From Gyromitra esculenta (lineage: Eukaryota; Ascomycota; Pezizomycetes; Pezizales; Discinaceae), in NCBI GenBank assembly GCA_038503075.1, contig JBCAML010000007.1:992001-1056000 (forward strand): a stretch of DNA of 64,000 nt, written 5' to 3'. The notes beneath the pieces were generated by a model that had not been told where the DNA came from, ran no database searches, and worked only from the letters and a program-made list of their open reading frames with translations. Positions 1 through 64,000 of the stretch are shown here, one piece after another (the stretch's first letter is position 1; the number at the start of each line of letters is the position of its first letter). A program made the position numbers and the translations under genes.

Positions 1-1
1 C

Positions 2-544
2 GATATTTTGGCATTAGGGCTGGCTGAGACCCCTTTGGGCCAGCCTGCGGAAGAGTCTTCCGTTGATGTCTCTAAGTCAACTGCATCAACCTTAAGTATC
101 GAATCTGAGACGCCTACGCCATCGGCGGCTGCGTCACCGACCGTATTACAAGCTGAAAGAACCTTCACAACTAACGTGACCCCGTCGGCGGTGATACAAC
201 CAAGAACGAGAAAACTCCAGAATCGCTGGGGTAAAACCTTCAAGAGATTTACCAAGAGCATATCTTGCTTCCATACGAGCAATAGTCCGCAGCTTCCATC
301 CCATACCCAAGAACAAACAATTCTCGGCTCTGCGAGGCCTATGGCCAATTCTGGGCTATCAGCGGAGCCATTATCTCGCCCGCAACTTAGATCATCAGGC
401 GAGATCCAGGATGTGCCTACTTCCGAAGAACCACTAATAATGGTGGCGAATGAGGTTGTTGCTCTAGTTGCGAGAATGGAGAGCCCTTTATTTCAAGTTC
501 AGTTCCGGGCGAGAACAGAGGATTTATTTCCTGAGATGGTTTAG
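2..544 (+). CDS. 3' end of a hypothetical protein (partial, runs in from the left edge)
   Basis: An open frame enters the window at its left edge and ends at a TAG at 542-544, so only about 180 C-terminal residues are visible. The first true ATG in frame is well inside, so the real start lies outside the window. The protein is low in complexity: Ser/Thr/Pro/Glu-rich for the first 60 residues, then a short basic stretch (TRKLQNRWGKTFKRFTKS), then more Ser/Pro-rich sequence. No domain is recognised. The composition suggests a disordered regulatory or cytoskeletal tail, but no function can be given. Confidence 0.5.
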   Translation, partial: DILALGLAETPLGQPAEESSVDVSKSTASTLSIESETPTPSAAASPTVLQAERTFTTNVTPSAVIQPRTRKLQNRWGKTFKRFTKSISCFHTSNSPQLPSHTQEQTILGSARPMANSGLSAEPLSRPQLRSSGEIQDVPTSEEPLIMVANEVVALVARMESPLFQVQFRARTEDLFPEMV

Positions 545-1253
545 GTTCTGTGCTTTTCAGGGCAGTTGAGGAGTTTTTAAGGAGTATGATTATTGTATTT
601 CTAGATTAGGCTGGGTTTTACGTTTTGTGGACGTTTGGGTGTATGGCGCGATAGTTTTAATGTCTTGGTTTAGTTATTACATGCATCATGGATTTGATTT
701 TATATGGGAGCGGTGCAACATATTTGAGAGATTTGACTACATAAGTGTTGGATAGTCAGGCTTTTTGTTGGGTTTGAGCGATTTCGTACCTATTAATACC
801 GCTATAATGTGAGCTATTGTAGGACCTTCATTGAATCACCCTCACATTTTAGATACTATGTGTACTGCAGGGCTAGTTTGATGGTGGTGTAGGATATATC
901 TACCTTCCGGGTGGAGTTGAGAGGAATCACCACAACGAGGGTACTAGAACTCTGTTTGTACAGTTTTATGAGAAGCGTGTAATCGATCTTGTCTCATTTG
1001 GGACGCTCGCGATTGTTTACTCCAAATGTTATCCCGACAGCGTTCCCGAGCAATTTGGAAGAAAGCAAGTCCTAGAACCCTTGGCAACATCGTATCCTTC
1101 GTGATTTATACGAATTTGTATATGTATTTAGGAAGAATAGAGATATAATACCTAGAGCTATATATGTGCATTACTTATGTGATATCCGTAGTTACCTTTT
1201 TCCTCAGCTAAGGAGAAACAGTAATCGAAGTTCCTTTCCCATTTTGATCAGAA
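545..1253. other. Intergenic, nothing recognised
   Basis: AT-rich spacer between two convergent genes. I see no tRNA, repeat or long open frame. It should contain the 3' untranslated regions of both neighbours. Confidence 0.5.
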
Positions 1254-3777
1254 TTACACCAGAAATCTGAAGCCTTTCTTAACGGTCTCGCTCGGTAGCC
1301 CTCTATTCTCTATGGTATCCGGCACAACATCTGGAACTGGAATCCCCTGGTCGAGTTTTTTGTTCAGTCTGACCAAGTGGATGCGTAATACAGTCGCTGT
1401 TAGGATGCTGATGAAGGTCATGACAGTATTTACGCTCATGGCAACGATATACCGAGGGCCAGCGGATTCTACCGACTTGTTAGTAAAGAAACCGTAGGAG
1501 TTAAGACGGATTGCGGTGGGGAAATGGGGGGAAAGACGAACTTGGATAAAGATAAGCGGACCAGATCTGGCTCGAGTTGGCAACCGCATTAATGGCTGCG
1601 ATGGCTGCTGCGCGCTTTGCTGGTGGTCTGGGAAGGATATTGGAGATCCAAGCTAGGCTGACAACATAGGACTGTTATGTCACGGTTGAAGTTAGTGGCT
1701 TTCAATTCCTAAACTTGGGAAATAGTTGGATGAAGTTTTACCGTATATATACCAGGAACCATAAGCATCATTGAAACTTCCAAAAAGTGTAAGTATTTTT
1801 TTTCCCACCCACTTGTTTGAAGGGAAGCAGTTAGCGACTTACAATATCGCGGGCCCAGGGTCGTGGTGCTAGCAGCGATGATAAACGCAACCATAGCAAC
1901 CTGCAATCTCAAAAGTCAATAAATCAATTCTATGGGGTGTGTTTTAGAAGAGTGAAGATTTACCCATAGTGGAACTGTTATATGCCAATATCTTTCACCG
2001 CTTTTATCCGCATGTAAAGCGTTTGAGAAAGCTGTAAACATGCATAGGACCTGTCGAGTGAGAAATTATGATCAAGCAGGCAACTGAGCTATTACTTACA
2101 TACGGAGGTGCGGTGAGTAGGAGCGATATAATTCGATTATAGCCTAGTGTTGCAACAACACTATGCGCGTAGTATGTCAGTAATGGGTTTGCTGGAATTG
2201 GCAGCGAGGAGCAACTTGCGTTGGGAAGAAGTTTGTCACTGAGGCTGCAGCAACCATAGTGAAAATACAAAGCATCTGCAAATGACTAGGTATCAGATGA
2301 AAGAACCCAAAAATTGACCGGTAGGGGTTGAGTTGTATGTCTCACAAGAAGATATGTTTTAACATCTCTAGTTTTCAGTCAGTAAGCGGAGCCGGAGGTC
2401 CTGTTGCTTTGCGGTGGGAACGTACTTGAATGCCAATTTCAACCCGTGCGTCAATTTCTGAGCCTCCGATCCCACCCAATCACTCTCTCCTATATCCTCT
2501 TCAAGTCTCCACATTGCCAGGTCTCGTTCTTCTTGTGTTAGCCATTTAGTGGTTGATGGAAAATCCGGAATGATGAAAAATGCAGCAAATGCTACAACAA
2601 CCTATCGATTTTTTGTTTGTTATTATTGTCTTGATTGATCTGTCTTGATTTTTCTTAGGAGCCTTACGGTAACTGAGCCCTCAAGAATGAACAACCAACG
2701 CCTTGTTTACCAATTGTTAGTTTCACGTTTACTCTGAGTTGGAGATCGCGAGGTGAAATTACCATGCTAGTATGCCTCTGACGCCATCCATACCATCCGT
2801 GATTCCGGCGGTCAGTAGACCGGAGAAGGCTCCAGAAATTAACGAGCCTGAATATAATAATGCGGTCCTAAAACCTAACTCTTTTCGAGTATACCTTTAT
2901 GAGTAGTGTCAGCTAGCTACCTATATATAACTAACCTATTGCGTCTAGGCTATAACTAACCATGAAGATAAGTAGAATAGACATCCTGGCTATTAAAAAT
3001 TGTGAGCAACAAACATGCAAGCTAACAGTTTCCGGATCGGAGATTCCTACGAAATAAGCTGCCTCAACGAATCCCAATATAAATCTTTATACCACATTAA
3101 GAAGTTAGTTCAGAAGACTTAGGATCTGGAATAGAGATGGTAGATATACCTGCAAGCTAGAAGGCCACCGAAGCTTTGGACACCTCCTGTAGCACCCGAA
3201 ATGACGCCCCACACCATCATGCACGCGGGGAGATAGAGGGATGGTCTTCCGATTTTGTCAAGATACATGTTTGAGGGGACTAATTTTTTTTTGGTCAATA
3301 TCAGAGGGGGCATAATGCAGTGCAAGTAGAAGCAGTGTCAGGGGCTACCTACTTTGCATTAAAATGTATCCGACAAACAGGATACTGACTGTTGTCTAAG
3401 AATTCAACTAAGTATTAGTCTCTCATGTTTGGCCTACACCACGGGCCGTTTTGTAAACAAACCTGGTATTGCGTGCTAGTCAAGTTCAATTCAGCCTCCA
3501 GACCAGCCAATCTTGCGGCGGCAATGTTATTCCGATCCAAGTAATTCAGAATGTACATGAGGATCAGCATGGGCATTAGTCGAAGGTCTATCTTCTTGCG
3601 CATCTTCAACTCCAGTCTCTGTCTTTCCTCAGGTGATAGATGCCGGATACCAATCGGTGGAAGTCGTTGTGGTTGAGAGCCAATAGGAACCTCATCTTCG
3701 AAAGCGGCTATTTTCCCGTCATCGGGAGCGACCATCTTTCCATCATCAGAGGGCACTGAATGCGTTGTTTCCGCCAT
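1254..3777 (-). CDS. MFS transporter, Dal5/anion:cation symporter (ACS) family
   Basis: A plasma-membrane permease of the fungal allantoate/nicotinate/pantothenate type, which co-transports small organic anions with protons. The first exon (3463-3777) ends in the family signature (KIDLRLMPMLILMYILNYLDR) and is joined through short introns to coding pieces that give the expected MFS sequence: GYILMQ-PSNMYLDKIGRPS, RFILGFVEAAYFPGCLFYLSSWY, RWLFILEGS, NFFPT-VVATLGYNRI, and a last exon from 1468 ending GFRFLV at 1254. I count about sixteen exons, all in consistent phase. One intron (2161-2219) needs a GC donor (GCAAGT). The start at 3777 gives a typical 60-residue cytoplasmic N-terminus. No lesion was seen. 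The substrate cannot be read from the sequence. Individual splice sites are hand-made calls. Confidence 0.8.
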
Positions 3778-6443
3778 GTTGAATCGGCTGAAAATTCAAT
3801 CTCAGTATCGGGTGCCAAAAGGATAGCCTATGTGGTGAAGGAAATCGCGGGGAATCAGCGCACTAATATATATATTTGATCCGCAATATAGCAGACCAGC
3901 TGTGACGTCCGACTTTCCGGGAAATCAAATCAAGGCCGGGTTAATCTTCTATCCGGGAATGCAGGGCATAAAAAAAAAGCTTCTTCCGTGATTGTAGCCG
4001 TGAGGATCATTGCCAGAGCGAGGGACTCTATAGTATTATTAAGAGTAACACCAATCCAATCCAATCAGAGCATTAGTGGACATCTGTCCGATGGTTCTCC
4101 AACACCCCACAATTTAGCCGAAGAATCGCCTCACAAATGTTCGCTATCTCCACTACGTACGCAAGCTTACTGTAGAAACGCGGAGTTCCGGCTTTCGGGT
4201 TATAAGGTAGAGTACTGTAGAAGTGTAGTTGAGGTCACCAATACAGATTCTCCTAGTAGGTACCGAGCAATATACGCTTTCGGATTAGGAAGGCGGGTAA
4301 TGTTCCTGATAGGGAAAGCGGCCGGGGAAGTACTCCCCGGTTCCGCTGCGCAGAAAGCTGTGCAGAAAGGGAATGAACAGCAACCAGGTCCCCTTGGGGA
4401 TAAACAAGGTTTGGTAAACTACGTTTGCAATTCGGGTAGAGAGGTTGAAAAGTGGTAGGGAGCATGGTAGTGTGCCGTCCTCGCATTCCCATAGAAATTA
4501 TGTAGTGCTAGGGGTAGCCGTCAGGTGCCGTAGTGAAGAGAAGTCTATCCCGGGTATACCCAGTGATAGTTTTTGGTATAAGCTTGGATGATTGATTGGT
4601 AAGAGACTGATTTTCGGCTTGGGAGGGGCCATTGAGTTCCCTCTGACGTGGGATAAAACCCATTACTCTCACTTCTGGCTCTTGGGGGTTTCCGCTACAC
4701 ACACTTATAATTTATTGCATTGATCTAATAAACACTCTCCTCTACCAAAAACTGTTCGATAAGACGTTGTGCTTCCTTGGTATCTTGGATTAACCGTTTT
4801 CGTATTTTAGCTGGCTGCGCCATTTAAGCATATATATAAGGGAGAAGCCCTTCCCACAAGTCTTATCTACATAGCATCTATAAAATACTAGGTTTGCCCT
4901 TTCCTGTTCCTTCCTGACTACCTCTATCCCATTTCGCGATTCCATCATAAACACTCACTCGATATTTTTCATTCGGGCTAAACCCAACTTCCAACACTAT
5001 GATGGACCCGCACCTACACTCACAAAGCCAAACAAAATACAAAAAAAACAAGAAGCGATAACAGAACGAACGGTCGCTTAACCCGATCCAGGAATACTGT
5101 GCAGCGAAATGCTACGTTATCCACCAGATTACTTATGGTTCAAGGGCGAAGTTGGGGGGTAGAATTGACCATGTTTGAAAAGGTGGGGTGGTTTTATGTG
5201 AAAGGCAACAAAAGTAAGAAGGAGTTAGGGAGAGAGTGTATTAAAACGAGTGAGACGGTGAAAAGTAAGGAGGCACGAAATGTGGTTTATGGTTAGGAGT
5301 ATCACGTGTTTACCTCTTTGGGAAGAGAAAGAGGCCGCCCAGCACTGCAGAAATGTAAGCTAAAGTATGTAAGGTTTTGGCAGAATGTTGTTTTGTATTT
5401 TTGTGTTTAGGGGTATTATAACCTACGGGTTGAATGTGTTGTACATACCTATGGAATAAATAAACAAATAACCTATCGCAGGTTGATCGCAGGTTTTCCT
5501 TTCTTTCCGACAGCCGACCACCGATTATGGGGATACGGGTGTGATGTGGGGTTTGTGCTACTTGATATTAACGAGCCGGTATTCGCTAGGCTTGGGGTTA
5601 AATTAATGTGGGGTACATGGGGTAGTTACTGGGGGGTCCGTTGCGGGATGCGGATCGCGCAGGCCGAATGCCTACTCTAGGATTCGATTTCCCATCTTGC
5701 CATCTAGGGTTCGAGGGTACGCTCAGGATTTAGGTATACTTATGTAGTAATTACGTCTGGACAGCACCATCGATGTAGGTCCTATCGAGGAATCTCGGTC
5801 GTGTCCGAGAAATTCTACCGGTTCAGAGTTAACGAATCGATAAATGTTTCGGAAAAACTCCGGTAACATATTCTACCTAGCTGTAATTTAGTACTCGGAG
5901 TTTTTCGTCGCTGATTGTAACATACTTATGTCAGCCCTTCCGAGTTTGGAATGCGTGTATACGGCTCAGCTGGAGACTTATTCACTGATTGATCGATCGG
6001 TTCTGATTTCCGTCTAATAAATGCATCGGAAGAACAGCCCGATATAAGCTAAAGTTTGGCTAAGTACGTTAGGTAAGGCCTAACTAACAACCTGCTAATC
6101 CTTCGCCGAATTCTTGAGTATATTATCCTGTCTATGAAAGTTGGCCGCAATCACATTGTTTCGTGGCAACCTGACGTAGTCTTAGATTGGAGGCGACATC
6201 ATATGATTTGAATTTAAGAGTACGAAGTTCAAATACAACTTAATATTGCCATTTGATGAGAGATATTTAGCAAAAGGTATTGATAACTAGCTACATGAAA
6301 ATTTATAAGACACCTAAATATCCTAATCGTTCATCCGTTAGATATGCCCTGTAAATACTCATATGACACCATTCCCTTTCCCACCCCTTCTCCATCCATC
6401 CAGCCAAATTTATCATCCATTCATAGACTCGTTAAAAACACCA
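3778..6443. other. Intergenic region, no supported gene
   Basis: A 2.7 kb spacer between the permease start and the ATPase 3' end. It must hold the permease promoter at its left end. Several short open frames exist on both strands, but none shows a domain, consistent splicing or coding-like composition. The 4.8-5.1 kb stretch is pyrimidine-rich on the plus strand (CCTGTTCCTTCCTGACTACC), like a fungal promoter, but no convincing gene follows it. Confidence 0.4.
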
Positions 6444-9400
6444 TCAGTTCTTTCCTTGATCCTCAACAATTGTTCCACTCCTACTAGTCCTTCCACTAGT
6501 ACTTCCACTCTCCAAACCCTCCTCCAAATCAGCCTGCACACGATTCAAGAACTTCGCACTACCAAGACCCTTCCAGCGTTTAATGCCTTTCCAGCTCTCA
6601 ACAAGGGCGAGATATGTGGCCGAGCATCCGATGACAACTCCCCACTCCCAAGTGATGGCCATATGCTTGAAGACAACGGTGTTGAAGACCGGGATGTAGA
6701 TGACCGGGAAAGTGATGATAAAGCCGGCAAACACAGCCCAGAAGAGGAATTGATTATACCACAACGTGTGGAAAATACTGAACGGCCCACGATGACGAGC
6801 AGGATCCAGATTGAAGAGGGAGCGGCTGAAGTGCTTCACCTCCCAAGCCGTTAACAAGAGTAAGAAAGACAAAACAGCAAATACCGTGGCGCGAGCCTTG
6901 AAAACATCGGTACAAGTGTCGTTGAAGCCGTTATTACAGTCCCTGCCGAGGTTACCGTTACCATACCCGTAGACGACGATCACGAAGGAAATGAGGCAGA
7001 GCGAGCCCATGAAGACTCCGTAGATCATTTTATCAATGATAACTTCCCAAGTGAAAACACCAGTTCTGAGGTCATGCGGTGGACGTGTCATAATATCAGG
7101 TTGTGCTTCTTCGAGTCCCAGACCAAGGGCGAGGAAAGAACTGGTGATCATGTTGACCCAGAGAATCTCGAGAGGACTGAGGGGAAAGACTGAAATACCC
7201 TCGCCATCGGCAAATGCGAGACCGATGAGGAGAAGGATGACCTGGGATATGTTGGAGATGAGAAGATGCATAATAAACTATTATTTCGATGTTAGTTAAG
7301 AAATGGAGGAAAAGCAACAATGGGATATAACCTTCTGAATATTGTCGAACAGCCTTCTGCCTTCCTCAACAGCACGAACAATACTCGCAAAGTTATCATC
7401 AGTCAACACAAGATCGCTGGCGTCCTTCGCAACATCACTACCGCTAAGGCCCATAGCAATACCGACATCTGCCCTCTTGAGAGCTGGAGAATCATTGACA
7501 CCGTCACCAGTCATGACACAGAAGGCACCGCGTCTGTGTAGCGCCTCCACCATTCTGACCTTAGTCGAGGGGGCGCAACGAGCAATAACCAATGGTAATG
7601 CCTCCAATACATCGATTTCGTCATTGGTCATAGAATCGAACTGCGACGCTGTCATAACTATGGTATGGGCTTGTGCAGAAGGAATAGCGGGGGATAATAT
7701 TCCGACCTCGTGAGCAATGGCGGTGGCAGTTCTGATATGATCTCCGGTCAACATATGAACCTTAACACCAGCGATCTTGCATTTGCGAACGGCCTCGAAC
7801 GTCTCCACGCGGGGTGGATCGTAAAGCCCAACAAGACCCAGGAAGTTCATTCCAGTTTCCACAGCAGCACGGTTATCGATATCGCCCTTTTCTTCTGAGA
7901 TGAGGGTCTTATGCGCTGCACAGAGGACACGGAGTCCTTCACCAGCGAGACGCTCAACCATGTTCATAATCTCAGCCTTCTCGGATTCCGGGAGATTCAA
8001 GGTGGGAATGACAACTTCGCCGGCACCCTTCATGAATGCTTCAACGGTGTTGCTGCGATTGTTTTTATAGATGACACTCATGCGCTTAACAGTAGAGTCA
8101 AAGGGGTGCTCAGCAAGCTGCTCCCAGTTGCCACTAGCGATGAGTGTGGGTTTTCCGTGATTGAAGCGCATGGCAAGAACTTGCAGTGAGATCTCGGTTG
8201 GTTCGCCATCAGCAGACCAATTGCCGACAGGTTTCTCAGAAGAAATCGATGTATCGTCATTTTGACGGATGACCGAAAGGTTGCAAAGTGCGATGGCGTC
8301 AAGAAATTTCTCTAGGGTAGGTACTTTCGCAACTAGAGAACCATCAACAACAGTGTCTCCGACAGTGACATTACCGTTCGTAGGGTCGAATGGGGCAGAT
8401 GCATCGTTAATGGTCAGCATGCCATCGAGTCCAGGGATATAAGCTTTGCGGGCAATCATTTTTCCCTGGGTAAGGGTTCCCGTTTTGTCCGAGCAGATAT
8501 TTGTGACACCGCCTACAGCCTCGAGAGCTTGCATCTTGCGGACAATAACGTGACCCTTTGCCATCGTTTTAGTTCCTACTGCCATTGTAATGGTAAGGAC
8601 AGCAATGAGTGATTCTGGGATGACGGCGACAGCGACACAGATACCGTAGATGAGGACCTCGTCGCTGATTTTCCACTACACGTGTACCAGATTAGTTTCA
8701 ACACATAAATTGTAGGTGGTACAGGTTAAAGTTTTACTTTATTTGCAGAGAAGACAATGATAGCTAACAGAATGGCGAAGCCAAACAGCACAAGGGCAAA
8801 TTTGCTCAACTTGATCTGAAGCGGTGTCCCGACCAGGCCAAGGATGCTTTTCCCAGAACGCTTGAATTTCCCCAAAGATCTTCCGAAGAAGCCCTTACCG
8901 GCATCCTCGTCATGCTTTCCTCTGAGCAACTCGGCGATTTTACCAACCTCCGAATTCATGCCAGTAGCGACAGCAATACCAACCGCACGCCCCTTGGAAA
9001 CAGTGGAAGAGGCATATGCCATATTGGTTCGATCGCCCAATGGGAAATCCGCATGGGGAAGGGTTAATAGCGGAGTCTTGGCAACCGGCAAACTTTCTCC
9101 AGTAAGTAAAGCTTCGTTCGTCTCGAAATTCATGCCTTCAAAGAGTCTAAGATCGGCAGGCACAACATCACCGACAACAACACGAACAATGTCACCGGGG
9201 ACAATTTCTTCGGCCTTGACCTTTTCGATACGGCCGTTGTTGCGGATGACACTTGCGATGGGAGCTGAGAGGGATTGGAGAGATTGCATGGTTTTTTCTG
9301 CACGCCAGTCTTGAACGAAACCAATGACAATGTTGAGGAGGATGACCGCAGTGATGACGGAGCCCTCAATGAAGTCAAACATTCCATAGGATGCAGCCAT

Positions 9401-10717
9401 TGCGATCAGCAAAACCTACATGGTGATGGGCGAGCTGTTAGCAAAGGTGGTGTCCAGAGTGCAGATTTTCCTAGGTTTCAAGAACGTAGTTTGGGCGAGA
9501 TGAACTCGAGCGAAGAGAGCATACTCTCAACATTCGAATTCATCTCTATGCGATAAAATGTGAAAAGAGCGAACAAGTGACTTGAGTTTGGATTTTAGGT
9601 CCTCTCCCTAATAGTGCTAGGGATAAAAAAAACGATTGATAGTACACTGCTTGATATGAGGTAATACCCTCAATGCCTCTGGTAGTTGTCCCTTGCATCC
9701 TCAGGAGCAAAGATGAAAATAGAAATTGGACAAATAGACCGGCTCGGGGGTAGACCTCTGCGGCTAAGACAAAAAGTAGTACAAAAAACACTTTGCTCCT
9801 TTCACGACTCCACTCGAAGGCTGATGAAATTATTCGCCCCTTTGACAAGACTGAAAAGCTGCTTGGTTGTGGAGGATAGAGGAGGGAAGGGTTTTGGGAA
9901 TTCGGATTAGTCTCTTCTCCGAGGGGGGCAGATACAGGATGGGGAAAGTAGGATGATTTCTGCAACGGCAAGATCCGATAGAAATGGCGTAACAGGTCTC
10001 ATCCGCAAAGGGTAATAGGGAAATTTAGGGAAAATGCTTGAAAAAGCAGGGGATCAAACGAAAGTTATTTAAGCGAAAAATTCAGAGTTTACGTACCAAC
10101 GTCAAGCTGTTTGAAACTTGTCTAAGAAGCACACTCCACCAAGTAACGCCCTTGTCACCCGTGAGCTTGTTTGGTCCATCTCTTGCAAGCCTTTCCTTTG
10201 ATTCCTGGGTGGTTAATCCTGCCTTTAGATCAACTTTAAGAAGCGAGGAGACCGCCTCGGGAGTTGCTGCATGTGGAGCAGCTGCATCAAAAGAGCCGAC
10301 TGTAGAATTGGCAGTGATTGTATTGACAGCAGTCGTAGAGCTCTGTCCGCTGGGTGTTTCGTATATCGGGCTAGACGCAGCTGTGGCGTGGAACGTCTTC
10401 CCAGAGAAGCCATAGTCATAAACTCGACTCCCCGAATGTCCGCCATGAGCAGTGGGTGTGATATGGTGGTCTTCAACATCATTCCGGATAGTCACGTTGG
10501 AGACATTTGAAGAGACCTTGCTGTTCGGGTCAGAACGAGAATCTGGCTGGTTTGAAGGGACGCCTCCTGCCGAGTTACCGACAGGAGGCGAAAGTATAGG
10601 TGGGGGGTCATCGTTACAGCCTTCCTCCGTGACAGAAGAATGGTTGACGCCAGAGCTGTGCTGGAGGGTGGAAGGGGCGACGGAGAGGGAGGCGGAAAGG
10701 GAAGTGGGGTTGACCAT
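6444..10717 (-). CDS. ENA-type P-type ATPase (Na+/K+ efflux, type IID)
   Basis: A P-type ATPase that exports Na+ or K+ across the plasma membrane under salt or alkaline stress. Four exons were placed by hand: 10097-10717, 8738-9415, 7332-8675 and 6444-7277. All are in phase and give 1158 residues. Motifs in order: a Ser-rich extension of about 100 residues; the cation-ATPase N-domain (KERLARDGPNKLTG); the actuator loop TGES (EALLTGES); VIPESLIAVLTITMAVG in TM4; the phosphorylation site CSDKTGTLTQGKM; MLTGD; and the hinge TGDGVNDSPALKRADVGIAMG. The C-terminus has the remaining membrane spans and a short Ser-rich tail. TM4 and the GKM after the phosphorylation site fit the ENA group better than SERCA or PMR1. 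The first intron (9416-10096) is 681 bases, far longer than the others here. No disabling change was seen. Family ENA genes are usually salt- and pH-induced; this was not read from the promoter. Confidence 0.9.
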
Positions 10718-12843
10718 TCAATAGAGTCTACGATAAATAAAGATTTTTGGGTTTGAGTGTGGGGAGAAGTTTTGTTGGATAAAAAGGGATGGGAAAGGGA
10801 TGAAGGTGCTTGGAAGAAAAGCAGAACCGCGGAAGTAGTGAAGAGGAAGGAGGGGTGAAAGAGGAGCACGAGGAGGGTTTATATCTGCGAGCTCCTGCTC
10901 TCACAAGCTACATATGATAGACACATGCAGGCAAGCGGTAGGGTTTGTAGAGCATTCCATTCTCGCCTGCATGGCAATTGGTTGGTGTCTTCTTATCTAG
11001 TGCGTCAAGCAATCAGAGCTCGCCCAAGCACTGTGCCAACCTCCACCAACAGGAAGGAAAGACCCTGGACGGCAAGGTCGGCTCAACATAATCAACATCC
11101 ATCCGAACATGCATCACAGCATATGCGCACGTATGTAATGTATCAAGAATTTCTCTGACGGGGAAAAGAGAGAAAGAAGGCTCTCCCTTTCAAAGAATTG
11201 CTGATTACCTTCCTTCCTTCCTTCCTTCCTTCCTTCCTTCCTTGTTCACTTTCCTACGTACGTTTGTTCTTGCTGCTCGCAAAAGAATACTTTCTCCATG
11301 TGAGGCAGCGAATCACAAATGAGGCATCTCAGATCTGTCCATCTGCCATCTCTCATCTGTCATCTGGTCCGTTTGCCTCCAATCACCAGCCACTTGGCGT
11401 GCCACTCGCCACGCATCTCGCGGCGTGCGCACAGGTACGCGGAATGGGCAGCAAAGTACCCGCAGCTGTCTAGCGTCTTGGGGCAGGGCATCCAATCCCT
11501 CTTACCAGAAACATTAGTTGATTCTGTCTTGGCAGCTGGTCGCCACAGGTGTGCGACGTGTTCACACCGCCCCCCGCCCCGCTGAGCCTCCCCTATGACG
11601 CACTAAGCTCGTACCCAGCCAACCAGCAACTTCGACCAAACGGATAAACACCATCCCTGTCACAAACAACGGGTCGCGTGATCCGGCTAGAACCATAGAT
11701 CGGTTTCCCCAACCCGTAGATCCCGACGAAGGAGCTTGCAAGTTGCTCTGGCCGAATACACCCGACTCGCAGCTTTAAGCTGCCGACCTTGTTGGGATTA
11801 AAGCTGTTGAAACCTCCTTGACAGAACGACGATCCTTCGCGAAGATCCAGGAACAGAAAAATCGTGGCTCCTGTGGCTTCCTTGCAAACTCAACTTGCGT
11901 ATCGCTAATCATAGTAATCTGGAGTCAGGCAATTCAGATGAGTTGGTGACGACGATAAAGCAAGGCTGTATGCAGCGGAGGAGGGTCCGCCCTGAAAGTT
12001 AAACCTAAGGAGCTTAGGGATATGGTGCTGACGTTGCGATTATCGCTCAGATATCTAGAGAACTCGACGTCCGAGTTGCGATTCGCACTCCTTCCCCTCC
12101 TTGGCTTGCTGCTGGGTCGATAAAGTACAGTTGCAGCCGGATCGAGGAACAAACATAATCATTTTCACCACGCAGCTTAAATAAGCCTAAACAAGTTAGC
12201 TTCCCTTAGCAGTCGTTTGCCCGAGCGAATAGCGACGTTTGTCAATTGCTGATGCATTGTTCGCAATTTCGTAATAACTTACAGAAGAAAAATCAGCTGA
12301 AACTGCATATGTTTCAATTCGGTTCACCGCTTTGCGCTTTATTTGCACGAGCTCGCCAGAATTTTATACCGTGGGTAGGTAGAATCTAAATTATTAGCAT
12401 GCCGTCAACTGCTGGCTTTGCCGGAGTTGAGGTCAACCGAGAAACCTCTCCACATCCACAATGCAGGAGATCGATTTATGCCGCTAAAATGAGGTCGAAG
12501 TCCAGTACAAGAAACTGTTTATCTTTTCGTGTCCTAATTGGTGCTTAAATAGCTCGATTTTCTTCGATAGAGAGTGCTTCATTTAAGCGGCCTAATTTCA
12601 CAACGTGGGAAGTGGAATACCAGTTCCCACAGGCCCGGAGCGCACGATGGATCTTGACTCTTAGTATCGTCGAATTCTAGCGAACTACATAACGGAAGTC
12701 GGAAAAAAAAAACTCGTATATACGTAGTTGGCCACTAGGACGTTTGACGAAGAGCGGCTACCGCAATTGACCGGCTGGAGAAGTCCCGAGAATCACGATT
12801 TATCACTCGATCGTTATACATATATCTATTTTCTTCACCTATA
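10718..12843. other. Upstream region of the ATPase and gene-free spacer
   Basis: The first 150 bases upstream of the ATPase start are pyrimidine-rich on the coding strand, as in strongly expressed fungal genes. The rest contains a TTCC microsatellite and short random open frames. No other gene is supported. Confidence 0.4.
11208..11243. repeat. (CTTC)9 microsatellite
   Basis: A perfect tetranucleotide array of about nine CTTC units in the region upstream of the ENA ATPase gene. Confidence 0.95.
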
Positions 12844-13016
12844 CAGTCGCACCTTGTTATAAGGGACGTGCATAGTCTGTGGGAATTCGTTCGTTATAGC
12901 AAATTTTTCCTTAAAGCAGATTTTGGGTGGTGCTAGGAACTTAAAGTTGCACCTTACTTCCCTCCGTTATTGCAAATTTCCATTATATCGAGGTTCCTTA
13001 TATCAAGGTCCGACTG
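12844..13016. mobile_element. Pogo/Tc1-mariner-like MITE (173 bases)
   Basis: The left end reads CAGTCGCACCTTG then TATAAGG; the reverse complement of the right end reads CAGTCGGACCTTG then TATAAGG. The ends match over about 28 positions with few mismatches. Both are flanked by TA (12842-12843 and 13017-13018), the target duplication of Tc1/mariner/pogo transposons. The interior has no coding capacity, so this is a non-autonomous derivative. The two inner halves also resemble each other (GTTATAGCAAATTTTTCC and GTTATTGCAAATTTCC). Confidence 0.8.
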
Positions 13017-13912
13017 TAGTTTCTTTTTTTGACCCCCTTTTAGATGATTGGGGTGCATCGCATCTCGAGCGATCCCAGTTTCCGCATATTATAAAGCATG
13101 ATGCACCCCGCAGGACTTCAACCCCGTGGCCAGGTCGAGACAGTGCAGCTCTCGGCGCCCAGAAGGCGGATTAGCTTAGATAGATAGATTAATCATACAC
13201 GAGGCGGATTAGCTTGGTATCACACCACATAATAAAATTTGAATCTTTCATTCCAGACCAACAATGCATTTTGATAGTTAGTGGGTGTGCTAATTGACCT
13301 GCGCTGCGATGGATTGGGGTGTTGCTACATACGTATGGTGTAGCACATTAAGGGAATTGTTTGTTGGTCTGGATTGTTTAGTGTGTTTTGGTTTTGGCAC
13401 GAGCGCCTGGTTTTTGACGAAGATAGAGATAAAAGGTCACTCAAATGTATTTTGATACTTAGTTATAGTAGCGGCGGGGATAATTTGGGGAAAGTGCACA
13501 GCAAGCTTAGTAAACTCGGGTGCTGGGGTGCTGGTTTCTTACGGTGGGACTTGGAGCTGTCGGCGAACGGTTAAAATTGATACGGCACCTCAATTAAAGA
13601 AGCCAAGATTGGATAAACCATGCCTTACCTTTTGTGTCCGAGATTTTCCGGAGGAAACTCGGCAGCTTTTCCCAGTTACAGCATATGTGTATGTTTTAGC
13701 AGAAATCGGAGGATGGGGGTGGCCCGATTGGTTCTTTTATATCACGGTGTGTTCACTTAGGTAGCTGGAATCCACGAACTGGTGGTCTGACATTAAGCTT
13801 TATGGTATACCGACTATAGTCTAACTATAGTCTGAACCTAGGCCTAAAGGATTTGCCTTTCGGTACGAGTGCAGAGTCATGAAGAATCACTCTCAAATCG
13901 GCTTCAAGAAAT

Positions 13913-14139
13913 TGTTGGATATATGGAATATATCTATAAGCTTCCTAGTAGCATGTCATCGCTACTAAGGGGGTTGCTCGGGCCGATCTATTCGGCGCCC
14001 AAAGAACCCGCCATAAACCGGTTTATATGGGTCTATCAGGACTATATATATGGGGGCTTTCCCCCATTCTCCTATTCTGTTTTCTCTTTACTACTTTACT
14101 GGATACCGAATATCACATATCTATTCATTATATTCAACA
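13913..14139. mobile_element. Solo LTR 1 (copia-like ends TGTTGG...TTCAACA)
   Basis: A 227-base unit starts TGTTGGATATATGG and ends TATTCAACA, the inverted TG...CA terminus usual for Ty1/copia LTRs. It is flanked on both sides by GAAAT (13908-13912 and 14140-14144). No internal retrotransposon region follows. Confidence 0.75.
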
Positions 14140-14144
14140 GAAAT

Positions 14145-14417
14145 TGTTGGATATATGGCATATATCCATAGGCTTCCTAGTGTCTCATTTGGTACGTCAC
14201 TACTCGGGATACCGAAGACGTTCGGTCAATAGTCTATACTGCTAATGGGGGTTGCTCGGGCCGATCTATTCGGCGCCCAAAGAGCCCCCATAAACCTGTT
14301 TATATATGACTCCATAGGGAGTATATATATGGAGCTCTTCTCCTGTTCGTCTATTCTGTTTCCTCTTCTCTAGTCTACTGGACAGTCAATATATCAGATC
14401 TATTCATTATTTCAACA
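14145..14417. mobile_element. Solo LTR 2, tandem with LTR 1 and sharing the GAAAT
   Basis: A 273-base relative of LTR 1 in the same orientation. It shares the start TGTTGGATATATGG, the central block GTTGCTCGGGCCGATCTATT, and the TTCAACA end. It has about 45 extra bases near 14170-14235 that include the small palindrome CCGAAGACGTTCGG. GAAAT follows again at 14418-14422, so the locus reads GAAAT-LTR-GAAAT-LTR-GAAAT. Confidence 0.75.
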
Positions 14418-14995
14418 GAAATAAAGTTTCGGGCTAATTGTTTCAAGTTGGAGAACAAAGAAGCTACGCTAACACTATCTTAACATCAACTTGCTTCTTC
14501 ATTGATGGTGCCTGTCGCACATATGCTTTAATGTATGGATGTATCAAGATGAAGGGCCAGCTATTTGTTTTCCGGATTTCGACCGAAGACAGTTACTACA
14601 TGCGTGTGATGGATTTCTGAGGCCATGGCCTATTTCAATCATCTTATTCAACATGCCACTTGCTGATGGTAAGAGTATCGCCCAATCATATGAATTCGAC
14701 TGTCTACATGTAATTCAAGCAGGAACTTGTTACGAGCAGCGATATCGTCGAGAAATCGGAAACTAATTAGCCTAGCTGATTCTACATGATAAGCTTGAGA
14801 ATATATATGTATGGAACCAAGATGACAAAGGCTAACAAATATATACATGTACCTACATTTCTTCCTTGATGTGCTCGACATAAACAAATTAGTTCGAACA
14901 TATCTTCCTTTCACACGCACGTGCCAATATATCTCTCTTAGCTTCAAAACTTATATTTTACTTCAAACATTTGGATAGGTAAAACCAGTACTGCA

Positions 14996-16414
14996 ATGGT
15001 TTCCCTTAGTAACTACGCCCGTTGGGTAACAAACGTTTCCTTTCTCCTCGCATTTGTTCTTACAAGTAGTATAACCCTTCCCAGTCTTTTAAATAATCAT
15101 AATGATTAAGCTAACTTGCAAATAGTCTTTCTACTTTCTGGGACTACATCCACGACGCCTGGTGTACGAAATCTCTATGTAGCACAAGTGGAATTAAACT
15201 CCACAAGGTTTGAAACTTTGACGAGTTCATCGAAAACATCGGTAGCCTCAAGCTTATGCAGTTTATCTCAAACACCAACCCTTACGGCAACCGTGACCAT
15301 TAAATCTATAATCAGCGTCTCTACCGCAAAATCTCGAACTTCAAACGCGGGTAGTTCAAAAACCTCGACCCATACACCTTCAACTACTTCGAAGTCAACC
15401 GCCAGGAAGCGGAGCGTGAGCAGCGCAAACCAGAATGATATTTCCAGAGCCTATAAGGAGACAATCACTTTAGTGACTGAAGCCGCCTTGACTCATATGC
15501 CTTCTCCTACTGCAACATCGGTTGTGAATAACTGGGATACGCATTATGGAGGCCGTCATAGTGCTTCTGGGAATTACGAGCGGGACTCCAACGGCGAGGA
15601 TCCGGCAATACTGCCTCGAGAACTTCAACAGAAGGTTCGTGGACTTGATCCCAGCAGTGATGAGGGATCTGTTGTGCTCATTAGTTACTTCGGCTTTTGT
15701 GCTAGCAACGAGACAACTTCCTGGAGCTGCACAAAGAAACGGAATCAGGCACAAACTCTTGAAGGCGCTCCTTTGGATCTCCTTAAACTCGGTGAATCCT
15801 TGCAAGGAGCTATTTCACCACTCCCGCCAATCATCGCCGTCACATTGCAAGGCACCCTCATTATCTTGTCATGCCTCCTTGGCTTTAGATCATCTACGGG
15901 TCTTCAGACGAAATTGGGTAAACTATTCATGGTACTTGCATTTGCCGCATTTAGTGCCTCTATTTTCACCGCTATCCTATTCCAGTCTGCGGCGGGGATG
16001 ATTTATAGTGCCTTTATTACCTCAGATGACATTATTGCTTCAAAAGGAACTGGTGGGATTTCATTGGCTTGGGCCGGGGTATTTTTTACTGGTCTGGCTA
16101 TGGCTGGTGTTATTTGTCTAGTTCTCTTTAGTGATTCTTCGAAAAACGCAAAGAGCCATGCTAAAGAACCATCGATGATATCTAGATTCTTCAAAGCCGG
16201 ACGTCGACAGGAGCAAGATATAGAGATGCCTCCTGTCCGTCGAACATCTCCTCAGAGGCAGATCCAACGCCCCGCGGGAACCGCGAGGGGAGAGCTACAC
16301 ACACAGCAGGGGGGCTTCAGATCAGAGATTCCGCCCCAGAGGGAGTATGTGGAGAGGGCTGAGGATATGAGGCGGGGTAATCCTTCGCTTGGAAACGAAT
16401 GGAATATGATATGA
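14996..16414 (+). CDS. Fig1-like four-span membrane protein
   Basis: Fig1 proteins are claudin-like plasma-membrane proteins that regulate Ca2+ entry and membrane fusion during mating and hyphal contact. Two exons: 14996-15065 and 15126-16414 (intron 15066-15125, GTAGTA...CTAAC...AATAG), giving 452 residues. The splice restores a first membrane span (SFLLAFVLTIFLLSG). A long Ser/Thr-rich loop follows, then the family signature G-F-x-C...C (YFGFCASNETTSWSC), then three spans (about residues 245-265, 280-310 and 325-350) and a basic cytoplasmic tail. Span number and the GFxC...C motif fit the Fig1 family. The loop is longer than in yeast Fig1. A SUR7-like protein is the main alternative. Confidence 0.62.
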
Positions 16415-18318
16415 GATGGCAAAAAAAAAAACACGGAGGATCAATATATAGTGGGATATTATACTTGATTTCGGACGTCCTATTGGGTCCGTGCTAGATC
16501 CGGCGTGATTTATGTAGGACTAATCTTTGTCTAGACTCGATTATATATTTATTTATGATATATCAGTAGTAAATATTTTTGGGGGACGCATAAATAGCGA
16601 GTAAACGGGAGAATATTGGTCTAGCAGGGCTAGAGTTATGACGTGTGAGAAGTACTAATTTATTATGGGCGGGGAGTGAATTATTATCTCGAGAATAGAA
16701 GTAGATGAAAAATAAAAATAAGTCTATAATTTTGAGTGGAAGCCTTGAGAGTTAGGCCCAAGAGCCCTCTGTTCTGGCGTTCCCTTAATGATAGGGTAGA
16801 AATATAAAAATTTCCCACAAACTCCACAAACCTACAAACCTAGGCCTAGGAGGTTTGACTTCTTCCATGATTTTAGAGAATGAAGCCTCGCCTATAACGT
16901 GCTCGAGCTCTAGTCTCGCGCTCGGCAAGAGTATAGCTAGCGCTATTCCTTAACTAAGGCGAATAATTTACGTGCAAAGTGAATATCACTTGTGGGAAAT
17001 AATTACTGTGACCGCGAGTACAGTGTATGACCGTTTTGGGGGGTAGTATTAGCAAACTAAGCTTCATGATCGTTTTTCTTCGCCTAGAACCGGTTCTAAA
17101 AATTTAAGAGACCTCGGATCGCTAAGAGTCTGTGACTTCAAATCCTAATAATCATGCTAAAGGCTTTGTATTTTAGTTCAGTTATACGCTGTTGCTTTGT
17201 TGATAGCGGGACTTGAACGGGAAGTGCAAGGACAAAAGCGGAACAGAGAGGAAGGGGGGGAACTATCACAAGTATGTTTGAAAGGGGTTTCTAGGGGTTG
17301 GGATGTGCGAGATATAGTAGTTGTGTATCGTGGGTTTGAATAAGTCAAGATAAGGTTAAGAGCTCGACTACTATGGCCCATAACTATGAGGTGCTTTATG
17401 AATATTAGGAGCCGCTTGAGCAGATAAGGTGTATGTCTTGAGGTAGCTCTGGAAATCAATTGAAATACACATTACCAGTCAATATTTCTGCCAAGAGATA
17501 TATTGAAGTCTGGTGGGTCCAAAAACGAACATGCAAAAGTTAGGGAGTTGCGCAGAGAGAGCCTATTTTGTGTGCTGACACCTTGTTCTAAGGTTTGCCG
17601 TTGTTGTGACCAGATATACATATCATGCGCTATGCCCGGATTTTACATTAGACCTGCAGGGGTGTAGTAAATATATCTAAGGAGTTTCGTTTCGAGAGGT
17701 AATGAAGGCTAGTAAATTCATCTAGGTGGAAGAGTATCCTGGGAAAACGGCTTGGGATCCAGTGGTGTACAGGAGCATTCTAGAGTAAACTTTCTACGGG
17801 TTTTGTTGCTCTCTCAGCCTAGAAGTAGAGTACTAGTAGGGATATCGAGCATGGAAATCGGTTCATGCTGTTTCAACTAGCTCCCACATCCGTAGCGCCA
17901 ATGACGAGAAGCTCTCATGGGTGAGTCGGTTTCTCTTACCTGTAGCGTTGTGGCTCAGGCAGTTGGATAGCTTTTTTTGGCAAAGTATAATACTCCGCTC
18001 ACCCCTTAGTAAAGTCTTCTTTAGTTTAGACAATGCCCTAGACTAAACGTTCTGTGGAGCTGTACAGCTGCAGTTGCACCCTCGATTTTTTAACCGCAAG
18101 GTAAAATTATCGAAATGCCCCTTTTAAGAACCTAACTTGAGAAGTTCGAAGATATAAATGACGTGAAATAATTGTTAGAATCTAAATACCTCCCGCTTCT
18201 TTTGTAGGGGGGTACTAGATATATATATGTTTATTGATTATAATAACACCGTAAAGGCAAGACTCAAACACAAGACATAATCCATTTGGGTGGCCAATGA
18301 TTACTTATAGTCAGGAAA
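16415..18318. other. Gene-poor, AT-rich stretch
   Basis: No open frame here shows a domain or consistent splicing. It contains the 3' flank of the Fig1-like gene and then sequence with frequent stops in all frames. Nothing recognised. Confidence 0.4.
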
Positions 18319-18398
18319 GCGCCGGTGGCCAAGTGGTAAGGCGTCACACTCGTATATAGACTATGTGAAGATCCTTGGTTCAAATCCGAGTCGGCGCA
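18319..18398 (+). tRNA. tRNA-Thr (anticodon CGT) with an 8-base intron
   Basis: A complete cloverleaf can be drawn. Acceptor GCGCCGG pairs with TCGGCGC (one G-T). D arm is GCC...GGC. The anticodon stem is TCACA/TGTGA, and the T arm is CTTGG-TTCAAAT-CCGAG, followed by discriminator A. The anticodon is CGT at 18351-18353. The loop is too long unless TATAGACT (18355-18362) is removed, which is the standard intron position one base 3' of the anticodon. The result resembles yeast tRNA-Thr(CGT) as I remember it (GGCCAAGTGGTAAGGC). A T run at 18407-18410 can terminate Pol III. Confidence 0.9.
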
Positions 18399-20249
18399 GC
18401 TTTAACTTTTGTTTAGGTTTTTTGGGAAACAGTCTTGGTAACGGATGGCTGCAGAGTTTAGTTTTCGTTTGGCTGCGTATATTATTCCTAGGCTGTCCTA
18501 GCAGGAAATTTTGATGCATTCTACAATCAAATCAGTTATATTTCCAAGAACTTTGGTTACTTTCCACTGAGTTCGTTAGCGTTGGGACTCTAAAGCAAAT
18601 GGTAAGGCAAAGCCTGATTATAGGGAACAATTGATGAGTATGTGTGCTAAACCCATTCGTGAATAACGAGCCTAGCCCTTGGGGGAGAGTGTCGCGCCAT
18701 CATCACCGCTGGCTATGTGTTGCCCTTGAAATACGCGACGACTATGAGGATAGACATATTACAAGTCTGTATCGAGATTCCAAACGAGAAAATAGGTAGG
18801 AATAGCGGTTTTGCTACAAAATTATATATAAATATATAAAATCTTAAGTCGTTAGTGAGAAAACCAGAAAAATAAGTTGATGGTAGCGAATTCGAATTAG
18901 ACTTCTTTTTTGACTGGATCACTCATTCCAAGTCTGGATCAAACTCATGATTCAAGTGGCGATTATGCCATCAAAACTTAGTATGAGACTTATGACAGGC
19001 AGAGAATTTATAAAAGCGGAGTAAAGGTGTTCGAGTTGTTAATATGGCAAGGCTATTTGATCTCCGCAAGTCTTTCTATCGTGAATTAACGATCCTTCAA
19101 TAGCATATGTATTCATCCGTTTCTCATTTATCTCTGAAGCTGCCAAGATCATAATCTTAGATATATTCTACATACATGTAGTAAAGAATATGTTTCACCA
19201 GGTAGCCATCCACAATATACCCCTTTGTCTGGTGGGACATCTAGATTCGGAATCCTCCGCTTGGGCTATAACCAAGCGGCTGTCCCATTGGACAAGGTGC
19301 CCAAACAGAATAAGAGCCTGAAATAGAGCCACTCGACCGCATCCTAACCAAGGGTCCCTGGGCCTATGAGCCACTAAAACAAGAAATACCATGGAAGGGG
19401 TGTCATTTTACTATACACATAGTTCAGATAAATTGTGAGATGGTTTGGACGATTTAAAAGGTCTATATAGTAAAGCTGCTCCTCATCAACCAGTGAGCGG
19501 GCTTTTGGGGAGATCTCAAGTCATCCAGGGATTTGCGATCACTTCTACTGTTTGGATAATTACCTTTCACTATTTCCAGATCATGAACCTTAGAATGTCA
19601 GGTAAAATAGTTCTATGCCTACGAGAGGCCTTCTGATCAAGTTATAATACAGTGGTCTGCATCCCACCAGCGGGAAAATTTCTGGTATTCTGCTCAGTAA
19701 CCAACTGAAGAAGTCAAACACTTTCCTACCTGTGAGAATGATAAGCTCCTAACTCAAAAAGAATACTGGTCCTAAAGGTTAAGATCTTTCAATCGTCTCA
19801 TCATAGGTGCATTGTTCAGCATCTTACTAGGTAGCAGGCTTATCACACTAAATTCCCACATTTCCCCGGCCAGAAGCGTATGCAAAAGTCGACCCTGAAG
19901 TAGTAGAACTCTGTCTTAGTGATCGTTAATGCAGCACCGTTTAGCGAGCTGTCTGGTAGGGCGCTGGGATGAAGGGAGCTTAGTTTATTGAGCATAAGAC
20001 CTCAAAGTGAATACTGGTAGATATTACCCCTCAGCGAAGTCACATTAAGAGCACTACATAGGACAGCGCTATTAGTGGGGTTTAAAGACTTGTTTCAGAA
20101 TCAAGCAAGAATTTCCCCCAATAGTTACGCAGAGTGCACCAAAATCACTGAATACGAACATAGAAATGGTTTCCATTTGATGAAGGCTATTTAGATTAGA
20201 ATCCACTGCTTAAATTGTACCATTCCAACCCCTTGTCCGTGGCGCACTC
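18399..20249. other. Gene-free stretch between the tRNA and the accessory region
   Basis: No supported gene, RNA or repeat. It may hold the outer border of the large accessory element that begins further right, but no terminal repeat was found by eye. Confidence 0.35.
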
Positions 20250-21146
20250 CTAAATGTCACTCTCACTAGGACTATCCGAAGAGTTTTTCTCCTTCTTGAT
20301 CTATTATAAATTCGATTAGCGCTCTAGGTATTTATGATAGGTGAAAATCAAGGCTATTACCTCGTTATCTGGCCGTCCAATTGCCCACGCCTCGGTATGT
20401 TTAACCGATACGACATCGGGGGACATCTGGCTCTTCAAACGACCCGCAAGCTGATTCAGAGTTGTTCGCTTCATATTCGGGACATTGAAGTATTCCTGAA
20501 ACATCTGAAACGTCTGAATAGAGTCCTTCTTTAGATCATTGCGGTAGAACCAAACGAAGCGATGCTGTTCGTTCGTGTACATATGGCGCTTTTGATTCGA
20601 AGAAGACGATGGTGGGGTCTTGAGACTCTTGGTAGCAGCGCCCGTTCTTTCTTGTTCGAGGCCAACACTCGTTAGGTTTTCACCACTGGGGGCACTGCCC
20701 GTGGTGGCAGCAGTTTGAGTTGGCTTACCCTATAGGCGTACCATCATTAGTTAAAGTGAAATTTTACTAGAACCCCACCGGCTTACCTCATTCTTATCGC
20801 CAAACAGGAAAGATTTAGCCCATGGTTCATTATGTGTAGCAGAAACGACTTCTTTTGGCTGTGTTCTTTTGAGCCGACCGACAAGTTGATTTAAGCCGTC
20901 CGAAGAAACTTTTACTTCCGGATTGAAGTAAGTATGAAAGATCTGATGAGTCTTCGTTGCTGTCAGCTTCAAAACAACCCTATGATACCAGATGAACCGG
21001 TGCTGTTCGTTGGTATACATATGCCTGCATGGGACTTTGGCTTTCTTCCGAACTGGAGAATTATTGCTATCAGCATGCGCAGCAGGATTTTTCTCTTCAG
21101 GAGTGACTTCAGATTCGCTAGTGCTCATGCGTCTATGCTTGGCCAT
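20250..21146 (-). CDS. Protein with two tandem copies of an unknown ~60-residue domain
   Basis: Three exons in phase: 20787-21146, 20361-20729 and 20250-20300 (introns 20730-20786 and 20301-20360, both with recognisable branch sites). Product about 260 residues. Two copies of one domain are visible. Copy 1 starts HMYTNEQHRFIWYHR, and copy 2 starts HMYTNEQHRFVWFYR. Each continues with a Lys-rich helix-like segment, F-x2-YFN, LNQL-x-GRLK, and ends at an E-A/P-W motif. A basic NLS-like patch (RKKAKVPCR) precedes copy 1, and a Ser/Thr/Pro linker joins the copies. The aromatic, helical, basic character suggests a Myb/SANT-like DNA-binding fold, but I do not recognise the family. Each copy ends just before an intron at the same place (DKNE| and DNE|), as expected from exon duplication. 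The last exon codes an acidic Ser-rich tail. Confidence 0.7.
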
Positions 21147-22997
21147 CTTAAAATTTTGGACTTGGCTTCGGGGTGATGGGCGAGAAATTCGGTGTCTGGA
21201 AAGGCAAATAAGCAGCGATGTTCAAGAAAGAAAGAAAGGTGGGTCTGCTAGAACACAAAACAGAGAATATATTGATTTAAAATCGTCTGCAGAGTTTTAG
21301 AAGGGGCGGGATAGCCTAGCTCGTCCGTTCCTGGTGCCTGGCAACCTTTCAATGGTCAACAACTTCCATCCATCGAACCATTGATAGATGGGCAGCGATG
21401 CGAACCACGATCGTCCATTCAAAGTTAAATGCTCATTCAAGGTTAGCTCGCTCCTCTCATGAAATTTAATCTGAGATCTATGGTCATATCACCGGCTAGT
21501 CACGATCAACGTGTTCCATTTCTAAATAAAAATATAGAGATTAGCTGAGCCACAACATTTTATTCTCAGGCCACACATATTCCAGAATATGCAGCACCAA
21601 TTTCTTTGACATAAAAAAAAATATCCCATCAGAATATATATCAGCATCTTGGTAACATAAGTAACTATTCCGAAGAGATGAAATTGTGATCATGTACTCC
21701 TGTGTCTCATAGATCGTAGAATTTTATTTTGACGCAACAATGAGCATCACCAGTGTCCCGCTCCACTATTATCATCACGTCTACTATCAGCAGCAATTTG
21801 CATATAGTAACCTAGAAATTAATCCTCATTCTTAGAGAGGCTTATGTTGCGAGTTTTATGGACCACTTTTAGTGTTATATTTGGCCAAAGCCATCTAAGG
21901 TGGGTTACATAGGCCACTCGAGCCCGCTTAATAGCTCTCTACGTATCTTATCAAGAGGAAACCTGTTATGAATATATTTATCCCCATTATTTGGGGTTAA
22001 AGGGCTGTTCGCTTTTTGGGGATGATTTAGGGCTGGATGAACAGTGATTAGCGAAAAAGGTACTTCGTTGCCCCTACCAACATTCTGAGAATATTACGGG
22101 TTTCCTCGGCTAGGCTCGACCCCCTTGCTCACGCTGGAGGATCTATTCCCGATTATATCATATTTAATAGTTCGTTTAATCCAGATTATTGTACAGTCAC
22201 GTTCGTAAAATCCTGGCACCCTACTAATCGTTGATATAAAATTAAATAGCTACGGATCGAACTGGAAAACGGTAATTCAAAAGGGTGGGAAACTATGGAG
22301 ATCCTCAGATGCTGAATAACATCTAACTACCTCACATAACTATTTTCTACAAAAGTTATAGCTTCAATCCGTCGGCAATCGTTCTTAATAGAGACGAGGG
22401 GTGCCAAGACTTTTCGAACGAGACTGTACATGCTAAGAAATTCGAGAGTAATATAGGCTCCTTAAAAACTGTGATTTATTCCGGTGCCAACTTATGTAGG
22501 CAGCCGTTGGTGCTCTGAAGTTTTCCTTAGAGTTTTAACCTAACAACTCTAGTACTATGATTTAGGATTCCTCCTGCCATGTATTTCCCAAAGTGTTAGA
22601 AAGGGGGGTTGGGTGCTACGCAACGGCTTAAGATCCCGGCTGAGAGAGCTATTTAGTAGAAAAAAGCTACACTCATATTGTCTTAGAGTAGATACATCAG
22701 GGCATTGATGCATGCAGAAGAGCTATAACAGGAAAACTACATGTAGTTATCGCTATTCTATGCTGCTTAGTTAATTACTTCCGGGCATGCCTAACTAAAA
22801 CTAAAATTTTAGACTTTGTGGGACTCCGAAAACACACATAATTAATTGGTCTAAGCGCGCCTAAGGGGTTAAGTGCTTGACAGTGGCATAAGAGCTTAAC
22901 TAAATGGGTGATTTGATTAAAAAAACTACCTTCATATTCTTACTGTATATGTAATTCAAAATAATGGTAAGTGCACCTTGACAAAAGCTGCACCAGC
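21147..22997. other. Gene-free stretch
   Basis: No supported gene. AT-rich sequence with stops in all frames. Nothing recognised until the dispersed repeat at about 23 kb. Confidence 0.35.
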
Positions 22998-23230
22998 ATA
23001 GCAAAGCCAGACACTTCCTCTCACATACCCACTGCGTCTCGTTCCACCGGGCGGTTCCAGTGGGGGCCCTTGGAGTTGTGATTTGCTCTCTGGAACGTGC
23101 CTTTTCTGGCGCTGTTCCCCCTTTTCTAGATACCGATGTACCTGAGGGGCAGGGTGCGGAAGATGCTGAGGTAGGGTAACTCTGAAGATAGGGTAACTTC
23201 AGGGCTAGGTGTCTTCTTTCCAGGTACAGT
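22998..23230 (+). repeat. Dispersed repeat R1, copy 1
   Basis: About 235 bases resemble a second copy at 33026-33284 in the same orientation. Shared blocks include AAGCCAGACACTTCC near the left end, CTTTTCTGG-GCTGT-CCCCC in the middle, and GATAGGGTAACT followed by CAGGGC near the right end. Identity is moderate (about two thirds by eye). No terminal inverted repeat or target duplication is obvious, so the class is unknown. Confidence 0.65.
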
Positions 23231-23560
23231 CGTTCACGGGGCAACAGCGAATCCTGTCTAATGGCGAACCAGGGTTTTGGGCCAATAGATGTCTAGGTTG
23301 AGGTGATAACTCTGCAGCTCCGTACTCAAATATACTGTGAAAATCCCTGCTCGCCATCAGACAGGATTCGCCGTCACCCCCTGAACCACTGTATAGGTAT
23401 TATAGTAGAGTATTGTGAGGGCTGGCGAAAAACAAAAAGGGTAAGTTAATATCAAATGAGGTAATAGGAGGATGCAGGCGATAGTCAAACTACAAAAAAA
23501 TAAAACAGGAACGCCAATATGAGAGGTGAGCTGTAATTAGAGGAAGGGGTACGGAATGAA

Positions 23561-24171
23561 CAGGCCTGCAAGCCCATAAGGTGAAGCGGCTCGCTTGCAT
23601 CGCCCCTTTACGGGCTCGCGAGCCCAACATGCAAGCGCCTTAGGCACAACTGCAACGGAGTTAGTTTAAAATGACCCGGGAATCGTGGAAATTGCTGCGC
23701 CATCGTATTTCCTCAAGCCAACGTAACACTGACCTCGTAACCTGGATTCAACTGAACATGCGCGTGCGCTGACAAGGATCGTTTATTAAGACTAGTATGC
23801 TGATAAATCAATTGATTGTCGGGCCACTAAGCCCGCAAGGAAACGGCCTGCTACATGACCCTGGACATACAGGGTCAATTCCATTACGTAACTGGATTGC
23901 ATGTGAAATACTAACGGACACGCATCCGTATCAGGACGATCATATATATCATTGTACGGAGAGCTTTGAGACAAGTTCCCCATCATTATGAACTAGCATA
24001 ACATTCGATGACATCAAATTATTTCTTTGCGTCTGATTGCGCAATGATTTGCACGATTTCCGGTCATTTGTAAACTAACTCCGTTGCAGTTGTCGCAAAG
24101 CTTGCATGTCGGGCTCGTGAGCCCGTAAAGAGGCGAAAAAGCGACGCTTTGTCGACGGGGCTTGCAGGCCC
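23561..24171. mobile_element. Foldback/TIR element with ~130-base inverted arms
   Basis: The left arm (23563 to about 23700) and right arm (about 24045-24170) are inverted copies. They share GGCCTGCAAGCCC, CTTTACGGGCTC, CATGCAAGC, and ACAACTGCAACGGAGTTAGT. The ~350-base centre has no transposase. The CAGGCCTGCAAGCCC end resembles fungal hAT-type termini, but no 8-base target duplication was found. It is a non-autonomous TIR element or a foldback repeat. Confidence 0.65.
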
Positions 24172-24326
24172 GATAGCTGAGGTCAGTGTTACGTTGCGAT
24201 GCGCAACAGATATCGAGTGTATGGAGATATGATTTGCAAGATATAGGGTAGTAACAAAATACATAAATAGCTGTTGTGTTCCCCCAGTACTCGAAGAATA
24301 AACAGTATCATACAATACCTTTTGGA

Positions 24327-25861
24327 ATGACCAGCAAAAACTCTTATTCTAACTCTTCCAAGAACTTCTCTGACGAATCATCTCTTCCACCCGCCATCCA
24401 GTCTTCTAGACAAATATACCAAGCCTACACTACAGGCACACATAACGCGTCCCACAATAACGAAAACACGAACAAGATGACCATACGAGGTGGAGGAGAT
24501 TCGTCAGAAGAAGATTCAGAAGAGGAGGAATCAAGAGAAGTGCCCTGCAAACGGCGCGAGATTCGATTAAGAAACGTCCCTGGCAGTTTCCTCGAAAACA
24601 ATTTCCCTAATAAACAAAAGCTCAAACCGAAGACCTCACGTGAATCATCAACGGATAGTTTTAGAAAGGAGTGCGTGCTCGGAATTAATAAAGAAAAATT
24701 CACGCAGATCCAGTCCAAGAATAATCGAGGTATCAGATAACGCTTTTGAAGGAAAATCATCAGAATCGTCACAATATGCGCATCTTTAACCCAGATATCG
24801 GCTGTCGAGTCGAAAGACACATCAAAGATCGGATCGATAAATGCAATAATTGCTCTGTCTATAATTTGTCATGTTTCGGGGGAACAGTTTTGCGACGCCT
24901 GTCTATGTATGTTTTCCGTAATCCCGTCCATTTGTCGAGTACAGGCTAAAATATGATTGAGAGAGAAATAGATCGTAACGTACCATGCGTCAGCGAGGAG
25001 ATCAGAGGAGCAACACCTAAGAAATGCAACAGTAAGTCTTTCTTGCAATTGAGAACAATATTATTTGTTCTTAAACTTCACAGTTCCTCGTTGCAGACAA
25101 TGTCAAACGACACTCTCAGTCATAAATGGAATTTGGAGGGCCGTCCGTTTAAGAATCCATTCAGCACCATGGGAGTGGTTGATGATATTGGAAATCAAGG
25201 AACTGAGAGCAGACCATGTTTGCGCCTTAATACATCTATCCAATCATTGCAGCAGGACGGAAAATCTTCTGTCATTAGAGATATTTCCTTGGGAACGAAC
25301 GAGACGGCTATCCCAAATAAACTGGACCCCATTGCCGATTACCATTATCAGACCGATTCTGCAAAACTGGTTGTTCTTGTGGAGTGCGTTGAACGAGCCA
25401 CCGACATCAAACGCGAATTATGAACAACGATCCCATGTTCGACCATGTCAGTTATTCCAACAATATATCCTGCAAGTCTACTGCAAGATTTGAGCGTCAA
25501 TCAACTGACGACGGAATCGACGGTCTGTCATTTATCAGCTCCGCTATGCGTCTGCTGCGCTTCAGTTTGGGTATGTTCAGGATATGTGCTTTTCATACAC
25601 TCTTAATATTAATCATCAGACAGAACACGTTTTATGTACTGCTCAACTTCGTGTAGGAAAATGTTTCCACTCAATCACACGGGCCTCGAGGAGCTGTTGA
25701 AACATCTTACGAGCGATAGGCACATGTATTGCGATGAATTTTCTTGCGTATTTTGCAAATCGATATTATGTATTCTGGATCTTTGTACTCCGTCAACTCA
25801 TGTCGCGCAATTGCTTTCGCAGCATTATCTAAATTGCAGGTATGTTCCGCGTTCTGTTTAA
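24327..25861 (+). pseudogene. Broken Zn2Cys6-type transcription factor-like gene
   Basis: The region codes a disordered acidic N-terminus (start MTSKNSYSN at 24327; SSEEDSEEEES), an intron at 24730-24794, then the first half of a fungal zinc cluster, CNNCSVYNLSC. The second half, CDAC-x6-C, is in the next frame, reached only by a one-base shift in a GGGGG run near 24880; it crosses a GTATGT...AATAG intron ending near 24970. With that shift the spacing is exactly C-x2-C-x6-C-x5-C-x2-C-x6-C. Downstream coding-like segments switch frame again near 25420. The last exon joins at a splice ending at 25620 and codes a Cys/His-rich tail (YCSTSCRKMF...HLTSDRH). The two frame changes point to a pseudogene. 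Alternative splicing that avoids the first shift exists but destroys the cluster. Exon structure is uncertain. Confidence 0.5.
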
Positions 25862-25867
25862 CTTGAC

Positions 25868-27595
25868 CTAAAATCTGAAGGGTTCAAAATCCATGATGTA
25901 CATTTTCACTCCTTCCCTTATATTTCGTTCTACCGTTTCTCGTACTTGCTCTTCTGTTTCACGATCGGCACAAACAGCAATCGCTATTTTTCCTTTTTGG
26001 CCATCGATTGTGCCTTCTACGAGTGCTGGCACATTCGCTTTATGCCAGGATATTTTTATTGCATCATGTTTTCCGGGATTGTCGTTTCGCTTTCTGGGTG
26101 GTTCACTCTCCGTTATGAACATATGTATGGCCAATACCTTTGTTTATGTTAAACTTGGTTACCCATAGTTGAATTTTCGAATACATACGTGTTTGTCGTC
26201 AGCTTTCATTAATTCGGCCATCCAGCGCGATACCCAATATCGATGATCTTCGTATTACCACAGTTAGTCAAACGTATATTTAATTGGTACAGGGGCTGGT
26301 TACATTCTTTGCTCATTTCCCAAGCAAGTATGATTCTCTGTGTTCTTATCTGCCGATTTCGATGTGCATTTAATAAACTTTTGATGTAAGGCATCTGAGA
26401 CGCGATGCCTATTCCGGTGCAGATCAATAACACCGTGCCGTAGGAACCGAAGTCTTTTGATTCGCCATATGGTCCTTCGATGATCGCCCTCATGTGCTGT
26501 ACAGTCTGTGTTTGCGCGCTCATCGGGTTCAGTATGGCGGACCTATCCTTTATCCATCCATGGCGCTCGATGTGTAGGTCTCGCGAAAAACCCTTTCGAG
26601 GGGCAACAAGGAAGAAAGCCTTCCCAATAGTTTCGTCCCACCAAACCAGTTGGAAAGGATGTGACTGTAATGCCGCTGTTGCGCCGGTTGATGGTACCGA
26701 GATGTACAAGAATTGGCCTGGCCCTAATTCCCAAGAATTTTTCAACCCAACAACTAACTGGAACATGTTTTCATTGTCATCTTCGTACTGCAGAATAGAA
26801 ATACACGCCCCATAGCTCCGATAGATTGTATATCCAATACGAAAACTCAACGTTAATATCCATCCAGAAGTTGTTAGCACAAGATAAATCTTAGGTAGCG
26901 TGTTCCAATGTCCATCATGCATAGCATGGAAATAGAGGCTTGCTAAAATAACGCATGCAGAGACAATATGCAAAAGACGTGCAGCTTCGTATGCCCAGTT
27001 TCGGAAAAATTTGGCCATGAACACGCAGAGAAATACAATCCCTGTACTTGCCTGTTTATATGTGTTACTTGAGTAACCATGAAAGAGAAATATTTGGAAC
27101 ACGCACAATGTATCCAGGGATGCTCTCTGTGTGCTGTGCTAGAGCAATTGCGGAGTGTGTGAGCACATGCCCGCATACCATGCAACCCATAACGACATGC
27201 ACCTGGGCATGTGATATGCCACAGGCATTGGTGATGATATTCGGTCTCCCGGTCATGCCTAGAGGAATTAAGTTGACAAGTGCGAGATATCCGGTTCAAG
27301 TCCGTATGTTTCCGAGGGTGGAATCCCTCTGAATGAACAGTGCGATCAGATTTGCAGCCAGATATCCAGCGCACGCTAAGAGAGACCATCGAGTGCAATT
27401 GGAGTTTACTCTGAGGAAACGAGGAGGTCTCTTTTGTATAAGATGTTTCGAAAAATAAAAGATAGAACAGCGACAAATTTTTAAAAGAGTTCTGACGCCA
27501 ATTGTAAAAAAAATCCAGAGCAGAGCCACCCCTCCTATTGCCAGTGCATAAATTGTGCTTGCGTTGTTCATTGCTGTCGTCCAGGTCATGTACAT
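25868..27595 (-). pseudogene. Ferric reductase (FRE) pseudogene
   Basis: FRE proteins reduce extracellular Fe3+/Cu2+ at the plasma membrane using NADPH, FAD and two haems. Three exons: 27107-27595, 26189-27051 and 25868-26137 (introns 27052-27106 and 26138-26188). Visible: N-terminal spans; a transmembrane block with candidate haem histidines (ISHAQVHVVMGCMVCGHVLTH); a FAD-binding HPFQLVWWD; an NADPH loop with GPYGE and TGIGIA; and the C-terminal FRE tail ending in FEPFRF. Two lesions are seen. An in-frame TGA lies at 27296-27298, within a run that otherwise continues unbroken. An extra GC dinucleotide at about 26225-26228 shifts the frame in exon 2, whose length (863) is not a multiple of three although both its splice sites are phase 0. 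Ferric reductases are recurrent cargo of Starship elements. Confidence 0.8.
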
Positions 27596-27661
27596 ACCAG
27601 AGGCTGCGCTGACATGTATTTAAACTAAGCTAAGCGCTGGTGGGCAGAAGTAAACCATCAC

Positions 27662-28476
27662 ATGAAACACGCCGGCACTTCAGCAATAAAAATACATCCT
27701 TCCAATTTCAGTGTCTCCAAATATATCCCAATGTCAGAGCTCACAGAACATTTACAAAATCCTCGGCGGCAAACTGCTTGGACAGATCAATTCAATGCTG
27801 AGGATATAGACCAAGTCAATTTCAGTGGGTCTAAAGCACAGTACCAGAAATATGTCAACGTCCGACTTGATGGCGATACGGTTTTTGCTCATGATGAAGA
27901 TGGTGATATTGTTGCCATCAAAACCTATGTGGATTGTGATAGAAATATGTTTAGCGTGTTTAATCAACGACCACATCCAAATGTTGTGTTTTGCAGCACA
28001 TTCCGAACGATCTCGATAAACGAAGTAGAAATTACACAGGAACCAATGGATGCAACACTCAACCAAGTCATATCAGCTCCCATGCGATTCTCTGAGGAAC
28101 AGATCGCTTTTGTATGTCAAGAGGCAAGTTGTTCTTGTTTTCTGATGGTGAACATCTCTAATGCAATATTTAGATTCTACGAGGTTTAGTATACTTTCAG
28201 GAGGAGAATGTTGTACACGGAAATCTTAGGCCGGAAAACATCCTTCTCAATTATGGAGGTTCGGTGAAGATTGGAGACCTTGCCTCGTGCCGGCCAGCAG
28301 TGCCCAAAGAGAAGTGTAGTGATGTGCCACTCGTTGGAAATATTTGTCTAGAAATGATGGAACCGGGGATGAGAGGAAAATTACGAGAAAAATGGACACC
28401 AACTATTGTGGACTTCGTAGCTTCGCTAGAGAATGGAAAATCGGCCAGTGATGCACTGAAGGTTTGGTGTCTCTGA
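27662..28476 (+). CDS. Small protein pseudokinase
   Basis: Two exons: 27662-28123 and 28174-28476, 254 residues. The intron 28124-28173 has a GC donor (GAG|GCAAGT) and a CTAAT branch site. Splicing it gives the kinase-like QEILRGLVYFQEENVVHGNL. The fold is a protein kinase: VAIK (likely the ATP-anchoring lysine), HPNVV, then the catalytic loop and magnesium motif. In these the HRD-x4-N loop reads HGNLRPEN and DFG reads GDL, so the catalytic aspartate and the DFG aspartate position are altered and no glycine-rich loop is clear. The C-lobe is short. It is therefore probably catalytically dead and could act as a binding or decoy protein. It could also be a truncated kinase relic. It is divergent from the ferric reductase pseudogene, 66 bases away. 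Confidence 0.65.
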
Positions 28477-28665
28477 TCATGTAAATTTATTGTTTACTAA
28501 CTAGCAGCAATGACAGCATAAGTTTATCAGCCAGGCAGGTGGTCCAACAATTTTGTGGCCAAATATTCGGTTGAGTATGGTGGTGGTGAAAAAGAATTGG
28601 TCTATGGTGAGAAGGAAATAGCGGGATAAATAGGATAGATGTTGTATTTAATATATAAACTAGCT

Positions 28666-29456
28666 ATGCCCCCCGCAACACAGTCTAGCAGAAACCAAAC
28701 CATGAGAAAATCCAACTACAAGAAACGAGATTTAGCTATTTTAATGGAACTTCGTGTAGCGTATGACGACTGGAATGATATACACAACATATTTAACTCT
28801 ATTGTTTCGGTCAAACGGAGTAAAGAATCCCTTCGATGTAGATACTACAAAGAGAAAGAGCAAGAGGTATGTACGGCTCGGGAATTACCCGATAAAATAG
28901 AACACTAACTAGCAAGAATTCTCAGAGATTGAAGCTTCACTCAACGCGCAGCTCACATCCATCATACGGCCTCGCCTATCACGACATAAATTCTGTCACA
29001 TGTGGCGGCATTCGTCCTCAAAATAATATCGATTTCAGTAATCACAACATGTACACGGAGGTCGTGAACGTGAATGAATACAACCCCGCGATAAATATAT
29101 CTCAGCATGTTTGGCCGAATGGAATATCCAACCGAGAATACACCGGTGTTCCAGTGATTTCGGAATCTGCGACACAATGGCCCCTCTATTGTCAGCAAAA
29201 TATCGCTAGTTTCGACGGTGTTCAGTTCGTTGTGGCAAATCCTCCTCACACTCAATACCAGTTTAAGGACAATGTGGACTCCACCGCATATGCCAGTCCA
29301 AATGTTATACCCACCATCGAAGCGTTCGAACCCGATTCCATAAGCAGCTGCAGCAATTCGCAAACGCCAAATGGAGTTGACAACGTCTTCATACCACACA
29401 TGACTCAATACAACTGTTTTTCTAGTGCGATGGTAGAAGATCAAGTGAAGAAATAA
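28666..29456 (+). CDS. Myb/SANT-like small protein, putative DNA-binding
   Basis: Two exons: up to 28866 and 28926-29456 (intron 28867-28925, GTATGT...CTAAC...CTCAG), phase 0. The start at 28666 (MPPATQSS) is preferred to an upstream ATG at 28639. The N-terminal 60 residues are basic and helical: YKKRDLAILMELRVAYDDWN then a second helix and RSKESLRCRYYKEKE, a Myb/SANT-like arrangement seen in fungal accessory genes. The remaining 175 residues are Asn/Gln/Ser-rich and look disordered, like an activation region. Total about 244 residues. The motif LR-x-AY-x2-W-[DN]-D recurs in the zinc-finger gene at 55.6 kb (LRLAYKRWDD). No lesion seen. Confidence 0.55.
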
Positions 29457-29506
29457 ATACTTGAGAGGAGGACATGGCAATGGAAAATAGTTTATATTGA
29501 CATAAT

Positions 29507-31033
29507 TTATACAAGGGATCCTCCAATCGGCCGTTTATGATACATACTCTCATAGCGCAAATAATGTCTTCGAAGCGTGTCAATAGCTTTCTCACGATAC
29601 CCATTCTCAATCCCTGGATTTGCCCCACTCAAGAGTAACTTTTTATACATATCCAAGCTCCTGGAATAGTGTAGAGGCGTAGATCCCGTGTTCGTCTGAG
29701 CCAATACCAAAGACTCATTAATGTTCAAAAGACTTTGAGCTGCCATTCTGTTATCGGCACGAACCGCTTTGTGCAAAGGTGTTTCTCCAAGGTCATTAGC
29801 CGCCCCGACATCGTCATGGAGGAGTAGAACCCTTGGAATTTGACCGGGATTACTCGCCGCCGCTGTGTGAAGAGGTGTATTGCCATCTGAGTTTCGAGCA
29901 TTGATATCGGCACCGCTCTCAAGAAGGATCTTGAGTGCCTTGTCCTGGCCATGTTCTGCTGCAATATGAAGTGGGGTGTTCAGATACGTATCCCCGCATT
30001 CTACACTGACTCCGCGTCCGATCAACAGTTTTATCAGATGGCCATGATTGTACTCTGCGGCCATGTGAATTGAAGAGTAACCCAGCACATCTGCGGCCGC
30101 AATGTCGGCTCCGTATTCGAGAAGAAGCTCCACTGTTTCGCAGCTTCCACCAACAGCCGCCGAATGAAGTGCGGTGTAATCAAGAGGGGGAGAGAAAATG
30201 GCTGCACCTCGATCAAGGAGGAATTTCACTAACTGTGTATGTTTGCATTGTGCCGCGATGTAGAGAGCCGTTCGCTTTGTTTGATCGGTCGCCGAAAGGC
30301 TGCCACCTCGGGCGAGGAAAAAGTCGACGATATTGGTGTGTCCGTGTTGGGCAGCGAGGAGTATAGCGGAATTGTAGTATTCGATCTTGTCGAATACAAT
30401 CTCGCTGCCTATACTGTCTAAGATGAGATCTAGAACATGGCGATGGCCACATCGCACCGCTTCATCGATAGGCGACCGATGAAGGTTGTCGTAAACTGTA
30501 ATCTTGGCACCGCGAGCAAGGAGGATTTCCATTGTATCTCTGTGTCCACCTTTAGCCGCTTCATGTAGAGCCGTCCGTCCGTTGATATCCTGCCTCGAGA
30601 CTTTGCCGTTACAATTAACAAGGATAGTAGCGATTTCGCTGTAGCCATGTTTCGCTGCAATGTGGAGCGCGGTACGTTTGTGTTGGTTCTTTGTCGTGGT
30701 CTTGATCTTCTTGATCACAAGAATTTCAACCAACTCAGCACTGCCACTTGACGTTGCGCTGAATATAGCATCTTCTCGTCGCAGAAGAGACCTCAGAAGG
30801 TCGGCGAATAACGGTTCCCTTTCTAGGAGATATTTGACTCGTCTCTTGAAGTACGTATCTTTCTTCGGGAGGTAGGCGATGCAAAATTGACAGAGCGTAC
30901 GTGTACTTTGTTCGGCAATATGAAGTTTGATTTCGTGTGGAATGGTTGTTGCACTAATTGCAAGACGAGCGATATACCCGTGGAGTGAGGGCAAGGAGAG
31001 GACCATCTCAAGTGTGTCAAGCATGGTGGGCAT
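29507..31033 (-). CDS. Ankyrin-repeat protein (508 residues)
   Basis: A single open exon. The first 90 residues are helical and non-repeat. From about residue 90 to the end there are eleven to twelve ankyrin repeats of about 33 residues. Clear cores include RTALHIAAKHGYSEIATILV, RTALHEAAKGGHRDTMEILL, TALHSAAVGGSCETVELLLE, NTPLHIAAEHGQDKALKILL and NTPLHTAAASN. The final repeats are degenerate. Ankyrin arrays bind other proteins. There is no NACHT or other effector domain in front, so this is a stand-alone repeat protein, possibly the sensor half of a former NLR-like gene. It lies tail to tail with the Myb-like gene (50 bases between stops). No lesion seen. Confidence 0.85.
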   Translation of the reverse strand: MPTMLDTLEMVLSLPSLHGYIARLAISATTIPHEIKLHIAEQSTRTLCQFCIAYLPKKDTYFKRRVKYLLEREPLFADLLRSLLRREDAIFSATSSGSAELVEILVIKKIKTTTKNQHKRTALHIAAKHGYSEIATILVNCNGKVSRQDINGRTALHEAAKGGHRDTMEILLARGAKITVYDNLHRSPIDEAVRCGHRHVLDLILDSIGSEIVFDKIEYYNSAILLAAQHGHTNIVDFFLARGGSLSATDQTKRTALYIAAQCKHTQLVKFLLDRGAAIFSPPLDYTALHSAAVGGSCETVELLLEYGADIAAADVLGYSSIHMAAEYNHGHLIKLLIGRGVSVECGDTYLNTPLHIAAEHGQDKALKILLESGADINARNSDGNTPLHTAAASNPGQIPRVLLLHDDVGAANDLGETPLHKAVRADNRMAAQSLLNINESLVLAQTNTGSTPLHYSRSLDMYKKLLLSGANPGIENGYREKAIDTLRRHYLRYESMYHKRPIGGSLV

Positions 31034-31227
31034 CGTGTGCTTGTTGGTGTTTTATTTTGGGCGATACAGGGAGAGATGGATGCAAGTATATATAGATTTT
31101 AAACGTTGATGAAACACTGTCCCCTAGGTACAGAGAAGATAAAAATATCGCTACATCTGGAATGGCTAATATAAAAAAGACTACAGACCATACTGTTTGC
31201 TCAAGGCATAGATATCACATACACATC

Positions 31228-31566
31228 ATGGCATCACGAATCAAGTTTTCACAGAAAAGATCGAAGCTCCTTCGAAAAGTTCAGAAATTCAGCCTGCGTT
31301 ATCGAGCAGGCGTCACTCTGATTGTGCGGAAAAATGGTAGTTGTCAAATGTTTACGTCAATGGGAAATAGCCTCTCTGGCTCCGAGGAAATGGTAGGTTT
31401 AGCCGGCCATCCTCCTCATGCAAGGCACAAGTTAATCTCAAAAAAGGAAATAATTCCGCCCCCACCACTTATCACGGATCGAAATCTGCCTGCCCGTTGG
31501 GCAATCAGTAATTTACTCGTGCAGTTGTCATCATCTGTTATTGAACCAATCGGGGCTCCCCCTTAG
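31228..31566 (+). CDS. Divergent MADS-box-like small protein
   Basis: From the ATG at 31228 the protein starts with a MADS-like segment: RIKFSQKRSKLLRKVQKF then SLRYRAGVTLIVRKNG. This follows the MADS pattern R-x-K-F-x4-R-x2-L-x-K-x4-S-x3-A-V-x-LIV. An intron of 54 bases (31393-31446, GTAGGT...GTTAATC...AAAAAAG) is likely; because its length is a multiple of three the frame is open with or without it. The C-terminus is Pro-rich (EIIPPPPLITDRN). About 94 residues when spliced; an upstream ATG at 31162 could extend it. A clearer MADS protein lies at 47.8-48.2 kb. The DNA-binding role is inferred from weak similarity. Confidence 0.45.
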   Translation: MASRIKFSQKRSKLLRKVQKFSLRYRAGVTLIVRKNGSCQMFTSMGNSLSGSEEMVGLAGHPPHARHKLISKKEIIPPPPLITDRNLPARWAISNLLVQLSSSVIEPIGAPP

Positions 31567-31670
31567 GACTAAGAGGTGATCGAAGGGTGGATTTTCAGAG
31601 GCGGAATATGTACTATTAGTGTGAATAATACAAAGTTTTTTCTTATAAAGGGCATATCCAATCTCGCCTC

Positions 31671-31886
31671 ATGCACATCACGCATTGCCCTGCCCAGAAC
31701 CTACATACTGCACTTACAAAGTTTATGATGGACGCGACCAGTCATTTTGACAATTCTGAATTTGAGATTGTCGCAAACGAATTTCTGGCTAACGACGAAG
31801 ATATTCAATCAATCGTCAATCAGTGGTATCCGTCTGCTGAGAGAGACAAATTGTTTCACGAAATAGAAAATTTAAAAGCCAAGTGA
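31671..31886 (+). CDS. Small hypothetical protein (71 residues)
   Basis: A short open frame 105 bases after the MADS-like gene. The sequence is acidic and helical after residue 15 (FDNSEFEIVANEFLANDEDI). No domain is recognised. It could be a free small gene or a downstream exon of the MADS-like gene. Composition looks more coding-like than random frames here, but support is weak. Confidence 0.3.
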   Translation: MHITHCPAQNLHTALTKFMMDATSHFDNSEFEIVANEFLANDEDIQSIVNQWYPSAERDKLFHEIENLKAK

Positions 31887-33025
31887 ATCTCCTTTCCATG
31901 TCTCTGGTGGTTGCACGATACTAACAGCTATTCAAGAGTCCAAGCCATGGAAGAGAAAATGCAGTATGTCTCAAATTAAGATTTCCAATATTCATGTGCT
32001 GACCTTATACCGAAGATCGGTGGACAAATTCATCGCAGCACAGATTGTTTGGTCGGCAACTGTCTCACAAAAACTCAATGGAGGAAAACCCGGAAGTTCG
32101 AAATAAGTTAGCTAGTAGGACAGTTTATGTATCACATTTGACTAGCATATATGTATTGAAGATTACCGGCATACGATCTGCGTTGTACATGACACAAGTC
32201 CGTGTGGTCAGCGGGTCCGTGCGGTGATCGCTCGCTTGACCGCGCGGACAAGTAACCCGCACGGATGCATACATGCGCGAGACCGCGCGGGCCAGGAACC
32301 AGCACGGATGCATATATATGAGGTGAAACACCCCGAGTTCAGATGTAAGACCGGTACTTCTTACCGCACAGGAAATCTCCAAGAAGCTTTAGATAACAAT
32401 CTAGACGCTATAACCTGCCCGGTTGCTATCCGCAACACAATACACAGGCGCAAGTCCTAACTGCTTCTTATGAACCGCTAAAAGATAACCGTAGGGTTCA
32501 AAGTAGGGATCGAGCAAAGTTCCGTGAAGAACTTCCAATAGTAAGGTTTTAATAACTAACGCTGAAGGGCCAAGCGCTCTAAGCGAGATAAAAGTAATTC
32601 ACAAGTAAAAGAAAGAAATTGCACGTAAGTAATTTTGCTAGAAACAATTTAATATTGATAAGGCTCATTCTTCGTCGCTAATAATCCGACTCAGAGTTTA
32701 CATCCACTGCGAGAGTATTTATAATGCCTCCTCTCTACTATGTTTGGGTATAGTGTGGTGTAGAGGCGCTAACTACTATGACAACATGAAACCACTTCGC
32801 CTTATCTCCATACCCAATACCCCATTGAGTTCCCTGGTCCTGATCCGCGATTCTCCGAGCAGTATGCATGTCGGTAACACAGGAGTTACGTATTCGTCTT
32901 CATTGCGTTCGTCTCTTCGAGACGATCATTTCGCCTATTTGAATCGTCGTGTAGCATTGCGTTCCCTTATCTTTGTCAGTCTGTAACTCCGCCAGTTTTG
33001 GTCCGATTCGCAATCCGTTTGAACC
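31887..33025. other. Spacer with a GC-rich tandem repeat
   Basis: No supported gene. It contains the 43-base tandem repeat at 32238 and AT-rich unique sequence before repeat R1 copy 2. Confidence 0.35.
32238..32323. repeat. Two 43-base GC-rich tandem repeats
   Basis: Two diverged units start at 32238 and 32281. Each contains GACCGCGCGG and CACGGATGCATA. The block just upstream (GGGTCCGTGCGGT) is an imperfect inverted copy of part of the unit. The stretch is much more GC-rich than its surroundings. Confidence 0.7.
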
Positions 33026-33284
33026 ACAGCGAAGCCAGACACTTCCCCTACATACCCTCCGGGTCCCATTCCGCCGGACGGTTTTGTTTGACGGCCTAGG
33101 GGTTACTTTTGCCCTCCGGGACAGGTCTTTTCTGGTGCTGTCCCCCCTTCTCCAAATACTATACCTACTGGAAGGATTGGAGGCAGGGTAACAGGCTCCA
33201 GTCCCGATCCGGAAGGTGCTAAAGTAGGGTAACTCCAAAGATAGGGTAACTCCAGGGCCAGGAACTCCTTCAAAAGGTACAGGT
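33026..33284 (+). repeat. Dispersed repeat R1, copy 2
   Basis: The second copy of the repeat at 22998-23230, same orientation, ending 26 bases before the DUF3723 start codon. It contains GATAGGGTAACTCCAGGGCC and CTTTTCTGGTGCTGTCC. It may therefore serve as part of the promoter or leader of that gene. Confidence 0.65.
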
Positions 33285-33310
33285 ATAACATCAGATTCCA
33301 CAATTTTGCC

Positions 33311-35627
33311 ATGTCTCTCAACAGAACAAAAAATGACGAATTAGTGGAGCGTATCCTTCGATCAAAGGATACCTGCTACAAGGGCTCCGGATTTCTTCAG
33401 TTCTCCTCTTTCCTACCTCCTGAGCTTTATTCTCCGCGTTCAATCGATTTAAAGAACATTGCACGCCTAAAGAACATATTCAAAGACCAAGGAGTCCGCA
33501 GGAGTCATCCCAGTCATCGTATCCCAATATTGCTCACCAAAGACTCCTTCCTTGAAATTCTACGTGTATCTAATGTCGATGAGAATACGTTGACTGATCA
33601 CTCTACATCTATCTTGCCGGAGTTGGACGCGCCAAAAGCTTCAGTTCGATATTTACATGGATATCACCGTCTCATTGCGGCGAGGGACATTCTCCCGCCA
33701 ATGGAGCAGTGGTGGGGAGTTGATATATATTTAGAAGGTAAGACAAGTGAAAAGCAAGTAGTCTCTCTCTAATCGTCATAGAATTTCTTACCGAGGGACT
33801 TCAATTCGACCTCGAAAATCAATACCAAAACTCGCAGAACATTACAGACGGAGAGATATTTCGACATATCCGCCTATCGAGCAGAGAACGGAGCATCTCC
33901 AAGGAACAGTTTTGGTTAGCACGACTCACTGTTTCAAAGAAGAGAGATATGAAGCAACTCTTACGGCACGCGGAATATCGACAAGCTTTTGATATGCTAT
34001 TGGATATCCCTGGACTCTGGCCTGTTGTTAAATTAGGCGCTTTCCGTAGGCTGTTATCCACAGGATGCAAAGAGGTAAGATTTCAATGCTTTTGAGCCTC
34101 AGATTGAGATTACTCAACTCAATAGGAGATCGTCCGTTATCTTAAATGGGTCCATACGGCATGGGATGAACTATTAGAAGGACAAGAGCTGTATAAAGTT
34201 GACGCTGAGACCATCAGAGAAATAGAACTTCGTGCCCCGGCCTTATCGCATCGGGACAAGGAGTATCTTGACGATAAACAAGATAAAAATGGTGCATGGG
34301 AATTGTTTGCGTTGCTCTCTGAGCGCGACAAACGTGCGGTGCATGAAAAACTTATGAAAGCAAGGGACAGGATACCCAGCCTTGGAACCTTTTTCGAAGA
34401 CCTTAAGTATTTGGAAACACTAGCTTCATGCATGAAGTGTTTGATTGATCCACAAGTCACGAAACAGAGTTCAATATGTTCTTCGTTTGAACACATGTTT
34501 GAAGGGGATGTGACAGATTTTAGCCAATGCTATTGGAAGTTATGGCTATTCGCCATGCAACACTTTTCCCAGTTAGTTGGCGTTACGCCGCGAAAAGACA
34601 ACGGGCAGCCGAAACCAAGCGTACGAGAACCGAATCGGGACTTGCTTGTCCAATTCGCACGTTTGGCGCACCAATTACAATTCCGATCAAATATAATTGA
34701 AAAGGCGATGCATTCGATCCCAGAAACGGTTATGGCGCGGGATTTTTTTCTCAATGCCCAACCAAAAGAATTGTACGATTACGATCAAGCATTTCTCACA
34801 ACCGAAATACGCAAACTCAGTGAAAGCCTTAACAGCTTTTCCAAGCAAAACAAAATTCCACATACTCCTTGCCTGACTTCATCGGAACGCCTTGACTGCG
34901 GAAGAAGGGCCGGTCGCCCATATGAACGCGATCATCAGATTGACACTGATTTCCTAGTGTTAGAAAATATGATCGGCTCATACGAAGACGGCGCGGGGTC
35001 TAATTTATCGACCTTTTTTTGTAAAAGATCGTTTTTCAAGGCCTTTTTTATTGGACCAAAGTCTCTGTTCCGAGAGCGTGTTGTCAGTTTACCTACCCAA
35101 CCACCAGAACCACGTCAAGCATCGGTATCTTCATATGTACCTTTATTTAGAGAGTCGTTGTCGGAATCGCCAGGGCCCTCTAATCGGGCAGCGGATATCC
35201 CATTTTCACTGATATTTCCACCCCCGGCAATTTCCCCACCTCCGCTATCTCCTTCCTCCCGAAAAAGGGGAATTGAGGACGATTTTAGTGGGAAAAAACG
35301 CCGCGTTGGCGTAAGCCCATTGGACAATGTACAAGTAAGGCTCATTCGAAACCCAGAACATAATCTAGCTAATTTCGACAGTGGATTATTGAAGTTTATT
35401 CAGATGATGCGCCCGATACACCCCACCCGGAAAAGCGTGCAACACGTAGTGAAACCGCAACCATGCTTGCTAGCCATATCATGGAATATAGAGCCCAGGT
35501 ATACGATGACGGTCAGTTGATCAGTAACGATGAGCTGAATGATTGGCTTTTGGGATGTATTTTGTCTGATTCTGGTGATGTCAAGATTAAAATTTGTATA
35601 CCACCTGATATGGTTGATTCTTTTTGA
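33311..35627 (+). CDS. DUF3723 protein (724 residues), Starship cargo family
   Basis: Four exons in consistent phase: 33311-33737, 33782-34074, 34126-35334 and 35382-35627 (introns of 44, 51 and 47 bases with CTAAT/CTCAA-type branch sites). The N-terminal 140 residues match the DUF3723 pattern: a segment listing residues around PRSIDLKNIARLKNIFKDQG, then VRYLHGYHRLIAA, a short ParB-like helix-turn motif. A long helical middle follows, then a Pro/Ser-rich stretch with an NLS-like KKRR near residue 635, and a folded C-terminal piece (WIIEVYSDD...LNDWLLGC). DUF3723 genes are of unknown function but recur as Starship accessory genes. No stop or frameshift was found, in contrast to its neighbours. 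Confidence 0.75.
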
Positions 35628-36162
35628 TCAACTGAAGCCACATCCCTCGTTTGCTGTAACCAAAATGTAAATGAGCAAACTGGCGCTATGAATGTCGCAC
35701 ACACAATAGATTTGCAATGTTATATCGGTTTAAAAGAATTAGAATATGGATTTTGGGCATGAGTTTTCACTAGACAACTGCTTCGGATTCATCGGATCCA
35801 CCCATAAAATCACAGACGCCAAAGTCTTGCGGCGCTTAAAATGAGTCTTATCAGAGCATTGCCCAGCCTATTGATTTGGGACATCACTTAAAAGTGCCCA
35901 ATCCCAGTCCCCGATGATGCATGACATTACCGCATTGATCACCATCGGCTGTTTTCCCATGCAATGCATTGACGCAATGATAAGCATCAATGATAACTTA
36001 CATTGCCACTGAACGTTCAAGGCAACTAGTACTGCCAAGCACTTTCTACCATATAACGTCCACAGGGATCTCTGTTAGGCATCTTGCTCCACAATGAATT
36101 CATTACCAAATATTTTTCACACATGACGCACGTTCAATGTGCCGAGCCTGTCGTTGGGGGTT
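35628..36162. other. 3' flank of the DUF3723 gene, no gene seen
   Basis: No supported gene. Contains AT-rich 3' sequence, then sequence grading into the minisatellite, with CACATGACGCACG-like precursors of the repeat unit near 36120. Confidence 0.4.
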
Positions 36163-36550
36163 GACATGCGCGATCTGACATCGCCAAGGATTTTTTCACA
36201 CGCGATGCACGATGACTTTGCCTAGCCTGTCCATTGGGGCAGACATGCGCGGTGGCGCATTTCCAAGGATTTTACCCACGCGATGCACGATGGCTTTGAC
36301 TAGGATGTGACTCGGAGTTGACATGCGCGATCTGAGATCGCCAAGGATTTTTTCACACGCGATGCACGATGACTTTGTCTAGCCTCTCCATTGGGGCAGA
36401 CATGCGCGATGGCGCATTTCCAAGGATTTTACCCACGCGATGCACGATGACTTTGTCTAGGATGTCATTCGGAGTTGAAATGCGCAATATCACATCGCCC
36501 AGAATTTTGACCACGCTATTCACCTGATTCGCATTGTTTTTTATTCTTGA
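36163..36550. repeat. 78/79-base minisatellite with two alternating unit types
   Basis: Units begin (G)ACATGCGC at 36163, 36242, 36320, 36399 and 36477, a period of 79, 78, 79, 78. Units alternate: type A carries GATCTGACATCGCC before AAGGATTTTTTCACACGCG, and type B carries GGTGGCGCATTTCC before AAGGATTTTACCCACGCG. The higher-order period is therefore about 157 bases. The last unit is degraded. Each unit includes CGATGCACGATG and near-palindromic GCGC cores. Confidence 0.9.
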
Positions 36551-36954
36551 CGCATGCTGCGTGGCAAATCGTGATTGCCAGGGCTTTTCCCACTTAATGC
36601 ATGATTGCAGTTAAACACATAATTCACCACATCAAAACGGTGGCTGCAATAAAACGGAAGTATTTAGACCAACAAACAAGCTTCACAATTAAATACACAA
36701 TGTCTTCTAGAGAAACAAAAAGCCCTTTGCAATCACGAACTGGGGTTGAAGTTTCCGATCATGACACAATAAGGTACCGTACTTTACACTCAAATATTAC
36801 GACTCAATTCTTATAGTCTTTCAGCTCTGGCGAAACAACCAGAGCTTTTCAAACCAAGACAGAGTAGGCCAGCCCGTTAAACTTGAGCATCAACAAAGCT
36901 AACTTTAAACAGGAATTTTTGTCCCACACCTGCTTCACGTGAGTTACTCTCAAG

Positions 36955-37222
36955 GAGCGAGATTCTCGTCAAGCTCTCAGGTATCCCCCGAGATAAGCAG
37001 TGCTACTTGAACGAGAAACCAACGACAGGAGAAGGAGCGGGGATTCTACAGGCTCTACAAATGGTTCAAGTTATGATGACTTGAAGGCGGCGACGGCGAA
37101 AGATTACAAGGTGTAATCTTGAGGTTGTATTTATGAGATACAGTGAGTGTGCAATAGAAGACGTTGCTTAAAGAAAGAAGAAGAAGAAGTACAAGATGAG
37201 GGGAAATCCCTTCGCTTATATA
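36955..37222 (-). repeat. Inverted arm L of a ~290-base repeat pair
   Basis: Read on the minus strand it carries a TATA-like TATATAAGCG, a TTCTTCTTCTTC-rich leader, TTAAGCAACGT, then AAGTAGCACTGC and GGGGGATACC. The same order occurs on the plus strand at 42983-43275. It looks like a promoter and 5' region duplicated in inverted orientation. The two copies point away from each other. Confidence 0.7.
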
Positions 37223-37429
37223 CCACGTTCCAACCCTTTTGATGACAAAGACATGACTCATTGTAATAGAAGACTCATAAAAACACAAAGAACGACAACG
37301 AAACCCGACAACCATGTACCCATGTACCTAACCGATCAACATAACATCCGTCCATGAAAGTTACACGTATTAGCCCTTGCTTTGTTTACTCTAACACGGC
37401 CAGCCTACATACAGCTCTTCGCTTGTCAG

Positions 37430-37740
37430 AGTTAGAAGCGGAGTAAGTCAACCTGTTGATGTCTATCTCGCGCCAATCTAACTGAAAACAGGAATGCAGA
37501 CCTTCAGTTGGCTCTAAGGTAACACATCTCTTTTATTGACTCCTGATGCTTATCATTTGAAGGGACAACGATATGGCCCTTTCGGAAGCTAGGAAGGAAA
37601 CTCGAGCTCTAAGAGAGGAATTAGACTGCGTGAAACAATTTTGTGGCCAGCTAGAAGTGTGGATGAGGGATGTGAAACTGAAATTGGGAGAGTTGTTTTT
37701 GTTAACTCAACAAAGAGAGACAAAAAAAAGTGACTTATGA
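37430..37740 (+). CDS. Coiled-coil protein, 3' exons (5' end not found)
   Basis: Three exons splice into one uninterrupted helical sequence: 37430-37442 (13 bases), 37492-37518 (27 bases) and 37563-37740. Introns 37443-37491 and 37519-37562 have good GT-AG ends. The product reads LEAENADLQLALRDNDMALS and then a Glu/Lys/Leu-rich coiled coil (ARKETRALREELDCVKQF) ending KKSDL. The agreement of three phases and the heptad pattern make chance unlikely. At least one upstream exon is missing; a candidate coding piece is MSSRETKSPLQSR at 36691, but I could not join it. Function unknown. Confidence 0.45.
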
Positions 37741-37982
37741 TATGTTGATCTACTCATATGAACACTGATCAAAATAACATTTGGGCGTATTTTGGGATTA
37801 TTTAAACCTCCTATAACTATTCTGCACTCGTCTTGTCTCATTACAAATTCCAGAATGTAGTGAGAGGCGTGATAACAGTGAGAAAAATGTAACAGATAAC
37901 ATCGTGACACAATTATCAAATTCATGCTCCACCTCTCTCCGTTTCGGATTTCTCCTCCACCGCCCTTACCTCACTCTTAGGT

Positions 37983-38530
37983 TTACGCGGGTGTTTCTCT
38001 ATTGCGCATTAGTATCATCTGATACATCGAATGTAGGGACTGCAAACCGCTTGCGAAAACTCCACTTATTTGATCAATGAGATGATTTAGGATGTTCTCG
38101 AGATGAGACAAACGCGTTTTGAGCTCTTTGACGTCGTAGACAATATCGGACAGGTACCCTCCAGTAACACTCCCATCGCCTTTGGCCACATGAGTGTTAT
38201 CGTCAAGGTTCGCATTTGAGAGCTGTTCCATGAGTGATTCACTGGAGAGATTTTGCGCCATTTTGACTGAATTGTTGAAGCAGAATTTTCTGGTGAGCAC
38301 GACTTTCTGCGACGACGAGGAACAAGCATGCTTTTATCCCATGTATCTATCACATGATTCGTTGATGTCATAATAACGAAATTTGTAGGTAATTTGCATG
38401 TGAGCGGAAAAATGTGCCGAAATACCGTATACCTCGGTTCACCGTAGCGGTTCTTGGCATAGATACTAACAAGCTCCCGTGCTTCTTGGATATAAAACTC
38501 GCCCGGGTTCCAGAGTGAAGACGTATTCAT
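37983..38530 (-). CDS. Hypothetical protein (150 residues)
   Basis: Two exons, 38426-38530 and 37983-38330, joined across a 95-base intron (38331-38425, GTATTT...AAAAG), phase 0. The N-terminus is MNTSSLWNPGEFYIQEAREL. The C-terminal half is helical with a short Leu-rich coiled coil (KTRLSHLENILNHLIDQISG). No domain recognised. It is divergent from the MFS exporter gene, only 20 bases between start codons, so both must share a promoter or one model is wrong. Confidence 0.4.
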
Positions 38531-38550
38531 AGGAAAAGAAAATTTTCAAC

Positions 38551-40205
38551 ATGAATTTCACTGAGTTCTTCGTATCCTTAAAACATTTCTTGGTTATCGT
38601 CGCCGTATCTATCACGGTCTTCTTGACGGTGCTGGTGTGTATGAACTGACCACTAATCTATATTCACCGACTAATTTTCGCCAGGATCAGACAATAATTA
38701 CTACAGCAATACCGAAAATTACTGAGGACATTGGAGCTCTCGAGGACATGGGATGGTACGGGTCAGCCTATATGTTACCGGTCAGTTTCACCGTCATCAT
38801 GTTAGACATACTTCTAACCCTAATAGAGGTGCATATACCAATTGGCATGTGGGACACTCTACGGTTCACTGCCTCTAAAATACGGCTTTCTATTTAGTAT
38901 CGGCATTTTCGAGACAGGTTCACTCATATGTGGCCTCTCACAAAATTCCAGTATCTTCATCATAGGCCGAGCGTTTGCGGGCTCAGGTTCTGCTGGCATT
39001 TTTTCCGGCGCGCTCTTTATGTTAGACGTCTACGTATCCCCGCGCCAAAAGCCCATTTATACGAGCGCTTTAAGTGCTATCTGGGGGATTGCTAGCGTGA
39101 TCGGGCCTGTTGTTGGAGGTCTGGTCACCCAGCATATGGATTGGAGATGGTGCTTCTATATCAATCTCCCCGTTGGCTTTATTTGTGCTACTATCTTTCT
39201 ACTCTACTTCATTTCACCACCGAGAGAGGTGACCGATACCAATTTCATAAAAGATTTAGACTTCCTTGGGATTACCGCACTTACTGCTGGATTATTGCTC
39301 TTGCTAGTGGCATTGCAATTGGGGGGATCGAGATATAGATGGGATAGCCCTGTTATTGTTGCCCTTCTTGTTTTCGCGTTCCTTCTTCACATTTTTTATT
39401 GTGCAGTTCAAATTGTTAGAGGGGAGAAGGCCTCTATCCCGCCACGCTTACTTCGAAACCGGACTATCGCCTGCTGCTCTGTTGTTGCTTTCGCAATTGG
39501 CTCTTGTTACACACTTTGGGCCTTCTACCTTCCGATTTGGTTTCAGGCCGTCAAGGGGGCATCCGCGAGCGACTCGGGCATAATGAATTTGCCACTAGTT
39601 CTGGGAGTATCTATTTCTTCTCTGCTCGGTGGCACGTTCATAACTGTAACTCGATTTTATTCCCCAAACATCGCCCTAGGCGCAATACTTTCAGCCACTG
39701 GTGCCATTCTCCTGACCAGACTTGATGAAAACGCAGGATCACTTCAGTGGGTAGGATATCAACTTATGTGCGGGGCAGGAATCGGATTGCAGCAACCAAT
39801 TATTGTGGCTCAGGCAGTGCTAGAGGGACGCGATACTCATGCTGGTTTCTCATGTATTCTCTTTTTCCAAAGTCTGGGCGGCGCTTGCTTTATCTCTGTG
39901 TTTGTGTATTTATTTTTTTTTTTAATATTGGTTTAATTACTAACGTTGCCAGGGCACAAAATCTCTTTGCAGGGAAACTGATCGATCAGTTAAGTAGAGT
40001 CATTCCCACAATAGATAAAGCAGATGTGCTCTCAGGAGGTGTGACAAGCCTATGCAGTCTTTCGATCCCGGGCATCCTCCCTGAAATCATAGGATTATAT
40101 AACGAAGCTGTGAGAAGTTGCTTCTATTGTACAGTTGCATTGTCCATGCTGGGCTTGTTTGGAGCAGTGGGGATCAAATGGAGCAAAATAAAGAGCACCA
40201 ACTAA
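38551..40205 (+). CDS. MFS drug:H+ antiporter, DHA2 (14-span) family
   Basis: Four exons: 38551-38634, 38685-38780, 38827-39899 and 39953-40205, all in phase, 501 residues. Introns are 46-53 bases, and the last ends CTAAC...GCCAG. Motifs: LDQTIITTAIPKIT in TM1 (DHA2 motif D1), WYGSAYML, LYGSLPLKY in motif A position, IIGRAFAGSGSAGIFSG, the antiporter motif C region (SAIWGIASVIGPVVGG), and DWRWCFYINLPVG. Such proteins export toxins, drugs or metabolites across the plasma membrane. The N-terminus is short, beginning almost inside TM1, where relatives have a longer hydrophilic tail. No lesion. It is a plausible adaptive cargo gene. Confidence 0.85.
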
Positions 40206-40313
40206 ACTCTCTAAGTATGTATTTGTCGAGCGACTTGATAACTTTGCTAATACATTTACAGCAGATGAATATATATTTCATGGAATTTGGTAGTCAAGAC
40301 ATTTTCGATATAG

Positions 40314-41280
40314 TTAAACAGCTATGTTCCTTACGAACATTACCTCCCCACCAGTGTAGATATAGTATATACATGCGCCCAGCAAGTTGGCAGACAATGG
40401 CAATAAACAGATCATGACGTTTTCGCGGAAAGTAGTGCAGGAGTCGGAAATGAAAGGGGGGGGGGTGGCCAATTCGGTATCGTCATCGTTGAAGGTTGTG
40501 ATTTTGCAAATCCGGGCCGTATGATATACATTGCTGCGAACTTTGAATAGAGATCGATTCAGTGCCGTCAATAGGACAAGAAATAGGATTCCCACGACCA
40601 GGCACATCAGAAGGCGTCAAAAACCACCTTGACAATGTTAGTCATATACAAAAGTCACTAAGATTTGAGTGAATTACCTTAAAACCCTCGCTATCTTTGA
40701 ATAAGAATATGTCCATTACCGAATATAAAGGTGGTAATACAAACACGTTGCAAATCAACACCCAATACGGATATTTCTTGATCCGCCAGCAAGTAAACGG
40801 ATTACAGGAAAATAGCAACATTGTGGAGTGTGGTACGTAGACGTCCGTGCTATATATATTAAATTAGCATGGTGCGGTATATGAGAGGCAGAAATAATAC
40901 ATTTTGAATGAGTATAGAATGGTTGTAATGAAGGTTAGGACCACGCCGAGCCCAAAGAACAATAATCGTGTAGATTTATTCCAAATAGTTATAGAAAACT
41001 CCGTTTGGGTAAACGTAGCGACGTCGGCCCATACAGAGATAGTAAGAGACAAGCGATAAGACTGAAAAACGTGATAGAGAGTGGTTGTAATGTGTGGTAT
41101 CCATTCGGGTATTTTCGTATTCAAGAGAATAGTATTGGCGATTGACGAAGATATACATAGGATTGATAACCAATCGAATGAGCGGAGTGGGATGATTTTG
41201 CTACGTCGAAGCATAGTAAAGAGAATATAGCCGACAATATCAATCACAATGATGAGAGCATAAAAGATTCTGCCTTCCAT
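40314..41280 (-). pseudogene. Multi-span membrane protein of unknown family, probably frameshifted
   Basis: Exons 40901-41280 and 40678-40849 splice in phase (introns 40850-40900 and 40628-40677) and code several hydrophobic spans (FYALIIVIDIVGYILFTML, LLFFGLGVVLTFITTILYSF, VLICNVFVLPPLYSVMDIFL). The third exon starts at 40627 and meets a TGA after six codons (40607-40609). In the next frame it continues as a strong membrane span (LLMCLVVGILFLVLL) and about 90 more residues. One missing base near 40610 explains this best. If the stop is real the protein is about 190 residues. No family was recognised. The start at 41280 (MEGRIFYAL) is chosen because a span follows directly. Confidence 0.5.
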
Positions 41281-41557
41281 TGGTTCTGGCTGTGTTATTG
41301 AGTGAGCGGAAATTCGCTTATATATACACATGTGGCCCACGGGCCGCGGTTATTATCAATTTGGAATACAGTGGTAAGGGAGCCGGAAGTACTACCATTC
41401 GAGGTACCCGAGAAGTTTCTCCGCGAACGACTATCCTGTTTCTGGTATTCCAAGCTGGCTCGCCCCGCAATATGCCGCTATTTCCCTCATTCAAGGGCAG
41501 ACTGGAAGACACTCAGTTTAAACGCCACTACTAGGCCCGATGCCCCGCGAAATCACA

Positions 41558-41915
41558 GGCTTGCAAGCCCGCACCAATTTTGCCACTGCCACGAAGCGGG
41601 TGCATTGGCATGAGTCTAGACCAGATGACACCCCCAACTACCAACAGACAAGCAGGTCTTGGATACGGAGGAATGAAGCCCGCTCAATCGTAAGCCAACA
41701 AGAGCGGTGAGCCCGACAGGCGCACAGTTGCATTAAACTGCGAAAGGGATCGTGCGTTCTGTAACAAGTAAATGGGCCCGTCAGCACACACATCGAAGGC
41801 TAATTGAGCCCGGTAGCCGCAAACAGCGAACAGGGTCATGTCTCTGAAACCAGTAAGTGGGCCCGTCCGCACTGAAAGAAATGCCAGTTGGGCCCGGCAG
41901 CCGCGCAGTGGCAGG
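41558..41915. repeat. Degenerate GC-rich repeat cluster
   Basis: Contains two diverged copies of a ~84-base unit, starting near 41766 (AAGTAAATGGGCCCGTC) and 41850 (CAGTAAGTGGGCCCGTC), each followed by GAGCCCGG or GGGCCCGG-AGCCGC. CAGGCTTGCAAGCCCGC at 41559 resembles the end of the foldback element at 23.56 kb, and TGCCACTGC near 41580 is inverted as GCAGTGGCA near 41908. Probably a decayed TIR element. Confidence 0.5.
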
Positions 41916-42182
41916 GTTTATATCCCGCACAAATTACCAACCGCAGTTGCATTAATCCACTTAATCAGATAGTGTTTTACATCACAAATTGTACTCCTAT
42001 CCCTCCACGAACAAGCAAACACATGCAATCCAAAAGGCATCTCAAGTATTTATAATGATCCTTCTGTCAACCTAAATTATTCTTTCCTCTCTACCACAGT
42101 AGTATCATCCTCTTCCTGACACTCCTCTTTTGACCACTCCTCTTCCATTTTTTCCCCAAATTGGCTCACCATCGTTTTCAGT

Positions 42183-42929
42183 ATGCCTGCCAGGAACCTA
42201 CCTTTTGCCGGATCTGCGGAAGGTATTAATACTATCAAGTGCGTCCCGCATATCCGCAGTATGGAATTTTACTAACATCCGCCAGGACAAACTACATTCG
42301 CTCTTATCCAATGGACGCGATCACACCGAGTATTGGGGAGATAATGTTTGTTGCTATCCCCTGTAATCTTTATTTTTACTAATGGTCGTCCCTCTAGACT
42401 GTTCCTTATGGACGAATCTTATACAACTGATCTCGACTACTTTCACATCACTTTAACCACACAGCTTCTGAGGGAATTTGTGTCTAAACTGTACGATTGG
42501 CTCGTTCTGTATCGCCTTGCAGGAGCCGTCCCTCCGAATAACAGTCGTGTTTCTTCGATCACCACGTCCCCTATAGGACGGAGATCACAATCGCTGTCTT
42601 CAATCTCAAATGACAGTGTTTCTTCCGATGTAACAGAGGAAATGTTTCCACCACTGTCGTTTGCAGCTGTTGGCGGCTCGCCGAGGTCCTCTCAATCAGA
42701 TGACAATCAGGGTACAACATCCCTGACAGTTATCCCTCTAGACTGTTCCTCGTCACCCTCTGCTGCTGAGGACACCGGAAGTGTATCGACTCTTCAGTCT
42801 TTTTGTACTACTGGCAATTCCCCAACCCCGTCTGCTGAGAGTGCAGAGAGTTTTCATGGATTAAGGATTGGACAAGGGTTAGGTTTCAGTTCGAAGTTGG
42901 TTATAGGATATTGGGTTGTTGTGGTATAA
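42183..42929 (+). CDS. Hypothetical Ser-rich protein (215 residues)
   Basis: Three exons in phase: 42183-42238, 42286-42345 and 42398-42929, with 47- and 52-base introns that contain ACTAAC and ACTAAT branch sites. The first 85 residues look folded (YTTDLDYFHITLTTQLLREF, LYDWLVLYRLAGAVPP). The rest is Ser/Thr-rich and disordered. No domain recognised. The close agreement of splice signals supports a real gene. It ends about 50 bases before inverted arm R. Confidence 0.5.
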
Positions 42930-42982
42930 TGCTATTGTATTTTGGGTATTATCGGTTATTGGGTTTTTGGTTGAGAAAGCGG

Positions 42983-43275
42983 GGTATTTAAGCGATGGAT
43001 TTTTGGTTACCTTTTGTCTTCTTCTTCTCTTCTTTTTCTAAGCAACGTTCTCGTTATACTTCTCCTGTATCAGTTTTAAATATCACTTCGATTCTACCTC
43101 AGAATCCTCGCTGTCGCCGTGAACCATCACCGATACTTCGCCTTGAAGTATACTCCCTGTAGGACCTGTAGAAACTTCGCACTCGTCGAACGAGTTGATA
43201 CCTCGCTTAAGTAGCACTGCTCACCTTCGGGGATACCGAAGGGCTTAACTGAGAAAGTCAACCGTGAGAAGAGTC
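42983..43275 (+). repeat. Inverted arm R of the ~290-base repeat pair
   Basis: Plus-strand partner of 36955-37222: GTATTTAAGCGATGG, a TTCTTCTTCTCTTC leader, CTAAGCAACGT, AAGTAGCACTGC, GGGGATACCGAAGG. The best-preserved parts are the TATA/leader block and the AAGTAGCACTGC to GGGGATACC block. Together the arms enclose about 5.8 kb containing the exporter gene. Confidence 0.7.
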
Positions 43276-43581
43276 CTCTGACACCCCTTTCTTCGGAGAG
43301 AGCCGACACTATACCAGCAGCAGCAGCAGCACCCACCCAGGACACTGAAGGTAACTCGTACACTCCCTCTCTTTACGATTTATTGATGACTTTCTATCGC
43401 ACTCTTATTCATGGGAATTTTGACAAGCCCCTGGAGAAACTTGTTGCTAATTTCTCACAAAGAACCTCCCCTAGGCCAAATAGAGCATATGCGATTCAAT
43501 AAGCGCAAAAGATCATGCATTGAATCTTCCGAGGAGGAAGGACAGGCGTCCAAGTCCAAAAAGGGCAAAGAATGTGCATGA
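43215..43581 (+). CDS. Possible short gene downstream of arm R
   Basis: From CAC at 43215, just after AAGTAG that could be a splice acceptor, one frame is open to 43502. It codes HCSPSGIPKG, a run of five Ala, then SLYDLLMTFYRTLIHGNFDK, which looks like protein. A second frame continues to 43581 with a basic, nuclear-type tail (MRFNKRKRSCIESSEEEGQA). No ATG is present in the first frame, so an upstream exon or a different start is required. The same acceptor-like junction occurs in inverted arm L. Function unknown. Confidence 0.3.
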
Positions 43582-43777
43582 GTTCTAGTTGGATTTGTGG
43601 GGTCACATATGTTGTTCTTAGAATTTTCCCAATCTGACGCGGCTGTTTTCTTGGGATGACTTGATTGTTTCTCCATGTTATTTCCATATCAAGAAAACAT
43701 TGCATTATGCCAAATGCAGCAATTGATTACCGGCAGTTAACACACTTATTGTTTATCAATATATTCTCTTTTATCCA

Positions 43778-43785
43778 TATAAAAA
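43778..43785 (+). promoter_or_regulatory. TATA box of the 604-residue gene
   Basis: TATAAAAA lies 93-100 bases upstream of the ATG at 43878, at a usual distance for a fungal TATA promoter, followed by a pyrimidine-rich stretch. Confidence 0.45.
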
Positions 43786-43877
43786 GGCGTAGCTTTCACC
43801 GCCCAGCAATTAGCTCTCAAATCACTCCCGTACTCTACATTCTTGATTTAAACCATTAAACCATATTCATCGCATAC

Positions 43878-45692
43878 ATGGCTTCTTCCAGTACCGCCGC
43901 CGCCGCTGTCCCAGCAAAGGAAACGAACTCTCTCGTCGCTGCCTATCACAAGAAACCTACAAATGATAGGAAAAAAGCGGTTATGAAGGCCATTCGGCTT
44001 GCTCAGAAACAGGGAACCCCTTTTCCTCCGAAAATCGCCACCCATAGAGCCCATACTGCTTTCAGGATCAACATGGCAAAGAAAGACGACGAAGTCGACA
44101 TTATCAAACAAAAATTGGCGAACAGTGCAACAGCCAGAAGAAAAGCCTCGTTGAAGACTGATCTCAAAGAAGCTCTCGATAAAGCGCAAACATACAGCGA
44201 TGATCGTTTCATAAGCTCCCGACATTTTCCCAAATTCAAGGGCGAGGCAATGGTTCATGTGATTTCCGACGACAACGGTGACGATGGCGACAACGACAAC
44301 GACGACAACAACACGGTTGATCTCGATTCCAAATCCGATGCCGAAATGGCTGATATCGATAAGGACCCTGCAATGTCAAAAGCGATGAAGCTCATAGAAC
44401 GACAGCGAGATACAGTTGCACGTTACGTTCATGACCAGTGGAATTATCTCCCTTCAACAGAATCGAAGATGCATGAAGCTGCGACATTGGCCCATACTTT
44501 GCATCGAGACTATCTTCGCCTAGCTTTCGCCCTGTCCGCGAATCCAACTCCCATTCCTCGAAAGGTAATCGACAAAGATTCCCCAAAATCTTTCATTCAG
44601 AAGTTACAGCCATACCTGGACGCCGCGGAAGAACACATAAAGGCGGACAAAGCACTTGTGGAAGAACCTGCAGGATCACCAACGCTGCCGAATTCAACTG
44701 CTGCGGCCAAAACGGCTAGTGACAAGTTCAACACGATACGAGCAGCTTTCCTCGAGTGGTCTCATGACAACTTGTCTATTTCGGCCAACGACGAGAACAA
44801 TGATACATTTTTTCGATTTATCGACGATGGACTTGGTGAACCTCTTAAGGGCGGCGAGGCTCCGAAGGTGCAGCTAACAGTGAGCCAACTCAACCGTGTG
44901 AAGGAACAGTTCAGCTTAATTCGCCGAACACCCACCCAAGTCGTCGTTACCCCGTTTCTGTCCTCACCGGTTTTAGTACCAACCAGTATCAAAATTGTCG
45001 CTTTTCGGGGAAATCTTCTCGCCCTGATGATCAGTCCTGGATCGTATAAATTGATATCCCTTGGCGATCAGCTCTTCGAAACAAGAGAATCGCTGGAATC
45101 CAATAGCGCTGTTTATAACTCGACAAAAGTTACCAATAGACTTCTCCACCGGATTAAGGAACGTCCGTACGCCTTCAAGACAAAGCTTCTACAAGCTCTG
45201 ATTGGTATCATTGGAGTGGCACATAAGGGGTATCATACGCTTAATAGGCCGAGTGCCAAGAAGCATGGTCGACGAATAGGTGATTGTATGGTGGAAGTCA
45301 GCTGGCGAACACAATTTGCCGAAGAATTATGCGACAAAGAACTCCTGAAGCGCATCGATCTCACCAAAGAGTCATTCAGCACCTTTGAGACCAGATCTGA
45401 TTGGGCCGCGACTAGGGGAGCCCAGGTGGGCGATTGGGAGATTTACTATTTTGCGAAACAACGTGATATTGGCATCATCCCTCCCCGCAGTACTGCTTGG
45501 CATACAAGTGAATCCAGTAGTTCCATCTCACGATCCAAGGCCATACAAGTGGCCTGGAGAGCAGGCCTTTCAGTGGCTGAGCCTGTCAAGAAAAATAGTA
45601 ATAAAAGCGCGATACAGGAAGACCGTCTGATGCATTCTGATTCAGACGATGAGGGCGAGAATGCTGCTGAAGGATTTTCGGATGTTGAGTAG
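43878..45692 (+). CDS. Orphan protein of 604 residues
   Basis: A single uninterrupted exon, the longest single-exon frame in the accessory region. Order: Ala/Ser-rich start; a basic region (HKKPTNDRKKAVMKAIRLAQ) reminiscent of the N-terminus of transposon-type HTH proteins; an acidic Asp/Asn run (residues 130-150); a helical middle; a mixed alpha/beta segment (SIKIVAFRGNLLALMISPGS); a Trp-containing C-terminal part; and an acidic tail (SDSDDEGENAAEGFSDVE). No family was recognised. No intron and no lesion. Its 3' flank carries an 80-base block shared, inverted, with the captain gene's 3' flank. Nuclear location is likely from charge pattern only. Confidence 0.7.
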   Translation: MASSSTAAAAVPAKETNSLVAAYHKKPTNDRKKAVMKAIRLAQKQGTPFPPKIATHRAHTAFRINMAKKDDEVDIIKQKLANSATARRKASLKTDLKEALDKAQTYSDDRFISSRHFPKFKGEAMVHVISDDNGDDGDNDNDDNNTVDLDSKSDAEMADIDKDPAMSKAMKLIERQRDTVARYVHDQWNYLPSTESKMHEAATLAHTLHRDYLRLAFALSANPTPIPRKVIDKDSPKSFIQKLQPYLDAAEEHIKADKALVEEPAGSPTLPNSTAAAKTASDKFNTIRAAFLEWSHDNLSISANDENNDTFFRFIDDGLGEPLKGGEAPKVQLTVSQLNRVKEQFSLIRRTPTQVVVTPFLSSPVLVPTSIKIVAFRGNLLALMISPGSYKLISLGDQLFETRESLESNSAVYNSTKVTNRLLHRIKERPYAFKTKLLQALIGIIGVAHKGYHTLNRPSAKKHGRRIGDCMVEVSWRTQFAEELCDKELLKRIDLTKESFSTFETRSDWAATRGAQVGDWEIYYFAKQRDIGIIPPRSTAWHTSESSSSISRSKAIQVAWRAGLSVAEPVKKNSNKSAIQEDRLMHSDSDDEGENAAEGFSDVE

Positions 45693-45737
45693 GATTTTTT
45701 TTTTTTTTTCATATACACGATTGAAAATGCAATGTTT

Positions 45738-45816
45738 CCCATTTCTTTGGTTTTTTTATGTGTTAGGTTACCGGGCAATATTTTTTCTTTCGTCTTTCTT
45801 GCATATTTCCGGGAAC
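45738..45816 (+). repeat. 3'-flank block shared with the captain gene (copy 1)
   Basis: About 79 bases starting CCCATTTCTTTGG and ending CATATTTCCGGGAACA, 46 bases after the stop of the 604-residue gene. It matches the reverse complement of 49335-49414 at all but a few positions. Confidence 0.9.
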
Positions 45817-45866
45817 ATCCCACAAATGTATATATCAATAGTTATCGAATATGAGCGTGTTGTATC

Positions 45867-46010
45867 AATTCAAACAATTCAAACAATTTAGATAATTCAA
45901 ACAATTCAGACAATTCAAACAATTCAAACAATTCAAACAATTCAGACATTTCAAACAGTTCAAACAATTCAAACAATTCAGACAATTCAAACAATTCAGA
46001 CAATTCAGAG
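45867..46010. repeat. 9-base minisatellite, sixteen units
   Basis: Sixteen consecutive units of AATTCAAAC or AATTCAGAC with occasional substitutions (ATTTCAAAC, AGTTCAAAC, AATTTAGAT). The period is a multiple of three, so the minus strand encodes a (Glu-Leu-Phe)/(Ser-Glu-Leu) run in one frame. I do not think it is translated. Confidence 0.95.
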
Positions 46011-46111
46011 AGATTAATGCGACAGAGACAATTCAAGTATAACAATTCGGTTTCGGGTACAAGAACTTCAGTGAGTAGTTATCACTCTCTCCGGCAATAG
46101 GGTCCCAATTT

Positions 46112-46816
46112 TTAGATGAAAAGATACATCGCAATATGTAACGCAAGAAAAGAGCCAACGCTGGAGCTCTGGACACTGGAGACGCGGGAGACAGAATTTG
46201 GCGAGACGCTCGAAGTGGAAGGAAGAGAATTTGACGAGACGCTCGAAGTGGAAGTAAGAGCAATGGAAGAATTAACTGCCGAGAGAGGCGCATTTTTGCA
46301 AGCCGGAGTATCGCCTGAAGGGATTGGCCAAAAAACTCCACAAGTTTGCGTCATATAAATTGGTGGGCTTAGTTCAGTTGTACTAACGAGTAGCGAAGCA
46401 TTCGACGTATGATTCCAGTTGTGCATCTCGAGCGACGTGGTGTTAAAGGTAGTGTTCCAGCCTTGCAACGGAATTGGCATACTGATCGTGGTGTAGTTGG
46501 TAGTGAGAGATGTCGGTATCGTTGCCGTAGTGCTGTTTGCAGTAAGATTTTTCTCAGACGTGGCGGTCCAGTTATGCGAGAGAGTTGGAGTGGATGCAGG
46601 TGTCATGTATGCAGTGCTCCAGGCATGTGTCGACATGGTCGCATGCAGTGGCTCTGACGTAAGCGATAGGATAGACGTGACCAAAGTCGTGGGTATGGAG
46701 TGGGCAGGGCCATCCGTTCTAATTGACACAGAAATAAAAGCCTCAATGGGTTCGGCCAGCGAAACATTGACTTGAAACGCGTAGCAATAACCAATGAATA
46801 GATAGAATGCAAACAT
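46112..46816 (-). CDS. Secreted, GPI-anchored Ser/Thr-rich glycoprotein (234 residues)
   Basis: A single exon. The N-terminus MFAFYLFIGYCYAF is a signal peptide with cleavage expected near residue 15-20. The middle is Ser/Thr-rich with about ten Asn-x-Ser/Thr sites (NWTATS, NTTFNTTS, NHTSNAS, NSS). A pair of Cys sits near residue 160-173. The C-terminus SSVGSFLALHIAMYLFI is a GPI-attachment signal: small residues, then a hydrophobic end. It should sit on the outer cell surface or be linked to the wall. No enzyme domain. The stop lies about 100 bases right of the 9-base minisatellite. Intact. Confidence 0.7.
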   Translation of the reverse strand: MFAFYLFIGYCYAFQVNVSLAEPIEAFISVSIRTDGPAHSIPTTLVTSILSLTSEPLHATMSTHAWSTAYMTPASTPTLSHNWTATSEKNLTANSTTATIPTSLTTNYTTISMPIPLQGWNTTFNTTSLEMHNWNHTSNASLLVSTTELSPPIYMTQTCGVFWPIPSGDTPACKNAPLSAVNSSIALTSTSSVSSNSLPSTSSVSPNSVSRVSSVQSSSVGSFLALHIAMYLFI

Positions 46817-47078
46817 ATTTAATTATGGTAAAATTGTATTAGTCAGAGGATGAGATGTAGATGTATTGAAGTAGTTGCTTGGAATACATCTCAAAAGTGC
46901 TGCAGATAACGGGTCTTAAATAGTAGTTGGGCCTACAAAGCATCTATTTTTGCATCATACCAATTAAACATTATTTATATACGGCGCCAAATAGTCTGTT
47001 TCAATTGCTAATTCGAAACATTATTACAGGACCAGGGACAAAAATATAACCGTTGCCAGCGGCTCCTAAGGATTTTCC

Positions 47079-47555
47079 TCAGAAAAATCTACAAAACCTA
47101 AAATGATCAGTTGCTATTCTCATTGAAATCATACTGGTGGCAAACTCACTGCATGTTTCTTCCTTTTCATGCTTCGTTACTGACGTCCTGTCCTTATATT
47201 GTTTCTTACACCGAGAACAATGCAATTTAGACCACTCCTTCGCCTCTGCGCTGTGTCCTTCATCTTTCCCTTTCATTCTCATTATATGCGCTCATAAACC
47301 TTTTTCGCTAGTAAGAATACTGTTGCAAATAGGATAAGGAAAACGTAAACCTTTCTCGCTAGTAAGAATACTGTTGCAAACAGGACAAGGAAAACCTGCT
47401 AAACTCACTTCCCGTGGCGATCTAAGGGCATCAAGCTCCGCAAGTAGCCCTTGGGTGACAGAGTCGAGATCATGAGGGAGGAAACGACGTATGATATTTT
47501 CTAGAATATCAAGGCGCTGTGCCGTGCGGTCTGGTGGTGGGGTTGGAGATGACAT
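47079..47555 (-). pseudogene. C2H2 zinc-finger gene with internal duplication and a premature stop
   Basis: The frame from 47555 codes a helical N-terminus (RLDILENIIRRFLP), then the first half of a zinc finger twice in tandem: FPCPVCNSILTSEKGL and RFPYPICNSILTSEKGL, a 51-base duplication. A TGA (47292-47294) follows at once, but the same frame continues with HIM, then KLHCSRCKKQYKDRTSVTKH, a second finger, to 47079. TGA replaces what is probably CGA (Arg) before AH. Without the stop the first finger would be completed by downstream His. So the duplicated, truncated state looks like decay of a two-finger protein. Confidence 0.55.
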
Positions 47556-47796
47556 GTTTGCTGTTGCGAATTTTGTTGTAGTTGCGAGTCTGGGTCTCCG
47601 CCTGGTTTATATGGCCGGGCGGTATATTCCGGCAGGGTAGCACTATCCGTGCAGTGCGCACTGGAGCGACCGCAAGGCTGTCACAACCTCAGGGTCGCAT
47701 CCTTGCCTCATATTACGCAATGTGCTCTTAAAGCTCAATCTAATTATATTTTCTAATGAAAATGAAAAAAATGACAACAATACACGTGCTTAATAT

Positions 47797-48217
47797 CTAT
47801 CGATCCTTCAAACAAAGCAGTTTTGGAGGAGACATCAAGGTAAATTCGCTCTTTTGAGCAATTGATTTCGGTCCTTCATCGGTTTCAGTGTCATTGTCGT
47901 TGGCATATGTGATCTTTGGTAACGGATATGTCTCATTCTACGTTATTGTTAGCACATGTCAAGTGGAACGGTTATGGCTGATTCACAATTTCTTGGAGAC
48001 TCGGTGGCCAAAAGCGCTTTGTTGACAGGTACACTTCAAATCGTTTGGTTTTGCCATCTTGTATGACTAAGCACACCTTCGAGCCGCAAAGTTGGCTCAT
48101 TTCGTGAGCTTTCTTTACAAGGTTGTCTTTTCGGCGTATGTACTGGCGTCTTACGGCTTTCGCTTTCATTCTTCTTGTCTCGATAACCTTTTTAAGTTTG
48201 GTTTCAGCGGTTGACAT
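47797..48217 (-). CDS. Small MADS-box protein
   Basis: Two exons, 47987-48217 and 47797-47937 (intron 47938-47986, GTGAAT...CTAAC...GTAG), phase 0, 123 residues. The ATG at 48217 (MSTAETKLKK) is chosen; the frame upstream has no ATG. The MADS domain occupies residues 12-70: RRQYIRRKDNLVKKAHEMSQ, LCGSKVCLVIQDG, then a beta strand (KRFEVYLST). This is the SRF-type DNA-binding and dimerisation module. The C-terminus is acidic and short, with no K-box. It is much smaller than housekeeping fungal MADS factors (Mcm1, Rlm1), so it is an accessory regulator. Intact. Confidence 0.7.
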
Positions 48218-48256
48218 TTTCGCAACTGGATTTTGAGTTGTATAAGGGAAATCCAA

Positions 48257-49334
48257 GGGTTATTAAGGACACGGGAGTTGCTCTTCGATTACGTTAGACC
48301 CAAAAGTTTTCGTGCCAGACACACGTTTCCACCACTATGTTTTCAACCTATGCATGTGTTTAATTGAGGTTGTCCACATGATCGTGAAGAATCACTGTAT
48401 TGCTAAATATGGTTAGCTGTTATACTTGCCTAGAAAAGAAAGAAATTTCATGCACGTTTGCACGACCGCATTGTGTTCCTGAGACGCCTCCACCCCCTCA
48501 CCCGGACAGCTAACTAAAATCGGAAAATTTCTAGCGTTTTGACCGGCTTCTGTCCTGTTCAAGCAAGAAATTCGCACTAAATACTAACCAATGATCATGC
48601 GCCCGGCTGTATGGGTGACGGGTTGACTGTGAAGGCGCCTATGCACATAGCCACGACAGCAGATTTAAATTGTGAGGAGGCACTTTCAATTCCTAGGACA
48701 ACTAATGCAAGTTTACACTACAATTAACAGGGTCCCTGAAACATCCTACTGTGCTCGATCAGCATATGCAAGGGCGATCTCAATAATAGCAAGATTAGCG
48801 TTATCAGCGTTATGTCTCATGGTGTAAAAATCGATACGCCGCAAGCTACTGAATTTGCCTGACTCGAAAAAGAATTTGAAAATAATAATAGATTCCACGT
48901 GCTTGTGTAACTAATGATCTCTTGATTCACTACGTGCATAATCTGTTAAGTCCGGTGTCGATTTTTCAGGGTATTTCGGTCTGCAACCAAAGTCTCGTCG
49001 TATGTAAGGAATTATCTCTATAAATTTAATCACAAGGCATGAGAAATTTATGCACCATCTAATGCTTTTACCCACCAAGCAATAGTCAGTTTCATTTTCG
49101 TGAGTATACATAAAGTTAGTACTATTACTATGATTTTGAGTCAGATAATAATTTAATTCATACACTGCTGTCGAAATACCGAGCTTAGTGAAACAGATGC
49201 GTGTTTTCATAATTCCCAATATATTGCTTATATTGCCACATTAGGCGAACGACGTACTCTTTCCAACTACATTGATAAAAATTTACTACAATAAACAGGT
49301 TAAATAGGAATAGTAAAAGAAAAAAACCTATAAT
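48257..49334. other. Spacer, no supported gene
   Basis: Short frames occur (for example 48911-49219 on the minus strand) but show no domain, good start context or splicing partner. Nothing else recognised. Confidence 0.4.
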
Positions 49335-49414
49335 TGTTCCCGGAAATATGCAAGAAAGACGGAAGAAAAAATATTGCGCAGTAACCTAACACATTAAAAA
49401 ACCAAAGAAATGGG
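49335..49414 (-). repeat. 3'-flank block shared with the 604-residue gene (copy 2)
   Basis: Read on the minus strand it starts CCCATTTCTTTGG, 39 bases after the captain stop codon, and ends CATATTTCCGGGAACA. Inverted copy of 45738-45816 with few differences. Confidence 0.9.
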
Positions 49415-49452
49415 AGAAACGGAGACGAAATTTTGAACGCAGAAATACTACT

Positions 49453-51669
49453 CTACAGATTGATGCCATGCACAGTTGCCAAATGATTTTTAAGATGATC
49501 CCCATTATTCAACCCGGATGTACATTCCTGAAACGGGCACTCCACCGGCCCAATTGAGGATACAACAGGATGCCTTCTCGAGATATGTTTCTTGAGGGTG
49601 TCAATTCGATGATATGAATGAAATCGATCTGTGAGTCGCAAATTTTCATACGTCAAACAAAACGGGCACTGGTTATCTTTGCTGTCTCCCGTTACCCTCT
49701 TGGTGATTAGCGGAGGCTTTTGCTGGGAGAGACTCGCCAGCGCTCGAACAGCGTCAGCCCATGCCACAGAATCCTTCGAACAGTTGTGGAATGAAGCGAT
49801 TAGAGATCTCAGCGGACAATCAAAGTCAGGTACTGGGTACGAGAATATAGAAGGAGCCTCGCCCCCTAGTTGCTGTTTGATTTCTTCATGGTCCACCTGT
49901 TCAAACCATTCGCTTCTCAGCTCTTCCAAGCCACTCCGATTGAGCCGACGTTTGCAAGCATTAAGCTTATTTCTGGCAGCAGTATATTCGTCATGCAGTG
50001 TAGAGTTGTCCGCCTTGGCTGCAATAATCGTAGGATATATCCCTTTTATTACGTCCCATAGGCGATTTTTTTCCACTCGCAGATTTGCATACTCTGGGTT
50101 ATTCTCCAGCTGGGTATCGCTTAGACTAATTTTGTCAGGTGCTCGAGGATCGCGTTTGGCACTCATCAATCCAATATTCTTCACGAGATCGCGGCGGTCG
50201 ATAATCCCAAGATACGCGCTTTGAGTGTCAATCTTTACGGTCTGGCTTAGATAATGGCGACGAAAAACATCGGCTCTGGCATGGCCCATTATCTGATTTC
50301 TCTGGACGTCTGTGACATCAGGGTCTGAAAAAGTCAGTTGCATACTCTCGAGGCTTGATTTGCGCAACTTACTATCAATCGCATTCGCAGCACCACGACG
50401 CAGTATATAGCTGGTCAATACTTGCGGATATCCGGAAAGAACACCAAACCGTTTCAGAAAATAATTGAAATCTGAATATCCTAGAGGTGTGCTGGAGCAT
50501 ATATCGTTCCCCATTTGGCGACGAAATATCGGTGTCTCACGGATATCCGGCCTCCATTGTATTGATAAACATTCCTTAAAATCTGGAATTTTAAGGTTAT
50601 AGATGTCTTCAACTCGACGTATACCACCCTCCTTAAACGCGCTGTCCGCGAATGCAAGACCTAACAGATTCATGATTGGACAGAATATTGGATTATCACG
50701 TCGCTCATAAAGAATATATGTTACTCTATCGAATACGTGTCAGTTTATAGAATATGTTCCCTCATAAGAACTACCTTCACTTACGGTTCATGCTTATTCC
50801 GTTTCCCTTTGAGAAACGTAGTAGTCACTTCTAGAACAAGAATCGTTCCACCTTCAACAGGATCTCGTAATAGAGATAAATTCATATCCTTCAGCAGTCA
50901 GATTAAGTATAAATTGTCTTCGTTTCAGATAAACGCATACCTTATACTTTAACACTTGTCCACGGCCTTTGTAACAATTGGCTTCAATGATCGCTCCAGG
51001 GCGAGAAGATGTATAAGCAAAGAGTTGCATGAGAAAGGCCATCTGTATTCGATATCGCCCATGGCCAGTTGTGTCATTATCCTGACGCCAGTGATAATGC
51101 AAAAGATTAAACAGGTCATTAACGGAGCATGTGGCCTTGTCTTTCATCTCCATGACGAGATCGAATTACCTGGTGAGATTGTTTTCGATATACTGTCAGA
51201 TTATTAGCAACGCACTTTTGAATCGCGTGATTTCAGCTTTACCGTATTGAGAGTATTGTTGATGCTCTTTTTGAGCCGATCACCAGTGTCGAGGGAATAA
51301 ACCATCTGGAAAGTTTTGTAGAACCCAAAAACTGTTGAGCGATACACCCGTTTCCCTAGTTTGATGAATCAAGAGTTTTTGAGTCGATAGTAGAGATATA
51401 ACTGGATCTCGGTGGCACCAACGCTTCTGAGCGCTTCTTCTGCAGTACGGGGATGGCGCTTCTGTAGGACGTCGTTATTAAATCTGCATGAATACAAGTG
51501 TTAGTATTTCGAAATCCAATTTCACGTAGGGAGATTTGAACCTTTTCCACCAGTTGCGAAAATCTTGAACTCCTTTCTCAGTGGAAGGTGCGAGAGACAC
51601 TCCGTGTACCTTCGTTGAATCGCTCTCCAATTGCTGCCATAAATCTTCGTACCCGCATGTATCTTCCAT
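49453..51669 (-). pseudogene. Starship captain: DUF3435 tyrosine recombinase, two in-frame stops
   Basis: Captains excise and insert Starship elements. Five exons in consistent phase: 51542-51669, 51243-51483, 50941-51192, 50785-50888 and 49453-50725; 665 codons. Recognisable parts: an N-terminal WQQLESDSTK/WWKRFNNDVL region, GFYKTFQMVYSLDTGDRL, then the catalytic core with the first Arg in YTSSRPGAIIE, the second in YILRRGAANAID, GHA, and the probable nucleophile Tyr in FRRHYLSQT. Two C2H2 fingers (CPFC...H, CPFQEC...H) end the protein, as is usual in DUF3435. Lesions: TGA at 51369-51371 and TAA at 51166-51168, both inside otherwise unbroken family sequence upstream of the core. The catalytic exons are intact. 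A first exon upstream of 51669 may be missing. It transcribes leftward, toward the cargo, as captains do. Confidence 0.85.
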
Positions 51670-52373
51670 GATTGTGGCAAAGAATTTCGCGTGAGTGGTG
51701 CAATACTAAATTTCGTCGCTATACTGTTTGTTGTGAAGAAAGGGTTCCTGAAGGTGGCCATCGTCTTGACTTATAAGCTCTCCGCTCAACCTCAGCTGGT
51801 ACCGCAGAGTTGGGGAAACTATCATTGCAAATTAAGATTATCACGCTCATCTTCATTTGCGAGAAAAAGCAACAGGCAGATTTGAATCGCCTTGCAGTGG
51901 TTGAAGTGCATGGCATCGCCTTGCAGTGGTTGAGGTGGATGGCTGGTTAGTCACACACAACCTTGCAGCCATAAGAGAGCGTGTGGGGGTAAGAGACCAA
52001 AAAATGGTCAGAAGAGCCCATTTAGTGACGCCAAGGGACCAAATTCTCGGTACCATACCGTCGGGATGTCGTTAGGCAGAGTACTTCTGAGTACTCATGT
52101 CGCCAAATCTATAATGCCGGATGATTAAATTTTGGCTAAGGTTGGAATTATCATGTCTGTAGTATGAGATAAGGGAAAAAGTAGCACTTTGAGAGCGGCA
52201 GCAACTTTAGCACACTCTAGGCAATGCATTTTAACTATTATAATTTTGTATACTCGGTGGCTGTTGAAGAACCCAGCTTCCGTGAAAGCTTCACCAGCAC
52301 CTGGGACCCATTTTTACACTCAATACTCTAGTCAGACTTTAGTCATCTGGCATTATAAATCTGGCGACACGAG
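51670..52373. other. Captain upstream region, candidate right border
   Basis: Includes two 29-base tandem copies starting ATCGCCTTGCAGTGGTTGA at 51886 and 51915, about 220 bases upstream of the captain start, and a duplicated AGTACT at 52080-52096. In Starships the 5' end lies close upstream of the captain, so the border should fall here. No gene seen. Confidence 0.4.
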
Positions 52374-52522
52374 TAGAGCGGTGGAGGGGTCGGCGAGGCA
52401 GAGGGTATAGCGGGGCTTGAGTAGCAAATGGAATATTTTGCCACAAAGTGTATATCAGTTTGTTTGCCAAGACCGCCAAGCCTCGTTATACCCTCTGCCT
52501 CGCTGACCCCTCCAGTGCTCTA
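52374..52522. mobile_element. Short TIR MITE with TA ends (149 bases)
   Basis: Left end TAGAGCGGTGGAGGGGTC, right end (reverse complement) TAGAGCACTGGAGGGGTC. The inverted match extends over about 44 bases (GCGAGGCAGAGGGTATA shared). The TA at each extremity could be a Tc1/mariner target duplication. The centre has no coding capacity. Confidence 0.75.
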
Positions 52523-55191
52523 AAATTAATGAGTACCTTGTACGAAAATACTCTTAACATTTCAACCTGATTTCTGGTATTTGCAACGGCCATATTTTAT
52601 GCTTATACCATTCTAGAGCAATAGGACTTCTTCCTTTACAAGGTGAGGTGGGCCAGGCGACAATTCATGTTTTTGTTGACGTAGAGAAGTAGTGTAACTA
52701 TAGGTTAGGGTTTCTTGAGCGTCCGGAAGAAAGCAGACCCCCTCAGGGACGCCTGGGGAAGGGCGGCGTGGGTTGCTCTTCAGGAGAGGCTAGGAGATCA
52801 AAAACGCGCCTGGAGAAATATAATCTTCCGGAAGACACCTCGTCCAGGCGGCTTTTTTTTTTGCTGATGCATTTCCTACATAATTTCTTGTACCTTTGGA
52901 GGATGAGACCCAATGAGAAATTCCTGTGTTTTTCAGCTTATTGAAGCGACCTAAGAGTCCAACTTTGTCATACTCTATTCCCCGGCAAGAAACAACCCAC
53001 GAATATAGCTACATGTAGGTATAAGACCGCATATACCAGCATTTCTAAGGAGGAGGTCAGACATCGATGACTAATTTGTCTCGTAAGCTTGGATTTGGAC
53101 TAAGCCCTCCACAACTAACTTATATACTACCCCTAAGCTACCTTAATAGGCATAGTAGCACGATTTTAGCTTGCTGTCATCAACAAGACTTAAATTTCGC
53201 TCTGAACGAAGAAAGCACATGTCCGTTTGTATTCAACCGTCTAGGGGACTGGGAAACTTGAACCTCAGGCTCATGAGATCCGCCGTACTCTAGATGGCAG
53301 CACACTCACGAGAGCAGTCCGTCACTACGTACACGCGATTGAATCTGATGTTCTGCTTCGTTTGTTACCAGGGGAAATTATTGGTACGTTCCCTGAATGC
53401 TATCCGTTTAGTATCATATTTATGGCACTAGATTTATGGTGCGTCATGTGATTAAGTTATGGTGGTGAACTGACTTTTGATTGGTTAACTCAGGCCACAC
53501 TGCTCATTATACCCCCATGAGTAACGAATACGACTGGATAAAGTGATTTCGAACTGGCCGTCGTAGAACTTGCAGAGCCGCCTAAGATACCCTAGAATGT
53601 CAAGAGTTTTCCCTAAACCAACAATTGACGTACCAGGGATGGAGATCTCTGGTCTCCTCTTATCCAGCTGTGTTCGTTATCTGCAGAAGTTATTACGTTC
53701 TTAGGTTGAAGTCGTAGTGCCACAGCGCCACACATATGTGGCTGAAATTCCGATGGAGCTGGGCACCGCCAACAAATCCAGAACTAGGCTACCACCCTGC
53801 TTGACTCATAAAAAACACTTGAGAAACCCTAACCCTTTTTTTTGGCAACATAAATATCGCGATCCACATACTTGACTGAAGAATCATCACTTTCCTAGAC
53901 TATATCGTATCCCTAGGCTAGAGACGAACAAATTGCCTGAGCCTTACCATAAAACGATAGTCACGAAAAATTTCCTCCAAACTATACGATCAAGTAAAGC
54001 GATAGCACTACTAACTTTAACCATGGTATCGAACATGAGGCATTTGCAGCTCGTACCACCCAGACTCTCATACTGAAGAAATATATCTACTATATCTCAC
54101 AGCGCTCGCCTTAACAAATCTTATTCCGAGAAAATCTGAGGCTGGAATGAAGAAACCCACACGTCGCAAATCATTTGGTACTTAGCCTGCAGCTCGAAGT
54201 CTTGGCAGGCGCAACTACCGTCTAATCGCAGGTAAATAGTCTTAATAAACCAGTTATTATTCTAATATAGAATTCTTAACCACTAAAAAAAAGCCTCTAG
54301 AAACTAATGGGCCAGCAAATCGGATGAAAATTCAGCCGAAAAGATGATGAAATATGGCCTCAGAGAAAGCTAGCAGGTCTGGGATACAATACCAATTTCT
54401 GGGTGACTCCCGAAATTTTTTGAGATGCAAGAATATTCTTCAATTTATATATTACTAACCAATTTTAGAATGACCTTTTGCAGCTACAGAACTCAAATAT
54501 ATACTTTACTTGCAAGCTCGGATCTAGAGTGCGTGTGGATCGTGGACTGATCTAAATTGAGCACCATGCAAAGCCGTATAAGAAATGGTCCATCTACTAA
54601 TACAGGATTTCTCAGACACGCAAGCCGCACGCTCATGATTATGTAAATTCCAACGGGACTTCCCCACTAGGTATCAATTAAGCAGAGGAATCCTATATGT
54701 GCCTTTGACCATAGCTACTAGCCTTCACAGCAATACACTTTTTCTAACAACAAGTAGTCTAAATTGACGAGTGAAGGTCTCAAAGAGACGTGTGCACGGT
54801 TTGAAGTTCTCCCATACTGCTCGCGATGCCTATTTCCGGTAACCCGAGGTGTTTCATCACAAATTATCACTCGTAGTCACTGTCAAGTTATCTGGAGGTA
54901 TACTAGGAGTCTTGGGGGCTTTTTAGGATAGAATAGATTCTCTATCAGCATTATAGTTGGACACTATCAGCTGAGTGCTGTATATAGACCCCTGTAGAGG
55001 AAAAGGGTGGATGAGGGGTGTAGAAGGGTTGCAACTGTGGCCAGCCTTGGCAAGTGACTAAGCCCCTCACGCACACACTCCCCACAGCATACATAAATAT
55101 GGGCCCGCCCTCCCTCCTCCTTGCCGCCTGCTCCCTTCCCTCTTCCTCTTCTCTATTACACCTTATATATTTATCCACCACCATCAACATC
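52523..55191. other. Gene-free stretch
   Basis: No supported gene. One GC-rich patch (52715-52860) bordered by TCCGGAAG motifs and a run of ten T could be a small repeat. The remainder is AT-rich with stops in all frames. Confidence 0.35.
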
Positions 55192-56477
55192 ATGACTTCC
55201 CAGGTCAACTCAAACCATTTTGATAATGTCTTTGATGCTTCTCTTGATATGGAGACTTATTTCTCCCTTTCTCTTCCTATTCCCCAATCTATAATATCTC
55301 GTAATGAGGAGATCAGTTACTGGAAAGACTATATGAATGGACAATATCATGATCTCAATATGGTCTTTGGCTTCGAGATTGACGATGGAACAAGTTGTCA
55401 CAATCAAGGACAGCAATTGGCCCTTGAATTCGAAATGAGGGGAAAGAAGTACGCTGCCGTTTCGGGAATTATCCAAAGCTTGAGCGATATAACAAGGTAT
55501 GACGCAGCCGAAGGTTCGCTATCATTATCTTTGCGATTACGCAATTCAGATTCTGATTGGGCGTCCTCTCCACCTCGTTTTCCGTTTGCTTTTTTACCTT
55601 CCTCTTAAACTCTTGCTGAGAGGCAACCTGAAGTTTCCCCCCAATGGGATCAGAACTAGAAAATCTAAGACTGGCCTACAAGAGATGGGACGATCTCGAA
55701 CTCAAAATTATCGAACTATTAATAGAGGTTGGTAAAATTCTGCCTGCGGTGTTTGCCGCAACAATTAAAAACAACCGAGTAACGTTGGGAAAAGAACTCA
55801 GAACCGCGGGATCAGTCGCCCGGTATTGATTTCAATAGTTCTTTGAGATACAACGACGATTTCACTTTCGTTGATTTGAATCTCTCACAAAAATATACCA
55901 CGTTTTCTCCTGTGGAAAGCAAATCTAAACCTCGTTATCGCTCCACCACCAGTCCTTCAAACTATCCCACCCCAAACACAACGCCTGATCTGTCCCACTA
56001 TGACGTGCATTCTCCTTCCTTCGGTATCAATGATGGAAAGCTTGAATGCCCATACACAAATTGTTCGCAGACTTTCCCGCGGCAAAATGCGCTCCTCCGT
56101 CACTTTGCATCAATCCACGATGACGCAGTAAGTGTAGTTTGCCCATTTTGCCCAAAGGGCTACCGAGATGGGAAAACTTTCAATCGCAGCGATAACTTTC
56201 AACGGTAAGAATTTCCTTCGCTCTTACGCTCTTTACGCATGTGTACCCAGTATCAAGAGATATTCTTGAGTACATATAGCCTTACACAAGTTGTGCGAAT
56301 GGAAGCTAATAGAATAAATCTAAATGTAGACATGTGACAAAACAGCACCCAGAAGTGCGCAAAGATGACTTATCGGTTAAGGAGGCTTTAGAAAGGCTAT
56401 GGAGAGCAGGCGGAGTCAGGACCTCTTGGGGGAAGAAGGGAGTGGCGAAAAAAAGAGGAGGTAAAAAGAGGAGATAA
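55192..56477 (+). CDS. C2H2 zinc-finger protein with a Myb-like N-part (one gene, possibly two)
   Basis: The well-supported 3' part has exons 55644-55731, 55802-56204 and 56330-56477 (212 residues from ATG 55644). It carries a short helix LRLAYKRWDDLELKIIELL, a Ser/Pro/Thr linker and two C2H2 fingers: CPYTNCSQTFPRQNALLRHF-x3-H and CPFC...NFQRHVTKQH. It ends in a Lys/Arg-rich tail. The frame from ATG 55192 codes an acidic, helical 101-residue piece (SISRNEEISYWKDYMNGQYH is not exact; key residues are YWKDYMNGQYHDL) that can be spliced in phase from 55496 to 55634, making a 314-residue protein. Alternatively it is a separate 138-residue frame ending at 55608. The protein is a likely nuclear DNA-binding regulator, and no lesion was seen. 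Confidence 0.6.
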
Positions 56478-59400
56478 AGTTTCCAAACCCACTACTCCGC
56501 GGTAATTTTTGGTTAAAGAGGACGTGTTTCGTTCTTTTAAATGGCGTTTGATTATCTTATTTCTTGATTTTCATTTTTGGCGTATCGAATGGATGACTTG
56601 ATGATGCATGGTGGAACCCATGGCAGCTAAAGGTCATGACCCACAGTTTTTAAGTCGAGGGAAACCTCAGCAAAGTAATTAGGTCTCGATTTAGGATATC
56701 TATGGAGGTATGACTTTGTGCAACATTCTTGAACTAAAATGCTGGGATGGGCAGACAAATTCTGATCGAGTGTCGATCTTTCCTTTTTAAATTATCTTTA
56801 CCGACTCAGAGTCCAGGGGCTGAACCCGAATAATATCATTGGCGCGCCTCATCCACAGCGCTGGATTATCCTTGTCACGCGCTGATTCGTTAGTAATCAC
56901 ACCGCGTGGCATACTTGTTTTTGATCCACTTCCCAGAAAAAGGGCAAACTATGGAAACTAACATATATTATCGTATTAAATTAAGGTTACTAACAGGTTA
57001 TAATAGTTCTCGTAATTAAGAGGTCTAGACATACCTTTCATAAGTTAGATATTTTCCCACAAGAGCAAATCAGTTGGAAAAAGCTTCAAAATTGGATGGT
57101 TTGAGGATCGCGGATGATCCCGAATCGGGCCTAAGTGAGATATCATTGGCCTTTTGCCTTATTTTTGTGCTACAAACCGCCATTAGCCCACCTTTTCACA
57201 AAAACAAATAACTATCCGAGTGATATTCCATGACAAATATAGGCACAGAGCCTAATGCTGAAACTAGGAAAGTTTTCGTGTCCACTCAGTTAATCGCCGA
57301 TCTAGAATTCTGGCAAGCCCAAAACTGTTCGAACTCCTCAACTTCGTTTTAAGAGAAGCAGGGGTCCACGTGTAGTCTACCATGCGGTATCTGTGACCTT
57401 GACAAGGATCAATGCCAAGCACAGAGGATAACTTCACATCATCAACACGATTGTTCTAAATGGAAGTGTAGATAATTTAAAGAGAGCAATTAAAGTACAC
57501 TATTGTACACGAGCCGAGCAAAGTGTGCCAACAAATATGGCAGGGCTTTTAATTTTAGTGGAGATGTTTTTATTTATTCAACGATTTTTTTGACTTTTCA
57601 AGAGAGCATGTTGACTGTAGGCGTATTTTTCATGGCTTGATGTGATTTTGAACTTTATAGGTTGTGATTCGACGGAAAACCCCGCTAAAAAGCAAAACCA
57701 GAAAGCCCAGCCTTAGTGAAAAGCTGTCAGTGCATAAGCTGGAAACTTAAGGAGTACTCAAGAAACCGTAGGTAGCAGTGGAAACTCTCGCATATTAGTC
57801 ATCCACCCTTGACCAAGAAACAGAGTCGTTTTTATAGAGATGGTTTAGTATCACGGAGAGTGCCAAGTTTCAGTTACATTACAGGTCGCGTAGATGTAGT
57901 TGCACCCGACTGCGTACTTACATTTATACAACTTTAGGCTATAGTGTAGCAGATATTTTCGTGAATATCGCTTGCCCGAGAGCGTTGCGAACTTTTATCC
58001 TCGGAGAAGAAAAGCTGCACTAAGCTCTAAAGATCCGAACCTACACTAACTATATGTCCATAAATGCTACACCATATGTATGTAGGTTGCCCGAGAAGAC
58101 AGTTCTTGGCCACGAGGTTTTTGGTGGGAGGTCTGGTCTTAACCCTAGGGCTAAGATCGGTTCGGGTGACTTTGGCTATGGGATTTTATCCCCAGACACT
58201 GGGCCCTAATCGTTCGTACGTGTATCTTTAGAATGATATTTCGCAAGGAAAGAACTTATAAGCTTCGTGGTGTATTTATAATCTTGTAAATCCCACTTAT
58301 AGCGCGCGTCGTATGAAGTTAGGGATCCCGTTAGCGTAGTCCACAAGGCGGGCTGTTCGAGAAATAACAGGACATTTATCCACACAAAGAGCCTTAAATG
58401 TGGGGCGACACTCAGCTTGACGTCAGTCAGACCTTTGATATCTTATCATGTCAATTATAACTAGCGGACTAAGATACTGCTATATGGATTTTAAATCGAA
58501 GACTAATTTTGGCTGGGGTTTCTACTTCTCTTCTCTACTCCTTAGTCACCTGGGCCTCACGCGACGTTTACTGATTTAAACCAAAAACTGTCATCTAAGT
58601 CACTTCTGGTTCTACCAGTTCCAACTAGTTACTTTATTTGATTGATAGCGTGTGCGGCACTGCTAACAAAACAAATTTTCTCAAGAAACCTCAACGGATC
58701 GATATCAGGGTTGGATATACTTTGTGATATCAGAGTTTTGACTAGAGCAACTCTGTGGTTGTCTGTATAGGTCACATGATGATTCAACTATAAGTAATGA
58801 CTTCGGTATTTCTGACCCTCAGCGCAGGCTTCATCTTCTTCAGAGGGAGTTAATTTTGGATATATATCGTTATCAGGTATGATTTAGGTTATAAAAACCA
58901 GATACGAAACACCATTTGGAAGCTACGCGGTTCCCGCATTCGCTTACCATTGCTTTAGACGGACTAGAAGCGTCACCCCGGCAACCGTCAGCTACCAGGC
59001 TATACCAGGGATAATACAAGGCACACAACAATATCGCGTAAGTACTAGTATACCAACCACCCAATCCTATAGTTGCTTATGTACTCTAGTATACTCCATT
59101 CCTAGGGACATCTAAAACAGGCGGCTGCCTTCCTTAAAAACCCGCTTCCTCTTAGTACGATGGGTTTAATGACTGCGATATGTAGATAGCTAATACACGC
59201 TGTTTAAATCGCCTATTAACGACGACGGCAGTGGTGGCAGTGAACGAGTTCGTCTTTCACTTTACTACGTTCTTCGGTAGCTAAAAGACAAAATTCTTGT
59301 CGCCCCCCCCATCGATATATCACAATATATATATAACCATGCCACTACAGTATTATACATATGTATATGTATTTTTTCAGCAGAAAAGTATATCTACATG

Positions 59401-62400
59401 TAGTTAACAAAGGGGACTTGACGAGATCAATGCCAGAGACTATTACTACCTTCTATATCGTAAGGAAGTTTAATATTCGTTTAAATTTGAGTTTAGATCT
59501 AAGCCGTGAACCAAATGTACTCTCTCCAATGCTGATTTTAATGGCCAAGATTTATAATTAGGATACATATACCAATGCTGAGCAGCTCGCTCTTATACAT
59601 CATTCTTTATCAAACTCGAGAAGTCATTCGTCAAGGGAAGGAGGCCGCTAGGCCCTTATCTCTGATTTTAAGCCGCTGTCTGAAAATATGAAAAACATTG
59701 GCATGTACTTCTGATAGAAATCGAAGCATTATCTCTTCTTAACTAGCCATTTCGAGAGTTTCCCACTGCATGCCTTAAGGATTTGAGACATCCTGGGTTC
59801 GATGATCCAGCTACAAGGACCAGTACCGAGTTTTTGCAATTGGTAAGAATACTATTGATGTAGATTTGAGCAATAGCCGTGCGAGATCACATTTTCAAGC
59901 GTGAGTTTAATAATCACATTAGACCATAATACCGAGTGATATTCGGTGATACAATTTAAACGGGTCCTAATTTCTCCGAGTCTTTTACATCTTGCATAGG
60001 TTACTTATTTCCGCCTGATAGACACAGGAATAAGAGAACTAAGTTGCAGAGTTCTATAGCTATCATCTCACTCAATCATAGCATAAGGTAATGAGCCTTC
60101 TTTGCCGTTATAGCAAAATCAAGGTCGTTTAAGCGTTTATTAATTACCTGGGTTCATGCGTTTAGTAAGAGCTTGAATGGGCTGATGGTTTTCTATGAGT
60201 CATAGCAATCGCAAGTGCTATTGCCGAGCAATGGGGCAGGGTATATTCCTTGCTGCGGCATGGTATGCTCCATCGCGTGTATGCAAGTTAGCTTCTATTA
60301 ACATCCCCGCTAGGCCCTTAGTAAGGGTCATATCACTGTTGCTTCTTCTGCAAATTGTGATATATTTGCTAACCTAGCTGATATGTGTGTATGCCGTCAC
60401 ATCAAGCTCAACTAGCGTTTTGCTTTTAGGTTAACTCCGAACTTTAGATAGTTCGTCTTACCGAAGAAAGAAACTTTGATTATGTGTATATTTTATGTGG
60501 AAATGGTTAACGACTGAGAAGGGACATAGTTGCAGCAGTACATGTAGATTTTTCCGGCAGTACATGTATCTCTGGGTTACAGGTTAGCGTTTGGGTTTTG
60601 GGGCTATTCGTTAAGTACTGTTATGTAGATGCAATTTCTGTATCCGAAAGTCATGACTAGCAAAAATACCATATATACTGCAGTCAGTTATCAAAGAATA
60701 GCTCTATCGTGCCTACCTAGGTCGCTATTTCATGTGCCTTCCAACTGGCCTAATCAGAACCTCTAAATTACGTAAAATAACGGGGATTGACTATAATATT
60801 CCGCTAAAGTTAAATCCGACATTAAAAATCATTGGTATCTACCACACTACGTCTAGCCTCGAGTAATCAGTTGCGGGAAGTGATAAAACCCCGACATCAT
60901 ACAACTAATTTAGGAAGTAAAGTGTGGCAGTAGCATCTTTTGATACCGTTATTGCAGATAGCGGAGGTATCCGAGGGAGTGCTGCCGCAATAAGTTACGA
61001 CGTCTGATTTATTAAGTGGGGAACATTCGAAAATAGCAGATTTCTCGAAGCGCGGGGCGTCTGCGAGGTTGCCGTCGATTCCATTTGTTTGAAACCGGGG
61101 TAGCATAATGAGCCATGCTGCTTTGGACGAGATGCATATCAAGCGACTTGGTAGTCCAAACTTTGGTTGCGAAAGCTTTTTCCTAGCCGAGCGATGTTTC
61201 GGCAAGTCGGATAACTATTGTTTCGGTGCATAGCAACAGCGACGATATCGTGTTGAAATTAGATAGGTACTATCCGATACTACATGTATCTCCTCTAGAG
61301 TATACTCTACTCCTAACGTTCCCTGATTACGGATGCAGCCTCCTCCGCAGCAGTGAAGATCATTGCTCAACGCATGTCATAGATATTCCGAAATATTCCC
61401 CGCTTCCCGGTAACACCTGTTGAACAGATGCCTATTTTGGTCAGGGACGATAGATTGCCTGGGCAACAGGCTACGAACTCACAGATCGTGATGGTGTGGC
61501 GGTCGACGAACCTGACGCAAGGTCTCCGTGGCTAATTTAGGCGACTGAGACAACCGACGAGCCTCATGCCTCCTGGCTCACGGTGAGCCCACAGTCGCAT
61601 ACAACACACTGATACCACTATGTTTCCTAACTTTATTCGTATCCCGCGCGTCTAATTCGACTACTGATTCTTTGATAAGTTTTATGAATCACGACTTGGT
61701 TTAAACCGATTCTAGCTGGCGTTTCCCGAATGCTTATTCGCCACGATGGGGCGCAGGGCTGGTTAGCCTAAGCGGCAGAACCGTTTCAGACGTAAGGTTC
61801 AGCTAGGGGTTTCGAGATCTGGTTGGCCAAATGCCCAATATCCGTGGGGTGTCGGGAGTAAGGAGTTTATCGTATACATGTATCTTTGCTATCTAACTTC
61901 AGATAACATGAATACATGTATCTGTGAGATGAAGTGCAGCTGGGTGTGCCTGTTAGTTAAGCATCCAACCAAATGACAGAACTTTAAATTGGGGAAACAT
62001 CGATAAAACATAAGAATCTGGACTGGATGCAGCTCGAAAGTAGCCAAGGGGCTTCTGGGCCTGTTGGTATTGCCATAAGCGTCTTCAAAGCTATTGATGA
62101 GATCCTAAAGATGGCGAAATGCGCTGGACTAGATTGGCGACTTTATACATACATTCTGAGACCACGTTATCTGCAGAGTACTGTCTTGGGTTTGAATTGT
62201 TCGGCAATGTGGGTGTCATCAATGTGCAATTTTTGCGTGCCAGGTCGTGCATATATATTGAGAAAGGTGGGGTGAAGTTCACACAGGTGGTTGTTGAGCC
62301 AAGGATTGGTCCGAGCCTTCGCGAATACATAACGACTTCGGGCTGCATACCAAAGCAAACTCAACACCGACTTTCGCCGTTTCCATACGGTGATTGATCA

Positions 62401-63266
62401 TTCTTGCGTCTGCGCCGCGAAATTGACAGGCTACGTACGACAAACGGTCTCAGCTGTCTCCGAGTTCTTGGTGTCTCTTGTTTTTTTGCTGACACTGGGA
62501 AGCTGTTGTTGTCATTCCTGAACCACCCCCTACCTACCTCGTCTTGCCTGTACTGGTTTGGGAGAAGTTCAAGGCCAGCTGCACTCAATCCACCCAAGCA
62601 CGCACCTGAACCTAGGCTGGACCCACAGGACTCTTCGCCTTCCATCCTCTCAGATTGACTCCCATTTCTCCCTCTCTCGCTTACGTCCCCCTTTCGCTCA
62701 TGTGCCGCTGTAACTCCCGGCTGTAAACGAGAACAACGTCTTACGATTCACGACGTCCATGATCCCCACGACCTCACACCCGACATCTGACAACCACAAC
62801 GGAAAAATAACCATTGATCCTTCTTGCTGAAGCCAAGGGCCCAAAATCAAATATTCTTTGTCAAGGTTCCCGAGAAACCTGCTTGTCAGCATTTGACAAA
62901 CACAGAACGAGACCCTCGTCACTCCCGTCCTAGTCGGTCTCCACGACAACGGGATCACAACCAAAATTCCCATTCTTAAGGTGGAGCCAGCGCCACAATC
63001 CATCCCGAGAGCCCATTACGGTTATTACGAGGGTGAGGATCCAGCCGAGTTGATTATCAGGATATTGAAAACCAAATTGTCTTTTGGGTGAGTGCTTGGA
63101 GCGGGATATCAACTGTTGTCCATGAAAGTTAACGTCATCCAAGGTTTACCCATTGCCAGCATTTGCGGGGAATAGGTTGGGTTGCGTGCTCTGGGTTGTA
63201 GTGAGGTTTCATCACTATCCTCGAAAATCGAGTGTCTAAGGGGCGGGGTTGGTCATCATCTGGAAC
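56478..63266. other. Long gene-free stretch (6.8 kb)
   Basis: No coding region is supported: only short frames without domains or splice partners. No tRNA cloverleaf was found. TACATGTATC-type motifs recur (60.54, 60.56, 61.28, 61.88 and 61.91 kb). The last kilobase should carry the promoter of the AT-hook gene; it is more pyrimidine-rich (CCATTTCTCCCTCTCTCGC near 62665). Confidence 0.4.
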
Positions 63267-64000
63267 ATGAATCCTCAGCGTCGAGGTTTCAAGTAAGTAT
63301 CCTCTCGTTACGTTTACTATCCCCTCCTCCACTTCTTCATTCACTTCTTTCTAAGTCTTCTTTATGCTGATAACTTTGGCTCATAGTCGGTCAAACGTCC
63401 CATCCTCAGCCGCACCGTTATCCTCAAATACCTCATATGCGATCAACACAACTCAACAACCACCCATGCCGAGCTATAGTACATTCTCTCCGGACCTCAA
63501 GTGGCACAATACCCTTCCGGAGGACTTCAACGGCCGTTCAAAATCTTCAAACTCTGATCACCCTTCCTCAGTAAATCTCAAAAAACGCCCTTCCGGCACA
63601 CTCGAGAACATTAATACTATCCTCCAATCACATGTTCACCACACAATAACATCACCCAATCATCTTTCTCCGGTTCCACCAACACATACATTGAGTTCGA
63701 GCCCGCTGCCGTCACCGAGCAAACGATCAAGGGAATTACCAAACCAACTCACTAGAACACCCATCAAGAGCAAACCTTCAGCCAGTATCAACAGTTCTGG
63801 CTCTGGCATGCAAACGCCTCCTCCGAGTGGTACAACTACAGCGAGAAAGCGGGGGAGGCCATCGAAAAAAGGTCATCCAACCTCAGCCAACAACAATCCC
63901 TCTCCCCCTTCACCTCAGGGAGCAAGCCCTACCAAGAAATTGTATCTTGGAGGAAATTACAGCACACAAAATCTAACGATACACCATAGCAAGTTTGAAT
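63267..64000 (+). CDS. AT-hook protein, 5' part (runs off the right edge)
   Basis: Exon 1 (63267-63292) starts MNPQRRGF. A 94-base intron (63293-63386, GTAAGT...GCTGATAAC...CATAG) follows, then exon 2 is open from 63387 to the window end without a stop. The 213 visible residues are Ser/Pro/Thr-rich and disordered, with an AT-hook (ARKRGRPSKKGHP) near residue 170. AT-hooks bind the minor groove of AT-rich DNA; a catalytic or DNA-binding domain may lie beyond the edge. The long Ser/Pro N-terminus before an AT-hook is common in fungal chromatin and transcription factors. The family cannot be named from this part. Confidence 0.65.

Follow-up and report, generated by a model that had tools for sequence, protein, structure and literature searches.

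A very probable Starship element in two dispersed copies, in a fungal genome that points to the Pezizomycetes

Starships are giant cargo-carrying tyrosine-recombinase transposons. Their published features are direct repeats, empty sites and, in some cases, inverted repeats, with a DUF3435 captain in first position (PMC12257634, PMC12506042, PMC12134995); the accessory genes listed are FRE (ferric reductase), DUF3723, PLP and NLR (PMC12257634, PMC12506042). Since these texts differ on terminal inverted repeats, present "sometimes" in one (PMC12134995) and frequently in another, we did not treat such repeats as defining. The published size range begins at 15 kb (PMC12134995). The active site proposed for the Sanctuary recombinase is R-x-x-A, K, Y-x-x-R, Y; at two of the positions Cre carries E and H instead (PMC12506042). 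Cryptons are also tyrosine-recombinase transposons of fungi; their recombinases are described as very distantly related to those of Starships, and sizeable cargo as a Starship feature (PMC12134995). Starships have been reported in six classes; in the parts of that text at hand, Orbiliomycetes are discussed and the word Pezizomycetes occurs only in the title of a reference (PMC12134995).

We analysed a window of 64,000 bp (C7:992001-1056000) in a genome of 47.1 Mb and 23 contigs. The window very probably contains a Starship, as a preliminary description made from the sequence had proposed: an inward-reading DUF3435 captain is the first gene, direct repeats lie at both edges, two dispersed copies are found in the genome, and the cargo includes DUF3723 and ferric reductase genes. 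The whole element spans 28,677 bp (23407..52083, minus strand, with the 5' or captain end on the right), as delimited by the blocks it has in common with C9:1388280-1443815, where the second copy measures 55,531 bp. This replaces the coordinates first proposed, 25,868-51,669. The short direct repeats that had been predicted just outside those coordinates were found as TACTCT at both edges.

The 5' repeat (52078..52083, minus strand) is the exact start of homology between the two copies, which both begin TACTCTGCCTAACG and have unrelated flanks. At the 3' end (23407..23412, minus strand), both copies read CCTCACAATACTCTAC, i.e., the repeat is followed by AC in each of them, and then diverge. 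In C9, TACTCT occurs at 1388280 and 1443805. A 6-base repeat placed in this way was obtained for 539 of 200,000 random pairs of positions (0.27%). The common blocks are collinear, and are separated in C9 by LTR retrotransposons. In window coordinates, they are 98.5% (52083-47144), 89.2% (47151-45737, repeat-rich), 98.8% (45821-44746), 98.3% (44750-43270), 98.1% (42851-41383), 94.9% (26349-24035) and 98.2% (23736-23402) identical to C9. A subterminal inverted repeat (23563..24170) has arms at 23563-23704 and 24035-24170 that are 80% alike; adjoining it, the window stretch 23563-24093 is inverted and partly duplicated in C9. Terminal inverted repeats did not exceed the shuffled controls (97 and 207 of 300 shuffles were as good), and there was no third copy of the element among the candidates scored (39 of 1323 and 40 of 53).

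Our first comparison of C7 and C9 had given a 10.7-kb element with an end at 41,383. We rejected it when 50 kb more of C9 to the right was included and homology resumed at 26,349. The edge at 41,383 is thus the border of a deletion in C9, with a nest of retrotransposons in the gap.

The placement of the 3' edge could be questioned on two grounds, namely the two bases of common sequence beyond the repeat (TACTCTAC) and the rearranged state of the adjoining region, which might indicate a longer Starship truncated in both copies. Yet in each copy the 3' repeat is identical to the 5' edge, and the sequences flanking it on the outside are unrelated, so that we consider an edge elsewhere than at 23.4 kb very unlikely.

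The captain (49456..51669, minus strand) is a DUF3435 tyrosine recombinase with several introns and a C2H2-type tail. Its start lies 414 bp in from the 5' end, and it reads inward. The preliminary description had named such a recombinase and had regarded the lack of a captain-family match as evidence against itself; the gene scored 195.3 bits for DUF3435 (cut-off 25.8), the sole Pfam family found in it by the scans. The search of the genome for DUF3435 returned nine match rows: three on C7, all corresponding to the window captain and one of them under the cut-off, two on C9, and four on C23 (in two loci). All eight captain candidates were scored, and the only near-identical captain elsewhere in the genome was the one on C9.

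The active-site motifs SRPGA, LKGKR, YILR and HY are found in the frames of the window captain. The pattern R-x-x-A, K, Y-x-x-R, Y could be identified by motif, rather than by superposition, in its own exons and in its homologues. The spacing between the two tyrosines, counted by hand, is 36 in the homologue P0001, vs 34 in Sanctuary and 35 in HhpA. The predicted model of P0001 (mean pLDDT 75, weak at residues 329-394) had eight of its 67 PDB matches at E≤0.001, and all eight were Cre, which we counted as a likeness to Starships. None of the 442 PDB matches of the model of P0002 (mean pLDDT 66) reached this threshold, the best being XerA (0.18). In each of the two models, a portion of the catalytic region is weakly predicted.

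Further comparison with described Starships, e.g., Sanctuary and Hephaestus, revealed the same first and inward-reading captain, the same active-site pattern, and the same association of FRE and DUF3723. Sanctuary also has direct repeats of 6 bp. The TACTCT repeat matches none of the few repeats compared from the available parts of the literature (TTTAC, TTTACT, ATTAC, CCCTA and ATWHCT), but has TACT in common with TTTACT. The element differs from these systems in its apparent host and in its CpG-type decay (see below). Its size is near the small end for Starships. In weighing the identification, we counted against it this size of 28.7 kb, the lack of a terminal inverted repeat, the P0002 model without a significant match, the weak catalytic portions of both models, and an active-site match made by motif.

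The cargo occupies the element from the captain to its 3' end. It was scanned with Pfam in six frames (23301-38299 and 38001-52300), which added a MADS-box (SRF-TF) segment (48056..48142, minus strand; 27.8 bits, cut-off 26) and a weak kinase match. Next to the MADS-box segment is a small C2H2-like protein, recognised by eye and without Pfam match, with a stop inside and a 51-bp tandem repeat (47082..47606, minus strand). Hence, the "many small DNA-binding proteins" first announced came down to these two. What had been called a GPI glycoprotein is a Ser/Thr/Asn-rich ORF of 236 aa with hydrophobic ends (46115..46822, minus strand), of which 33 bases are absent in C9; it looks glycoprotein-like by eye, the GPI assignment being likewise by eye, and has no Pfam match. 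An orphan ORF of 610 aa (43860..45689, plus strand) contains one stop in the C9 copy, and its codons differ between copies by seven synonymous and 15 non-synonymous changes, in which we found no coding signal. Another orphan ORF, of 194 aa (42345..42926, plus strand), extends into a solo LTR (42852..43269, target-site duplication ACTCT) that is not in C9. It is followed by an ORF of 161 aa resembling a membrane protein by eye (40867..41349, minus strand).

Further inside are an MFS exporter of the DHA2/TRI12-like type (38827..39936, plus strand; MFS_1 93.4, TRI12 matching less strongly), a second solo LTR (36948..37361, target-site duplication GTTAC), the DUF3723 gene, matched exon by exon (33497..35049, plus strand; 206.7, cut-off 22), a solo LTR of 947 bp (32344..33290, target-site duplication TCAGA), and an ankyrin-repeat protein encoded by an ORF of 514 aa (29507..31051, minus strand; Ank_2 215.6). 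The ferric reductase-like gene (25868..27629, minus strand; its left end as in the preliminary description) scored 36.4 for FAD_binding_8 (cut-off 22) and 20.6 for NAD_binding_6, just under the cut-off of 22.2; it was absent from the 13 matches listed for NAD_binding_6 in the whole genome. Exporter, ankyrin protein, ferric reductase and DUF3723 gene thus agree with what had been read from the sequence. So does the pseudokinase (28156..28314, plus strand): active kinases carry HRD where this fragment has HGN (HGNLRPEN) and its score, 22.8 bits, is under the cut-off of 31.7, which makes the label a fair one on the strength of the sequence. Two of the four Starship accessory genes are therefore present (DUF3723 and FRE), while PLP and NLR had no Pfam match in the six-frame scan of the element. 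In this genome, DUF3723 was found on only two contigs, and both carry captains.

Two dispersed copies with unrelated flanks speak, if indirectly, for mobility within the genome. A segmental duplication that happened to include a DUF3435 gene, with no transposition, would also give two copies, the number found among the scored candidates, and might fit the rearrangement of the C9 copy near the 3' end. It does not account for a homology that stops at the 5' edge exactly at a 6-bp repeat recurring at the other edge (0.27% by chance), for a captain 414 bp inside one edge, or for published Starship accessory genes inside the unit, and we judge it slightly less probable still than a misplaced 3' edge. 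Least probable of all is a small tyrosine-recombinase transposon, of the Crypton type or another, lying beside unrelated host genes, with host DNA as apparent cargo, which the small size for a Starship and the 10.7-kb stretch of the first comparison would favour, but which is at odds with common ends enclosing 28.7 kb, with the tail of the ferric reductase kept in C9 at the far side, and with DUF3435 as the only Pfam family found in the captain.

In a Starship of this kind, the captain at the 5' end would excise or move the element, and insertion at a site containing TACTCT would leave this sequence at both ends. The genes of the cargo would be carried along. We infer that this captain did the moving, presumably by cut-and-paste chemistry.

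A cargo stretch of 15 kb (26350..41382) is absent from C9. Three pieces of it, chosen to leave out its two LTRs and a minisatellite, were searched and each occurs once in the genome. In the window, the frame of the ferric reductase, which spans base 26,349, continues across the breakpoint; the C9 copy resumes within the gene at this position. Since the gene crosses the breakpoint, the stretch was lost from C9 and not gained by the window copy. At the gap, C9 contains a nest of retrotransposons (1412774-1434382) bordered by TCCGG and TAAGA, i.e., by no matching target-site duplication. Five-bp target-site duplications were found at the three solo LTRs of the window and at two retrotransposons of C9. 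Recombination between LTRs is the likely cause of the 15-kb loss.

We counted 208 differences between the copies in 12,539 aligned positions of seven chosen blocks (162 transitions and 46 transversions; indels and the repeat-rich 45737-45821 and 23737-24199 excluded). CpG sites account for 73 of the 139 C/T transitions whose context could be resolved (53%, vs 22% of C sites; binomial p 1.3e-15) and CpA sites for 24 (17%, vs 31% of C sites; p 3e-4). The signature of RIP is change at CpA. We therefore rejected RIP as the source of the differences. The CpG excess suggests that methylated CpG has undergone deamination; methylation is reported to favour CpG in the truffle Tuber melanosporum (PMC4165359). 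Both copies appear decayed at present. In the window, the coding exons of the captain are interrupted by two premature stops (at ~51.37 and ~51.17 kb) that C9 does not have at the corresponding positions. The C9 copy has lost cargo, contains retrotransposons, and encodes S in place of G directly after the catalytic pair of arginines. The element had been called a remnant, which suits the interrupted captain, but both ends are preserved in the window copy, as is more of the cargo than in C9.

The captain had 31 matches: six named Pezizomycetes, then lichens, Geoglossum and five Sordariomycetes. The closest named relative was from Trichophaea (60% identity), a genus of Pezizomycetes; the relatives from Choiromyces, Morchella and Pyronema are from genera of the same class. 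These DUF3435 proteins are 46-60% identical to the window captain. A tree was built from the window captain and 15 of the 31 matches (16 rows); the captain, the rows from Pezizomycetes and an unnamed row from a metagenome formed a single clade in it (100/99). Starships are able to move between species, so that the captain alone is no proof of the host. A flanking Fig1-type gene had 14 protein matches, of which the one with a name was from the Pezizomycete Maublancomyces gigas (62% identity over 58%). Among the 120 of 6015 matches listed for a second host gene, a P-type ATPase, nearly all were without species; the single named one, Nemania bipapillata, gave 61%, and the gene was of no help in placing the host. 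Together, the Fig1-type gene and the nearest named relatives of the captain point to Pezizomycetes. A host in Pezizomycotina, as expected of a Starship, is indicated by one host gene with one named match.

The locus had been put forward as a candidate for an undescribed system. It belongs to the described Starship superfamily: the system is known and the element is new, while its captain lineage is probably new. We found no description of a Starship from Pezizomycetes in the open-access literature, among the matches listed. Tentatively, the element may represent a boundary-resolved Starship whose captain belongs to an undescribed family restricted to the early-diverging class Pezizomycetes, with native mobile cargo elements, deamination of methylated CpG instead of RIP, and cargo trimmed by retrotransposon recombination. 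Morels, truffles and cup fungi can be searched for relatives with its 5' and 3' ends. Should the host prove to be a Pezizomycete, the two copies would provide a base-resolved pair for the study of how targets are chosen, cargo is lost and elements decay in a setting where CpG-type changes exceed RIP-type ones, and the element would help to show the depth of Starships in Pezizomycotina.

Both copies of the Starship element contain members of a retrotransposon group with atypical LTR ends, represented in the window by two solo LTRs (42852-43269 and 36948-37361) and on C9, the contig of the same genome carrying the second copy, by sequences at 1403886-1409828 and 1437360-1443391. These LTRs start with TCTCA or TTTCA and finish with TGAAA or TGAGA, in place of TG...CA termini, and are accompanied by 5-bp target-site duplications. 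The retrotransposon at C9 1426170-1434270 is a very recent insertion, because its two LTRs (949 bp each) are 100% identical. The cargo in the window also includes a minisatellite with five copies of a 79-bp unit (36113-36508).

Small repeats belonging to large families lie just outside both ends of the element. The one at the 5' end (52092-52375) shows, by eye, inverted ends and a TA duplication, and is located 8 bases from the element, while the other (23221-23393) adjoins the 3' end. The left flank encodes a Na+/cation P-type ATPase (6444-10717) and a Fig1 gene (15110-16411). In relatives, both were matched on contigs of 10,876 and 39,858 bases, and these equal contig sizes hint at conserved synteny.

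A third contig, C23, encodes two diverged DUF3435 loci (about 97.1-108.6 kb and 199.5-201.3 kb), with 25-30% identity to P0001, a homologue of the window's captain. The sole further DUF3723 locus found in the genome adjoins one of them, and is broken up among retrotransposon pieces. The two C23 loci are probably older Starships.
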